Shown piece after piece: positions 1 to 64,000 of a stretch of DNA of 64,000 nucleotides (its first letter is position 1; the number at the start of each line of letters is the position of its first letter). The notes below the pieces were generated by a model, which was given only the letters and a program-made list of their open reading frames with translations, was not told the DNA's origin and made no database searches. This DNA comes from Spisula solida (Eukaryota; Mollusca; Bivalvia; Venerida; Mactridae). The DNA is taken from positions 17,132,089 through 17,196,088 of the forward strand of contig OX365956.1 of assembly GCA_947247005.1 (NCBI GenBank), in the 5' to 3' direction. Both the position numbers and the translations under genes were made by a program.

Positions 1-2569
1 ATAGCATGTGACATAGTATTCCATGCTAAGTTGTTTGGTCTTAATAACATCATCTAACGTCATCCGGACCGCAGATAATTATGCAACGAGGCGTAGCATA
101 ATACCAATAAGACGAGACGCAAGTATTTTATGTATAATTAGATTTCGATGTACAAATATAGTTGTTATCAATAACATTTCATATAAAATCAAAGCACTGA
201 AAGCCAGAAGTTGTTCTAATGAATACCATTCTGATCACCTCGGCCTGTATGCATTGAAATATTTACCGGAGACAAACGAAAATGTCCGAGCTTTCACGAT
301 TGAAATGAATGCAAGCAGGAAGTACAAGTCAAATAGTTTTCTCCGGCCAGATAATTTCTAGTATTTTTCGGCAGTTTGGATGCTGATCGAGTCTATTCCG
401 GTGTATGTTTAAATGTATTAATCTAACCTAACCAACTACGTGTAGGCCTATGTGTAACAGTTTATATAGAGTGTTGTTTTCGCACCTTCCATTGACTGTT
501 AAAATCCATTGTTCGAACGCGGGTAATCGGTGACAAGTATAACTCCAACGCGATAAATTGCAGTACAAAAACAAACACAACATTGCCTATATTTTTGTTA
601 TGCATTAAAATTAAGGACCGTAACACTTACCAATTAAAGCATTCAAACATTTGGCACAACATATAAAGTTTTCATGCTCCTAAATATTCAGAAACGATAA
701 ATATAGCGGATTTTGTGTTTGTTTTTGTATTGCAACCCTAACCATACCCCTGTACAAAGAAATACTGGAAATAGGTTTAAATTATTTATTGGGATATCCA
801 ACTGTCCTATAGATTTAGAAATGTGAAGTAGCTTTGTAGTATATATATGCTGCAATTGATGGAACTATTTTGCATGACAGTTTACATCCGTGTCGGTAGA
901 TATGCAATACCGACTGACCGGTTTACTATTGCAACGATGGCGCTGCCTAGCGGCGGTGTAGAAAGAAAAGTAGTTTCATCAACTAAAGTATAGTCGATTG
1001 TAGAAACGTGTGTATATAACTATAGTTGGTCGATTCTCGAACAAATAAAAAGTGTTTATCAATACACGATGAGATATAAACCATATTCAATCAAAACAAA
1101 CAAATATCCTCGATCTATATTATTTAAAGCAGTTTAATAGAGTGTCACGTAAAAGTTCCAGTGCCGATAACTTAAACAGTTCATGTAAACTGCTGACAAA
1201 CAAGTGCTGTATTTATTCCTAACTGGCATATATCTACATTTATTAAATATGCAGACGTGCATGGACATGTACATAGTTAGAGAATTAAAGCTCCAGCACG
1301 AATAAGATGTAAAGTACAACCTCCTCGACAGAGCAAAAACAACCTTTGATTTCCGGCCATTGTATTACTTCAATGATTAGGAGACTATAAAATTCAACTT
1401 GTATGACTTATTGCGCCTCCCAAAAACTGCAAATGTCACCGTCTTTTTGTTATAATTTTACTTATAAATATTATCGATGGAATAAGTTACGAGAACCATA
1501 CGTTTTTAAACTCTAAGACATAGTCAGGCAGTTCCGTGAAAAAATTGTGGGTTTGATGATAAAAGCATGAAACTTGGTATGATGATAGTATATGCTATTC
1601 TAAAAAATATTAGATATGGACCCACTTTGTCAAAACAAAATGGCGGCATTTTTTCAAGATGTCGGCCATCATACTACTTTTCACAGTTATATTGAGTTAG
1701 AAGTAAGTAGATCTATCCTCTTTTCTCCCTATTGCTTTCATATTGTTTAAAATACATCTAATTAATATTGCAACACATTATTATCGCCTTTTTACATATT
1801 CCATCCAACCATGGAACAACGGTTTTGAGTATTGATGGCGCCACTTATTCAAATGAACCTTCAAAGAAAAAAACGTCTGTAATTGGCGTAATATAGAGCC
1901 TTTTTACCAATACAGGTATGTCAATTTATAGAGTATATTGGTATGCATGAAACAGTATTAAATCTGATTCGATTGTATACGGATTTAAAGCGTTTAAATG
2001 AAAAGTCATTTCGCGACCCGGAAATATTACAGTGAAGTTCGTCAAAGGTTTCCATTTTGCTTACCACACATATATAACCATTAAAACGGGAGAGATGCAA
2101 TGCTAGACTTTAACAAAACATTACTCTGGTTGCAATATACAGAATCTTATGATAAATACCACAAACTTAAAATAAAATATAATTCGTTTTTATATCGAAA
2201 ATAGTCTAGCAAATAGCTATAATTTTACTTTTCTTAACATGAATGGAATGACTGTGTAAATATATTGTCTTCATAAAAGATATGTCACAAACTGTAAAAC
2301 TAGCTATTCCTTGCAAATCTACATATTCGTCTTCAAACTTTGACTGAAGAGCATGTGTATTTTGCCAAGTCACAACGTTGGAAGAATAACTTTGTCCTGC
2401 TAACACGAAACGAACTGGCGCGTGTAGAAGTTGGCGCGTGTTACAAGAGTCTTGAATCGCATATTGAAAAAAATGTGAATCGCTACGATGGTTTCTGTGC
2501 CCATGTCATTAGATTTGTTGAATAATAGTAACGGTTTCGCTGTTAATATGCACAACAATCAGGTAAAAA
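1..2569. other. Gene-free flank, no recognisable feature
   Basis: I see no coding region or RNA gene that I can support here. The longest open stretch (23-361, 112 codons) has no recognisable motif and no plausible promoter. Around 1540-1690 there is a stretch with repeated 'aaaatggcggc' and 'gtcggccatc' words of a type that recurs in invertebrate dispersed repeats; I treat it only as a probable old repeat. The rest is AT-rich intergenic sequence. Confidence 0.5.
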
Positions 2570-3960
2570 TTGCATAAATCATGTCGAAACAAATTCTCCG
2601 ATCTAAAACTCTTAAGGTATGAAACTCATAAGAAGAAAGAATCAGCAGTGGAGGCGTCCGCCGCACCGAACAAGGTTACACGAAAAAGAGTCGGGTCGTC
2701 AACGATGACAATGACGAAGTCTTGTTTCTTTTGTGGCCAAACATCTGGGGAGTAACATGAAGAATCTACATTTGGTATTGACACAAAAGTTAAAAAGTGT
2801 GCATTAGATCTGCTGGACACGGTCTTCCTTACAAAATTAAGTGTTGGTGATATGATTTCCCAGGAAGGTAAATACCACAGAAAATCTTTAATTTCCCTTT
2901 ACAATAAAGCCCGTACATCTACATCATCCCATGATGGTTCAAATAGTCAAATACACGGTATAGTTCTTGCAGAATTGGTTGCGTATATTGAGGAATCACG
3001 CACTGAGACAGATTTAATAATATATTCCGTCAGACTGTTTGATCTTACTAAAATGTACATTTCCCGTCTTGGACATTTTTTTGTTGGACCTAGTAGTAGA
3101 ATACATTCCTCTGATTTGAAAAATTGGTTTATTAGCAGCTATACCAGATTTACAAGCATATTAGAGAGATGTTATTCTCGCCTTTAATGACGATGTTGGC
3201 AATGCTCTAAGACGGTCAACATGCATAAATTATGATATTGATGCATTGATGCTTTCAAAGGCAGCACACATTGTCCGACAGTAGATGTTTAGCACCAAAT
3301 ATAATTTCAACGGAACATTTTAAATAGACTGTCAACATGATTCTGTTTCACAGTCTTTAAAGTTGTTGATAGCCATCATACTTGGAGGTCCAAATATTCA
3401 AACTCAATCTGGTAACTTTATTGAAACCCAAAGTACTCTCACAGTAGCACAATTACTTCAGTTAAATTACACCAATCGCAGAAGGAAAGATTCAACATAT
3501 TCATCTTTTCATATACGTGACAGGGAACCTTCACTACCAGTGTATCTTGGTCTTCTTATTCATGCCGAAACTAGAAAACGTGGCCTGGTCGAAAAGCTTA
3601 ATAGTCTTTGGTTGTCAATTTCATATGATAGAGTAATGAAACTTTCCACAGCTTTATGTAATTCAATATGTCGACGACAAAGTAGTTTGTCCAGCTAAAT
3701 TTAGTCATGGTATATTTACAACAGCTGCAGTTGATAATATAGACCACAATCCCATCTCTTCTACAGCCCAAGGCTCGCTGCATGGTACAGCAATTTCTCT
3801 ATTCCAGCATTCTTTAAAGGAGCGACCAATCACATCAATGCATTGACATTACATTGTGTATATATGAACATTTAAAACCATTACCAGAGTCAGATTCAGT
3901 CGTACCACATGCAGTTCTGCCATACGAGCGATCTAGAATGCCACCCATGGTCTCCTAATG
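2570..3960 (+). pseudogene. Decayed copy of a multi-copy invertebrate uncharacterised gene (CFFCG-type zinc-finger-like N-terminus)
   Basis: Conceptual translation across three frames gives one collinear protein-like text. It runs HKSCRNKF, then CFFCG (2723-2737), FGIDTKVKKCA, GDMISQEGKYH and SLYNKA in the first frame; AAIPDLQAY, FNDDVGNALRRS, LLIAIILGGPN and REPSLPVYLGLLIHAETRKR in the second; and VVCPAKFSHGIFTTAAVDNI in the third. I recognise this order from large, highly repeated uncharacterised protein families in molluscs and corals, possibly spread by transposition. The copy is dead: an in-frame TAA at 2753, a frameshift near 3131, stops at 3162, 3282 and 3324, and a second frameshift near 3668. 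The downstream part of the family is missing. A short open frame just upstream (2340-2525) may or may not belong to it. The molecular function of the family is unknown to me. Confidence 0.75.
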
Positions 3961-4126
3961 AGTGATTGTTCCAACATTACAAATGCTTCGAGTTTAGAAA
4001 AGAGTTACGTAAAAACTATGGAAATATTTTTATTCAACATACATATTACTCTGTTTGCCTATTCGCTATATGTGTTAGACTGAAAAGTCAAGTTAATGCT
4101 AATACATGCATGCTTATAAGGTTCAA

Positions 4127-4762
4127 TATACATAGCCTCTATTCCTATAACTTCGTGCATTCCTACAAGTTCGTGCATTTAAGTAAAACGTAGATTGCTT
4201 TGCTAATAATCTCATTTCCAAGCCTAAATTAATTTTAAATTACTAACAAAACATTTATCCAGCCGAACAATGCAAAAAAATCGACAAAAACAGGGTTCGT
4301 TACGTTTACGGCGAGTTTTATCCGAGGAGGGATTTTATTGTTTACATAATCACCGGTTCCGGTCGCGAAATCTGGAGACATTTGTTAATCTCATAATTTG
4401 CATTAGATGCGATATATTTACGAACGGGAAAATGTGCTAATTTACTGACAAAAGATCAAACTTTATGTTACAAAACTTTTTATTAGCAAAATCTTTCACG
4501 TGCGTTCTTAATGACGTCATCAGTTTATGTGCACGAACTTACAGGTCACAAATGTTTATCTTAAGACTGCAGACTGCATCTAACATTGAGGCCGATTTTT
4601 CAACTTTTTGCAGTTTGGCATTCAATTTGTGTTTGAATTTTGTTAATAGACAGATAATTGATATTGTTTATCACATGGTTGGTCCCAGTGTATTTGTTTT
4701 TGTGCAGATGCGCCAATTTCAAATCTAAGATGCACGAACTTGTAGGTGTAGAGGCTACATAA
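4127..4762. mobile_element. Candidate inverted-repeat (MITE-like) element
   Basis: The left end (4127-4180) reads TACATAGCCTCTA followed by two copies of 'acttcgtgcatt' or 'agttcgtgcatt'. The right end (4730-4762), reverse-complemented, reads TATGTAGCCTCTA, then CCTACAAGTTCGTGCAT. The outer 13 bp and the inner 'tacaagttcgtgcat' match in inverted orientation about 600 bp apart. The inside has no transposase frame. Target-site duplication is not clear, and the left repeat is partly duplicated, so the exact ends are uncertain. Confidence 0.5.
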
Positions 4763-5178
4763 TCTTAATTCTCGATCATTATACTAGATTGAATTTTCTG
4801 TCAAACTGCTGTTGTTGGAAATGTACATACACCCATTTAAATAGATATAGAAATTATTTATAAAATTCAAATGGATTTATGTATCACCATTCCTATTTAT
4901 GATGTGGCATTCAACCATTTTACGTATGTACACATTGCATTGCTTGAAATTGTGATATTATATATAGCAACCGTTATGCACATAACCATGTTAATATAGT
5001 GCAGAGATATTGACACGACTCTCGAACCCGCTATTAGCATAATTTCACGGTAGATTAAATATCTAAGTTTAACTTCGACTGTAATCGTATTGATTATAAC
5101 GGAAATTCACGTGGTTGTTTGTGTATACCACATTATTTAAATTGACTTCTTACGATACAATAAAGTCGAACTATATGT
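4763..5178. other. Gene-free AT-rich spacer
   Basis: No open frame, RNA-like fold or repeat that I can name. It separates the inverted-repeat element from a tRNA-like sequence. Confidence 0.5.
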
Positions 5179-5261
5179 AGATACTTGGCTCAGTCGGTAG
5201 CGCACTCGGGTGTTTCATCATACTAATCTTGGTGTACAGGGTTCAACCCCTGCGAGCATCT
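5179..5261 (+). repeat. tRNA-derived sequence (tRNA pseudogene or SINE head)
   Basis: An A-box-like stretch TGGCTCAGTCGG (from 5185) and a B-box-like GGTTCAACCCC (5240-5250) have tRNA spacing. The ends AGATACT (5179) and AGCATCT (5255-5261) can pair at six of seven positions like an acceptor stem. The anticodon arm does not fold well and there is extra length before the T arm, so this is not a functional tRNA. It is either a decayed tRNA copy or the promoter head of a SINE. Confidence 0.6.
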
Positions 5262-5420
5262 TATGATATATTTTTTTATTTCATGTTTTACAGAAAATAT
5301 ATATGTCTTATCTGTTACATGTCGTATAATTGTGTTTGTTATTGATTTGTTTGGTTTCTTTTTGTCTTTTCACCTTTTCTATAGAGTATCTTTATTTCAA
5401 AATAGTTTGATATACAATTT

Positions 5421-7600
5421 GTATATATATATATATATATATAGTTTATTTCCAAATCCAGAAGGTCGTAGACCCATGAGGACAACATATTTACATACTA
5501 CGATCATAGTGGCAAATGTACAGTTATCAATACAAAACATATATACATGCATAAATGTACCCTTACACGCACACACTCACGCACACACACTCACACGAAT
5601 GCCCACACGCATAAATACTTCTAACACACCAATTTTTACACTGCTAATGAAAATGATGATATATGACTACTGAATTATAAATATGGAACATAATACAAGA
5701 CAACAAAAACAATGCAAATGTTTTGTATAGATAAATAATAGCCTAGTTAATCATTATAGTATACAGTGTTGCGTTTATTGAATGCTTTATATACAAACAA
5801 ACCTAAATTCTTTAACAATGTTTTATTGTTTGTGTTTAACAATTCAATAAATTTAAACATGTTTGGTCGTACTCTATAATAAGTAGGTATATATCTATTA
5901 CGAAATTCGTTATATAGCGGACACTGTAAAACAAAATGCATTTCATCTTCTAAAGAATTACATCTGATACATTTTCTCTCATCAAATGGAACGATATTTG
6001 GGTTAGCCCATCTACCAGTTTCAACATACAGTCTATGGGAAGCTACTCTAAGTTTTGACAGGACAATGCGATATTTAGACAAATCAAGGATATCAAGATA
6101 TTGTTGAAAAGAGAAAGTAACGTTTAAGTATTTATATAAACTAGCTCTACTTGACTCTTGTAGCCTTCCATTCCATTTTTGAATAAACTGATCTTTTAGC
6201 CTTTGTTTGATTAATGAGAGAAATAATTTATCATTACCCACATTTTCAAATAACCATACATCATGAAAACCTAATGTACATAACAAATCTCTTAACCTAG
6301 AGCACCAATTTACACGATTACGTTCCATGTCAGATTTCAACATTAAATATGCTTTCTTTATTAACTTTTCTTCGGATGTGTATAATATTTTAATCCAGAA
6401 TTTTATTATATCAAAATACCTCATGGTTTGATAAGATATTCGACCTAATTCTCCATAAATAAAATCGTTCTGTGTACATTTTTTAACACCCAATAATCTC
6501 TTACAAAATTGCATATGTACTATCTCGATATTTTTGCCTGCGTTGAATCCCCAGACCTCACTACCATACTTAAAAATTGGAGAGATGAGCTTGTCAAAAA
6601 GGTCAAGATTATGTTTTACAGATATGTTTGAAAATTTATACAGATGTTTGTTCATTACAAAAATAGCTTTCATAGCTTGACCACTAAGTGTATTTTGTGC
6701 TTCTTCAAAAGACCCACCAGTCGTAAAAACAATACCTAGGTAATTAAATTTATTCACTATTTCAACTTCATGGTTGTTATAATAAAATTTTAAATTATCT
6801 GCAATCCTACCACCTTTCGTAAATATAAGAATTTTGGTTTTATTTATGTTTACTACAAGTTTCCATGTTTCGCAATAATTAAATAATTTATCTAAACCGG
6901 ATTGTAATTCTACGGCAGTATTCGCAAATATGACGATGTCGTCTGCGTATAATAAGATAAATACTTTAAACATGTGAATATCAATACCTTCTAATCCAGG
7001 AGAAAGAAAAACGTCCTCAATATCATTTATAAACATTGAAAATAAAAACGGAGATAAGCACTCGCCTTGTCGGACACCTAGCGAGCAGAAATATTCGTCA
7101 CTCAGTTGATTTCCAAGATGTTTGACCCTAGTTTTAACCGTAGTGTACATGGAACGAATAATATTTAATATTTTACCCCGCAATCCCAGCCTAATTAGTT
7201 TAGACCATAAGTTTTCCCTGACAACATAATCAAAAGCCTTCGTAAAATCAACAAAAGCACAGAACAACATTTTACCAGAGTTAAGGATGTGAGAAATAAC
7301 ACTGTGTAGTACAAAAATATTGTCAGTAGTACCCATTTTAGCCCTGAAACCTGCTTGTGCTTCTATGTAAACTTGATAATTTTCTGCCCAGTCAGACAGT
7401 CTATTGTTTAAAACGCGAGAGAATAGTTTACCAAGTGTACTTAGTAGAGTTATGCCCCTATAATTGTTGACGTCATTTGTGCTACCCTTCTTATGCAACG
7501 GAATAACAAAACCAGTTGACCACATCTCAGGAAAGTAACCACTTTCAAATACTTTATTAAAAAGACTAAGTATAAAAGGCGCCAAAACACCATTTCCGTG
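5421..7600 (-). mobile_element. 5'-truncated LINE (non-LTR retrotransposon)
   Basis: The element lies on the minus strand. Its coding part is a reverse transcriptase frame (7585 to 5747). Below the stop is a 3' UTR of about 300 bp with a CA/GT-rich stretch (5565-5625), ending in GGAAATAAAC and then a (TA)n tract at 5421-5444, which is the usual form of a LINE 3' tail. The 5' end falls inside the reverse transcriptase domain near 7600; the apurinic endonuclease and any ORF1 are absent. The text just upstream is in another frame, so either the 5' truncation point or a frameshift lies near 7600. Flanking target duplications are not obvious. Confidence 0.8.
5747..7585 (-). CDS. LINE reverse transcriptase, partial (612 codons, no true start)
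   Basis: This would copy LINE RNA into DNA at the target site. Seen in the frame, in order: VIPLHKKGSTNDVNNYRGI (finger region, about residues 28-46), FVDFTKAFD (111-119), GVRQGECLSPFLF (170-182), the catalytic LLYADDIVIF (YADD at 213-216), then a long thumb/connection region and a C-terminal C-x2-C-x7-H-x4-C knuckle (C539, C542, H550, C555) followed by CPLYNEFR. The frame is uninterrupted from the RT fingers to the stop. The first codon is TTG and lies inside the domain, so it is a truncation point, not a start. The endonuclease domain needed for autonomous movement is missing, so this copy should be immobile. The clade (Jockey/I/CR1-like) cannot be fixed by eye. Confidence 0.9.
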   Translation of the reverse strand: MAPFILSLFNKVFESGYFPEMWSTGFVIPLHKKGSTNDVNNYRGITLLSTLGKLFSRVLNNRLSDWAENYQVYIEAQAGFRAKMGTTDNIFVLHSVISHILNSGKMLFCAFVDFTKAFDYVVRENLWSKLIRLGLRGKILNIIRSMYTTVKTRVKHLGNQLSDEYFCSLGVRQGECLSPFLFSMFINDIEDVFLSPGLEGIDIHMFKVFILLYADDIVIFANTAVELQSGLDKLFNYCETWKLVVNINKTKILIFTKGGRIADNLKFYYNNHEVEIVNKFNYLGIVFTTGGSFEEAQNTLSGQAMKAIFVMNKHLYKFSNISVKHNLDLFDKLISPIFKYGSEVWGFNAGKNIEIVHMQFCKRLLGVKKCTQNDFIYGELGRISYQTMRYFDIIKFWIKILYTSEEKLIKKAYLMLKSDMERNRVNWCSRLRDLLCTLGFHDVWLFENVGNDKLFLSLIKQRLKDQFIQKWNGRLQESSRASLYKYLNVTFSFQQYLDILDLSKYRIVLSKLRVASHRLYVETGRWANPNIVPFDERKCIRCNSLEDEMHFVLQCPLYNEFRNRYIPTYYRVRPNMFKFIELLNTNNKTLLKNLGLFVYKAFNKRNTVYYND

Positions 7601-9455
7601 TATATACCAGCAACATCTGCATTTCTGGACAAATATGATGTACCCTGCTTATCATCACATTTTAAAAACGGCTCAGACATGTTATATCTAATTTCTTTTG
7701 ATTTTGAACCAAGAAATCGACTGTTCTGTATGTCCGAAATTTTCAAACTGATACAAATCGAAGTGAAAACCTCTAAATACACAATTCAACCACCGTACAT
7801 GTACATGTAAAGCAATATTAACTTGATGCTCGTGCATGTTTTAATTCAATACACACATGTTTTTTTTTTAAAAAATACAAATTACCTGACCAGATATTCG
7901 AACCCACAACTTCTATACTGTAGTATGGCGCGCTAACCACTCGCCTATGTGGGCTGTCGTGCTTTGAATAGTTCAAATTGTGTTATGAAAACAATCCACA
8001 GAAGTTAAAAGTTACGGTTTAGCCCGAAGTATACCGCTGACCCGCGATACTCGCACGCTGAGATCAATTGGTGACTGGTTTCTGTGTGGCTTTGGATTGT
8101 CTGTGCGCTACAGTTTTTAGATAATAATGGCTGGACAAGTGCTTTACCGCAGGCTAATGTAGCTTCAGCAGGGACAGCTGACTCATTCCTAAAGTATTCA
8201 CAAGTATCTAGAACTATCCTTGTACAAATTGTTGCATAAAATTGATATAACGTCAGTCCAGTGGCGTTTTTAAAACAGCGTAAAACGACGCATAATTATC
8301 ACGACGTCGCTCAAAAAACGACGTAAAATATAGCGTTAATTTTCATTTCAAGTCGATTTTTGGTCAACATTTTGCGGTGAGACCCCTTGATATTTTTAAG
8401 TCGATGGAAAGAGAAATAATTCAGCAGTGTTTTAATATGATAAAATTATAGGGTCACCGTGCAAAATGTTGCATGCCATTGCTATAACGTTAGCGTACTG
8501 ACGTTATAAAAACAACGAAAAACGGCACTCAGTCGCAATTAAAATGCACCGCGTTATCGCTGCGTGCTGTATTGACAGTTTAATTTATATTCACGTTAAA
8601 GGCCGTGAGCTGGGCTTTCCATTGATTACCTTTATAAAGCGATCGATAAGTGTATACACCCGACGCTTGACAAAACCTTCAAAACGCGCTAACGTCGCCA
8701 TACCCGTACAGGACGTTGAATGATTATAAAATTCTTCAATATATTTTTTCCAAAAATATATCTTTGGAAACTACAGATGTTGTACTTTTAGCCATCAAAC
8801 TTTCATATAAATCGGTGCGAAGTCGACAATTTAAATATGACGTCGCGCAAAGGTAGCGACTCACCTTAAATGACTGACTACACGATGAAAGTACTTGTTC
8901 AACAAGGAACGTCGTCTTTTATCCTGTGTACGGTATATGTAATATAGCTGCATAATCCGCAAAATAGGCTGTGCCTTCGTTCATATTCTTGTTTTCGGTT
9001 GTAACACCTTCCGCACCATAGGACTAACAAATGTGTCACTGTTTGTTAGTCAAATGTTCTATCTCCAAAGAGGCGTTTTAATTTTGCAGAAAAATAACAA
9101 TCTGTGGGCATGGAAACTTTACTTAGATTGATATTTAATTATATCAAGTTGATAGGATTTAATAGAAACTTTTTAACGTTACATCAAACTTTCAAACTCG
9201 ATTTCCAAAAAAATGTACAAAAATGAACACACGTTATCCATGTAAACATGACGTTATATTGGAGCCAAAATGACGTTACGTTGCTTATATGCAAGATTTA
9301 TTTGCCAATTGTAATTACTTTTAGTGAATGTTATTGATTACAACCTTCGTGTATATCTACATCAGTAATATTTACGTTATTTGTTCTCCATATATATTAC
9401 GAAATCGAACACTTGTATAAAGACTTTAATACACTTCAGACCCTGGTCAGAAGTT
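7601..9455. other. Gene-free, relatively CpG-rich interval with many ACGT/TGACG words
   Basis: No supported coding frame. From about 8020 to 9290 CpG is more frequent than in the surrounding DNA, and ACGT-centred words recur (near 8252, 8302, 8502, 8692, 8839, 9249 and 9271). Two stretches (8222-8275 and 8458-8525) share 'gttgcat...attg.tataacgt' and look like diverged copies of one another. It could be an unmethylated regulatory region or an old CpG-rich repeat; no gene is visible on either side to attach it to. Confidence 0.4.
7885..7955 (-). repeat. tRNA-derived sequence on the minus strand
   Basis: On the minus strand, CGAGTGGTTAGCGC (A-box-like, 7929-7943) is followed at tRNA spacing by GGGTTCGAATAT (B-box-like, 7894-7905). 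The remaining arms are degenerate, so I read it as a tRNA pseudogene or SINE head, not a working tRNA. Confidence 0.6.
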
Positions 9456-9532
9456 GATAATCCGCCCGGAATGAATAATTACCCTCGGGCTGAAGCCCTC
9501 GATGTGATTATTCATTTTCCGGGCGGATTATC
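9456..9532. repeat. 77-bp near-perfect palindrome
   Basis: The left arm GATAATCCGCCCGGAATGAA (from 9456) pairs with its reverse complement ending at 9532. The centre CGGGCTGAAGCCCTCG forms its own small hairpin. It is much more GC-rich than its flanks. It resembles the palindromes at 15561 and 24918 in size and in having a CTCG-type centre, so it may be one of a foldback family. Confidence 0.85.
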
Positions 9533-9947
9533 GCCTCCCTGCCCGGCTGTGTCGTGTATTAACCTCTAAATAACCCCTATTACCAAAGCGGGCGATGCCG
9601 TGGCATAGGGGTGTTTTTGCTACTGTTCGCACCAAACTCATATAACATCCTTGGTTGTGGGTCTCGTATTTGAGCAAGCCTTTCGAAGATATCACAGATG
9701 CATTCGAGGGTGACAGGTCCCAACTTCACGAACACCATTTCATTAATTGCTTGGCCAAATTTATTTATTATATGACTGCATACATATACTACGTCTGTTC
9801 CATAGAAATGCATGAAGAAATATTCCAAAATTTGTTGCCACATTTCGCCTTTGATGTGTAGCACGTGCTGGGTCAAGAGGTAATGTCACTAACATAATGT
9901 CAACGTTCGCATAGTAGATAGATGTTTTACGAAATGCAATACTAACG

Positions 9948-10670
9948 TCAATACCACAGATGACCACTTCGAGCTTCCATGACAGTCGTCCTACACCTGA
10001 GTTTGAAGCTGCTAATCAACTTTCTGATGGCAGGACAAGGTTTTTTATCCACACCTCTATGAGTGCACACACCAGGTCCAACCGAGTCTGTGGATTTACA
10101 GGTCGTGCAATCATCCGTCTCTGGAGTATGCCGTATGAATTTTATATTAGACCAAGCAGGTACGTCCATACGCACTATACCATCGCGTTCGAAGTACTCC
10201 GTGACTCCGCGGGCCCTGTGCGTCCTGATGTAATCGTATATTAACACAAAGTCCTGACCTGTAGCACAAACATAGGTCGTACACATCTATTAAAAACATC
10301 ATAATGATAGCGAACACCCATGAAGCACCACTGTTTGAATGACGTGCATGGTCTATAGATTCAACATAGACCCTACCGCAAACAAGCGCTCACCGACCAT
10401 CAAATCTGTCGTGCTCCTGGATATACAACAGTCCATGAATATTTCGTTTTTCTGTTGCCACAAACTGCTCTTGTCATCCTTATATAAACATAAAGTCTGT
10501 TTCTAAGAGCATCTTCACAGATGCGAAACCATGATGCCTGTCGGAAGTAAGAATTCAACGTTTTAGCGGATTCGAATCGCGCACGTTTAGCAATTTTGAC
10601 AATATAAAGGCAATTACAGCCCGCCATTTTCCTCGGACGGGCTTTTCCTAGGCGCTCAACAACAAACCAA
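9948..10670 (-). pseudogene. Tc1-like transposase, degenerate
   Basis: On the minus strand, the segment from about 10660 to 10400 encodes YIVKIAKRARFESAKTL...FRQAS..RICEDALRNRL, which matches the layout of the paired-type helix-turn-helix DNA-binding part of Tc1-like transposases (AKR.RF.TA..L...F..A.G..IS..T.RNRL). The segment from 10286 to 9948 encodes GQDFVLIYDYIRTHRARGV, then TEYFERDGIVRMDVPAWS and KLISSFKLRCRTTVMEARSG; this aligns with the catalytic D(N)ARPHRA block, the 'GI..MDWPA.SPDLNPIE' block and the C-terminal end of the family. The PDLNPIE block, which carries the third catalytic acid, has been lost, the two halves are in different frames, and stops lie between them. It is an inactive relic. 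Terminal inverted repeats were not found. Confidence 0.85.
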
Positions 10671-11086
10671 GTGTCCTGGTACTTGACCGACCGAGTACGG
10701 TTTGACTGACGTTACACTGACATCCAACGTGCCATTGAGTGTGCCCCGCCAATAGCTTTTCATTAGTTAGTTCCATGTCACTAACTGGTAAATGTCTCAT
10801 AATGGGCGTTTTTTTCGTATACCCACTTTAAAAGTCCAAAACTATCCAAACTTAACACTTAAATAAGTTCACCGAGTAACAATACAAAACTGACAGTTAC
10901 AATGTCAGGGACACAGCTTTTCGCTGGCAGGTCCGTTGAAAGCAAAATCGCAGTTTATTCGTGTAATTATGCACGATATGTTGTGCTTTATATTTACCCA
11001 GTACTTTAAGTATACTAGATTTTGAATGGATAAACTGTCAATATATGATTAATTAAAAAATATGGGTTTGAAATTGTAATCGTTAA
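10671..11086. other. Gene-free spacer
   Basis: Nothing recognisable apart from the possible outer part of the Tc1-like relic. Confidence 0.4.
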
Positions 11087-11699
11087 TTATATATAGCATC
11101 ACAGCCGGCCAAACCCGTGTTTATAGGTTTCACAACAATGTTGACTGAAGAGATTGCCAGTTCATTGTAGCCGTGATAAGTTAATACTGATAAGAGTATA
11201 GGCCAGGAAGACCTGCTAGGTAACGATAATTAACTGAAAATGTTCTTAGAAAAGTCGATAAATCCAAATCAACAAACAAAAAAACATAATCTTTGATGCA
11301 TTAAATTGTGCATGAAAGGTGTTCATCTAAGGGAAACAACTAATACAATGCGAAGAAGAAAAATGCACTAATGATCTTCCTTTAAACGTTCCAGTTAAGC
11401 GTGAGAAATAATAAATGCACCATTTTACTACAACTAACATTAACTCGTACATAAGCGACTTTAATGCAGTAGTGTTAACTTTCATTATTTTAATCGTCCG
11501 GCAGAATAATTAAAAGGAGAAAATTACTGCCCAAATACCGTCGTATCCGACATGAGACGGACGCGGTGGTTCTTGAAATGCAAGTGAAACTTGCCGTGTA
11601 ACGTGTTTGACTACAGTATGTGAACACTTCTATAAGTGTTCACTCAATCAGGTGTTTGTATTTTCTATAGGTACAGGGCGTGTGATTGACGGAATGTAC

Positions 11700-14184
11700 T
11701 AACCGACCAGGGATACCTGACAGTTACGTCACACTGTGTTTACAATCCAATGTTTACTTTATTTATTGTTCTACAAAAATGTGGCTTATCATTATATTTC
11801 TTTACCTATAATCTACATGACATCTTAGCCTAGAGGATAACGGCGCAGTGTTTGTAGTTGAAAGGTGCCGAGTTCGAACCCCATCAGCGTAACTTTTTCC
11901 CGCTCGTTACTATTTTGCAATTGAATACGAAGTATGTGTGAAAAATGAATTAAGAACCAAATCTTTGTCATTTTACTAAACCAAAAAGGGCTTAATTGAA
12001 TGGCTCAGAACACGTTATAAATTATTTTAGTCTTTCTTAGAAGAAGAATGAGAAAGCAATACCATGCAGTTCTGTTCTAAACGTGTTTTAGAGATAACGT
12101 GGATTTTAAGAGTTTTATTAATCATAAGATAAAAGAATTGTCCAATTCATTATTGTATTAAATTATTAAAATTAATATGCTTCCCGTATATTATTACAAA
12201 AATACATTTTAAAATATTGTTGGTCAGATAGTAATTTTTGACAGTGACGTCAGTTTGTCAACAATCTATAAATAAACAGGGTATATCCCAAACGGATATA
12301 TGAAAATATAAGATAGAAGTAAGTCCTTATCAATTGTAAATCTCCAAGCAAGGCATGGTCCTGTGGATGTGTGGGCTGCTTCTCACACCGGCGATCCAAG
12401 TTCAAGGCAGTTTGTAGACAATATTTTAAAATGTATTTTTGTCTCTGTGACTATAAAGTTAAGAGTCATAACTTGCTTGACATCGGGTGGCACAGACTTG
12501 CCAAACAAGACGAGGAATATCAAGGGTGTCGTAGAAGGAAAGTTATGCGTGCGATTGGAGCATGAACGGGTGTGTAGCCATCAGGTCCCATAACTCAAAG
12601 CCCAATCATGGTGGAATTGCATTAATACTGGCTTAAAGGAACCATGTCCATGGAAACGAGAACTTTATTGCATGCTTTCAAGTTTGGTGTGAGAGGGTTC
12701 ATGATTGCTATATTGGGCAGCATAGCAAGCTTAAAAAAGAATCTGACAGAGTGTAACACACTAGGAGCTTTAATTACGAATGCATCCCAAAGTGCCACAG
12801 ACCGGTATCTTAGGCGAGTGATCACCCAGGTACTTGTTAATAAGTTCACATAGTTATAGGTGGTTGGTGCTTTCAAAGTCATTTTGAGGTAGATGGTGCG
12901 CTACAATGTCACTTGTATCTAGGCTCTTGCAGCTGAGAGGGAGAAAAACATTCAGGCCTATTCTAATGGGTGAACATGTACCTGATAGAACCTTTTTTAA
13001 ATTGCTCAGACTCTGTTGGACATGTTAAGCATAGATACTATCCAATGATTTTCTCAAATCACACCTTATATATATTCGATTTGTGAATGGGTCAGTTACT
13101 CTAGATGTCTCATTGACAGTTTTAAAAATAACAAATATACCAATTGTGGACCAATATATTCAGACTGTCTAAATTGATGGCTTGAAATGGAAAATACAGA
13201 TTTTCCTAAATGAAACACTCAGTCCAAAGACATGATTTGTGGCTACAGAGCATGGAACCAACGATGACCTAAATATTGAAATGTGTGGAGTTTATCATAA
13301 ACATTTCTTGGAAAACCCAGCAAATGTGAAGATTCGGCTCCGTGAAGATTGTATGAGAAAGATGTTATAATTCGTTGAATGTACTAGCTTAACGCTTGCG
13401 TCAATTATTCTGTAAGCACTGGCTTTGGGATTTTCTCTTTGGTCGCACCCCCTGTCCATATATGTAGGTGATACTGTCATGATACTTTATGAATAGAAAG
13501 TCGCATTTATGTGCCTGTCACTCAACTCATCACTCAATCTATCCCCCCTCCCCTGTCCATTTTTTATCATCATTTAGAACAGTATATGTATATTGTTATA
13601 GAAAGCATGAGTGCATCATTGCCGTTCAAGTTTTAAGAAACATTCTAATATATGGTTAATTTTGTATATTACATGGATTATATACCTGTACATTCAAATT
13701 AGTTCATCATAAAGTATTTAAAAGCATGACAGTTCTGACCGAAATTAGATGACTTTTTATAAGAGCAACGTGATTTGGACCTGGGATGTTTATGTTTGCA
13801 AAAGGAAAAACTTCGAAAATTTCAAATTTTCTCTAATTTTCTGAAAATCACCACTTTTTTCTATAAATGAACTGATCCAGTATATAATTTGGACCATTTT
13901 ATAGTAAAATATGGACATAAATGGGTTGAAACAACCTCAATTCATTCATCTCACACAAATACAACAAAAGAATGTTGGTGGAATTAGCTATACAAGAAAC
14001 CTTTTTGGAGTGAAAAATGCCTACATGAAGTCTTTTGGTCAAAATTTCAACTCGGTAGGGGGGGATAAAGACATTTTTGGATTGAGCTGAAATTTGGTCT
14101 GGGAATATCGTTTATACTAGAGAACAGTTGGTTTAATTATCTAGGCGATCAAAGAAAAGGTTCAAAAAATGAAACACCCTAATG
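11700..14184. other. Segment present only in copy 1; no gene recognised
   Basis: It holds a tRNA-like sequence (11818-11890) and short open frames at 12363-12593 and 12644-12853 with somewhat higher GC than their surroundings. I recognise no protein motif in them and see no convincing splice structure, so I do not call a gene. A dead gene or transposon fragment at 12.3-13.4 kb is possible. Confidence 0.4.
11818..11890 (+). repeat. tRNA-derived sequence
   Basis: The A-box-like TAGCCTAGAGGATAACGGC (from 11827) and the B-box-like GAGTTCGAACCCC (11870-11882) have tRNA spacing. The acceptor stem does not close well. This is a tRNA pseudogene or SINE head. Confidence 0.6.
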
Positions 14185-15310
14185 CTGCCATGCAACTTTA
14201 CACGTTGCCGTCATGTTTTATGTCTCAAGCAGATTTGAATTGCAACATGTGCTTGTTCGTGTTTGGGTTGCTACTCGTACAAGCATCCTTACAAGTTTTA
14301 TCCCAATGTTAATTGTATAATTTCTGATAATGACAATGCATTGATGTGGCTCCTTTTATGGGCCTCTCGTCCGTGGCTTTAACGAGCTATTTTTCTTTAT
14401 TAAATATTTCGGAGAACAGATTACGACTCACCTTCATATTCTTTTTGCTTTTATATAGATCTGATGAGTGATGGGCGGCGCCGCCTTGCAAGTATCACTT
14501 GGTCTTGTTAAGCCAGTCTTTAAAATCTGATGTTATCCATGTGAAGAGGAAACGCACAAATTTTACAAATACCGTAGTCGACAGACTATCAACTATCTTC
14601 AATTACGTTGGACAATTATAAACACCAAGCATTGTTTTAATTATAAATAACTGTAATTAGCTGTGGAAGTGTCTGTGTCCCATTTACTTTTTAAGTATGT
14701 ACAGTCTAATCTTGAACCCACGGAGAAGAATGTGGAACATCGATGTAGCTTCATATACACAGTCACCTGGACACCAAGCCCAAACCTATGCCGATTTCGG
14801 AAAATGACTTTTTGAAATTTTATTGAATTTGGTTATCGTAATACATGTATAGGTACATTTTTCATAATTGTAAATTATGTATCAAGGTATGCTAAATTAT
14901 AATTTTGTATACGTAGGGAAGGATAATTATAGTGAAAAACCTGCGATAAAACACGTTACACGGTACATTATTGCATTTACCATTAAACAATACATACGTA
15001 GATGGAGCATTTGGTTCTCACAAGACATGCTTGTTCATGCATCTTTTAGATAAGTGTATCAAACTTACTACTCTTGGAATTTTCTGTGCAGACATAACTT
15101 GAATCAACTACCGATCATTTTTTAATTTAAAGTACCTAATGTTTTTTTGTCAGTTGCTCAAATGTACTATAAGTCTAACTATAATTATAATGTAGTTGTT
15201 TTGTGTTGTTGTTGTTTATTGCTTTCCAAAGACGTGTACTTATATTGAATCTCGGGTAACCAAGAACTCAAATAAATTCAAATCAAACAAGCGATAACAC
15301 GGAATTTTTT

Positions 15311-15365
15311 CAGTGAAAATAACAGTGAAAATAACAGTGAAATTACCACTTTGTTATTTTCACTG
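15311..15365. repeat. Hairpin with triplicated CAGTGAAAATAA
   Basis: CAGTGAAAATAACA (15311-15324) is a perfect inverted match to TGTTATTTTCACTG (15352-15365), and the word CAGTGAAA is repeated three times in the left arm. It lies immediately after the end of the copy 1 homology. Confidence 0.8.
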
Positions 15366-15560
15366 TTTTAGAAGCTGGTTCCAGTATCGTTCAGAAAAAG
15401 AAACGTAACGTCAACGGCGCCAGGCTTAAACATGTACGTTACGTGTCATGACGTCACATTTGGCACGTCGTGGAGTTCCAATTTCGACGTGATGTTTCCA
15501 ATTAAACCAATTACAGTACCCTTTTAAGAGAAATTGAAGCATATAATAAACAGAAAATTT

Positions 15561-15701
15561 TTGAATTTTGGTGAAAGATCAATTTTATTTCACTCGTGAT
15601 CACATAAAATTATATTTTCACTCGTCGCTACGCCACTCGTGAAAATATTGATTTTCTATGATCACTCGATGAAATAAAATACGATCTTACACCAAAATCA
15701 A
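15561..15701. repeat. About 140-bp imperfect palindrome (foldback element)
   Basis: The left arm starts TTGAATTTTGGTGAAAGATC (15561) and the right arm ends with the inverse of TTGATTTTGGTGTAAGATCG. The arms continue through 'ttttatttca.tcg.gtgatca' to a centre CACTCGTCGCTACGCCACTC (15629-15648). The centre is nearly the same as that of the palindrome at 24918-25087 (CACTCGTGCTACGCACTCGT), so the two belong to one foldback family. Confidence 0.85.
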
Positions 15702-15985
15702 CAAATATCCTCTATATACATGTATCAAACACTTAAACATATGCACGCACTTTTAAAACACCAATAGTTTTATAGTACCGTACACTACAGTACACCGCCA
15801 CCTCGATAGCCTAGAGTTTTACGGAGTGTACGTCTGTTTCAGTCGAACGTCCCCGTCCCCTCAATCATATACAGCATCACAGCAGGTCAAACCCGTGCAT
15901 GAAGGTTTAAAAACGGTGTTTATTTTCTCCACGTTTAAGAGGTAAATGGTAGAAATGTAAGTTAATACTGATATGGGTACAGACC

Positions 15986-16247
15986 TGGGCTTGTATTCAC
16001 AAAGCATCTTAAGTGAAAACTTAAATATTTTGACTTAAGTTAAAAATTGAGCTGCACATATTTCCTAAGAAATGAAGAATAACCCATGTTTTCCTCGTGA
16101 TCATTGGAGCTCTTTACATAATGCTTCTAAACTATGTAAACAACTGATAATCTTGATTTTCCTGTTTAACTGATACACTTAAGGAAATTGTAAGATTTAA
16201 AGAAAATTCTAAATTTTCACTTAAGATGCTTTGTGAAAAGCACCCCA
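15986..16247. mobile_element. MITE (about 262 bp) in duplicated copy 2
   Basis: The left end is TGGGCTTGTATTCACAAAGC; the right end, reverse-complemented, is TGGGGTGCTTTTCACAAAGC. Both run on into ATCTTAAGTGAAAA. The undisturbed site in copy 1 reads GGCCAGGAAG (near 11204); here CC(T)GG and CC(A)GG flank or overlap the ends, compatible with a short CCWGG target duplication. There is no coding capacity. Confidence 0.85.
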
Positions 16248-16716
16248 GGAAAACTTGCTAGGTGACAATAATTAACCGAACACATTCTTAGAAAAGGCGA
16301 AAATTCTAAATCAACAACCAAATCAACATAATCATTGATGCATTAAATGATGCATGAAAGTTGTTCATGTAAGGGAAACAACTAATACAATGCGAAGAAG
16401 AAAAATGCACTAATAATCTCCCTTTAAACGTTCGAGCTAAGCGTGAGAATTGATAAATGCACCATTTTACTACAACTAACATTAACTCGTATATAAGCGA
16501 CTTTAAAGCAGTAGTGTTAACTTTCATAATTTTAATCGTCCGGCAAAATAATTAAAAGGAGACAATTATTTCCCACATACCGTCGTACGTATACGAAATG
16601 AGACGGACGCGGTGGTTCTTTAAATGTAAGTGAAACTTGCCGTGCAACGTGTTTGACTACAGTATGTGAACACTTATCACTATGAGTAGTTAGTCAATGT
16701 TTGTGTAGGTACAGGG

Positions 16717-16911
16717 CTAGTCTGGTTACCCGACTAGACAATATCTTTTTTTCAATCAATTATCATAATTTCGTTTTCAATTTTAGCTAAATTTTATTTT
16801 GGGCTGGATTATCTATGTTTGAGGGTGCAAAGGGAATTATTTTCATGAAAAAAGAGTAGACTGAAGAGTTGTCTCCTTTAATTAAACATAGGGTATGTAT
16901 AGACAGACTAG
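16717..16911. mobile_element. MITE (about 195 bp) with TACAGG(G/A)C target duplication
   Basis: The element has short inverted ends, CTAGTCTG...CAGACTAG. TACAGGGC (16710-16717) precedes it and TACAGGAC (16912-16919) follows it. Copy 1 has a single uninterrupted TACAGGGC at the matching place (near 11671). A 6-8 bp duplication would fit a hAT-like origin. Non-coding. Confidence 0.75.
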
Positions 16912-17087
16912 TACAGGACTTGTGACTGACGGAATTTATGTGTGCACTGGGAGTTTATCGCCTATTGAAACATCAAATTTAATTCAAACTCCTTTAAATT
17001 CACGTGGATATCATGCTACAACTGTCATGCAACTTTACATGTTGCCGTCATGTTTTAGGTCACAAGCAGATTTGAATTGCAACAAGT

Positions 17088-17408
17088 GCCTGTTCGTGTT
17101 TGGGTCTTCTCGTACAAGCATCCTTACAAGTTTTATCCCAATGTTATTTGTATAATTTTTGATAATGACAATGCATTGATTTGGCTCCTTTTATGGGCCT
17201 CTCGTCCGTGGCTTTAACGAGCTACTGTTTCTTATTAAATATATGTGCATGTTCGTGCTCGGGTTGCTACTCGTACAAGCATATTTATAAGTTGTTTTAT
17301 CCCAATGTATGTTGTAGAGTTTCTGAAATTGACAATGCATTGTTTTTGGTACCTTTTATGAGCCTCTCGTCCGGTGCTGTAACGAGCTATTGTTCTTTAT
17401 TCAATATA
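17088..17408. repeat. Internal tandem duplication (period about 160 bp)
   Basis: 17088-17243 and 17244-17408 both run from 'gttcgtg.t.gggt' through 'ctcgtacaagca', 'ttttatcccaatgt' and 'gacaatgcattg' to 'aacgagcta...ttctta'. Copy 1 of the larger duplication has only one such unit (14250-14410), so this doubling is specific to copy 2. Confidence 0.85.
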
Positions 17409-17938
17409 TACGGAAAACAGATCACGACTCACCTTCATATTCTATTTGTTTTGATATAGATCTGATGAATGATGATTGGTGGCGCCGTAACAAGTATCAC
17501 TTGGTCTTGTTCAGCCTGTCTTCAAAATCAGATGTTATCCATATGAACTGGAAACGCACAAATTTACAAATACCGTAGTCGACAGACCACCAGCTGTCTT
17601 CAATCACATTGAACCCAGACTCAAGTTCAGTTATAAATAAGTTTAATTAGTTGAGGTAGTGTCCGTGTACCTTTTACTTTTTATATATAATGTATAATGT
17701 TATCTTGAACCCGCGAAGTAGAATGTGGAACATCGATGTAGTTTCATACATACAGTCACCAGGAAACCAAGCCCAAACTATGCCAATTTCGGAAAATTAC
17801 TTTTTAAAATTGTATTGAATTTTGTAATCTTAATACATGTATACGTACATATTTCATTGTAGAATGCGAATCAATGTACATGTATGTGAAATACGTAGTG
17901 AATGATAACTATAGTCGAACCTGCGTATAGACACAGTA

Positions 17939-18113
17939 CAGTCAGTTCTCGATACAAAGCCGTTGTTTGTTTCCAAGAAAAATGTCATTGTAACGAAACT
18001 GCCAGTATACTGAATCGATACAAAGAACGTTTAAATACTTTTGTCCCCATAATATGATGTCAGTAAAATGCATTTGTCTGTGTAACGGGTGCCGTTATAT
18101 CGAGACCTGACTG
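17939..18113. mobile_element. Tc1/mariner-type MITE (175 bp), TA target duplication
   Basis: The left end CAGTCAGTTCTCGATACAA and the right end, reverse-complemented CAGTCAGGTCTCGATATAAC, are flanked by TA on both sides (17937-17938 and 18114-18115). The matching site in copy 1 is an unoccupied 'cggTAcattattg' near 14962. TIRs beginning CAGT next to TA are typical of Tc1/mariner-derived MITEs. No coding region. Confidence 0.85.
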
Positions 18114-18228
18114 TACATTATTGCATTTACCATTAAACAATACACGTGTATATGGAGCACCTGGTCCTCAACAGACAGGCTTGTTGATGCATCTGTTCAT
18201 ACTGTGTTTTGTCAGTTGCTGATATGTA

Positions 18229-18675
18229 CATGGGTGATAAAAAAGAAATGAGACAAATGCTAGACAAAGACGGACGTCATTCACGGAAGTCGTCTTTCGA
18301 ATTAGAATACTAGAAGTATTATTTAACATATTCTTGATATTTTTCACAACTGAAATGTTTTTATACAAACCAACACTCTTTTTGCTAAATACTGAATAAA
18401 TAGTAAATGTATACATTATGTATAGATACTTCAGCGATTTATTCAAGCAATGTGACGTTCGAATAGTTAACCGTTTACGTACATGACGTCGTTGACGTCA
18501 ATTGTGTGCGTCGAGTCGCTGTATCCGAGGTTACGAAACCACAGATATCTCTGCAAATAATAAATGGATATTTATGAAACTCGGCTGTTGTAATACGTAT
18601 TCCACTTTTCGTATTTATATCAGTATTTATTGTCATTTTACAGCGTTTGTCTCATTTCTTTTTGATCGCCCCACG
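18229..18675. mobile_element. Tc1/mariner-like MITE (447 bp), TA target duplication
   Basis: The left end CATGGGTGATAAAAAAGAAA and the right end, reverse-complemented CGTGGGGCGATCAAAAAGAA, both continue TGAGACAAA; the inverted repeat is about 32 bp. TA flanks both sides (18227-18228 and 18676-18677). The empty site is preserved in copy 1 as 'aaatgTActataagtc' (TA at 15165-15166). The inside has no transposase frame. Confidence 0.9.
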
Positions 18676-18798
18676 TACTATAAGTCTAAAAATTATTATA
18701 ATGTTGTTGTTTTGTGTTGTAGTTGTTTTGTGCTGTAGTTATTACGGGTATTACGAAGCATGAACTCAAATAAATTAAAGTCAAACAAACGATAACAC

Positions 18799-21700
18799 AA
18801 ATGGTCGATTGTCTTTGTTTTATTGTTTTATCAAATATAAATATCTGTTTAATCAAACATGATTGCATAAAAAACAGTAAACAATACATAATACATTATA
18901 CGACATTACTTTACATACGTATCAAACAAACTAACATATGCACGCAGTTTAAAAACACCAATATATTTACAGAACATACTTTCAACAAAACCTATCAAAC
19001 ATGTGCTGAACAGTACTGTAAAAACATTTGTCACACTTACTACATGTGTTTGGCGTTTGAGTGTCCATTTAGAAAATTGGTTGATTATACGATAGGATAG
19101 GATAAACCCTAATACATGTATATCGTAACATGCATCCAGTAACACTAAATAAAGAAAGTTACTAAATGTTGCCTTCATTTGATAATTATGCACTATTGCA
19201 TAGCATAATTGCATATCAGTGTATATAATTAGTAAAATATATGTTCTAACCAATTAGTTTTTAAATCCATACGATGTGTTAAGAGTCAACAAAATGCTGA
19301 ATCAGTTAATTCAGTTTATCTTTTCTTAAATGAAATTGAGAAGCAACCTTAGCCTCAGAGTTCTTGCAATAAATGATCTGTATTAAGTAAAAACTGTATG
19401 ATTAGCTGTTTCCTCCGTATATCTAAAGTGATGTCTACTTTAAGAAATTAGAAATAAGTGATCGGTTAGAACATCCTAAATGCGCATGGCATAATTCGTG
19501 CACTATGAACAAATCATTATTTTATTTCGTCTTTGGAATGATGCGGCCTTGAATCTAACATTGTACCTCCAACACTCGAAGCGCTAATTCCCTCGCTCAG
19601 CATAAAAGGATATCTGTACTGTTCTGTCATACCATCGTGGAGATGGATAACATCAGGATTGAGGTGTACAGAGTGATTAATTTAGAAAAACTCGTTTAAC
19701 GATCGACCTAAAATAATTGTATAAACTAAACAGTTAACGAAGTGAACATCTATTAAATGGCACAGCATATACATGCCGTTAATTATCGCAAGCATTGGTA
19801 CCATTGAATAATGCATTCTTCTATATATTTGTATGCTACACATTATGTATGTGCATTTGTTTACATAAGATATCTGGATGACATGTGTACATACCAATAT
19901 TCCGATGGATGTATGCCCATATATAAGACGACCGACAAGTTAACAAGAGAAATGTCACTGCTCATTTCAAGAACAAATTTAAAACGATAATTATAAACGT
20001 TTAACGATAACACTTAACTCTAGTATAAAGTACGTACAGTCAACCATACAAGCGACTAGAACAAACACAAAATGTACGATTTCGATGAAAATATAAAGGA
20101 TGAATGGAGCAAGGCAATATCACGCATATGCATATAAGATAAACGGATTATATCTTTCAATATAATAATTATTTACAATTATAATAAAGACTAACTATTA
20201 AACGAGGAAACACATGCTCAGTCTTATCTGATATAAAAGTAAACCCCTCATAAATCATTTCGATAGATCGGCAGCATTACTTGTAAAGTTATCAATTTAT
20301 TACGTCATTTATCACCCCCTTATTTGACAACGTATACCTGTATTCATGTCATTTTTATACGTATCTAAATCAATAAGTGTATTGAGCTTGCATATGTACA
20401 AACTATGTTTAACATTATTGTCCACTTCAAGAACTGTAGCTATCGATGGTGAATAATGCTAAAAAATGAGAACCCGATGCATATCTAGTCATGTAACATG
20501 CCAGTATACATGTAGCATTATCTCATTGCGATATAATGCATTAATATAATACAATAGGCAATTACTTTTTTAGCGTCGTGATTAACTAGTTATTAACTTT
20601 GAACATATAGTGTGAAAATATGTAATATATTAATAACTGTCAATATTATATTGGATCAAGTATTACGCACAATATATTACTAGTAAGTTGTGTTTTCGAC
20701 GTTTTGTGCAGGAACGTTATTTGATTATATATACCATAGCTTAGGTATCACGTTCACAATCGTTCAAACATACACGTACATCTGATAATTTAGGGAAATG
20801 CCAAGATTGTATGCTTACGATTAATCAAATTCTTACATAACTTTACAGCAAATAATCGTTGTATTTGCTTAGTGCTGGAAACAAAGCTTATTGTTCCAGG
20901 AGAAAGTTCTTACCTTAAAGTTTAGAAAATGGTGCAATGTTGTTTCCGTGTTGAGTTATAACATAATTACACGGTAGTTGCCCACTATATATTAGTAATA
21001 ATCAATACTTACAGTGTATAAATAATGTGCAGTTTTAAGTATCTAGGTTTTTTTCACTTTAGATGATGAATTATCCAACTACCAGGTTGATATATACTGG
21101 ACAAAATTAATACTTATATCAACATGCCTCGTATACTGCTTACATAATCAGATATAAAATCCTCTTTGCACATACGCTTTTTGGATAATGTAATGGTAAG
21201 AAATAATGAATATGTACCTGTGTTTTACCGTAGAATACGGTGATTTAATGTACGCATGCGAACAAGTGACTGCCTTTTACCTATAGATAAAGCACAGGTA
21301 CGTATTCCTTATTTCGATTGAAACATAACCAATATTCCGCATTCGATAACACAAACATACATAGTAACCACTTCACTATTATCTCCCGGAACGCTAATTA
21401 TGTTGTTTGCCGTAACTGTGTTTTAGCGGTAATTCAAGCACATCTCGGTTTCCTCTATGTTGTTATATGTGAAACTATTGGTGTGTCAAAAACTTAAATA
21501 ACAACAGTGGTCATGATTGGTTTGTTAACATCAAACGAATTTAAGAACTAAAATAAATGCTTAAACAATAAAAATTCGTTTAAGTTTCTTTTTCATATTA
21601 AAGTAGTCTCCCTTTAATCGTTAATATTTCCATTATAAATCATGATTTGCGTAAATCACGTAAATATAGTATACAAGATACTAGTATATATATGTGAGTG

Positions 21701-23364
21701 GTTGTGTAAATGCAAAATCTTGCACACTTCAAGAACTTGGAACACCGATGGTAACCCATATTTACAAGCTTAATAAACTTAATTCGCGTTACAATTGTGC
21801 TCCATATATTCAACCAATACAATCGTACACTTGAGTATATACTTAACTTCTGTGTATTTTTGATATAACCGCTAACAAATTAAATAAGATATTATGAAGG
21901 TGTCATGCTAAACAATTTAACAGTATACCTAAATGATAATGAGATATTTAGCAAACTGCGTAGGTACTAATTATATAAAACAACACCGTTGTGTCTACAT
22001 GTAGCTTTGTAGTACTTATTCAGAAAATATGTAAAATAACGCTGAAATTATACGAATAAAAACAAATTCCTAATGATGCGTAGTATATAACCATAGCGAT
22101 GTATTGTTCAATGAAATACGTGCAATCGTTTTAGTATAAATACTTATCATTTACATATTCCGTCCTTTTATTGAATCCAAGTTACCTCCCTTCAATCGTT
22201 AGAAATTGACTAATATTTTATGGGAATAAACAGATTATATCAGTATTTACACTGTAAAGTATTTATTTGAGCAATAAACGATGCACTACTAGAACTGTGG
22301 ACACCGATGGTACCCCATTAATAGATGTGTACAACTGATTTTCAACAAAACAAGAATTTGCATTACGGTTTATTATACAGTTGCATGCGTAGTGAAAAAT
22401 TGTTTGTTATGTCAAAACATATGTTTATAGTTTCAACAGTTTCAATAAGCATATATAAATGTTTCCATATAGCAAATAACTACATATCAGTTAATAATGT
22501 AAGAACAAATAGGGATGCTTATGTAAGGGTAATTACAGATAATCCGTACGCAGTGTTTTTTTGGTAATCTTATCAGTGAAACTGATTGCATAAATATTTT
22601 ACAATCACAATGTAATAACATTAATATAGTACATTAGTTCAGAGAAAAACATATCATGTTCATAATATTACCAGACAAACATCATTGCTCTAATTAACAA
22701 AGTGGCTGGGTAACGGTCTTCAATAATCATACAGTGCGTTTTATACAAAATATATCACTGTAGTATGGATACATTGGTTTGTTGAAAAAAAGAAAAAATG
22801 CATAACATAACACTATGTAATATGGACACGTTAATTGAAATATAGAAAATAAAATGCCATATTCAATTATCATAATCTTGTTATGTAACCTTCATTTTTC
22901 ATCCAAACGAAATAAAGGTATTATAAATATATTTTAGTAGCCTCCCCTTAAACGTTTATAGTTTTTGATTTCAAATATCCTATTTTCAAATTAGTGTTTA
23001 TATACGGAGAGAGTATTGAATGAATGTAACTTTTTAAACAATGTTAGAACATGGCTTGAACAGCAAGATATTGTTAACAATCTAAACATAGCAATGTTCT
23101 ATATAATCTGAAAATATCATACAATACAATAGCCGAAAACATACAACGTCAACCATATGCGCTGCTCTCCCTTTAACTGACACAGTGTCAGAGTACGACA
23201 AACAAGTGAGAATCGATTCCGATACTTATTTACAAACGTTATTCGAACAATGCACTACACATGTACTAATAAATGTTTAACATTAGATGCAGGAAAGACA
23301 AAACATGTGCCATTGTTATGTTTAGTTTAACCTAACTATTGTTATGTTTTTGAACGTTTGTACA
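18799..23364. other. Long AT-rich gene-free interval with diverged repeats
   Basis: No coding region can be supported. Open frames of 60-115 codons occur on both strands but show no motif. The word [CT]CTCCC[TC]TTAA.CGTT recurs at about 21606, 22188 and 22940, with a shorter version at 23167, and also at 11388 and 16418 in the segmental duplication. The words 'acaccgatggta.ccca' at 21741 and 22301 show that at least 21.6-22.4 kb contains tandemly related, strongly diverged units. Confidence 0.45.
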
Positions 23365-25608
23365 CTACGTGTCATCCATTGCAGATTCCTGTGAAGTGCT
23401 TGATTGTGAACATGTTTCTGAAGTAGCACCTGCATCAGTGTTCATATTTTCAGTTTTATCATCATCGTCACTTCTTGCCGCTCCTGTTTTCTCATGTTTA
23501 CTTTTCTTTTTCTTCTTTTTCTTCTCATTTAAAGGCAATGGAGACAGTTCCGAGTCAGACAATGGTGTCGATATTGTAGGGAAGTCGTCTATGTCTGAAG
23601 TAACAAGTACATGTCGGAAAAATAATTTCAATATGTATGCACGAAACGCAATTTAAACTAAATGCACAAATATAAATATATGATTTAAAACAAAGTAATT
23701 GTATTTTAGTTTTAGGAATATATTAGGTAGCATTTCTGACAAATGCATAAGGGGGACTTAGTTTCAAAATTGCTGACAAAAATAACACATCATGCCCCGA
23801 ATTCCCCAAGCATCTCATTCTGAGTCGAGATTATTCTCAAATACTGTCATGTGTATTTGAGATAATTTCCATGGGAGGCCAGACTTAAAGTTGGAACCAC
23901 AAATAGATACATTGTTCTGAGTTTATTACAGTACAAAAATTGAGCACTAACTTAAGAATGATCTACAATTTATACTTTTGACTTGAGCAAAATATTAATT
24001 TGAGTTGAGATTTCTACTTAAGATGTTTCGGGAGATCGGGGCCTGGTATATAACCCTAAATATGGTTAACAAGCTGCATGAAGTTAACGAAATATTTGAA
24101 AATATAATATGAGCCAGTCTCCAGGAAAACCTGCTATAATGACATTATGTAATTACTATATGTAACAAGATTTTATATATATATATCTATTGATTCTATT
24201 TTAAGTAATTGATCTATATAGAACTATACCATAGCTTTAAATTTTCCTATGAATTATGTCAAAACACATACTTCGTTGCCATGGTGACCAATTTCAGAAA
24301 AGTACTCCGATTGAGAAAAACGAGGATTTAGTTGTTTAAAACAGAAGTAGCCTTTCACTGAATGCAAACAATTTCGATGTTGATATATATTTTGAAAAGT
24401 GAATTCTAACACGATCTGCGGATTAATCCATTAAACAAAGAGCAGACAAGAGCATGTTTTATTACCCCCATAAAACATACCTATCAAATTGGCTGTTACT
24501 ATTTACGCCCCGTACCACGTGACATATTTATGAATGAATGAACGTAAACTTTATCGTAAACATTTCCACAAGTCGCCAACAAGACGAGTTGCACGAGAAA
24601 CCAGTGTTACAGCTATGACGCATCTATTTTTAGAAACTCCAATATAGTCTCGAAACTAAGTTTCTGATTATCAATTCATTTATATTTTTCATTTCATGAA
24701 ATAGATACCCTATCTACTCGTGTAATTAAAATTGTTTCAATGTTTAAAATGTGTTATTTCCTTCAGAAAATAACGAAGGTCGTTTTCATTAACGAGGGAG
24801 GTAATTGTACCAGCTCATAAGCCACTCAATTTCAGTTTGGAATTATGTTAAATGTCAAATGGGTGAAAATGGAATGCGCACAGTTAAATAGTGCGGGATA
24901 TTATCGTGTTTAGAATCGAAATAAAAACTCTGTTCTTGTATTTTGTCGGTGAATAAAACACGGGCACTCGTTCGGATGCGGAAAATTAAATCACTCGTGC
25001 TACGCACTCGTGATTTAATTTTTCCTCATCCGAACTCCTGCCCATGTTTTATTCACCGACAAAATACGCGAACAGACTTTTATTTCTTAAATATAATTAT
25101 AGAATTTGGTACTAATTTGAACAGTTTATGTCAAGAATTGATTAAATGGTGTAATAATGAAAAACCTATTTGAGTTACGTCGAATAACGTTTGAATGACG
25201 TTGACAACGTCACACAAAAAGCTCAGAATAGGGACTCTACAAAAACAGCTGTAACTTCCTCAAAACTCAAGATATGAACATAATTCCTTTTGCGATTTGC
25301 TTATTTAACATTATCCTGTAATACTATGGCAAATCTTGAAGTCAATATTTTGTCAAAATAGCAGGTTTTCCTGGAGACTGGCTCATATATAAACCAAAGG
25401 GATTCAATATACCTCCACCAATCTCGCATCGATATTCATTTATATCTGGACGACGGTTTACGACCAAAGTAAGAGCTTTCGCGACAACTGATGGATCTGG
25501 TGGGAGCGGTTCATTCTTGTCACTGTCATCACCAACAGCCTGGTCTGTCTTTTGTCGTTTGGCCATGTTTATTGTTAATGGTGAAATACTATGTTCACCA
25601 ACAGTCAT
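23365..25608 (-). CDS. Two-exon gene for a small, charged, probably nuclear protein (141 aa)
   Basis: Coding exons are 25608-25413 and 23594-23365. The donor is GGAG|GTATAT and the acceptor is TTACTTCAG|ACATAGAC. The intron is phase 1 on both sides, so the frame is kept and the joined protein is 141 residues with a TAG stop. The first exon follows an acceptor (TTTATTTCAG|ATGACTG), so a 5' non-coding exon probably lies upstream; translation could start at MTVGEH or at MAKRQK 14 codons later (better Kozak context, aaacATGGcc). Features seen: a basic N-terminal KRQK, a conserved-looking core PPDPSVVAKALTLVVNRRPD (about residues 37-55), a Ser/Pro stretch, a run of seven lysines followed by SKHEK (likely nuclear localisation), and an acidic Ser/Thr-rich tail. 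I do not recognise the family. The 1.8-kb intron holds a MITE (23793-24043) and a 1.28-kb element (24108-25387). Confidence 0.75.
23793..24043. mobile_element. MITE (about 250 bp) in the intron
   Basis: The left end GCCCCGAATTCCCCAAGCAT and the right end, reverse-complemented GCCCCGATCTCCCGAAACAT, both continue into CT.A.TCTGAG or CTTAAGT-like text. The ending 'GCATCTTAAGT/ACATCTTAAGT' resembles the 15986-16247 MITE, so the two may be related. Target duplication is unclear. It is inside the intron of the minus-strand gene. Confidence 0.7.
24108..25387. mobile_element. 1.28-kb DNA element with 30-bp perfect TIRs, inside the intron
   Basis: The left end TATGAGCCAGTCTCCAGGAA (24108) and the inverse copy ending at 25387 are identical for about 30 bp, and both continue with AACCTGCTAT. 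The 5-bp duplication TATAA lies at 24103-24107 and 25388-25392. No transposase is visible, so it is non-autonomous. It contains a 170-bp palindrome (24918-25087). Its inner end lies only about 20 bp from the splice donor of the host gene (25413). Confidence 0.9.
24918..25087. repeat. About 170-bp palindrome nested in the 1.28-kb element
   Basis: The arms of about 80 bp run GAAATAAAAACTCTGTTC, TATTTTGTCGGTGAATAAAA, GTTCGGATG and AAATTAAATCAC to the centre CTCGTGCTACGCACTCG, then back in inverted order. The short open frame at 24943-25173 is a by-product of the palindrome. Confidence 0.9.
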
Positions 25609-25800
25609 CTGAAATAAACAAAAGGACGAATCTATTAATATTATAATAAAATTGATCAAAACATAGACCAATGTCAAACATGGTCGTACAGGAAAAAGGA
25701 TGTGTTTATTATTTTAAAATCAAATACAGGTTACATGCATGCACACACATGTATGCGTTGTCATATCTAAATGTCCGTGATCCACAAAGCATTACCAGTT

Positions 25801-26655
25801 GAAAGAATGATGCAATACCGTAACTTTGATTTGTCCCTGAACTTGTTATCTGCGGGGAAACCAATGACGCATTTGTCCTTGTGCACATTTTAATACATTA
25901 TTACGCCATGTCCTTTTGTATGAATAACACAAGTCAAAACTTGTGGAACATTCTTTTATTGTGGCATACGAAATCATTGCACGATTAGAGCATTTCATAA
26001 CCATGTCGTGGGTATTACATTTCCTTGACTACAATCTGATAAATTTACTCTATATATAAATAACACAAAAAGTCCCTTTATAAACCTGGTAGTTATATTA
26101 GGTCTAGTGGTAAACCTTCCTATGAGACATCGGTTATCTACATTATCAAGCAACAGGCTAAAGCATGTTTAAATGCAGAGGCTATGAACTGCTAAACCCA
26201 GTAAACAACCAATTAAATAACGGCACGTTTTATGAAAAAGATAGGAAACCAAACTGTCTATATGTGCAGATAAAAATGATATGACCTCAAAATAAAAATA
26301 GAACCTTCGAGACATGCGACCAACATTAGTCTAAAAAATTACAATAGGATGATGCAATACTGTAATTTTGAATTGTCCTTGAACTTTTTATCAGCAGGGA
26401 AACCGAGGACGCAGCTGTCCGTGTGTACAATTAAATACTTTACCACGTCATGACCTTGAATATGAATAACACAAGTCGAAAATACTTTATTGTGCCACAC
26501 AACATCATTGCAATATTAGAGCATTGCACAAACATGTCGTGGGTATAACATTTCCAAAACTACAATCTGATCAATTTACTTTATATATAAATACCACAAA
26601 AAGTCCCCTTATAAAACTGATAGTAAGATTAGGTCGAGTGGTAAAACTTCCTGTC
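25801..26655. repeat. Two tandem copies of a about 320-bp unit, period about 541
   Basis: 25801-26130 and 26342-26655 share 'gatgcaatac.gtaa.ttt', 'gaataacacaagtc', 'catgtcgtgggtat', 'actacaatctgat.aattta' and 'ataaat..cacaaaaagtcc'. They lie just 5' of the minus-strand gene; no coding frame is kept. Confidence 0.8.
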
Positions 26656-28003
26656 TGGATTTAGAGATAAAAACAAAATGACAACAACGAACTTTCGAGA
26701 ATTGCGACCAGTATTAGTCTAAAAGACAAAATGACAATAAAAAACATTCAAGTTACAGTGTGTAGCAAATCTTCTAGTTTTGAGCAGACATTAATGGCGG
26801 GGCATCGCTTAAAAAGGTTTGATAGTTACTGAAAGTTAGACTGTATTAGCGGAGTAAACTGTTTATCATCAATGAAATTACTAAAGCTAAGCCTACAACT
26901 AACAGTTGATTGTATTTTGATAAACACGACAAACATATTGACTGAAATACTGCAAACGAAAGTCAAAATTAAAGGCGTAAAATGCATGTACATTGATCTG
27001 AGAAATATCACTGTGTACTATTTAGACATAAACGTCAATAACAAATTCATTTTATCTCGAGATGAACTATGGTTCGAGGTATGTATGATATTGACAAATA
27101 CAAACCTATTCTCGTATAGTATTGTAAGCTGGTTACCCAACAAATAAATCAAAAGCGCACATATACAACAGTTTCCCATTCAATCGGTAGATCACATGAC
27201 ATGTGTCAATATTAATATGTACCCCTGAATTCAAAAGGAGAAGCATTCTAATACAACAACCAAACAACTAATATCAAGTTAACATTTTTGCGTTTTCTAC
27301 CGGATACACAGAACACAAGGTGTGGGTATTAATTCGTATTACGGTACCATTACTCAAATAGATGGACTAAAGCTTAACTATGTTCGTTGCAACCCATTTG
27401 AGCGAGGAGGTATGAATTAGTTAATTTAACATCCTTATATTAGTGTTTCGTATTTACCTCTAGATTTCGTGGGAAATTGATTAGTTACACTTACTGGTCT
27501 TATGATAAACAAACCTAGTATAAATTAACTAGCCCAACACTATGCTGTCTGTACATATTGCATCAAAACCTGCGGAGATCACATTTTGAGTTTTGGTGCA
27601 TAATTATGATTCTAGATTATACACTGCATTAGCAGTTCTCATATTAGAACCTTGCTTCGGATTAACTTTAACACCTGTATTGAAGTATAAAAATTCTGAA
27701 GTATTTTCCCATTATTAACTAGTTGGTATCATGGAACCATATTCTGTAACCCTCTATGCAAGATAGGTATCAACCCAAACTGGTTTAAGCAGGTGTTTTT
27801 CATTGTTCAGTAGAACAAATTGCATGTACACATTTGGATCACGGCCATTAAAAAATGACACACGTGGAAAAACCAATCTGGATAGAACATTCTACATTCT
27901 GAGATATTCCGGTGAGTCATGTGACCTACTACCTGACAATTAATGCAATTCTAATTTTTACTCGTCGTTATACAAGGCCACCAATTGTTATTCAATTTTT
28001 GAA
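26656..28003. other. Gene-free interval upstream of the small-protein array
   Basis: A 91-codon open frame at 26872-27147 shows no motif or promoter context and is probably chance. Nothing else recognisable. Confidence 0.4.
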
Positions 28004-28013
28004 TCACGTGATC
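28004..28013 (+). promoter_or_regulatory. E-box TCACGTGATC upstream of the first long array gene
   Basis: It lies 101 bp before the ATG at 28115. It shares the TCACGTGA core with the E-boxes upstream of 48157 and 56757. Recognition by MiT/TFE- or USF-type bHLH-zip factors is a known property of this core; use here is inferred. Confidence 0.45.
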
Positions 28014-28114
28014 TATGTCAGGAATATGTATGAATAAGAGTTCTAAATCAGATATGAAAAGAGCTATTACCTACGGAACATTAACATATTTTAACAAACT
28101 GTGTGATATTCACA

Positions 28115-28477
28115 ATGGCAGGAAACTTCTCTGATGTTAACTGGAATGACTGGCACGATGTGTTTCCTAACAGTAGTATAATGCTATCGGAAATACATTA
28201 TGATGAGGAATGTTGTTATCTTCTAAGTTCTGGCCATTTAGGAGTTCACAAAGCATTTATTTTGACCAGAAGGTGCAAATGTAATTGGTACCCAGACAAA
28301 TCTTATTTTCTGGAAGCCCGTTCAATTTCATTGTCCCAGTTCAGTGAAAATAGCGATGGTCTTGAATTACATATTGATCCCAAAGTAACATGTCGGTACG
28401 AAAACGGCCATTATGTTGGTGAGAGGAAAACATTGACAAGGAAATGTAATTGTCCTAGGGTCGTTGATGGAAGGTAA
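28115..28477 (+). CDS. Long-form two-half-domain Cys protein, member A1 (120 aa)
   Basis: Unrecognised family. The start at 28115 (cacaATGGc) aligns with the start of the other long members; an ATG four codons upstream is less likely. Half-domain 1 is C33 C34 -x19- C54-x-C56 and half-domain 2 is C93 -x17- C111-x-C113-P. Between them is the family core SISLSQF...DGLELHID (residues 70-88). The N-terminus has DVN and two Trp; there is no signal peptide or membrane segment, so a cytosolic protein is likely, and the Cys could bind metal or form disulphides under oxidation. The last codon AGG overlaps a donor (AG|GTAACT) and the stop TAA is in the intron. Splicing to 29620 would replace the stop with QNRSDP and a TAG. 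Confidence 0.75.
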   Translation: MAGNFSDVNWNDWHDVFPNSSIMLSEIHYDEECCYLLSSGHLGVHKAFILTRRCKCNWYPDKSYFLEARSISLSQFSENSDGLELHIDPKVTCRYENGHYVGERKTLTRKCNCPRVVDGR

Positions 28478-31208
28478 CTATAAATACATGCTACTTCATC
28501 TTTATTATTCAGGTCAGTCATTTGTTTACCTATCATTGCGTACAAAGGGATTGCAATGCTCTTTTAATATATATCACAAAATTATTATGTGGCTTCGTGA
28601 ATTCCAATGTATTGCAATGTTTGTATTTAAATGACAGGCCTAACGAATCGGACTGTACTAGCTCTATTATACACAAATATAGCAAACACCAGGAAACCAA
28701 ATACAGGTGCACATTCTCAAATGTGTCAATGTAAGTAAGTAAGGTTGTTGTTTTCATTGATTAATTGTAATTTCTGCACAATATCTAAGGCACATGGTAG
28801 GCAATCTGTAGCCATGTACTTAATAACAGGAGACTATTGTTTTATTCCATTACCTTAAACTGTAATTATTCTTGCGTATGTGTTATCAAGTCAAAACGAG
28901 AGGCGTTCAATATATAACGTCCATGTCATATGCATATTTATATGACAATATTTATAACAATTATGTGATAACTGTCTAAATTGCGTATGCTTCTTCTCTA
29001 TGTTTGTCTGGAAAATTACACAGCATTACGTCAACAATCAAGAAATGCATTGAACGAAATTACCAAACAACTGCATAACATACCACCAATTCAACTTAAC
29101 ACTTTGTATAATATTATATCAGCACATAAACATAATACAACCTGACAGAATGTGACTGTTACCAAAAATATAATACAATATCAGCTTTTTGCATAAGACA
29201 GACGAGACGTTTCATAAATAACACCTTCTCGACATATGACGAAGAAAAACATAGCTTATTTCATTGAGTAACATATCATATCTGTACCGAGACCTGAACC
29301 AGGATACTGGTATTCTATGCCACGATCTCACGAAGCATTTAAATATCATCTCATAAGGTCATATGTCTTTAAAATAACTCACAATTGGCATCACAAAACA
29401 GAAACGCTTACAATTATCCCAAGTTCAGCAGGCAGTGATTTTCTGCCTGAAATGCTTCGGCTGAACAGGACCACGCGAAAAACAAGTATTCCATCAATAT
29501 AAGTGGATTATTCAGATCGAAAAAGCTAGCATAATAAAAACGTTGGACATAAATCTACCGCACTAACATTTTATTAAATATTATATACATGTGTACATAT
29601 AATACAATTTACTTTACAGGCAGAACAGATCCGATCCATAGAGACTGCTTGTCTTGGAAAGAATTTGGACAATGGATTTGCATTCATCATTCAATGAAAA
29701 CAGCACGACTAGAAGCAAGGATGGAATTCAGTAATAACAAACTTTTGTAATTGAAACATGTGTAAATAACAAACATGAATACTTTTTTTTTGTGCGCAAA
29801 ATTATTCAATGGCACAAACAATCTAGATTTTACAAACATTCTGTACATTACATATTTGTTGAGAAAGGTTTTACGTAATTGCATATTAACTGTCTTACAT
29901 ATCGTGTCTGTATCGCAAATACTTGTAACTTGTATACATGTATTTGTTAAGTGATTAATCGATATACTTGTGTCTAATACATTATATGTATGGATTTGCT
30001 GTATTATGAAAATAAAACAACTTTACTACTTGAAACATTTGTTGAACTATGCTGCCTCAGTAGCTACTCAATAATGAGTAGCGTTCCTTTTTAGTATGTA
30101 ATGTGATAAAGGATTATAAGCATGCACATCCCACATTCATATCGAATATGTTACCCTAGACAAACGGCCAAACACGACCATAATCCATACATGTCAATAT
30201 GTTGGATGGAGATTATTCAAGGAAATTGGTTTGTCCTTTACGAAACCCTTGAGGTGTTATCCGGTGTCGATTGTTTAATGTCCTCGCCTATAGCAGCTAT
30301 GTAAAGTTTAATTTACATTTCAGTTATGTTAAGAGTGTTTAAACCATGCAAATTACATACGTCTGTTACAAATTTACGTTTGACCTGTTACACATAACAA
30401 ACAATGAGCATGTAATATTTTCCTGACAATATGTTCCATTGGGTTGCCTTCAAAAATGATTTGTAAATCATTTAAGCAAACTATTATACCAAGAAGGGTA
30501 TGAATGAATATATAACTATTTCAAATATATCACAATTACAAACAGATATCGTATCTTACTTGGGCAAAAGCCAATTTACCAAAAATGGAATGTCACACAA
30601 ACACCTATTTATATGTTAATCATTGGAAAACACACTTGAATAGAACGTTCTCGTAGTTTTCACACGGGTTATTTGACGTCCTAAATATAGTTTCCCTTGT
30701 GCAATACTGAACAATTCATATCAAGATCAAACATGTACGTTGACAATGATGAGATTAGTCAATAAATACTATGTCATTTGTGTCAACAGGGACGACATTT
30801 CCATTGATTTGGTTTGTTTAAGCAATTACATGCTTGCATTTGGCTATTCAAGAATACCAGGTTATTCACTAATCAATGCTTACACGAGGTCTAATATGAT
30901 TGCTACCAACATCATAACTGTATACTGAATTGGAATCATGAATTCATAATCAAGCAATGTTTTAAAACAAAAGTATGGTGAAGATCTTTCGTGAATACAG
31001 TTAGCGCTCAAATGTACAACGGCTTTCAATTCATACACCCCATAAATACTCACAATACATTCATGGTGTGCCTTGCCGTTGAAACCAATTGCTATTTATA
31101 GTACTTGGGAATTTTGTGTTCTCTATAGACGAAAATAATATGTAAATGAGTCTTAAATAATTATCTGGGCAGGTCGCCCATGGCCAAAATGGGCGGAGTC
31201 AACCATTG
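28478..31208. other. Spacer between A1 and A2, with a probable 3' exon of A1
   Basis: The only feature I support is an acceptor, TTTACTTTACAG|GCAGAAC (exon start 29620), in phase with the donor at 28473|28474. No gene is evident in the rest. Short open frames (30122-30304, 30740-30928 and others) show no family motif. Confidence 0.4.
29620..29641 (+). other. Putative C-terminal exon start of A1
   Basis: If intron 28474-29619 is removed, the frame reads R|QNRSDP and stops at TAG (29639-29641). The same arrangement, with the stop codon of the unspliced frame lying inside the donor, is seen at A2. Confidence 0.45.
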
Positions 31209-31214
31209 CACGTG
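31209..31214 (+). promoter_or_regulatory. E-box CACGTG upstream of A2
   Basis: TTGCACGTGGTT lies 118 bp before the ATG at 31333. It is a weaker match to the CACGTGACATG form of the short members. Confidence 0.35.
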
Positions 31215-31332
31215 GTTATCTAATGTAATACTAATACCAGTACAGTTTGGTTCAGGCTTTAGTACATGGTACACATAATACTTGAAGACAATTTAAGAAT
31301 ACATACAACTGCTGTACAACTTAACTTGAATT

Positions 31333-31704
31333 ATGGGATTGTTAGCTGATGCCAACACTTTGAACGTTTGGGATAAAGCATTTTTTGTGGCTCAACAAAA
31401 TAGTTCTGAAACACATCACGAAGACGACTGTTGTTACCACAGATGGACAGGTTGGCACATCATTGGAACTCCCTACAAGAATTTTGTTCTGATCAGGAAA
31501 TGTACATGCGGGGCTAAAACTGATAGACATAAACAACATGCCGGTTCGACTTCTATATCAGTACAACATTTCGAGAGGGACGGGCTTGAAATTCACATTG
31601 ATGAACATGAAAGATGTTGCTACCACCCAAAGCGTCTGCCAAATGGTACAATTAAACTAGAGAAAGTATGCTACTGTCCAAACACTAGAAATAAACTACG
31701 GTAA
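31333..31704 (+). CDS. Long-form two-half-domain Cys protein, member A2 (123 aa)
   Basis: Same family as A1 and A3. C33 C34 -x22- C57-x-C59-G is half-domain 1; C95 C96 -x16- C113-Y-C115-P is half-domain 2. The two halves resemble each other (CCYH...K.C.C in both), which points to an internal duplication. The linker has STSISVQHF..DGLEIHID (residues 72-90). The N-terminus is ADANTLNVW, with no signal peptide. The frame ends CTA CGG TAA, where CG|GTAATG is also a splice donor; joining to the acceptor TTTATTTCAG|GG at 32134 keeps the frame and adds ELQQQKYVNY before TGA (32165-32167). Which end is used cannot be told from sequence. Function unknown. Confidence 0.8.
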   Translation: MGLLADANTLNVWDKAFFVAQQNSSETHHEDDCCYHRWTGWHIIGTPYKNFVLIRKCTCGAKTDRHKQHAGSTSISVQHFERDGLEIHIDEHERCCYHPKRLPNGTIKLEKVCYCPNTRNKLR

Positions 31705-32084
31705 TGATATTATTTTTTGTTTGGATTGTCATTATGTGGATTAACCCAATGCAATGTTCAATATTTGATTTATAAGATAATGTTAACGCACCAGCTGTAT
31801 TGCATGTGGATCAGTGCTTATTAACATTACATATCATCACCTGACGACATCATTCGCCATTCTGGAACATAACAATTGCATATGTGGCCTACGTGATTGG
31901 TGATAACAGGCAATGAACACGAATCCACGTTAATACATTATCTAAGGTCCATCTCTGATTATAATTTTGATGTCGATGAGTAGATCGAATTGCAAGGTTT
32001 GCTTACTAGGTCCAACAATCGTAACATACATGTATTAGCTTTCAATGTTTTAATAACAATTCCGTAAGTAACATTAATGCTAGT

Positions 32085-33170
32085 ATAATAAAGTATTCAC
32101 AATTATATTTACTATGTTATTGCTTTATTTCAGGGAACTTCAACAGCAGAAATACGTTAATTATTGAGATACATTGTACTATAATTTAGAGCAACCCAGA
32201 ATGTGGTATTTAAGACATTAGATTATTTTAAAAATACATGAATTTATTGTATAAAAAATATTGAATTGAAATTATGTCTGCGACTTGTAAGGATTTGCAT
32301 GATGAACTAAAACGAATATATTTATTTTGTCCGGTATAAGTTATTAAAAACAGTATATAGTGGTTCAAATAATATTTCAATGTATAATTCATTGAATGAC
32401 CAGTGAAATATCAACAAAAGGAGAACTATAACAACGTGACAATTCCACCTTATACTTATCTAGACAAACAAGCGAATGTGTGAATGGCTTTATTAACGAA
32501 ACACAGTGGATCCAGCAGGAATATGAAGAAGAGACAGTACACAAACAAATTGATCACATTGTGAAACTGCTAAATCCTCCTATCATATATTGTCACATTT
32601 GTCTATGAACTTCTTGTTGTTTGAAATAAACTGTAAACTGTATATTCATGTAAAATACTTGGTTTGATCATTGGAAACAAGAAATTAAAAAGGGTCCGCC
32701 GCAGTTTCTTGTGAGAACTGATGTTCAAACTTAGTTCCAATTTTGACAATGTACAATATAAGAAACAGAAACATCTAAGAATTAATACAGGTCACCGTGC
32801 TTGTTTGGCAACGAATATGCAGATTTGGAGAAACTTGCTAGTATGTAACAATTTGACATACTAGAATAAGTTCAATACCGTATCATATCATCTAATTTAT
32901 TATACCATTATCAATCATAATTAGTATGTATTTCAAACGACTGATTCGTATGCTTACCAATGGATTCAAATACAAATATAATGCCATAAAGTACAAATAT
33001 TTGTTTTATTGTTATTTATCAATGTCTAGTTCTGAGTATATAATTCGATGCTATGTTGTTATACATGACGCACAATCGACGTCGAAAGTATACATTTTGA
33101 CAACCAAAAAGATGGTCTAATGACATAACCATTTTACCATATTGACAAAATTATAAAGAACATTATGCAT
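32085..33170. repeat. Duplicated 3' block, copy 1 (includes the A2 terminal exon)
   Basis: About 1.1 kb is collinear with 36388-37508. Shared landmarks are the acceptor and exon 'tgctttatttcagggaactt', 'gtgaatggcttta.taacg.a', 'cagtttcttgtg.gagctgatg'-like text and 'gacgtcgaaagtat'. It shows that the A2 gene and the gene at 35641 descend from one duplicated unit including their 3' exons. Confidence 0.85.
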
Positions 33171-35640
33171 TATGTGATTTGTAAAGTGTAGCATACGAGC
33201 AAATAAAAAAGATATAACCATACGTATTTTATGTCTGTCTAATGAAAAACATAATATAACTACATAATGAAAATGTATGCTTTAAAAGACAAAATCGGTT
33301 TTGGGAAAACCGTCCAGTATAGGGAGATCAACAACAGATTATCACAAATACACATGAAAAAAAATTACCAAAAAAAGGGTTAAAGGGTTAGGAAAAAACA
33401 CCAGAAAAGGGAGATCAACAACAGATTATCACAAATACACATGTATGAAAAGTCTTACACAGATCTAGACAAACGAGCAAAGGGATAAATCCAAACAAAA
33501 TCCAGCGAACATGTCGGAAACATGCAGAAACTTAGACTCCACACACTTAATAAAAACTGTTGGAACTACTGTTATATCCAGTGTGCAAGAATAGCAATTT
33601 GTAAATTTGAAATGGATATTTATGAAAATAAATCTCCTTTACCGTTTGAATCGTTTGTATTATGTACAGTCATAGAACCATCTGAATATTAAATGGCGTT
33701 CATATATAGCATGTACTAACAAAATACCACAAACTACACAACATGCCAGTAAACAAACTCATCTACATTATTGACATACGATATGAATGGTCAAAAACGA
33801 CAATGACCTAAATAAAATAATGTTATGCTGTGCGTCGTATTGTTAACATGCACAACTAAACATATTCATGGAAATTATGTTTTCTATCACTACAATAACC
33901 TCAACCCGTCAGCACAAATTGTACACAACATCTAGAGCTTGAGAAGGCATGGGATGGATGATCGTTTGTTTTTATCTGAAACAAATGTTTTATTTAACGT
34001 CCATGCCAAGGAAGGCAGCACTCAACGTAACCAGCCTCCCACAACGCATGACACACAGTAAGATTTCTTAAATTTGCACATTACCATAAAAGAAGGAAGA
34101 AGATATGCTGTAGTAAATTTTTATATTTTTTCCTTGTTTTACTTGAGTTCACGTTTATTTTGATTTAGGAATACAAGTCATGGAAACAATTACGTTGCCT
34201 AAACTAGTATTCTACTTCTAAATTACCTTGGTCAAAATACTGACAACTATCACTAACAGCAACCCTAACTGTCAGGGAAATATTGTGTTGAACCGTTATA
34301 ATGTTAGTAATGAGCATAGTTATACAAACCGAACAACGTAAATACCATATATTCGATAACAATTCGTATGTGCTGCTAGAGAACATGGGTGGTGGCTAAT
34401 ACAGTAAAATGTTCCAGCGATAGGAAAAGATACAGTGTCGTATACCGACATGGCACCTTAATGATTTATTTGATAGTAACATAATTGAGTTATATAATTA
34501 AATTACGACTAGTGATATTGGTGTATGACTGTCCATTTCCCGGTACATTAAACCGCCTTTAATTAACCAAAACACTGGTCCAGAAGGGAATATGCAGAAC
34601 AAGGAAGAAAGAACAATATAATAATGGCGTTTTATACTGTTTCTATTATAGCTTCCATATTCTTTTATAAACAAGAGATGGGTGTAAAAAATTGAAAAAA
34701 GTTACTTGTGTTGCAACAACGAATCAATAAAAAGACTTATGTGTGTGTGTTCCTTTTTCAAAGTAGCTCTCACATCGTTTCAAGGTATTTTATCATAAAA
34801 CTCGAATTCTAACTTTGTAACTGAACAAAGACAATGTTACGTTTTGCGGAAAGAAATCTGGGACCTTCTGAATGCTCGTTATATCAAGGAAATCAAATGA
34901 CACATCATATTACTAGTATATATACGCATTCAGGCTTAGAATGCAGTAACTGTCGATAAGTACACGTGCAAAGATAAAACGACACACTCTTCAAACGCAT
35001 TTAGATCACCTTAACATTTTTTGCAATTGGCATTTTGGTATAATGTGCTGAATTTAACTGAATTTTTGCTGAAACAATGATTTCTAGTAGTTAAATGTCA
35101 ATTTAAGTTTTGAGTTAAATATGAACGTTATTAAAGATTAATCAAGTGTAAAGCAAATGCAAAATACATTGTCTACAGCCAACACAAAGGTACGCGACAA
35201 TTATACATTATTGTTTTATTTGTAAATATCTAACCATCAAGTAATAGATAGAAACCAAATTGCGGGGTTTGACAGAAACCAGGTCATGCAATTAAATAAA
35301 GGTTTGTGACATGAATATGGTAGTTTACACAAATGGTTAAGTTATAAGAAATGTAATACAGAATGTCTTTCAAAATCTTTTTGAAAACATTCTCAGGAAA
35401 AAATCATCAACACTAACTGTTAGAATAAACGCTTCCCACAAAATGTGTCACAAATATGGCACTTTAACAAATGCTAATCATGTACGATAATCGAGCGCAA
35501 TGTATGGTTTTCCAAATACAGGCGTACATATCTAAATATACTGACCAATGAAAACAATGTCACCACATATATATTGAGTTCCGAGCATACGATAGTCTGT
35601 ATAATCATAATTACAATCCCAAACATAGTATTGTATAATT
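33171..35640. other. Spacer between array members
   Basis: Contains a direct repeat 'gggagatcaacaacagatta' (33321 and about 33408), and near 33990-34060 a copy of a dispersed repeat with 'aaggcagcactcaacgta' also seen near 60890 and 63625. No gene is supported. Confidence 0.45.
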
Positions 35641-35784
35641 ATGGCGGATGTTAATGAATACATAATTGACACTTATGGCGACTATACTTGGTGGTCATGG
35701 ATTAAATATTACATACTATTTGGATGGCTGAAACGTCTCATAGTTCCGAGGGGAAGGCCATGTGGTTCTAGATATGACGCATAA
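35641..35784 (+). CDS. 47-aa derivative of the array family, Cys scaffold lost
   Basis: The start ATG lies in 'ttgtataattATGGCG', which resembles the A3 start region ('ttgttatataattATGGCA'). The product begins MADVNEY (the family A-[DE]-[VA]-N motif), has a Trp/Tyr-rich middle TWWSWIKYYILFGWLKR, and then RGRP, which recalls the [RK]xRPxDRR end of the short members. Only one Cys remains (near the end) and all C-x-C motifs are gone. A donor AAAAG|GTAAAC (35797) after the stop and an acceptor at 36437 give a 3' UTR intron paralogous to that of A2. It may be a real mini-protein or a decaying gene that is still open by chance. Confidence 0.5.
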   Translation: MADVNEYIIDTYGDYTWWSWIKYYILFGWLKRLIVPRGRPCGSRYDA

Positions 35785-36387
35785 CAAAAATAAAAAGGTA
35801 AACAGATTATGTAACTACTTACAAACCTAATAATAACAAGTGAAACTATATTTGTAATAAGAAAATATATAATAACAGTATGCTAATGTTTGTAGAAGCA
35901 CCGTAAATTAAAGTAACCGACCTTCACATTGTGAGCATTTATTTCAATGTTATGTCTTGTTTGAAAATTCTTTCTGACATTTCCTATCAAATGCGTAGTT
36001 CTTTAGTTGCTTTTCATGTACATACAATAAAACGTAACACAATCTTAGTCAGACATAATTTTGTCAAGCGGGTACCAAAAAAAATCTACCCATACCGCAA
36101 GTCCTGTTTTAAAGGGCTAGGTTGTCATCCAACAATACTGTGTTTTATTCCCGTGTTTATGTACGCAAATGACATTCACTACGGTCGATTCATGATATTC
36201 CATGTATGGAAGGTTTGGTTGTTAGTGGTCGTATGTGATCATTGCAACGTACAATGAGTCCCCACAATGGTAACACGGTGGCCGAATTGTTAACGCTCTC
36301 GCCTACTAAATAATCTTGACATTCATGTATTACGAAGCTTCCAATGTATTAATAACTGACTCGATTAAAATTAACATTATTAGTTAT

Positions 36388-37508
36388 TTGAATAAACTAT
36401 TCACAATTCTTTTCACTATGACATTGCTTTATTTCAGGGAACTTCAACATACGAAACCTTTATTATTGAGGCAAGATACTACAATTTATAGGAACCAAGA
36501 TGTGATGTAAAAAACATTCGATCAGATAGTTTCATAATTACAAATGTACATGACTTTTTGTAAATAAATATAAATTAATTTATGTTTGTAACTATAAGAA
36601 TGTAACTTTAAGAATGTGCATAATAACATAATACATATACACTTATTTTGTCCGGTATAAGCTATTAAAAACAGCATAAAGTGGTTCATATATTAAGTGA
36701 ACGCATAGTCAAATAGGTAATTAGTGAAATAACAACAAATGAGGAACTTCAACAGCCGGACAAATCCACATTACACTAATCTAGACAAACAACCGAATGC
36801 GTGAATGGCTTTACTAACGGAACACATTGGATCCAGCAATAATAAGAAGAAGACAGAGTGCCGAAACGAAATGTTCACATTGTGAAACTGCAAAATGTTC
36901 CTAACATATATTTTCACATTGGTATATGACCTTCTGGTTGTTTGAAATAAACTGGAAACTGTATAATCATGTCAAATACTTGAAATGATAATCTGAAACA
37001 AGAAAGATAAAAGCGTTTACGACAGTTTCTTGTGGGAGCTGATGAATTGGGAAACCTCAATAATAGATTGTGTTCAAACTTAGTTTCTATTTGACAGTGT
37101 TCAACATAAACAACAGAAACATTTAAGAATGACTATAGGTAACCATGCTTGTTAAGACGTTGTCTGTCAACGAGTACGCAAATTTGAAGAAAAACGTTAG
37201 TACGTAACAATTTGACATATATGTGTTGATTATCATATCATCTACTTTATTATTTGATTACCAATTATAATTATTATGTATCTAAAACAATTCATTTTCT
37301 TACCAATGGGTTCAATAAACGTTACGTAGTACAAATAATTGTTTTTTTTATTATATATCATGGGCTGGTTTTGATCATATATTTGAGTGTTGTGTTGTGG
37401 TGCATGGCCCGCCATTGACGTCGAAAGTATGCGTTTTGCCAACCAAAAAAAAGATGGTATTATGGCATTATCATTCAGATAGACAAAATTATTAAGAACT
37501 TAAGCATC
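36388..37508. repeat. Duplicated 3' block, copy 2
   Basis: Collinear with 32085-33170; holds the acceptor TTTATTTCAG|GGAACTTCAAC (exon from 36438), the 'agacaaaca.(c/g)cgaatg.gtgaatggcttta' stretch and the 'gacgtcgaaagtatgcgttttg' stretch. Just before it (36262-36300) is a degenerate tRNA-like A-box fragment. Confidence 0.85.
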
Positions 37509-40500
37509 AGCTAAGAAAAAACAACACTGACGGCCTCAGTCAGCCTAGCACAAAACGGAGTAAGTGTGAGCCGACAGTTACAAATCACAGGGCCGACCAC
37601 AAATGACAAGGACAACCTCCAAACTCAGCAACCAACAGCGCAAACGCTATGTCCAAACAACGCAGCACATATTATACAAATAGCTTCGTGAATGTGGTAC
37701 CGTCAAAACGACAATTATTCAGTCTTAAAGCTTTAATTGATTATTTCACTTTGACAATAAATAGTACATACATGATTAAATTCGGCACTCATACACAATA
37801 AAATTGATTTCTATGTATCATCCTTTTGGTTATTGTATTGAAAAATAAATGTTATATCTTAATCTTGTTTCAAAATACAAATGTATTCCTGGAAGGGGAT
37901 CACAATACATATCTGTTAATAATTCACTCAATTGCTGAATAGTTCGTCCAAATGTCTTTTTCAGGAGATACAAATTGAACATTCAGTACTTGAATACAAC
38001 AAATGTATATGTGATCGCTAGAAAACATTTTTTCTATCTCTCCAAAAATACATTCGGTTGTAATATTAAGCAGCATATGTATGTTTTAACTTTAATAGCG
38101 TGATACTCGTAAATAAAATATATACCCTTAAGACAAATACGTATAAACAATTCAATAACCATACTGATATGGACAATTGGAACACCTTTAGATTCAGTAT
38201 ACATGTATTTACACAATGAGCAAAATTAATGAATAGCCATGTAATATTTGTAAACGAAGGAGAGGTAAGAAGATGACTTAGTATCAATAATCCAATCTTG
38301 TGAAAGGAATTGAATTGCTTTATTGAAAACATTATGTATATGGCAACAATCAAACACATGTAATAACCTGGAACAGAAGCCACACAAAACCTAGACCCGA
38401 TCAGTAATGTGAACAATATAAAGGTAACTCATTCTTCAAATTACGATAAAAAATACAGAATCATTGCAACGACGTATTAAATTCTCTTCTATTAATCTAC
38501 AAATTGTGGTGCTTGCAACAACCATTTAATCGTACATTTGAGGTACTTGATCAATCATTTGAAAGTGTTTGGTGTTTCACAATGGCCTGTAAATGGCCGT
38601 ATTTTCAGTTTTCACGCTCCAGATGACACGCATTAATATATATAAAGACATAAAATAATATAGGAATTATGAATTGCCTTGCTATATATATGCATAAAAT
38701 TGACAAATAAGTAAGTTACTGTCCTTGCTTAGTCATACATGTACAGTCAAAACTATATCAACACCAATAATCCAATTTAAAAATATTTGCCCCAAGCTAA
38801 CCGTTAAGAAATTCATGTCTTTATCACTTTATGATATTCCATCACATATACTGATATTTCATTTGATATTAACATTTGAGTTATATGTACAATATTTAAA
38901 AATGTACATATTTTTTTATAGGACAGACTCGACGCTAACATTTTCATCAGCTGAAACAGAAAATACTAAGCACCAAACAACCAACGACAACATTAAACTG
39001 ACAGTTATAGAATACAAAAACTATGTATCCGTTGTGTATTGTGTTGTAGAATCTAAGTGTGTGTTTACATTATTTTGTTATAGTTGTAAACATTCATCAC
39101 TACGGGAATGTGATACAGATACGACTTCAAACCTCTATACATCCAATGTATAGTTTTTTACGAACATGTGTGGACAAAAACAAAGAAATCCACTTTTTGA
39201 AATTGAAAAAGAGGAGCATCGAACAGCAACTAAAAGTATTATTATTTGTACCACCGTTCTTTTAAAACATATTATATACTTAGTTGTCTATTTCATAAAC
39301 TGTATGAATTTACACGATATGATATATATCTAAACTTTCAATTTGAAACAAAAATAGTATGTACTCATACGTCTTTTTCTGGTTTCCTGTTGAATAAATG
39401 AGGAACGTCTTACCATCGAGTGAGATAATTCCGGGAGAACCAAGCTTGAGCAGTTGAGTACATGCATTAACACATTTACACAAATAAATAAGCAAATATC
39501 ATCATAGAAAGAAAGGTATCTATGTAGAAATATGCTAAGAGCTAACTATCAATCTTTGTAATACTTCGTTACATGCTTGTAATTTATGGTATACAGAAAA
39601 TTGTTTTCTGTAATGTCGTTTAAATATTAATTTTTGTTTTAATGCAAACCATTATTGTATTTGTCACCATCATATAAGTGAATTTATTAATTTATTAAAT
39701 TTGAAATTACCTTGTTTCACTATAACTATGTACTCAATAATACAATATAGTTTTAAAACGTTTTTAACGTTACGTAATATTATGCAATGTATAACGTCAT
39801 CTTATATGACGTTAGACACGCTAGACATTGTTTGTGTGTTTTGATTTCTAACAATGGTATTGCTGATGAAAACTGATTAAAAGTCGAAACAGATCTGGAG
39901 TTTCTTTTGTTTTTACCAATTTATGAACAATTGAATATATGTATGAAGTAATACAAATTGTATCGGACATAACTGTCACTTTATTCGATCAGTTTGCATT
40001 CACATGCTACAGTACGACTATGCAATGTATAAGATGTACTATCAGACGGCAAGCTTTCTAAGCATGGTTTATTTCCCAACATCAAATGTATTGCCATATA
40101 GATAAATGTAAAAATATTTGCGACATGATTACATGATGACATCTGATTACAAACGCAGATACCAAAGGACAATGTTCATATATTATGCAAAGTATTTATT
40201 ACTACACAGTTAGTGCGTAATACGAGTATAATACTCGTACACACACACAAAATGTACATGTACAATGATAAAGGACAGCAACAATTCGAAATATACATTC
40301 ATCACTACGGGAATGTGATACAGATACGACTTCTAACCTCTATACATCCAATGTATAGTTTTTACCAATATGTATGGACACAAACAAAGAACTCCACTAT
40401 ATGAAATAGAAACAGGAGCATGGAACAGCAACCAAGATTTTACAAGGACACACACAATATGTACATGAACAATGATGGAGGACAGCAACAATTCGAAATC

Positions 40501-41465
40501 ATTCTTTGATAACCTAATACCACTGAGTTATTATACACAAAGGCATGCTGAAATCTGCTGTGATATACCAAGTCTTGTTCTCCGCGAGAAACAATTAATG
40601 CTGTATTTACACATGGCATTCGTACATCGCCCTTTGGAATTGTTGTAAAAACACATGTAATAACAGTCGTCAATACATCTAAAATATTTCTAATACCTGA
40701 ACTATTGGCGTACATCAGAACTAAAACATTAAAATGAAAGAGAATTCAGACATGTAAATATATAGGTCAGCACTTTCTTGTGATATAATGGGTTTAATGA
40801 AAGAATAAATTCGAGAAAGGTCAATTAAATAATTGTGTATATTTAATAGAAATATTTATGCCTTTCGGGGCAAGTCACGAATCATTTAAATCAAAATAAA
40901 CAACCATGAAACGTGACAAAGAATGGCAATACTATAGCATGCTATATTGATATGGCAAAACAATAGCATATTGACATGTTGCAGCTTTCTTAAAACACTA
41001 CAATGAAAAGAGATTTAGCGTTGTTACAATTTCCAAATACCATTCCGTGTACATTTTAAACTGGGTTATAAACAATGTATACACTGCAATTGAAATACGG
41101 TGGTGGTGTTTACCTAAAATAACCCTGTACAATAAAGTTTACTGTGGGTACATTTCTGACGTTTAAACCTGGAGCGGAACTGTGGTTTATAATCACAGTT
41201 TAAAGTATTTGATTTGAACATGTTTTCAGTTTATGTCTTTGTGGGTAATCTGAACCATAATACACTCTCAAAAAAATATTTAAATTACTGAGCAAGACTT
41301 ATGATTAATGATATTCGTTTAACTTTAACTTAGTCTCGTTTGTATTATTTACTGATAAAGCTTGTGGAAGTCGCATACCATACTAACTGCAACATTATAG
41401 ACGCGTTTACTCTCGCATCGATATTTATTTAGGTCAAGGTATGTACGTGTTGACGACGTAGTAGT
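37509..41465. other. Spacer before A3, with short tandem duplications
   Basis: 39090-39240 and 40297-40437 are near-identical, sharing 'cattcatcactacgggaatg' and 'atacatccaatgtatagttt'. 40239-40300 and 40445-40510 share 'gacagcaacaattcgaaat'. 37509-37640 looks like the A-rich dispersed repeat seen near 60.9 and 63.6 kb. The 142-codon open frame at 38725-39153 overlaps this repeat and has no motif; I do not call it. Confidence 0.5.
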
Positions 41466-41493
41466 ATGGGTTCCCATATGGTGTTTAGCTGCG
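41466..41493 (+). promoter_or_regulatory. Recurrent palindromic upstream motif, instance 1
   Basis: TATGGGTTCCCATATGGTGT followed by TTAGCTGC, 329 bp before the A3 start. ATGGG-TT-CCCAT is an inverted repeat. Near-identical copies lie at 51141-51169 (230 bp before B3) and 55349-55370. Confidence 0.6.
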
Positions 41494-41708
41494 CAATTAT
41501 TTAAATGTTCCCATATGACACGCCTCCAAATCGTTTGACGTCATCAGACTGTTGGGAATCCAGACAATCCTTAGCCAGTGCCAGACACATTGTAATAGAT
41601 ATATCACGACAGGTGACGCATACTCTAAATTTAACTTTCGGGGCTACCATTGACAGATAACTGCTCATATTCTAAATATGTCACAGTAAAATTTCCAGAC
41701 AAAAGGGG

Positions 41709-41715
41709 TATAAAA
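41709..41715 (+). promoter_or_regulatory. TATA box of A3
   Basis: GGGGTATAAAACAC; TATAAAA lies 80 bp before the ATG at 41795, which would give a 5' UTR of about 50 bases. Confidence 0.6.
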
Positions 41716-41794
41716 CACAGTCAATTAGCCACAACACCACAAATATTGCTACTTGACCAAATAAAAACGTCAATTCAAATATTGTTATATAATT

Positions 41795-42145
41795 ATGGCA
41801 TTACAAGCAGAGGTAAATTCTATGCCGGGATGGCAACCAGCATTTGTGAGGTCTTGGACGCAGGGAGGTGTTGAACTACACGATACAGAATGTTCATTTA
41901 AAAGGATTGAAACTTTTATTATTGTCGGACGGCAAAGAAAGATTTACATTCTCGTTAGAGAGTGTACGTGTGGTCGGTTTGCCAACAAATACAGACGTCT
42001 AAAGCGTGTACTTCCTGTTGAAGACTTCAATGACGGAATTGAAATACATGTCCACGAGGCGTGCAAATATAAACCGAAAAGATTACCGAATGGACAGATA
42101 AGATTGGAAAGGTACTGTATCTGTCCACGGTCAATAGCGCAGTAG
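41795..42145 (+). CDS. Long-form two-half-domain Cys protein, member A3 (116 aa)
   Basis: C33 -x23- C57-x-C59-G is half-domain 1; C90 -x17- C108-x-C110-P is half-domain 2. The linker is VLPVEDF.DGIEIHVHEAC. The second half (KPKRLPNGQIRLE) is nearly the same as in A2 (HPKRLPNGTIKLE). The N-terminus MALQAEVNS links the long members to the short ones, which start MPxRAEVNS. No signal peptide; several Arg/Lys in the linker. After the TAG there is a strong donor AAAAT|GTAAGT (42157) and an acceptor CTTTTCAG at 42397, so, as in A1, A2 and 35641, an intron sits at or just after the stop. Function unknown. Confidence 0.8.
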   Translation: MALQAEVNSMPGWQPAFVRSWTQGGVELHDTECSFKRIETFIIVGRQRKIYILVRECTCGRFANKYRRLKRVLPVEDFNDGIEIHVHEACKYKPKRLPNGQIRLERYCICPRSIAQ

Positions 42146-44656
42146 AAAAAGAAAATGTAAGTAATTGCTAAACATTTGTCTACCTAAGTTATTGTAAATT
42201 GCTGCGAATTTATTGTATGATTAATAGGTGATCAAGCACGTAATTCATGCCAGAGAGATTTGTTGATGTAATTGTCACTGGCGACGAACACGATTCTACC
42301 CCTTATTACTAGGTGATGACTTTAACAGTAAGAATCTTGATTGCCATACAACTATCCAAATATCTTAATCACTTATTTTGTTTTCTCATCTTTTCAGACT
42401 GTGTTGTAAACGACATTCAAAACGCAAGGCAAAGACGACATAACTACATGTCCAACACTGATGAGCAGTACCAAAGTGATTCAAATTGTGAATGATGTAT
42501 CAATATTGTTTTAATGTAATGACTTCAAGTACTTTGAACTTGTACTTTTCGTTGGCAAATGTAACGGACGTTTCTGACACCGTTTGTGACACCGTTTGTG
42601 ACACCGGAAATTAAGACTTGAAGCGGTTTATGTTTTATTCATTTGTCCATTCAGTTTGTAGTCTGTGTTGTTTTCTTTTTGTTTGTTCTCTTTGTGTCTG
42701 TTATGTACGGACGGCTGTTTCTGTTCATCAAACAACATAATGAAAATGTGTATTTTAAAACATTGTTTTCATATTATTAGACTTATTAGAAAGTGTGACA
42801 TTTACTGAAGTCTAATTGTTATAACATTAAATACATATTCTAGTGAACATGTATGTATATATATGTATGTATTTTACGCCTCGTATTTGCATTAATGTTA
42901 TTCCTCATATTTACATGTTTTGTACTATGTATATTGCATGTATTTAGTGTAATAAAGATATGTTATGTTATGTTATGTTGAGTGCTGTCTTCTTTGTCTG
43001 GTTTTTCGTTATTTTTTTTAATGTGAAACAAAATAAAATAAAAGAATTGCAATTTCCTGATTGTTAATTTATGTGTGTTTCTTTTTAAACAAAGGCTGTG
43101 TAGTTCGACAGAATTGTTCTGAGACTGCTTGAACATCTGCAAGAGCTTCGTCAGTAACCGTCGTCTGATTTTTAAAAGGGTCAGAAATATCATTCTTTCG
43201 AGTAAACCCAACCGACGATTAACGCGTGAATATGCAAGTGTCTCAGGCTAATTTTGTTGAACCATAACATCCATGTAATTTATATACAAGATTAAACAGT
43301 ATAATACATTTCTTATGATGGAAACAGTAAAATTGAACATGTTCTAAACAACGTTATCTACAGAAGGGTACAATCAAATAGTTATATTGAATATACCAGT
43401 TTGACATGAATGATTTTAATTATGGTAGTTTTAACAACTGCACATTATTTGTTGATTGGAACAAACCGATGGGAATATAGTGTGATATATTGAACTACTA
43501 AACACAATCAATACATATACCACAATACACATTAGATGTGATGTACAGTTATTCTTAACTATTTTCACACATGCCTGCTCACATGGGCATGCCATAGTAT
43601 ATCGTGAAGAGCAAATTGCACAGCAAATAAATCATAATCATACACATAGGTTATACATGTGTCAGAACAAACAACAGAATAAATCATATAGATCGTTTAC
43701 CTACACACGTTTCAATAAGGTAAGAGACAAAAGACAAGGTATGTCAAATTCATATATCACATCAGAACTGCGATGGACCAAAGAATAGACAGCGCAACAA
43801 CACAGACTATTGCTCTGTATTGAAAGCATACGGAAACAAACTATGCATTGGACTTGATACAAATGTATCATAACAAAATCCAAAATAAAAATGTTGAAAT
43901 TCGGATTAAGTGATTGTTCATTTATATACGTTGAACAGAGTTTATTTTGTCTAGAATAAACATACGTGTATATTACTTATCAATGTACTTATGTCAAGGA
44001 GAAACATAACCTGTCTAATAAGATAAAGTCAAAACAAATTAATATTGTGGCTCTTGTTACATGATGAAATAATAGGGAAGGTAGGTAGGAAACCAATTTA
44101 ATATTAAATTTCTTTTATTGGTTTCATGCATTGGGAAATCAACGATTGATGGTGACTTTCGGCAAAGTGCCAATGAAATGCTCAGGGTAACGGGCATCAA
44201 GTACTAGTATGGCTAGGTAGGATAACCGGACCACAGCATTATTTTGTTTGGTCTGATAGAATCACGACGTACTAATGATATCAAATGCTCTAGTAGGTTA
44301 TATTTATAAAACCACAACACCAGCTAATCAACGACATATAGATATCCTGGATCTAGATTACAAAACACTCACAAATTTATACAAACATTAACTGCTAGGT
44401 GTAGTACAGTCGCCGCATAACTTGGGGGACAATATACAATTCTGCGAAAGTAAATTGACAACATTTAATATTGCCGTACTATACATTTACCTTTTACAAC
44501 ACAATAGAATTTAGGACATGCGCTATTAAGTATGTAAGTCAATCATAGTAAAACTTTAAGTATAGGTTGCTATATTTGTAAAGGCTATATCTGAACGCTA
44601 TGCTAAAGTCAACATGCGGCCATTAATAACATCGTATCCAACGATCCAATCAACGA
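42146..44656. other. A3 3' region and spacer
   Basis: A 241-bp intron (42157-42397) is followed by a probable 3' UTR exon from 42398. TGACACCGTTTG-type words are repeated three times at 42570-42607. At 42945-42982, 'aataaagatatgttatgtta' followed by further TTATG units looks like the short-repeat tail of a 3' LINE fragment. From 43000 to 44656 I see no gene. Confidence 0.45.
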
Positions 44657-44756
44657 AACGCTTTCCGTCACATGGTTTCAAGTTAGTCTAGCCAATGTGT
44701 CCTACAGGCAAAATCGCAGTACACGTTCACTTGTAACGTTATACTTATCATACAAA

Positions 44757-44969
44757 ATGCCTACTCGGGCTGAAGTAAATAGTTATTACCATCGACAATC
44801 TTGCAAATTCAAAATAGAAGGCGGAAAACTGTACTTCTATTGTGCTTGTTGGTGGCTGGGCTTTCTATTTTGGTACACTAAAATATACCACTCCGACAGA
44901 AGATGTGAAATTCACAATCACGAAATAACATGTTATTGTGCGAAAGGTCGACCAGTTGACAAGCGTTAA
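44757..44969 (+). CDS. Short-form Cys/Trp protein, member B1 (70 aa)
   Basis: The start at 44757 (acaaaATGCCT) is the one shared by the other short members; an upstream in-frame ATG is not conserved. The N-terminus is MPTRAEVNSYYHR. Cys pattern: C16 -x12- C29-A-C31 -x18- C50 -x8- C59-Y-C61. After C31 comes WWLGFLFWYTKIYHSD, a very hydrophobic aromatic segment that could insert in or lie on a membrane. The C-terminus is KGRPVDKR. Single exon. It is the same two-half layout as the long members, with the 30-36 residue linker shortened to 18 residues rich in Trp. No signal peptide. GTCACATGG at 44667-44675 may be a degenerate form of the family E-box. Confidence 0.75.
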   Translation: MPTRAEVNSYYHRQSCKFKIEGGKLYFYCACWWLGFLFWYTKIYHSDRRCEIHNHEITCYCAKGRPVDKR

Positions 44970-47900
44970 TATACATTGGATGTCAGAAAGTGTTATTTGG
45001 AACACTAGTGTTATGGACATATTAAGGGGCGATGACAATGTTGGTAAGAAAATAAAAGCGTACCAACCAAAATAGACGAAACAGTTTTTTGTTCTAAGGG
45101 TGGATTCCGAAAAATGTTTAAATATTATATTTTGTTGAATACGAACTGTTGTTGAATTGTTTATGAAATTAGCCATGGAATCATACTTTGTCTGGATAAT
45201 AAAAATATACATGTAGTTACATTTTGGTTTGTATATTTGCAGTGTTTTATAAATATGCTTCGTTCCAAATGTCATGACATACACATGCATACTTCTTATG
45301 TCACTTTTTAATATATTATATAAACACTCAAAATATTGACTATCGTTACACAACACTACATTGAATACACTTTTACAACGGTTTTATGAGTGCGGGATAA
45401 TTGGAAAAGACAACAAGTTAATTATGTTTTAGTTGAGATACATGGACATGTTATAGTCGGATTCAAGTGATGTCAATTTCATGTACGCCAGACAGTAGAT
45501 AACGTTTTCGATAGAAACGCTTTACACATAATTACAAAATGTATATTAATATAAAATTATTAAGTTATTTTTCATGAAATTAATTATTCTATAATAATTC
45601 TTTCAATTAATGCAAAATTATTTCAAAACGAATAATGCATTAAGCGTCATAATTGATACTGTTAAATCATTAACTTTCGCGGGAATTGAATTTTGCGGAT
45701 TTTGGTAAAATGGTAATTTAGGGGGTTTTCAACTTCGTTGAACTAAAGTATTGAAAGAAAAATCTCAATATTTTGAGGTCAATTATTAGAGGGGATTTAT
45801 GTTCCCGATCTAACACATCGGGGAAATCAACCAAAATTAGTCCACCCGAATATTGATAATTTTACAGTATTTGCTAATGATTTATATTGTCTTGTGGATG
45901 TATAGTGTGGACCATATTGAAAATTGGTCTAGAACCAAATATGTCAACTACAATAAATAAAGTCGTTATTATTATTATTAATATTATAGTGTACATATAT
46001 CATGCCATCGACATCTCCAGAAATGTGATATATGTCATTATTAGCATCATTGTAAGTACTTTATACATACATTATCAAAATCAACATAAAATTATTAGAT
46101 CTGTAAAAGTATCATGCCATCGACATCTTCAGTTCTGGGAGAACTTGGGAAGAAGTAATTATCAGTATCACAGTAAGTACCTAATGCATACATTATTACA
46201 ATCAATATAAACTTATATTAAAGTATCGTAATTATGTTCAAGATATCGATTCTTCAATATTACCTAAATATCGATTTTTTCACTGGCCAAATACCACTCA
46301 ACTGGTTTACAACAGGGAAATTAAAAATGTTTACAGTGACAACGATTTAAAAGAAATGCTGTAAAAACACACTAGAGATATAAAGTAACTTCACACTTGA
46401 TATAATGAGCATAATATACAGTAATGCTGCTAAAACTGAATATGTTGCAAGAGCACCCACGTGTTTTTCAAATAATATTGTAGTTTTCTTAAAAGAATGT
46501 GTTTAGACTGTGAAAAATATTAAAGTTATTTTTGTTGGAAGAACATGTAAGGGTATCCGTCATTAAACATCGTATTTAATATGATTAAAGGGTTAAATAA
46601 TGTCTTCATGATGGAAAAAATAAAGCCAACCATCGACCTCTCCGGTTCTTGGAGAATTCTGATAAAGTCAGTATGATTATAAATGTAAGCACCAAATACA
46701 TACATTATTACAATGAACATAAAATAATTGGATAATCCCGTTATTATTATGAAGATATGTATTGTTCAATATTTGCCAAATATTACAGTTTCATTGGATA
46801 GACACCATGTAGCTTGTTTACAGCCCGTATGATTAAGCAAATGAATACTTAATTATAATGACATAACTTTGCGAATCTTGAAGCTTGTTTAAAACCAAAG
46901 AAAAATAAGAGAAATTACAATGCAATGATAATGACACAATGTTTATAAAAATGAATTCAAGAAAACATTGCAAATATGTGTACTAACGTCTCAAATGATT
47001 ACACAAGAACTAAAAACAATGAATAAATATCTAGCTAAAGTAAGCCTTCACGGAACGACAATCTTAAAAACAGCACCATTTCTGAATAAATAACACATTT
47101 AACGAGTCGATTTTCACTCGTGTAATCATTATTAAACCTCAATAGTTAAAACAACAAATAAAGAACACAATTTTTAAAAGCCCCAATGTTGTAGAATCAA
47201 TATACACAGTATATGCATTATTTGAAACTTGGTTGTGCACCAACAAGCAAACAGAACAAATAAAGGTTCCCGAAAAATATGCCGCCATAAAACAGCGTTA
47301 ATGACTGCATAAAGCCATTAATATAAAACAATAAAATGTTGTACCCTAGAAAATCAAATAAAAAAGTTGAATATGAAATTAATGGTACGAAATTTCTGAA
47401 AGTCGTTCGTCTATTTTCAATGACCTCGTCGTTTTGGCAAACGGAAGAGCTTTCATATGCAAGAGATACAGTTCTTTCAATTGGTCTTTTTCTTTTTTAA
47501 GCAACTATCTGTTTCTTCCGCCCAATCTCTAGAACACGTTGGAAGGTACCAGTACATATTGCTAAACTGATTGGCGCTCAATTTCTATGTCTTTTGTTCG
47601 CTTAAAAGTTCAAAATACACTCCTTCGCTCGGTAGAAACTAAACGAATCAGCTGCTTACTAGTATAAATACTAGAATTTATCACCGATAGATATAATACG
47701 TAAAGGCAAATACTTTTTTTAATAATGGATTTTATGCGTTCTATTACATATGACTATATTGTTGTGCTTAGATTCTGGTCAACGTCGATTGCATCATATA
47801 TTAGTGCGATCTCCTCGTGACTACTGTCTGACGTAATACACATGATAAAAATACGATATTTTATTACATATACGTGTAATAACAACCCGTTCAAATTAAA

Positions 47901-48067
47901 AATAGAAACACCTGACTGTCAGGTTAAACCTGGTGAATTTGCCATAATATGACAACATGGGTGACATTATATGTATATTATAATACACGGGCAATATGTT
48001 ATATTTCATATACATGTAAGGTAAGTGACATTTGTATTAAATAAGACAATCAAAATTAGAATTGTAT
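44970..48067. other. Spacer with the array's duplicated upstream block
   Basis: 46001-46030, 46113-46140 and 46625-46655 each carry 'gcca(t/a)cc?atcgac.tctcc.g'-like text. From about 46480 to 47640 the sequence is collinear, though diverged, with about 49890-50800 (shared 'gtcttcatgat..aaaa', 'ttattatgaagatat.tattg', 'acca...agtttgtttaca', 'actgaaagtcgt'). It is therefore the upstream part of a repeated gene unit. No other gene is seen; minus-strand open frames such as 44865-45356 have no motif. Confidence 0.55.
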
Positions 48068-48078
48068 CACGTGACATG
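48068..48078 (+). promoter_or_regulatory. Family E-box CACGTGACATG (B2)
   Basis: ATCACGTGACATGG, 79 bp before the ATG at 48157. The same 11 bases occur before B3 and before the broken copy at 56757. An AT-rich TATA-like stretch follows at 48091. Confidence 0.6.
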
Positions 48079-48156
48079 GTACAGGTCATACATATATCTG
48101 GTTTGTCAACCAGCATAGCGCATATCGTTCTGCGAGACTATACATTACTTAACAAA

Positions 48157-48351
48157 ATGCCTAGTCGGGCAGACGTGAATAGTTACGAATTGAGGAAACC
48201 GTACACATACAAAAGGAAAGGCAGAAATAGTTACTCATTTCTGAATTTGTTTTGGCTGCTAGGTTTAGAAGAATGGTTCACCAGTTTTACTAAACACAAA
48301 AGGGTGAGAAGGCGTAGGTTCCCTAAAGAAAGGCCACTTGACAGGCGGTAA
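48157..48351 (+). CDS. Short-form paralogue B2 without any cysteine (64 aa)
   Basis: The frame is open and both ends are conserved: MPSRADVNSY at the start and KERPLDRR at the end, the latter matching B4 exactly over RPLDRR. The middle has no cysteine: the first Cys is replaced (PYTY for SCHF), the C-A-C becomes L-N-L, and the region of the fourth Cys and the C-Y-C is replaced by a basic run VRRRRF. The hydrophobic segment FLNLFWLLGLEEWFTSF remains. The promoter E-box is intact. It may be a gene under changed function (a basic, amphipathic peptide) or a copy that lost constraint recently. The last codons CGG TAA TGG also form a weak donor-like GGTAAT. Confidence 0.6.
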   Translation: MPSRADVNSYELRKPYTYKRKGRNSYSFLNLFWLLGLEEWFTSFTKHKRVRRRRFPKERPLDRR

Positions 48352-51140
48352 TGGCCATTGGATGCTAAGAAACAACAAAATGACTGTTCATACGAAGAGC
48401 TGAATAGAAACAATGAATTTATCGAGAGGACACTTGGTATAACAGCAATCATCATAGAAGAAAATATGCGTCTTTTAATGTATTTAAATACCATTCAAAA
48501 CATTGCGTTTGATGCCTTTCAACGATTAACTACTCCTATCATTTACTCAAAATTCACATGAGATCATCATATGCTGTTTCTTCTGGAAAATTGGACTAGA
48601 CTTACAATAAAGAAATATAAATATTGATTTACATTTAATTATATTAGCACTTGCTTTGTTATATGATTATGATATAAATAGTGTAACATAAGTGTAATAG
48701 TGTACATCTTGTTATTTGATCATGTCTACTATAAATTATGTCTGTAATACCATAATATTAAATTAGTTGGTCACTTCAAAATTATTACCATTGTTTGTGT
48801 ATTTATCTGTAAATCTAATGCATGGATATTTCATATATATATTTGGATAGCTAGTGTACTAAGACATAGCGGTACAGGTAAGTGGTGTGTAACAATATGA
48901 TGCGACTTTGTTTAAATAAATGTATCATACGCCCGTATGTTGCATAAAAGATGAAAACAAAATGATGGCGTATGTGCAGTTCTGGATTATCGACCGGTGA
49001 TATCAACAAAAAGGTATCAAATAGTTTACAATCCAAATGTATATGTACCAACCTACATAATGTAATTGAACAATATTTCTCACGCACGTCTTTACCACCC
49101 TTACAGAAAGGAGCCTGAAAAGTCCAAATTAAATTACTTATTGGCAAAATGTTGTCATGTCATGTAATGTTATGGATGTCTTGTCAAAACTAAATTCTAG
49201 TTCGATAGGTTGCGATAGTTATTTGTATTTTCTTTGATGGAAGGTGCGGGTGTAAAAATTACAAAATAATGAACTGATGTCGAATATTTACACTTTCGAT
49301 TTACTTTCTGTAATATTTTACTCCAAAAAGACTCCCATTTACATGTAGCGCAACGTTATGGCACTGTTTAATGGCATTATGTACCAATTAACAAATACAA
49401 TTATCAATAACTTTTTAGTCAACCGATTCCCCAAATCCACGGTTTCAGTTTATATTTTGAAAGGTATCATTTTGCGTCATATTCTGGAAAACAGTGATTT
49501 ACACCTTAAACACAAGTTACAACATACCTATCACAACTTATTTTTATCAAATAAACGCATTAATGACAAAGTTGCCTACATGTATAAATTCAAAAAAATC
49601 ATGCTTTTTATTATTTTGTAAGGTTTTACTCATAAAAAGTCGACTTAGCATGAAATGACCTGATTTTTTGTAGTATGATACAAGACACAAGTAATGTGAC
49701 ATGATCAAACAAATGTTGTTTGCATTTTTTCCTCAAAAACATCTGCTTGCTACTGAATGCGGTTTTCCCAAATAACGTTAGTTTTTGAAGAGGTTGGAAA
49801 TCGCGCCGCAAAGCTCATATACAGTAAATCTGCCAATAACTTTATATTTTATATGGGTACCTATGTTCTTTATTAATATTTCAAATGTCTTACATGAAAT
49901 TATTAACACAGTGAAAAATCTTTAAAGTATGTTCAAATGAAGAGCCTGCCAGATCCGTCTTAAAATCCCATAATTAGTACGTTTGAAGAAAGCGTTAGAT
50001 ATTGTCTTCATGATAAAAAATGTAGTGCGCCATCGACATAACCAGATCTTGAAGGATTTGTATTTTACTCTGAATTAGTATCGACGTATGTACCTACTAC
50101 CTACAAGATTACTATCGACAGCAAATTATTTGATAAAACTTGTATTATGCACGAGATATATATTGTTCAATAATTGTCTAATATAATATTTTCTCTGCCC
50201 GATACCATGCAGTTTGTTTACAACTAAAGACATATAAGAATATTAAAATAAATTATATCGTCTTGATTTTTGTAGATATGGTTAGGAATACACTATTGCT
50301 ATATTAATGACTTAGCATATAGTAACACAAACAAAATATACGGTAAACCTTTACTGAAAGTCCACCTTAAATATAGCATCCGTTCGCAATTGAGAACAAT
50401 TTTGTCAAATTAACACATTAACACTTTATGAAACCTAACAAATAATGTAACCAACTCTGAATGATAGCTGTTTGTCAAGAGGGAAATATAACACACGTAG
50501 GTTCCTATAAGATACCCGTTACTCGTTCACATTAAAACAGAGAACATAGCAACATGAAACAATAATTAGAACAATAAACGTTGTGTCATACACAATTACA
50601 TAATATATATAAATAAATAGGATTTCAATGGCATGCCATTACTGAAAGTCGTGGTAATTGTTCAGGACATAAATAATGGCTAGGAAACACCGAGACGAAA
50701 TATTTAAAGGTATTTGATTGACATTGTTTCATTGCTTCAGTTGCGTTAGTTGTGAAGATTCTAAATCATGTTAATTATATCACATAGTTCTGTTAGGATC
50801 ATGAAATTTTCTGAAACGTCCCTACATTTTGATGGTTTCCGAATATTAAGGAAGGTTTAACGACCTCTTGAACTCAGTTATTTGACCCATACCCAAAACC
50901 ATACCCTACGGACAACCATTCACTACCGTCCATGAACTGTTTTTCAGTGTATTTGAACTTCTCAAGCAAGAGCCGAGTTCATCAAATTGGTAAATAACTT
51001 CACTTCAAATGACCTAATTCACAGATACATCCAAGCAACAACACTGTCTTCGAGTTTTTATTAGATAAACTTGTTGACACGTCAACATGTTATCTTAGTA
51101 ATCATACAGCTAATTCGGTGCAAATGACATACTGGTAGTC
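48352..51140. other. Spacer with the second copy of the upstream block
   Basis: AATAAA at 48607 may be the B2 polyadenylation signal. 49890-50800 is collinear with 46480-47640, including 'gtcttcatgataaaaaa' and the 'gccatcgac' word at 50029. No gene recognised; open frames at 49358-49621 and 48851-49147 lack motifs. Confidence 0.5.
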
Positions 51141-51169
51141 ATATGGGTTTCCATATGGTGTTAAGCTGC
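51141..51169 (+). promoter_or_regulatory. Recurrent palindromic upstream motif, instance 2
   Basis: ATATGGGTTTCCATATGGTG followed by TTAAGCTGC, 230 bp before B3; 'tatgtcaaggtcacaatatcacattat' -like text follows, also shared with 55.4 kb. Confidence 0.6.
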
Positions 51170-51302
51170 AACAGAAGATACTTCATCTGTATGTCAAGGT
51201 CACAATATCACATTATGTAACGTGTCATTTGTAGAAATTATAATTTAAATATAATACAGATCATGGCTTAGTTTCATTTTATTGACGTAGCCATTTTAGA
51301 GA

Positions 51303-51325
51303 CACGTGACATGTTTGTATATATA
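51303..51325 (+). promoter_or_regulatory. E-box plus TATA core promoter of B3
   Basis: CACGTGACATG (51303-51313) is followed four bases later by TATATATA (51318-51325). The ATG is at 51371, so the 5' UTR would be about 20 bases. Confidence 0.65.
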
Positions 51326-51370
51326 GTCGATTTGCCTTAAGTCACAGTTGCAGTTCTCTTATTGTACAAA

Positions 51371-51589
51371 ATGCCTTCCAAAGCTATAGTTAATAGTTAC
51401 AACCATGGGTCACGATGCGGATTCAAAAAATGTATATTTCGGAGAGGACAGTATTTCTATTGTGCTTGCTGGGCGCTTGGCTTTCTACAATGGTACGCTA
51501 CGATATTCCACTCCGACAGCAGATGCTGTATTCACAATGGCAGAGTAACATGTTATTGTCCGACCGATCGACCAGATGGCAGGCGTTGA
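51371..51589 (+). CDS. Short-form Cys/Trp protein, member B3 (72 aa)
   Basis: Start acaaaATGCCT as in B1 and B4. The N-terminus is MPSKAIVNSYNH. Cys pattern: C16 -x4- C21 -x9- C31-A-C33 -x18- C52 C53 -x7- C61-Y-C63-P, that is, the six family Cys plus two extra. The segment WALGFLQWYATIFHSDSR follows the C-A-C; the C-terminus is DRPDGRR. The nearest relative by eye is B1 (HSDxRC.IHN....CYC shared). Single exon, no signal peptide. The promoter has the clearest E-box/TATA pair of the array. Function unknown. Confidence 0.75.
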   Translation: MPSKAIVNSYNHGSRCGFKKCIFRRGQYFYCACWALGFLQWYATIFHSDSRCCIHNGRVTCYCPTDRPDGRR

Positions 51590-51702
51590 TGTTCATTGCG
51601 TGTTCAAAACTGTTTATTGGAACAATGTAGTTAAAAAAGAATAGAAACAATAACGATACAATCAAAGAAGTAAAAAAGAGGGAAAAGTGTGTATACCATT
51701 GT

Positions 51703-52286
51703 GATAAAATGTTATTCGAATGTCAGTTGTAACAACTTTAAACGTTTGCTCTATGATTAACTAGGTTTTACACGCGGATTCTGTTTGACTAAACTTAGTA
51801 TTGATGCTTCTTAACAACTATTACAATGTGGTAACTTTAATATTTATATTTGTTTTTATCATGTATGTAATTGCAATATAATCAATTTAATTTGTTACAT
51901 AGTGTTACCACGTGTTTATATAGACAAATAGAATACGTATATTTCTGATGGAACTAAAGAGCGTGTTTTCGCTTTCGCGAAATATATTGAAAACGGACTT
52001 ATCTTACGGCTCAATACACCCGATTGCAGTGACCTATTCAAATAAGACAATCCTACGATGATTGCATACATGAACACTTATAACTGCACATTGTAAAATG
52101 TTCTTCGAATATGAGTTGTATCAACTGCAAACGTTCGCTCTGTGATTAACTATGTTTTACACACCGATTAAGATTGACTAAACTTGGTATTATTGCTTCT
52201 TCAAAACTATCCCAATGTGGTTATTTTATCATGTATGCAAAATTGCGATATATAGTTAATTTAATGTGTTACAAATCGTTACAACT
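51703..52286. repeat. Tandem duplication of about 205 bp downstream of B3
   Basis: 51703-51908 and 52085-52286 share 'aaaatgtt.ttcgaat', 'gttgta.caact', 'gctct.tgattaacta', 'gactaaactt' and 'ttatcatgtatg'. Period about 380. Non-coding. Confidence 0.8.
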
Positions 52287-55200
52287 GTTTAATGTTTTTA
52301 CGTAATGAGCAAATAAGTTTTGACTTGAATCGAATGAAAATCAGTACCATCACAATATCGGGAGATATATCGGGTTATCATTTCATATAGAAAAGAAAAT
52401 ACTGACGGCTGTGTACGTAGAAATAATGACTGTATGTTGATTATCAAATCGTGAATACGGTTGTGCCTGGAAGTGTGTATTTCTGTCACGTCTTGATTTA
52501 TGTATTCATAAAACAAATTGTCCTATGATTAATTAAATATATCTGAAAACTCACAAGCTGTATTTTATGTATGTAACCATTGCTTATTCAATACTTGACT
52601 ACTATTTTATGACTTTTTAAATATTATTAACTGTTCATGAACTAAATATTGTAGTACAGCGTAAACATCCAATCAAATTGCAGTGTTTGGTCATTCGACG
52701 TTTGATATAATAACTGTACCCTATTTCAGTACAATGATTCTTAATTACAGAAGTTGTAACATATTGGATCATAGAAATGAATGTTTTAAATGTTAAGATT
52801 TGCACAGTATACATGTATATTCAATGTGATATTTTATCGTACAAACATTGGAGATTTGTCGAGTGTGGTTGGTATAAATGTAGTCATTTCATACTCATGT
52901 TCACAGATAACTGTATCATTAATAAAGAGTAAAATAAAATTATTTTATAAAATTCATGTTATCTTAAAAAGTTGCATTATTTTTGTACTAAAGTTGTCAG
53001 ACTTTCATGGTATCAAAAACAAGGATTGGCTTTCGATATCTTTATAAAGAAATTACATACATACGCAACATTGTTTGAACTACCTCCATGCGAAATCCCA
53101 TCGAAATTGTTCAACTAGTTAAAAAGTTATATCATTAAATGTATACATGTACCGTGGTATATATTTATATTCACTAAGATGCATTCAATAGAAACGACAA
53201 TGCTATTCTAAACAATAAAAAAGAATGTGATTTCAAGCCCTATGGGTTAATTTCTAATATCAAATTAAAGACAGAGCTCTCCAGTTTCTGATTATGTAAA
53301 TATATTTAGAATAACACCAGCATTAATGAAATGTTTATTAAAAACACACTGCACCTCGGTGACTTAGTGGTCAATTTCCCGTGTTATGACCATTTCTAAG
53401 ATATTATAATTTGTACGACAAAATGTTTTTGTTTGTTTACTCTTTACAAATGATACAGTTACATGTACTCAAAATATGTCACACTACAAATGTGTGTTAC
53501 ATTATAGTATGCAGTAGGAATTGCACAAACCAACATGCATTTTGGTAGACACTCAAATGAATTTAAAGAACTTTATAATGTAACGTAGATACTGTCTATG
53601 GATTATATGTAATTGAAAAAGAGGTAATTGAATTGCTAATGGTAGCACACCATCGACTTCAACAGTTCTTGAAGGAGTGATGGTTGATAAAAAAACAATG
53701 TCAATATAAATACCAAATATCAACCTGTTTTCTGTCAACTTAGTTTAAATGAAGATGTAACGATATTAATCATGCATAATGTGAACATACTTGACAAAAG
53801 GATAATACTAATCGAACAGAGACAACCGCGTGGTAAACTGTTACTATTTATAAAAGCCAATATCAAGACTAACTCCAATAGTTCCAAACCATCTAATATG
53901 ATACGCAAATTTTGGCAAAGAACCCAAGTAAAAATATGATAATACAAAGTTTAAAACAATCGTAAGTATTTTTAAATTATTATTTGACCAATTTTAGCGA
54001 GACACCGTCGACGACCAAACCACGAATAAGTATTATCAACTTAAACATGTTCTACAAAAGGTCACATTTGTTTGCCTGAAACCCACTCGAATGCTAAGAT
54101 TGTACTTGTTGGGTTCGGGCAAAAACTGTGACATTCAACAAATAAATATTAAGTGGAACGGATTATATTTATTCTCGACTTGACCGTCGAGGATGTCACG
54201 TTGAAATCGGTTTGATAAATAAAATACTAACGATTGATTCAAACTTTGTCTTCGCATATTTTTACTTGCGGTGTTAGCCAAAACTTATGTCGCATACCAC
54301 GTGGAATGTCCACCCTGCTTACGGAAGCAGTAGCATCAGTGTAGCAATACCACGTGACTTTTAACTACAGCTACAAGAAGAAATTTGTAAACATTGGAAA
54401 CTAAAAAAGCCATAAGTAAATAACCTAGTGAAGCCATGAAACGTGTAGGTTTCACAGTGTAATGGAATAATCGGTAAAACTGCTGAAAAATACATTACAT
54501 TTCACGGAAAGCAAATACTTTTCTCCTTAGTGTGGCGTATATTTTATAGAAATCGATTAAGAGATAAAATACTTATAGCTAAATTTGTGTTCCAATGTTT
54601 ACACATTTATACTTGTAACTGTAGCCAAAAGCAACGTGATTGCTACCCTGAGCATTACTCTAGTGAAATTTGGCTGTGTATCGACATGAAAACATTACAA
54701 ATGGAGATTCACATACAATATTCGACACAATATCACACAATAAAACAGCGGAAATGGCAGCAGGAAACTTAATTGAACAAAAACTAACGGTGTACAAAGA
54801 TGTACCTTCAACTACCACATTAAAAGAATTTGTAAAGTTTTAAAAGATGCCATTACAGAAAGATTTTGAATCTCTGTTTGATAAAAGTCTTATATCGAGG
54901 AACTGTTACAGTTTCAGTTAAATTAGTTGTTCCAACTCTGAAACATATTGATTTATTACATATGTTCGCCACGATAATACGGGTTTTCGGGAAATTTCTT
55001 AAATTTCGGTAATTTCCAAATGTATAGGCACCTTTAATTGTTATGCGTCTGTGTAATATTTCGATATGTTAACATAAACAATTATTGGTAACTGTTTTTC
55101 AAACCATATACAAAGGAGAAACATCAATTGTAGGTAAACACTTTCTACGGGATTGTCCGAGAACAACACAATGGTATACAGTTGAAATTAACAAGCATTG

Positions 55201-55348
55201 CAAATGTTTATTATTTAGGTTAATGATTTCTCTTTAACATAATTCACAGATACTGCCTACGGGTTTAAACCAGCTAAAATTGTAGACGTGTGACCATGTT
55301 TATTATACAGTTTAGGGGTCACTGTATGTATGTGCAAATGGAGGAGTA
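52287..55348. other. Spacer, with a possible remote exon of the family
   Basis: 53645 has another 'caccatcgac' block word, so part of the duplicated upstream unit is here. An open exon-like stretch at 54530-54772, without an ATG start and with CTCCTTAG just before it, encodes HIYTCNCSQ and, 28 residues after the C-N-C, MEIHI; the long members have C-T-C-G and EIHI at a spacing of 27. This could be a diverged family exon, but the match is short. A degenerate tRNA-like fragment lies at 53351-53390. Nothing else is supported. Confidence 0.35.
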
Positions 55349-55370
55349 ATATGGGTTCCCATGTGGCGTC
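55349..55370 (+). promoter_or_regulatory. Recurrent palindromic upstream motif, instance 3
   Basis: ATATGGGTTCCCATGTGGCG, followed by 'tatgtcatgacaatttcaca' and 'acgtcacattatcttat' that align with the text after instance 2. Here it lies 1.4 kb from the broken gene at 56757, so extra DNA has entered the unit or the nearer gene was lost. Confidence 0.55.
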
Positions 55371-56665
55371 AATATCCAACTGCGTACAGGTTGTGTATAC
55401 TTATATGTCATGACAATTTCACAACGTCACATTATCTTATATGCTGTTATATAGCTTCGGGAATCCAAATAATACATGGCAGTACAGGTAATAAAGTACA
55501 TGAGCTCAACATATGAAACAATCTCTTTATAACCTGTACGAGCGACACGTGTATTAAACCACTACTCTATTAAACGGCCAATTTAATTCCCACCCGAGCG
55601 ATGTCACTATATTTTCTTTCTTTCTGTATATACTGCTTAAGCCCCTTTCGGGTAAACTTCAATCGACATTTTTATTATCCGACAAGCGACTTATATTTAA
55701 ACTGGTAGCATATATTAAAATACAAACCACTTTAAAGATTTGCATAAAAAGGGGAAATGTTAGCACTTACTAAACGATTTGAGGCTAACGCTCCTCTCGT
55801 AAATTAATTCGGAGTGCAAAACAACATTTATATGTGGATTAAATGCGTTAAAAACTGTAAACATAAATCTTCCAAGCAGTTGTAAATTTTAGTACATTAC
55901 ATAACTGATTTTTTTAGAAAAGGGGGAACACTGCAAGAAATATCTGCCTGACTGACACTCTAAATGGTGGCTTCTTGTAATTTTGATTATATATATTTGG
56001 AGGTTGTTTTTTACAAATAAATATTTTTATTTGCGAACACGTAATATTTCTCTGTTGCTTAATTTTACTCCCAGTACACATGCAAATTGTATACATTATG
56101 CATCAAAACAAAATTCGTGTGTAAGTGTAAAAAGACAGTTTAATAAAATGTTTCGAAAATACGTAAATTGTTGTTTTGCATTACTGTTAACGAGTAACAG
56201 TTGCTCTTAAATCGTATGTCTAAGTGCTAATAAACCCAACCTCACCGTAAAGTTTGACTTGCTTTTAAGCACAAAGTGGTCTAGACTTTAGCAAATTGTG
56301 TCTTAGGAGAACGAGAATCAAACAAAACATTCAATGCTATACTTTCCAAATAAGCCACAGTCCTTTGGTTCATCAGTCATCCGACAAATGACGACATCGT
56401 GTCAATGGATTCCATACGCATACACTTGAATGTTTCGAAATTTAGCAGCAGCATTGATGATATTTTAATACTTGCACAACGTTTTTTTCATCGGTTAGGC
56501 ATATCATATGTAGGCATATTACTTGTGTTAAAGTCGTCGGTAGTACATTTGTACATGTTTTATTGGATTACCCTGTATGTCTCACTTTGTTTTAATAAAA
56601 TGTCGAAATGTTTTATTTGTCTGTGTCATATAGTTATACGATTCAGATCTAATGTAGCGTTGGAT
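55371..56665. other. Spacer, no gene recognised
   Basis: Open frames at 55983-56210 and 56399-56680 carry no motif. Apart from the first 150 bp, which are homologous to the region upstream of B3, I see nothing to name. Confidence 0.4.
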
Positions 56666-56694
56666 CACGTGACATGTTAGTAGATATATATATA
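56666..56694 (+). promoter_or_regulatory. E-box plus TATA in front of the broken copy
   Basis: CACGTGACATG (56666-56676), then GATATATATATA (56683-56694). The spacing is nearly that of B3. The promoter is intact even though the gene behind it is frameshifted. Confidence 0.6.
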
Positions 56695-56756
56695 CAATAC
56701 ATCTCATAATTAGTCTAATAGCAAAACTGACTTGTGAGGAAATAGTATTGTGCAAA

Positions 56757-56971
56757 ATGCCTACACGGGCTGAAGTAAATAACTATAAGCATTGGCGACG
56801 ATGCACATTCAAAAACAAATATGGGGTTCACTATTTTGATTGTGCTTGCTGGTGGTTAGGTTTATTTAAATGGCATGCTAAAATATACCACCAGAGTTGG
56901 GATTGATTTTAGATCGCAGAATTATTTGTTTCTGTTCGAGGGAAAATCCGGTTGGCAAACGTCACATGTAA
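56757..56971 (+). pseudogene. Frameshifted short-form Cys/Trp copy
   Basis: ATG at 56757 opens MPTRAEVNNYKHWRRC, then YFDCACWWLGLFKWHAKIYH, all clearly family. The frame then stops at TGA 56904-56906 after 49 codons. In the +2 frame the missing end continues from about 56909 as LDRRIICFCSRENPVGKRHM to TAA at 56969-56971, matching the CYC...RPxDRR end. A small indel around 56893-56905 has removed the fourth Cys and split the frame. With an intact promoter and little other decay, the break looks recent. Confidence 0.8.
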
Positions 56972-58293
56972 GTAGTGTCAATTGAATGATGAAAGACGTC
57001 TTGTTAGCAACAATAGTATTGAACTATATGACGAAGCGTGATAAAAATAAACCAGTGTCGATCATAGAGTAATAACTGTATCAACCATCACAGAGGCAGA
57101 CATGAGCGCTTTACATTGTGTGTGGGATTTATGACAACGACCACAGCTTTTGATGAGAACTGACAGAAGAGGTCACTTAGAAAAACTGTTGATTTAGATG
57201 TTTTTTCAGTCTTAATCTTTACTTGCGTAAATACTTTATTTCTTACACGTGTTTATTATTGTAAAATGTCGATTATGTAGCAAGTTGGTCATTCCATATT
57301 TCCCAGACCCAAAGTATTGTTCCGAAATAAAACATTATCAAAGAAAAAACACGTTGTACGAGTATGTTATGTTTTTAATCTGAAAAGCTTACAAATGGAC
57401 ATGAAAATTGGATATCTGAAGAAATGTATACTAGGAGAAAATAAGACGGGTAAATTTTGTCCAGTTCTAAATGCACGGTTATTAGGGAGTATAATAACAG
57501 TAGTTACGTAAATATTATGCCTCACAATGATCACATGGAATGCATCATTGATATATTGTTACAGTGTATATTGCAAATTACAGAGCAATATTCATGAACA
57601 TGACATCCAGAAGAAACGGTTTAGACGAGTATTAATTAATCTTATTTCGATTATCATTACGTTTTGCATCAAGGACTTACAATGTTACGGACCATTTTCG
57701 TCCAATCTAATAGTACAAAATGATGAATTCTCGATATGTAAGTTGCACTTTCAAGTAAATGAGTTATATGAAACAACGACTTCTCTGGTGGAGTAATATT
57801 ATATTACCCTTGTCAACATGTGTGCCTTGGTCGATGATATCCCAGTACATACCTTACAGATTTTAACTCAATTAATAAACGTTTGAATTAGTTTGAATTG
57901 GTCATATAATAAAGTACACATATTTGCAGTAAGAAATATAAAGAATCTTAAGATTAGCAATTTTACACATTGTTATTATTAGATGGTATTTATCACAATA
58001 TGGCGTATATGCTAAGTGCTATACTGTTTCCAAAAAGAGGGGAAATCCCAGAATTGTAAACGATAGACGATATATTTTTCTAACTTTACAACCAACCTTA
58101 TGTGATTTACGATGAGCAATATATATTCAGTTGAAAGTGTGCAAAAATAGCAACCAATACTACGTAGATTACATTCTAAGTAACCAATCCAAATGCAATA
58201 TTTGGTCATGTGATGCATAATCAAATGTTGTCAAAAAGTTCGTAAACGGTTAACACATATGGTTAACGGTGATACAACGATTGGCATTACAAA
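56972..58293. other. Spacer between the broken copy and B4
   Basis: Open frames at 57317-57511 and 57527-57796 have Cys but no family motif; the phrase LQMDMKI at 57389-57409 resembles LQMEIHI at 54698-54718, and nothing more. A TCATGTGATGC word at 58206-58216 may be a degenerate E-box of B4. Confidence 0.35.
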
Positions 58294-58509
58294 ATGCCGT
58301 CTCGTGCGGAAGTAAACGGATATAACCATCGCGATAGTTGCCATTTTGAATTAAATGGCAATGGGCAACTATTCTATTGTGCATGTTGGTGGTGGTGGTG
58401 GCTAAGATGGTTCGCAATAATACGTCACTCAAGTAGCAGGTGTTACGTTAACAGAAACAAAAAGATTGTGTGTTACTGTTCCAGACAGAGGCCGCTTGAC
58501 AGGCGTTAA
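58294..58509 (+). CDS. Short-form Cys/Trp protein, member B4 (71 aa)
   Basis: Start acaaaATGCCG. The N-terminus is MPSRAEVNGYNHRDSC. Cys pattern: C16 -x12- C29-A-C31 -x18- C50 -x9- C60-Y-C62. Immediately after C31 there are five Trp in a row (WWWWWLRWFAII), encoded by a TGG/GTGG run that probably grew by slippage. The C-terminus is RQRPLDRR. No signal peptide, single exon, AATAAA-like words downstream (58567-58575). It is the last family member in the window. Membrane interaction of the Trp segment is plausible but inferred only. Confidence 0.75.
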   Translation: MPSRAEVNGYNHRDSCHFELNGNGQLFYCACWWWWWLRWFAIIRHSSSRCYVNRNKKIVCYCSRQRPLDRR

Positions 58510-60014
58510 AAAAGAGAGCCGTATGTTCTGCATTCTATCATAATAGTAAGGCAAAAATGTTTTTAAAAAATAAAAAATAACATTGAAAAGGTACCGATAA
58601 TGTGTGATTACAATAAGGAGGAATAATATTAATACAGTATAAACCATCATGAAGCAAAGACATGTTTGATGTCGATGTTTGATGTTTGGTATCCGAATAT
58701 TGTGGAAGTATAAAAGCCAACCTATGTTCTAAGGAGAAAAGCTGTATATTCGTGCCGAATAGCTATGTTATACAGACGAAAGCACATAATACAAGCTGAA
58801 ATAACTATAAATCACAGAAGACAACAAATAAATTGCTGATGATGGAGATACAATAGTGTACTATTAAAGACAAAATATCATTAGTGTAATACTGACATCT
58901 AATCAGCACCATAATTGTTTATTTGAATTGCAGTAATTGATAGCCAGCATATTAATGTATTATAATAGTGAGTACAAATTAAGACAATATACAACTTCTC
59001 AAAATTTGACGTTAAACAAAATGAAGATTAAATCGCTTTTCAAACTTATCAATATATTATGATAATGAAACATGTGTTTGTCAATGTTAGACAACAATTG
59101 TTGTAAATAACTGTGTCCTTCTTTGTTAAATTGTAAATGTCATTACAATATGTTTTCTCTATACTTTCTGTTTTTCGTCAAACACATCTACGTCATTCGA
59201 TATAAAAAATATATTAGCTGTTCCATAACGTGGTTCTATTTCTTTTTCTTAACTGTTTGCAACTATCGACGGAAGAACAGGCCTTGATCTTATATAATGT
59301 ATAAGCCACCACCTAAAATATTGTTAGAAAAAATAATGTAATAGCAAAGTTATAAGCATTTTCTCGTTATATATGGATCATCCCTCGTACATTTAGGCTC
59401 ACTTGAATTATCCCTTTTTGGTGGATATGGATGTTTTGTTTTATGTCTGACTCTCGCGTGGGTGGCTAGCCGGCGCCTTCGTTTCGATGATGCATTGGGT
59501 TGTCTGTACGCCACAGTATTGTTCATGCCTTCCTTACTTTTGTCTGTCCTTGTCATTTTCTGTTGCTTTGATGTATTCAGTTTTTGTCATTTTTGCAAAA
59601 TGTATTATATAGGAAGAAATATTTTCTGCTGAAAAGTACATGTGTTAGGCAAAACTATACTTATTTAATTTGTAAAAATTATATGTGTGAGGTAAAATAT
59701 CTTCTGTAAATACGCTAGTCTTATATGAAATATTTGTACTTCATAGATTTCATTTTATAACACAACATTTCTATATATAACTCCATTACTTATAACTACA
59801 TCGACTTATGCAATACAACCACCACTTGTATCGTTCCCAGACCAACGACTATGTTAAAAATTAATGATTCATAGTTTGCAATGCAAGACGGGTGTTTGAA
59901 AGTTGCGGGATAAGCGCTGTAAGCTTTTACTTGTTGAAATTTTCTACACGTGTAGCTACATGTAGTAATGAGTAATGTAGTAATAATAGCCCAATAGTCC
60001 GTAATGTTGAAGAT
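58510..60014. other. Gene-free interval after the array
   Basis: A 68-codon minus-strand frame at 59350-59556 is Arg/Lys-rich and more GC-rich than its surroundings, but has no motif I know and no paralogue in the window. Nothing else. Confidence 0.4.
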
Positions 60015-60375
60015 CATGGCGACCTGAACATTTCACTTATTGACCTCAAAATCATGAAGGGCCAACCAATGATAGTAACAAATTGTCCTAGGAAGTTTGA
60101 AGATCATGGGCACAAGTGTTCTTAAGTTATTAATTGGAAACCATTCGTTTTATTTCTCCATGTTATAGGACACATCGACATTGACCTTTGATCTACTGAC
60201 CTCAAAACCAATGGGCACCATCTATAATTTATCGCTAACCGCCATGTAAAATTTGAGGATTCTAATAAGTAGCATTTGTTAGTTATTTAACGGAAACCGT
60301 TTTAGTATACCGACCGACAGACACAGACACCCAGACATACCGACCTACATCAGCAAATAAATATAGCCCCTCGCT
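60015..60375 (+). repeat. Bivalve-type dispersed repeat ('gaccttTGAcctactgacctc' monomers)
   Basis: Two monomer-like parts, 'ttattgacctcaaaatcatg' and 'ctactgacctcaaaaccaat', each with 'aagtttgaagatcatgggca' or 'aaatttgaggattct' and 'aacggaaaccgtttt.gta' text, end in 'accgaccgacagacacagac' and 'agcccctcgctaag'. I know this order (TGACCT words, 'ggaaaccg', then a run of ACCGACCGACAG, then a 'pyrimidine-rich ccc' end) from bivalve genomes and transcripts. This is a diverged copy. Confidence 0.75.
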
Positions 60376-63300
60376 AAGGATTGAGGCATACCAATCATTG
60401 CATGTTGTATCGGTTCCAAAGTGTCGGATGTGTCATGCAATGCCGCTGTTCTCAAACTATTATACAGATTTGTATCAAGAAAGGCACAGTCTAGCCTATG
60501 TTACCATGCTACAAGTAACACAAATTTCCAAAAATAACCACAAAACATGACCATTTGACATAATCTTCAACAGGCAAACAAGCTAGAACTTTGACAACAA
60601 TCCAATGACTAACCGTTTGAGAATTTCCAATTAAAAAGATTACCTCTTTTGTCCAGGAATGCCCATAAAAAGTTTGGTATTCCAAATTTGTTTGTACCTG
60701 TGATAGAGACAACTAAGGTAAACTATGTAATATTAAACAAGCGTTTTGGTCTGGTGGATATACATGCATGTTCAAATAAACCATCGTGGATTGTATTGCT
60801 TGTTAAGGTTCACACAATACCACGAGGTGTATGCATGCACAAATCTACAAACATTTGCACATACAGAACACTGATAACACATCATACAGGGAAGGCAGCA
60901 CTCAGCATAAACAGGGTAAACGGAAACACACAAGCAAATCTCAGACCACAAGAACACGCGCCACATAGACAAGATCAAAATGAACAAGTCAAATGAAACT
61001 TAACACCTTCAAAGTCCTACTTATGATACTTTAGGATTTAAATTGTCATTGCGTTGAACAACAAATTCTGCCTGTTCTGAAACTGGCTAACGAAAACAAC
61101 ATAAACATTTTCAATGCAGTTCACGAAGTTTCACAATTAAAAGCACGATGCATAATTGGGCGAAAAGATAAATAAGCAATAAAATATCACCCACTCATTT
61201 CTCCTTCCACGTCCATCTCTCTCCATCTTACTCACTGTCCTTCCCCTACCATCCATTTCGCTCTCTCAAATCGAGCAAAGCATTTAGTAGAAAGTGTATG
61301 TTCCGCCTTCTAACCAGTGTGTTCTGTGTGTTTTTACCATTGTATTGTTTGTTATAACTCATACTTGCCTTTGCATAATTATACTAAAATGTCAGCTGAC
61401 TCAAAGGGGGAAAGTCGCATTTAACACATTTTTGAAACCATTTGTTGTTTATGTTTGGGAATGAAGCTTGGCAATGATAAAGGCCAATTTGATTTAGAAT
61501 GTTTCCTATACGGTTGGTACAGTGGGTAGATGACAACCATGTTATACTATCGAAACAGGGTGTCATTAGACCTTAAAATGCAATGTAATTTATTCAGGTG
61601 TTGAACATTTACCTGTGCAATTTTGAAATGTCATAATACACGAAACAAGGCTGACTTATATACCAAATAAACTGATATCAACTTACATCGCTGTTACATT
61701 TCAACTCTCGGGTGTAAAGTAAAACAATATTTATACAACTTGGCGACGATATTGTGTGGTAATAAATAGAAATATAGGATGTTTATACACGGGAAGATAA
61801 AACTGAAATGTTATCATCTGCTTTTCATGACTTACAGCACGTACTGATTGCATAATTATGTCGTACATTGGCAAGACCTAATTACAAAGTGATGAATAAC
61901 GTTTACAAGCAAGTGTAGTATCCCAAAAGTTCTATGTGTGCTAGCGAACCATAACTGACCAAAGCAACATTCTGTTCGGACTGTGATGTCGTATGTTTGT
62001 AGCCGTTTAGTATTTTATGATGTTGCTGATGGATGCTTGCTTTCCTGTCCGATTTGTATCATATGTGGTGTAATGTAGTTTTGCCTGTCCATGTGCCTGC
62101 TCATTTTATTGATGATTGTTGGTTCAAAATGCGTATGGCGCAGCGGGTGCAATAATATATGCATGGTATGTTTGACTCAGTGTTTTGACACTGTATACGG
62201 CTGTGGCTATATGTTTTGTCCTCTTTTTTACAACATTATGGAACATCGCCGTTGAAACTTATGACATGCATGTACTTATTAAAACGAGTGGAGGAACTAA
62301 TATGACTTTACTGTGAACAATTATAAAGTTATCTTGTTAGATTGCAACTTATAAATATTGTATCTTTTTCTTTATAAAATCTTGCAATTCATAACAAGAG
62401 TATATCACGACAGATCGATCAGGAGAAACGCCACTATCAAACAAGTAATACAGGATACATGTACATAATAAAACTAGACACTTTTCGTTGGCAGACCTCT
62501 GGCGCCACTATTGTTATTCTACACCAAGTGCCTTTGTCTGATATAAAAGCTGAGTTGTTTGCCACAAGTTTCGTTTGGACTGCTGCCAATTTCCTTAGTT
62601 TCATTGTCATGATAATTGATAAAAATAGCGTTCATGTCATATTGAGTGTCTTTAGGGGTACAACACAACCATGTTTTTCGTTATCTTAAATCCATTGACT
62701 AGGTAATGCGTTTTAATATCGCATGTGTAATGGTAATACATATTAAATAAGTCCCTGTGTGTACCCCTTCACATAACTACAGGTGTTCCTTTGTGGTTGA
62801 ACAAAAGATCGTTCAAGCGAATTCAAGCCAAGCCTTTATCATACAAAATATGAAACACAAAAGAGCTAAATTGAGATAGCATTCACAACATGACTTCACA
62901 TGGAAAACACATTAGAAATACCTGACTGTTTCTAAAAATAGAGAGGTCAATGGTTTTTTTTCTTGGAAATTACGTTGAATTTCTAGTTATTTTACGGTCA
63001 TAGTCGGTGGATAGTTGACTATACGTTCAGGTACGAGCTTACTCGACCCCTAAGCGTTGAATCTTTATGCTGCCCACTTTGTCCTAGGCTTGGTTTTTGG
63101 CTGACCGCGGTTGCCGTAGTTCAATAAGCGACTGAACAAAATATCAGAGGTTAAACTATGGTCTAACCAACACTAGGTCGCTTTTGTTCTTGTTAAGTCT
63201 GTGCCATCTTGAAACTTCTCAAACGCAAATATGGGTTTTGGCGTCTGGAAAAACCAGACCTTCGCAGACATGCGACCCACACCAAACTGTAATAAGTACC

Positions 63301-64000
63301 AAAACACAGCCAAAGTTAACATCACAAAAGGAAATAGAGTGTCCAATCCAGCAAACAAAACACGCTCTCATAACTTTACTACCAATACAATACAATACTT
63401 TATTTGGTCATATAACATGAGTAAAAACAGTGCGGTGTATGAACTTTCCTAATGAAGGAAAATGTATTCTGACAAAGGCAACTTTGTAGAGATGTCTGAC
63501 AACATATGAAAGACAGAAAAAGAAAATCTGTACCAGTCACAGTTTAATTTCAGATTACTCACTACTTGTGTTTTCTTTATTTTTCGCAATTTCAGAAACA
63601 AAATTATGACTACAAATCAGACCGGGAAGGCAGAACTCAACAAAATCACCAGAGGACAACGCCTCACAAAGGAGCAAACGCAATAGATACATCCCAGACC
63701 ACAAATAAAATCCTAAATGACAAACATAAAAATAAACAAGACAAATGAAACTTAACAATATTTCTTCAATGTGTCTATTTGGTCTAATGTACGTGTACGT
63801 ATGTTGGTGTTACAACACGGCGAATTATATAACCATGCAGTTTCAGTATAGCAATACCACGAGACTATTGGCTACAGGTCCAAAAAGATAACATTAAGTC
63901 AGACAGGAAAGGTGTCTCTCAACTTAAAAAGCCGAGCAAAGAAAACATAAAAACACATACAAGGCACAATGCCCAACTGAACAAGTAAATGATTCGGCCA
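60376..64000. other. Gene-free repeat-rich end of the window
   Basis: 60888-61006 and 63621-63757 are copies of an A-rich dispersed repeat ('gggaaggcag.actca' to 'acaag.caaatgaaacttaaca'); 63890-63990 is a more diverged relative. 61200-61275 is pyrimidine-rich. 63388-63415 reads 'aatacaatacaatactttat' followed by 'ttgg', which is the reverse complement of a LINE-type AATAAAGTATTGTATTG tail. No gene is supported. Confidence 0.5.

Follow-up and report, generated by a model that had tools for sequence, protein, structure and literature searches.

A tandem array in Spisula solida apparently encoding a real, fast-evolving family of small proteins with a doubled H-C-CxC module

Layout of the array and relatedness of its members

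The DNA analysed here (the window) is a 64,000-nucleotide stretch of contig OX365956.1 from the bivalve Spisula solida (assembly GCA_947247005.1, positions 17,132,089 to 17,196,088). It carries a genuine tandem array of genes for unnamed proteins, which seem to form a true, rapidly evolving family. An initial annotation had placed nine related units on the plus strand, and the ORF listing of the window contains each of them at the start and coordinates claimed. Two clear groups are seen, three long members (L1, L2 and L3) and five short copies (S1, S2, S3, S4b and S5). Within each class the relationship of these eight is certain; the ninth unit, D, is a tentative member. The units are as follows:

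28115..28477, plus strand: L1, long, 120 aa, two H-C-CxC modules, pI 6.3 (ORF and module pattern)
31333..31704, plus strand: L2, long, 123 aa, two modules (ORF, module pattern and tblastn match to L3, E 8e-24)
35641..35784, plus strand: D, tentative derivative, ORF of 47 aa, rich in Trp, with a single Cys and no His
41795..42145, plus strand: L3, long, 116 aa, two modules, exactly six Cys
44757..44969, plus strand: S1, short, 70 aa, two modules, aromatic segment
48157..48351, plus strand: S2, short, 64 aa, Cys-less, RPLDRR tail, pI 11.2
51371..51589, plus strand: S3, short, 72 aa, two modules
56757..56906, plus strand: S4b, truncated short copy, 49-aa ORF with the first module only
56907..56962, plus strand: second half of S4b, an out-of-frame remnant (tblastn and DNA alignment)
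58294..58509, plus strand: S5, short, 71 aa, two modules, W5 run

The copy at 56757 is broken, as had been proposed: tblastn and DNA alignment place its downstream remnant out of frame, with residues 55-71 of S5 matching 56912-56962. Elsewhere in the window lies a mobile-element ORF; among ten window ORFs outside the family, Pfam gave one match above cut-off, to a reverse transcriptase, and three below threshold. Rfam and tRNA searches returned no matches.

Within the long class, tblastn E values were 5e-24 to 8e-24 for L2-L3, 4e-11 to 7e-11 for L1-L2 and 3e-6 to 4e-6 for L1-L3. S1, S3, S5 and S4b matched one another at 2e-8 to 2e-23, and S2 matched S1 at 5e-7 to 7e-7 and the other short members more weakly (3e-4 to 0.09). 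Conservation of the coding sequences far exceeds that of their flanks: alignment z-scores were 5.4-17.6 for the ten short pairs, 5.6 for L2-L3 and 7.6 for L1-L2, against -2.1 to 4.2 for the flanks of the short pairs and -2.2 to 1.5 for those of the long pairs. Furthermore, in 13 of 15 pairs (short 9/10, long 3/3, D 1/2) the synonymous proportion was above the non-synonymous at bootstrap <0.05, a count to be read with dS saturated in several pairs and a protein-guided alignment that favours low pN. For L1 and L2, pS was.71 and pN.45, and the lowest dS of S3 was.43, with S1. All four short pairs involving S2 had pS>pN, a pairwise result that does not separate constraint on S2 from constraint on its partners. 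Chance ORFs were rejected as an origin on the tblastn matches, pS>pN, the coding-versus-flank z-scores and the specificity of the module pattern described below.

The view of both classes as one related array is supported, the link between them coming from profiles. Long and short profiles resemble each other (z 4.8, reached by 0/300 shuffles; z 3.7 and 0/300 with the Cys columns fixed), but single long-short protein pairs were mostly non-significant (p<0.05 in 3/15). Single modules compared across classes reached p<0.05 in 3/18, with the second-module coordinates of L2 and S3 off, and hhalign gave a probability of about 4%. Start contexts are shared within each class and are class-specific. 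Among the motifs reported for the family, DG[LI]E[IL]H[IV] is present in all three long members. MP[ST][RK]AxVNSY is exact in three of four short ORFs, S5 reading VNGY, and xRPxDRR is exact in two of four (S2 and S5), S1 ending in RPVDKR and S3 in RPDGRR. Close to the Met, seven of nine members have A[DE][VA]N (L1 has SDVN and S3 AIVN), and among 286 ATG frames of at least 40 aa the motif is confined to these members.

D begins with MADVN and has a start context (TATAATTATGGC) identical to that of L3. Its protein gave local p values of 0.017-0.036 to S2, S5 and L2 and was non-significant to S1, S3, L1 and L3; anchored at the Met, z was 5.6 to L2 and 4.3 to S2, with no signal to the other six. 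The description of D as a 47-aa derivative thus keeps its weak matches to S2, S5 and L2, but its coding DNA aligned with L2 or L3 no better than chance (z 1.9 and 0.8), and D was downgraded from sure membership after these local protein and DNA alignments.

Parts of the spacers are also repeated:

32014..33170, plus strand: spacer repeat copy A, after L2, 72.6% identical to copy B
36309..37507, plus strand: spacer repeat copy B, after D, partner of copy A
46414..46870, plus strand: spacer block after S1, partner of 49817-50270
49817..50270, plus strand: spacer block after S2, partner of 46414-46870

These repeats support the proposed growth of the array by duplication. The S1 and S2 blocks lie 1657 and 1660 nt from their gene starts. 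The repeat of about 1.2 kb found 3' of both L2 and D lies at agreeing distances from the start codons (681 and 668 nt), but its offsets from the stops do not agree, and the 900 nt 3' of L2 and D gave no collinear alignment. It no longer counts as evidence that D was copied from L2, and it may be another repeat.

A CACGTG hexamer occurs 5' of five of the nine units, with none at L3 or D:

28005..28010, no strand: E-box-like CACGTG hexamer, at -110 of L1
31209..31214, no strand: CACGTG hexamer, at -124 of L2
48068..48073, no strand: CACGTG hexamer (TCACGTGACATG), at -89 of S2
51303..51308, no strand: CACGTG hexamer (ACACGTGACATG), at -68 of S3
56666..56671, no strand: CACGTG hexamer (TCACGTGACATG), at -91 of S4b

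The hexamer may control the array genes; its p of 1.8e-5 is nominal, being that of the top-ranked among some 2000 six-mers, and the short-class promoters are related by descent.

The doubled module and the aromatic segment

Every intact member with Cys, six in all and from both classes, contains two copies of H-x(3-6)-C-x(7-23)-C-x-C. The doubled module, absent from the initial annotation, is the feature that unifies both classes. Of the 179 stop-to-stop window ORFs of at least 60 aa, the double pattern fits exactly these six, from which it was itself derived. It is the defining element of what had been described as a Cys/Trp-rich layout, while a strong aromatic segment is confined to the short class and D. 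Each class has two conserved His, one per half and closely ahead of the first Cys there; the chance of such placement was 0.013 for the short and 0.0085 for the long class, under random placement and with windows chosen post hoc. Extra Cys are present in L1, L2 and S3.

The two halves of the long-class profile resemble each other (z 4.2, 0/1000), also with Cys fixed (z 3.35, p 0.007). Within single proteins, half-to-half likeness was found in L1 (p.004), with p.22 in L2 and.17 in L3, and none in S1, S3 and S5. Internal duplication in the short class found no support beyond the Cys themselves. AlphaFold2 models of both classes, of low confidence (pLDDT 57 for S1 and 46 for L3), place the C...C of each half in two pairs of neighbouring strands, and in three of four modules the strands do not include the last Cys of CxC. 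Foldseek and VIA searches with the low-confidence model of S1 gave no usable match. Each module is probably a beta-hairpin with one metal site of the zinc-type CCCH kind, the Cys/His sites probably holding metal rather than forming disulfides. The six Cys in two triplets could alternatively form three disulfides.

The short members have both sites compactly spaced, a segment rich in Trp, Tyr and Phe around and just after the first CxC, a basic RPxDRR-like tail and a pI of 9.1-11.2. The interfacial energy of the best 16 residues (kcal/mol) was -13.7 in S1, -9.3 in S3, -14.8 in S5, -7.8 in S4b, -6.2 in S2 and -11.8 in D, against -1.7 to -4.8 in the long members. Kyte-Doolittle 19-residue maxima of 0.4-1.1 are low for a transmembrane helix. 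The short subclass has probably gained a Trp-rich segment lying at the membrane interface, through which it may act on membranes. Cys loss within the array, as first noticed, is complete in S2, which lacks all six Cys and the first His (His12). In alignment A2 its one remaining His is displaced by two columns from the second site. S2 retains the N-terminus, aromatic segment and basic tail in an intact frame, which suggests that those parts do the work and that the metal core is a scaffold.

Protein location, proposed explanation and alternatives

The members had all been described as lacking signal peptides. In five of the nine genes (L1, L2, D, L3 and S5) an in-frame stop lies 6-33 nt upstream of the ATG with no AG between (33 nt in L1, 6 nt in L2, 24 nt in S5), so that an in-frame 5' exon, and hence a hidden signal peptide, is rejected. 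S1, S2, S3 and S4b do have an AG in that interval, and for them a leader exon is formally possible. The N-termini have no strong hydrophobicity (Kyte-Doolittle); the best window of L2 starts at residue 1, with a mean of 0.67. The proteins are therefore probably leaderless, and we infer an intracellular site.

No named family was recognised, as the initial annotation had it. None of the nine proteins reached a gathering cut-off in Pfam-A, and at E<=10 the only hit was a sub-threshold Endothelin match to L1 (E 2.4). PHROGs, searched with eight of the nine (S4b left out), gave two matches taken as chance (E 0.38 and 0.65), and PDB sequence searches with L2, A1 and A3 gave nothing better than E 0.32. 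Scans of viral contigs (L2, A3, A1, S1 and L1) confirmed no relatives, and scans of prokaryote contigs (A1 and A3) and of a phage collection (the L2 protein) found none. At title and abstract level no description of the family was recognised in the literature, and its peptide strings found no match there, a weak test. Novelty is unproven, the collections searched being Pfam, PDB, PHROGs, phage, viral and prokaryote.

The array genes have complete single-exon reading frames for proteins of two consecutive modules. The explanation we tentatively favour, at somewhat short of an even chance, is that they encode leaderless intracellular two-module metal proteins, with membrane-binding short forms, in an evolving array. 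Each module would be a beta-hairpin around one zinc-type CCCH site. The ancestral form may have resembled the long members (116-123 aa), and the short members would be a compact two-site form with an added aromatic segment and basic tail, by which they probably bind membranes. In S2 the metal core would be gone, leaving N-terminus, aromatic segment and tail as working parts. The array would have grown and decayed through duplication of segments, truncation and, probably, gene conversion, a turnover that resembles lineage-specific defence or stress clusters and by analogy may point to such a role.

An unexpressed, decaying repeat array, its ORFs remnants of an old family or mobile element and its constraint a relic, is improbable. 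One copy is truncated, two ORFs are Cys-poor, the spacers are duplicated too and the window holds a mobile-element ORF, but six of nine units keep complete double modules, coding sequences are conserved far beyond the flanks with pS>pN in 13 of 15 pairs, and start contexts are held in common within each class. Small nucleic-acid-binding zinc proteins, with CCCH hairpins and basic tails serving as lineage-specific regulators, would fit the ligand sets, the basic short members (pI 9.1-11.2) and the leader excluded in five of nine; the lack of any Pfam model above cut-off, the acidic L1 (pI 6.3) and the intact frame of Cys-less S2 (pS>pN in 4/4 short pairs, not separable from its partners) make this quite unlikely, and an aromatic segment is unusual for such proteins. 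Disulfide-stabilised extracellular peptides of antimicrobial or toxin-like kind, released non-classically by lysis or unconventional secretion, with Trp/Arg-rich short forms disrupting membranes, are unlikely but a more serious contender. The six-Cys arrays and aromatic basic short forms suit them, as does a duplicating array with a Cys-less member; the mussel CRP-I family, too, includes Cys-less members, in group lambda (PMC10138031). However, an in-frame leader exon is impossible in five of nine genes, whereas CRP-I genes are outlined in that source as multi-exon with a conserved signal peptide and propeptide (PMC10138031), and the His conserved beside each Cys triplet would be unneeded for disulfides.

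It is quite conceivable, and compatible with the other readings, that the family is already annotated in animal databases under some name. Lineage-restricted protein families are common, and the collections searched did not include animal proteomes; against this stand the Pfam, PHROGs and PDB results and, weakly, the unmatched peptide strings.

Lineage-specific, fast-evolving gene arrays are a main source from which animals gain new effector proteins, and among these effectors the small Cys-rich ones that are well studied are secreted. A leaderless family that includes both the full Cys/His double module and a Trp-rich form without Cys would make it possible to test, gene by gene, in which order fold, metal site and membrane segment were gained and lost. 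The double module also offers a concrete signature with which to search animal genomes for relatives. A bolder claim, and quite an unlikely one, is that the array represents a new architecture: a doubled H-C-CxC metal-binding hairpin, leaderless and single-exon, which would have given rise within one array to membrane-active Trp-rich effectors, including a form that lost the whole metal core but retained the membrane segment and both termini. Intracellular effectors that target membranes would then have been invented in an animal lineage, with intermediate stages still visible in the array.

Comparison with known systems

Mytilus CRP-I peptides, as summarised in PMC10138031, have the array C(X3-6)C(X1-7)CC(X3-4)C(X3-5)C, a signal peptide, a propeptide and coding exons 2-4, and group lambda includes members without any Cys. 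The present family resembles these knottin-like peptides, as outlined there, in being multigene, diverse, small and Cys-rich, with within-protein module duplication and some Cys-less members (PMC10138031). It differs in its H-C-CxC array, present twice, its one-exon frame and the lack of a possible leader exon in five of nine genes; compared by eye, the Cys positions do not follow the CRP-I array, and the excluded leader splicing in those five and the Kyte-Doolittle profiles of the N-termini do not fit a signal peptide and propeptide. The SWIM zinc finger, for which the order CxCxnCxH is given in PMC11216215, shares the CxC ligand pair and CCCH set, and across modules our proteins read CxC-x(n)-H-x(4-6)-C. 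In contrast to SWIM, His here precedes Cys, the spacing is wider and Pfam gave no match.

Other likenesses are also partial. The EGF-like beta-hairpin has C-x(n)-C-x-C, and the C...CxC hairpin spacing seen here resembles the C3-C4-C5 part of EGF domains, but the array proteins lack the remaining three EGF cysteines and a secretory setting, and Pfam found no EGF domain. Metallothioneins are leaderless and small with CxC motifs, as are the array proteins, which however have few Cys, many aromatics and no Pfam match. Finally, short members and D have an aromatic-basic segment in common with Trp/Arg-rich membrane-active peptides, but here it is embedded in a Cys/His scaffold.

Members and setting of the array

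The initial annotation described a tandem array of small Cys/Trp-rich proteins, and all nine of its plus-strand open reading frames (ORFs) are present where it placed them; the array was upheld in part, as the membership of the 47-aa ORF (D) and some of the proposed motifs stood up incompletely.

Array ORFs and a reverse-transcriptase ORF in the window (position, strand, description)
5747-7648, minus, reverse-transcriptase ORF (RVT_1, E 4.7e-33; 633 aa stop to stop)
28115, plus, L1, long ORF
31333, plus, L2, long ORF
35641, plus, D, 47-aa ORF
41795, plus, L3, long ORF
44757-44969, plus, S1, short ORF
48157, plus, S2, short ORF
51371-51589, plus, S3, short ORF
56757, plus, S4b, truncated short copy
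58294, plus, S5, short ORF

A tblastn search of the window with all nine proteins found no clear tenth member: no match outside the array was better than E 0.14, and within it the strongest unexplained one (L3 at 51623) reached E 0.024. The window has 29-39% GC (2-kb bins) and contains no tRNA genes or Rfam matches; we read it as animal-type genomic DNA. The reverse transcriptase presumably belongs to a non-LTR element, judging by its appearance. Two open frames at 2756-3698 have no Pfam match; they may resemble a repeat-type ORF that occurs in the genomes of marine invertebrates. Duplications also lie upstream of the array (11203-11629 and 16245-16675, a block at 90% identity; 14185-15778 and 17022-18975, pieces at 76-93%), including a 165-bp tandem repeat (17086-17409) inside the duplicated blocks. 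Direct repeats occur within or near the array (39087-39233 and 40292-40435, 89% identity; 25804-26121 and 26346-26652, 81%).

Coding conservation, gene starts and array history

Coding alignments exceeded shuffles in all ten short pairs (z 5.4-17.6; flanks -2.1 to 4.2) and in L1-L2 and L2-L3 (7.6 and 5.6; flanks -2.2 to 1.5), while D reached 1.9 against L2 and 0.8 against L3. Because several dS values are saturated and the alignments were protein-guided, the sign of the pS-pN difference was used rather than its value. With Nei-Gojobori counts, pS exceeded pN in 13 of 15 pairs at bootstrap <0.05; L2-D (0.057) and S1-S3 (0.198; dS.43, dN.31) fell short of this level. All four short pairs involving S2, the Cys-less member, have pS > pN, which cannot demonstrate constraint on S2 itself.

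S1 and S3 diverge from the intervening S2 at dS 1.47 and 1.68, respectively, and other short pairs stand at 1.24 or more. The S1-S3 flanks match poorly upstream and in the distal downstream sequence (z 0.7 to 1.8), with 4.1 in the first 60 nt past the stop. The low S1-S3 dS with mostly poor flank match thus points to probable gene conversion across S2. Repeats are also shared between spacers.

Spacer repeats within the array
32014-33170 and 36309-37507, repeat pair after L2 and D
46414-46870 and 49817-50270, block pair after S1 and S2, at near-identical offset
50458-51216 and 54664-55435, repeat pieces before S3 and S4b

Start context is class-specific, with AATTATGG in L2, D and L3 and CAAAATGCC in 5/5 short units; L1 deviates. 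For five units (L1, L2, D, L3, S5), a stop codon in frame 6-33 nt 5' of the ATG, with no intervening AG, rules out an in-frame 5' exon joined through a canonical acceptor; in S1, S2, S3 and S4b an AG in this interval leaves room for one. CACGTG lies 68-124 nt upstream of the ATG in five of nine units (L1, L2, S2, S3, S4b), near variants occur in S1 (CACATG, -88) and S5 (CATGTG, -87), and none precedes D or L3. This enrichment was the best among the 6-mers tested (nominal binomial p 1.8e-5; ~0.04 corrected for ~2000 six-mers), a p value affected by the descent-related short promoters. TATA-like and poly-A-like strings accompany some array units only. ACGTGACATG occurs at 48069, 51304 and 56667, 67-90 nt upstream of three short genes, and at no other site of the window's two strands.

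The double H-C-CxC module

Every intact Cys-bearing member carries H-x(3-6)-C-x(7-23)-C-x-C twice, and S4b retains the first module. Of the window's stop-to-stop ORFs of at least 60 aa (92 plus, 87 minus), exactly six have the double pattern, namely L1, L2, L3, S1, S3 and S5; as the pattern derives from these proteins, the count measures within-window specificity and provides no independent test. Two conserved His per class precede the first Cys of each half (one module's share of the protein), the first shifting by one residue in the long class; such placement has a random probability of 0.013 (short) and 0.0085 (long), in windows picked after data inspection.

The long-member profile matches the short-member profile (z 4.8; 3.7 with Cys columns fixed; 0/300 shuffles each). 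Against this link count the individual long-short pairs (3/15 at p<0.05) and individual modules (3/18, some with coordinates off), together with hhalign, which gave P ~0.01 and a probability of ~4% for one C-terminal and one N-terminal match. The halves of the long profile are alike (z 4.2; Cys fixed 3.35, p 0.007). Taken one by one, L1 alone shows this likeness (p.004; L2.22, L3.17); within S1, S3 and S5 it does not extend beyond Cys. In weak AlphaFold2 models built on three-sequence alignments (S1 pLDDT 57, pTM.46; L3 pLDDT 46, pTM.33), both classes show two neighbouring-strand pairs bearing the first Cys and CxC of each half, the final Cys falling just beyond the strand in three of four modelled modules. 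Foldseek and VIA, queried with the weak S1 model, returned no noteworthy match.

Possible function and known systems

Our tentative preference is for leaderless, probably intracellular proteins, each with two putative CCCH-type metal hairpins; the short subclass would act at membranes via an aromatic segment and a basic tail. The short-class aromatic stretch lies around and directly after the first CxC, with interfacial energies (kcal/mol per 16 residues) of -13.7 in S1, -9.3 in S3, -14.8 in S5 and -7.8 in S4b. Long members range from -1.7 to -4.8, and S2 retains -6.2 and D -11.8. Disulfide peptides released by an unconventional route are rather unlikely. S2 retains MPSRADVNSY and RPLDRR and has neither Cys nor His12, its one remaining His lying two columns off the second site; D has one Cys and zero His. 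Such joint loss of Cys and His, with S2 the one sure case, is more readily explained by a metal site than by disulfides. Zinc proteins binding nucleic acid would share the metal ligands and seem improbable, and an array in decay slightly more so.

Independently of these readings, it is quite conceivable, if short of an even chance, that the family is already annotated in animal databases under another name. The family may be novel; the searches found no relative above cut-off in Pfam, no credible relative in PHROGs (8/9 proteins) or PDB, and no confirmed relative in viral and prokaryote contigs or in phages (L2 query only). By their membership tests, the array proteins fall outside both mussel CRP-I and the SWIM zinc fingers. 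SWIM fingers combine CxC with C and H, as here, but in a different ligand order; mussel CRP-I, the nearest parallel found, differs in its signal peptide, propeptide, several exons and Cys order, and shares with the array a multigene organisation that includes Cys-less members.
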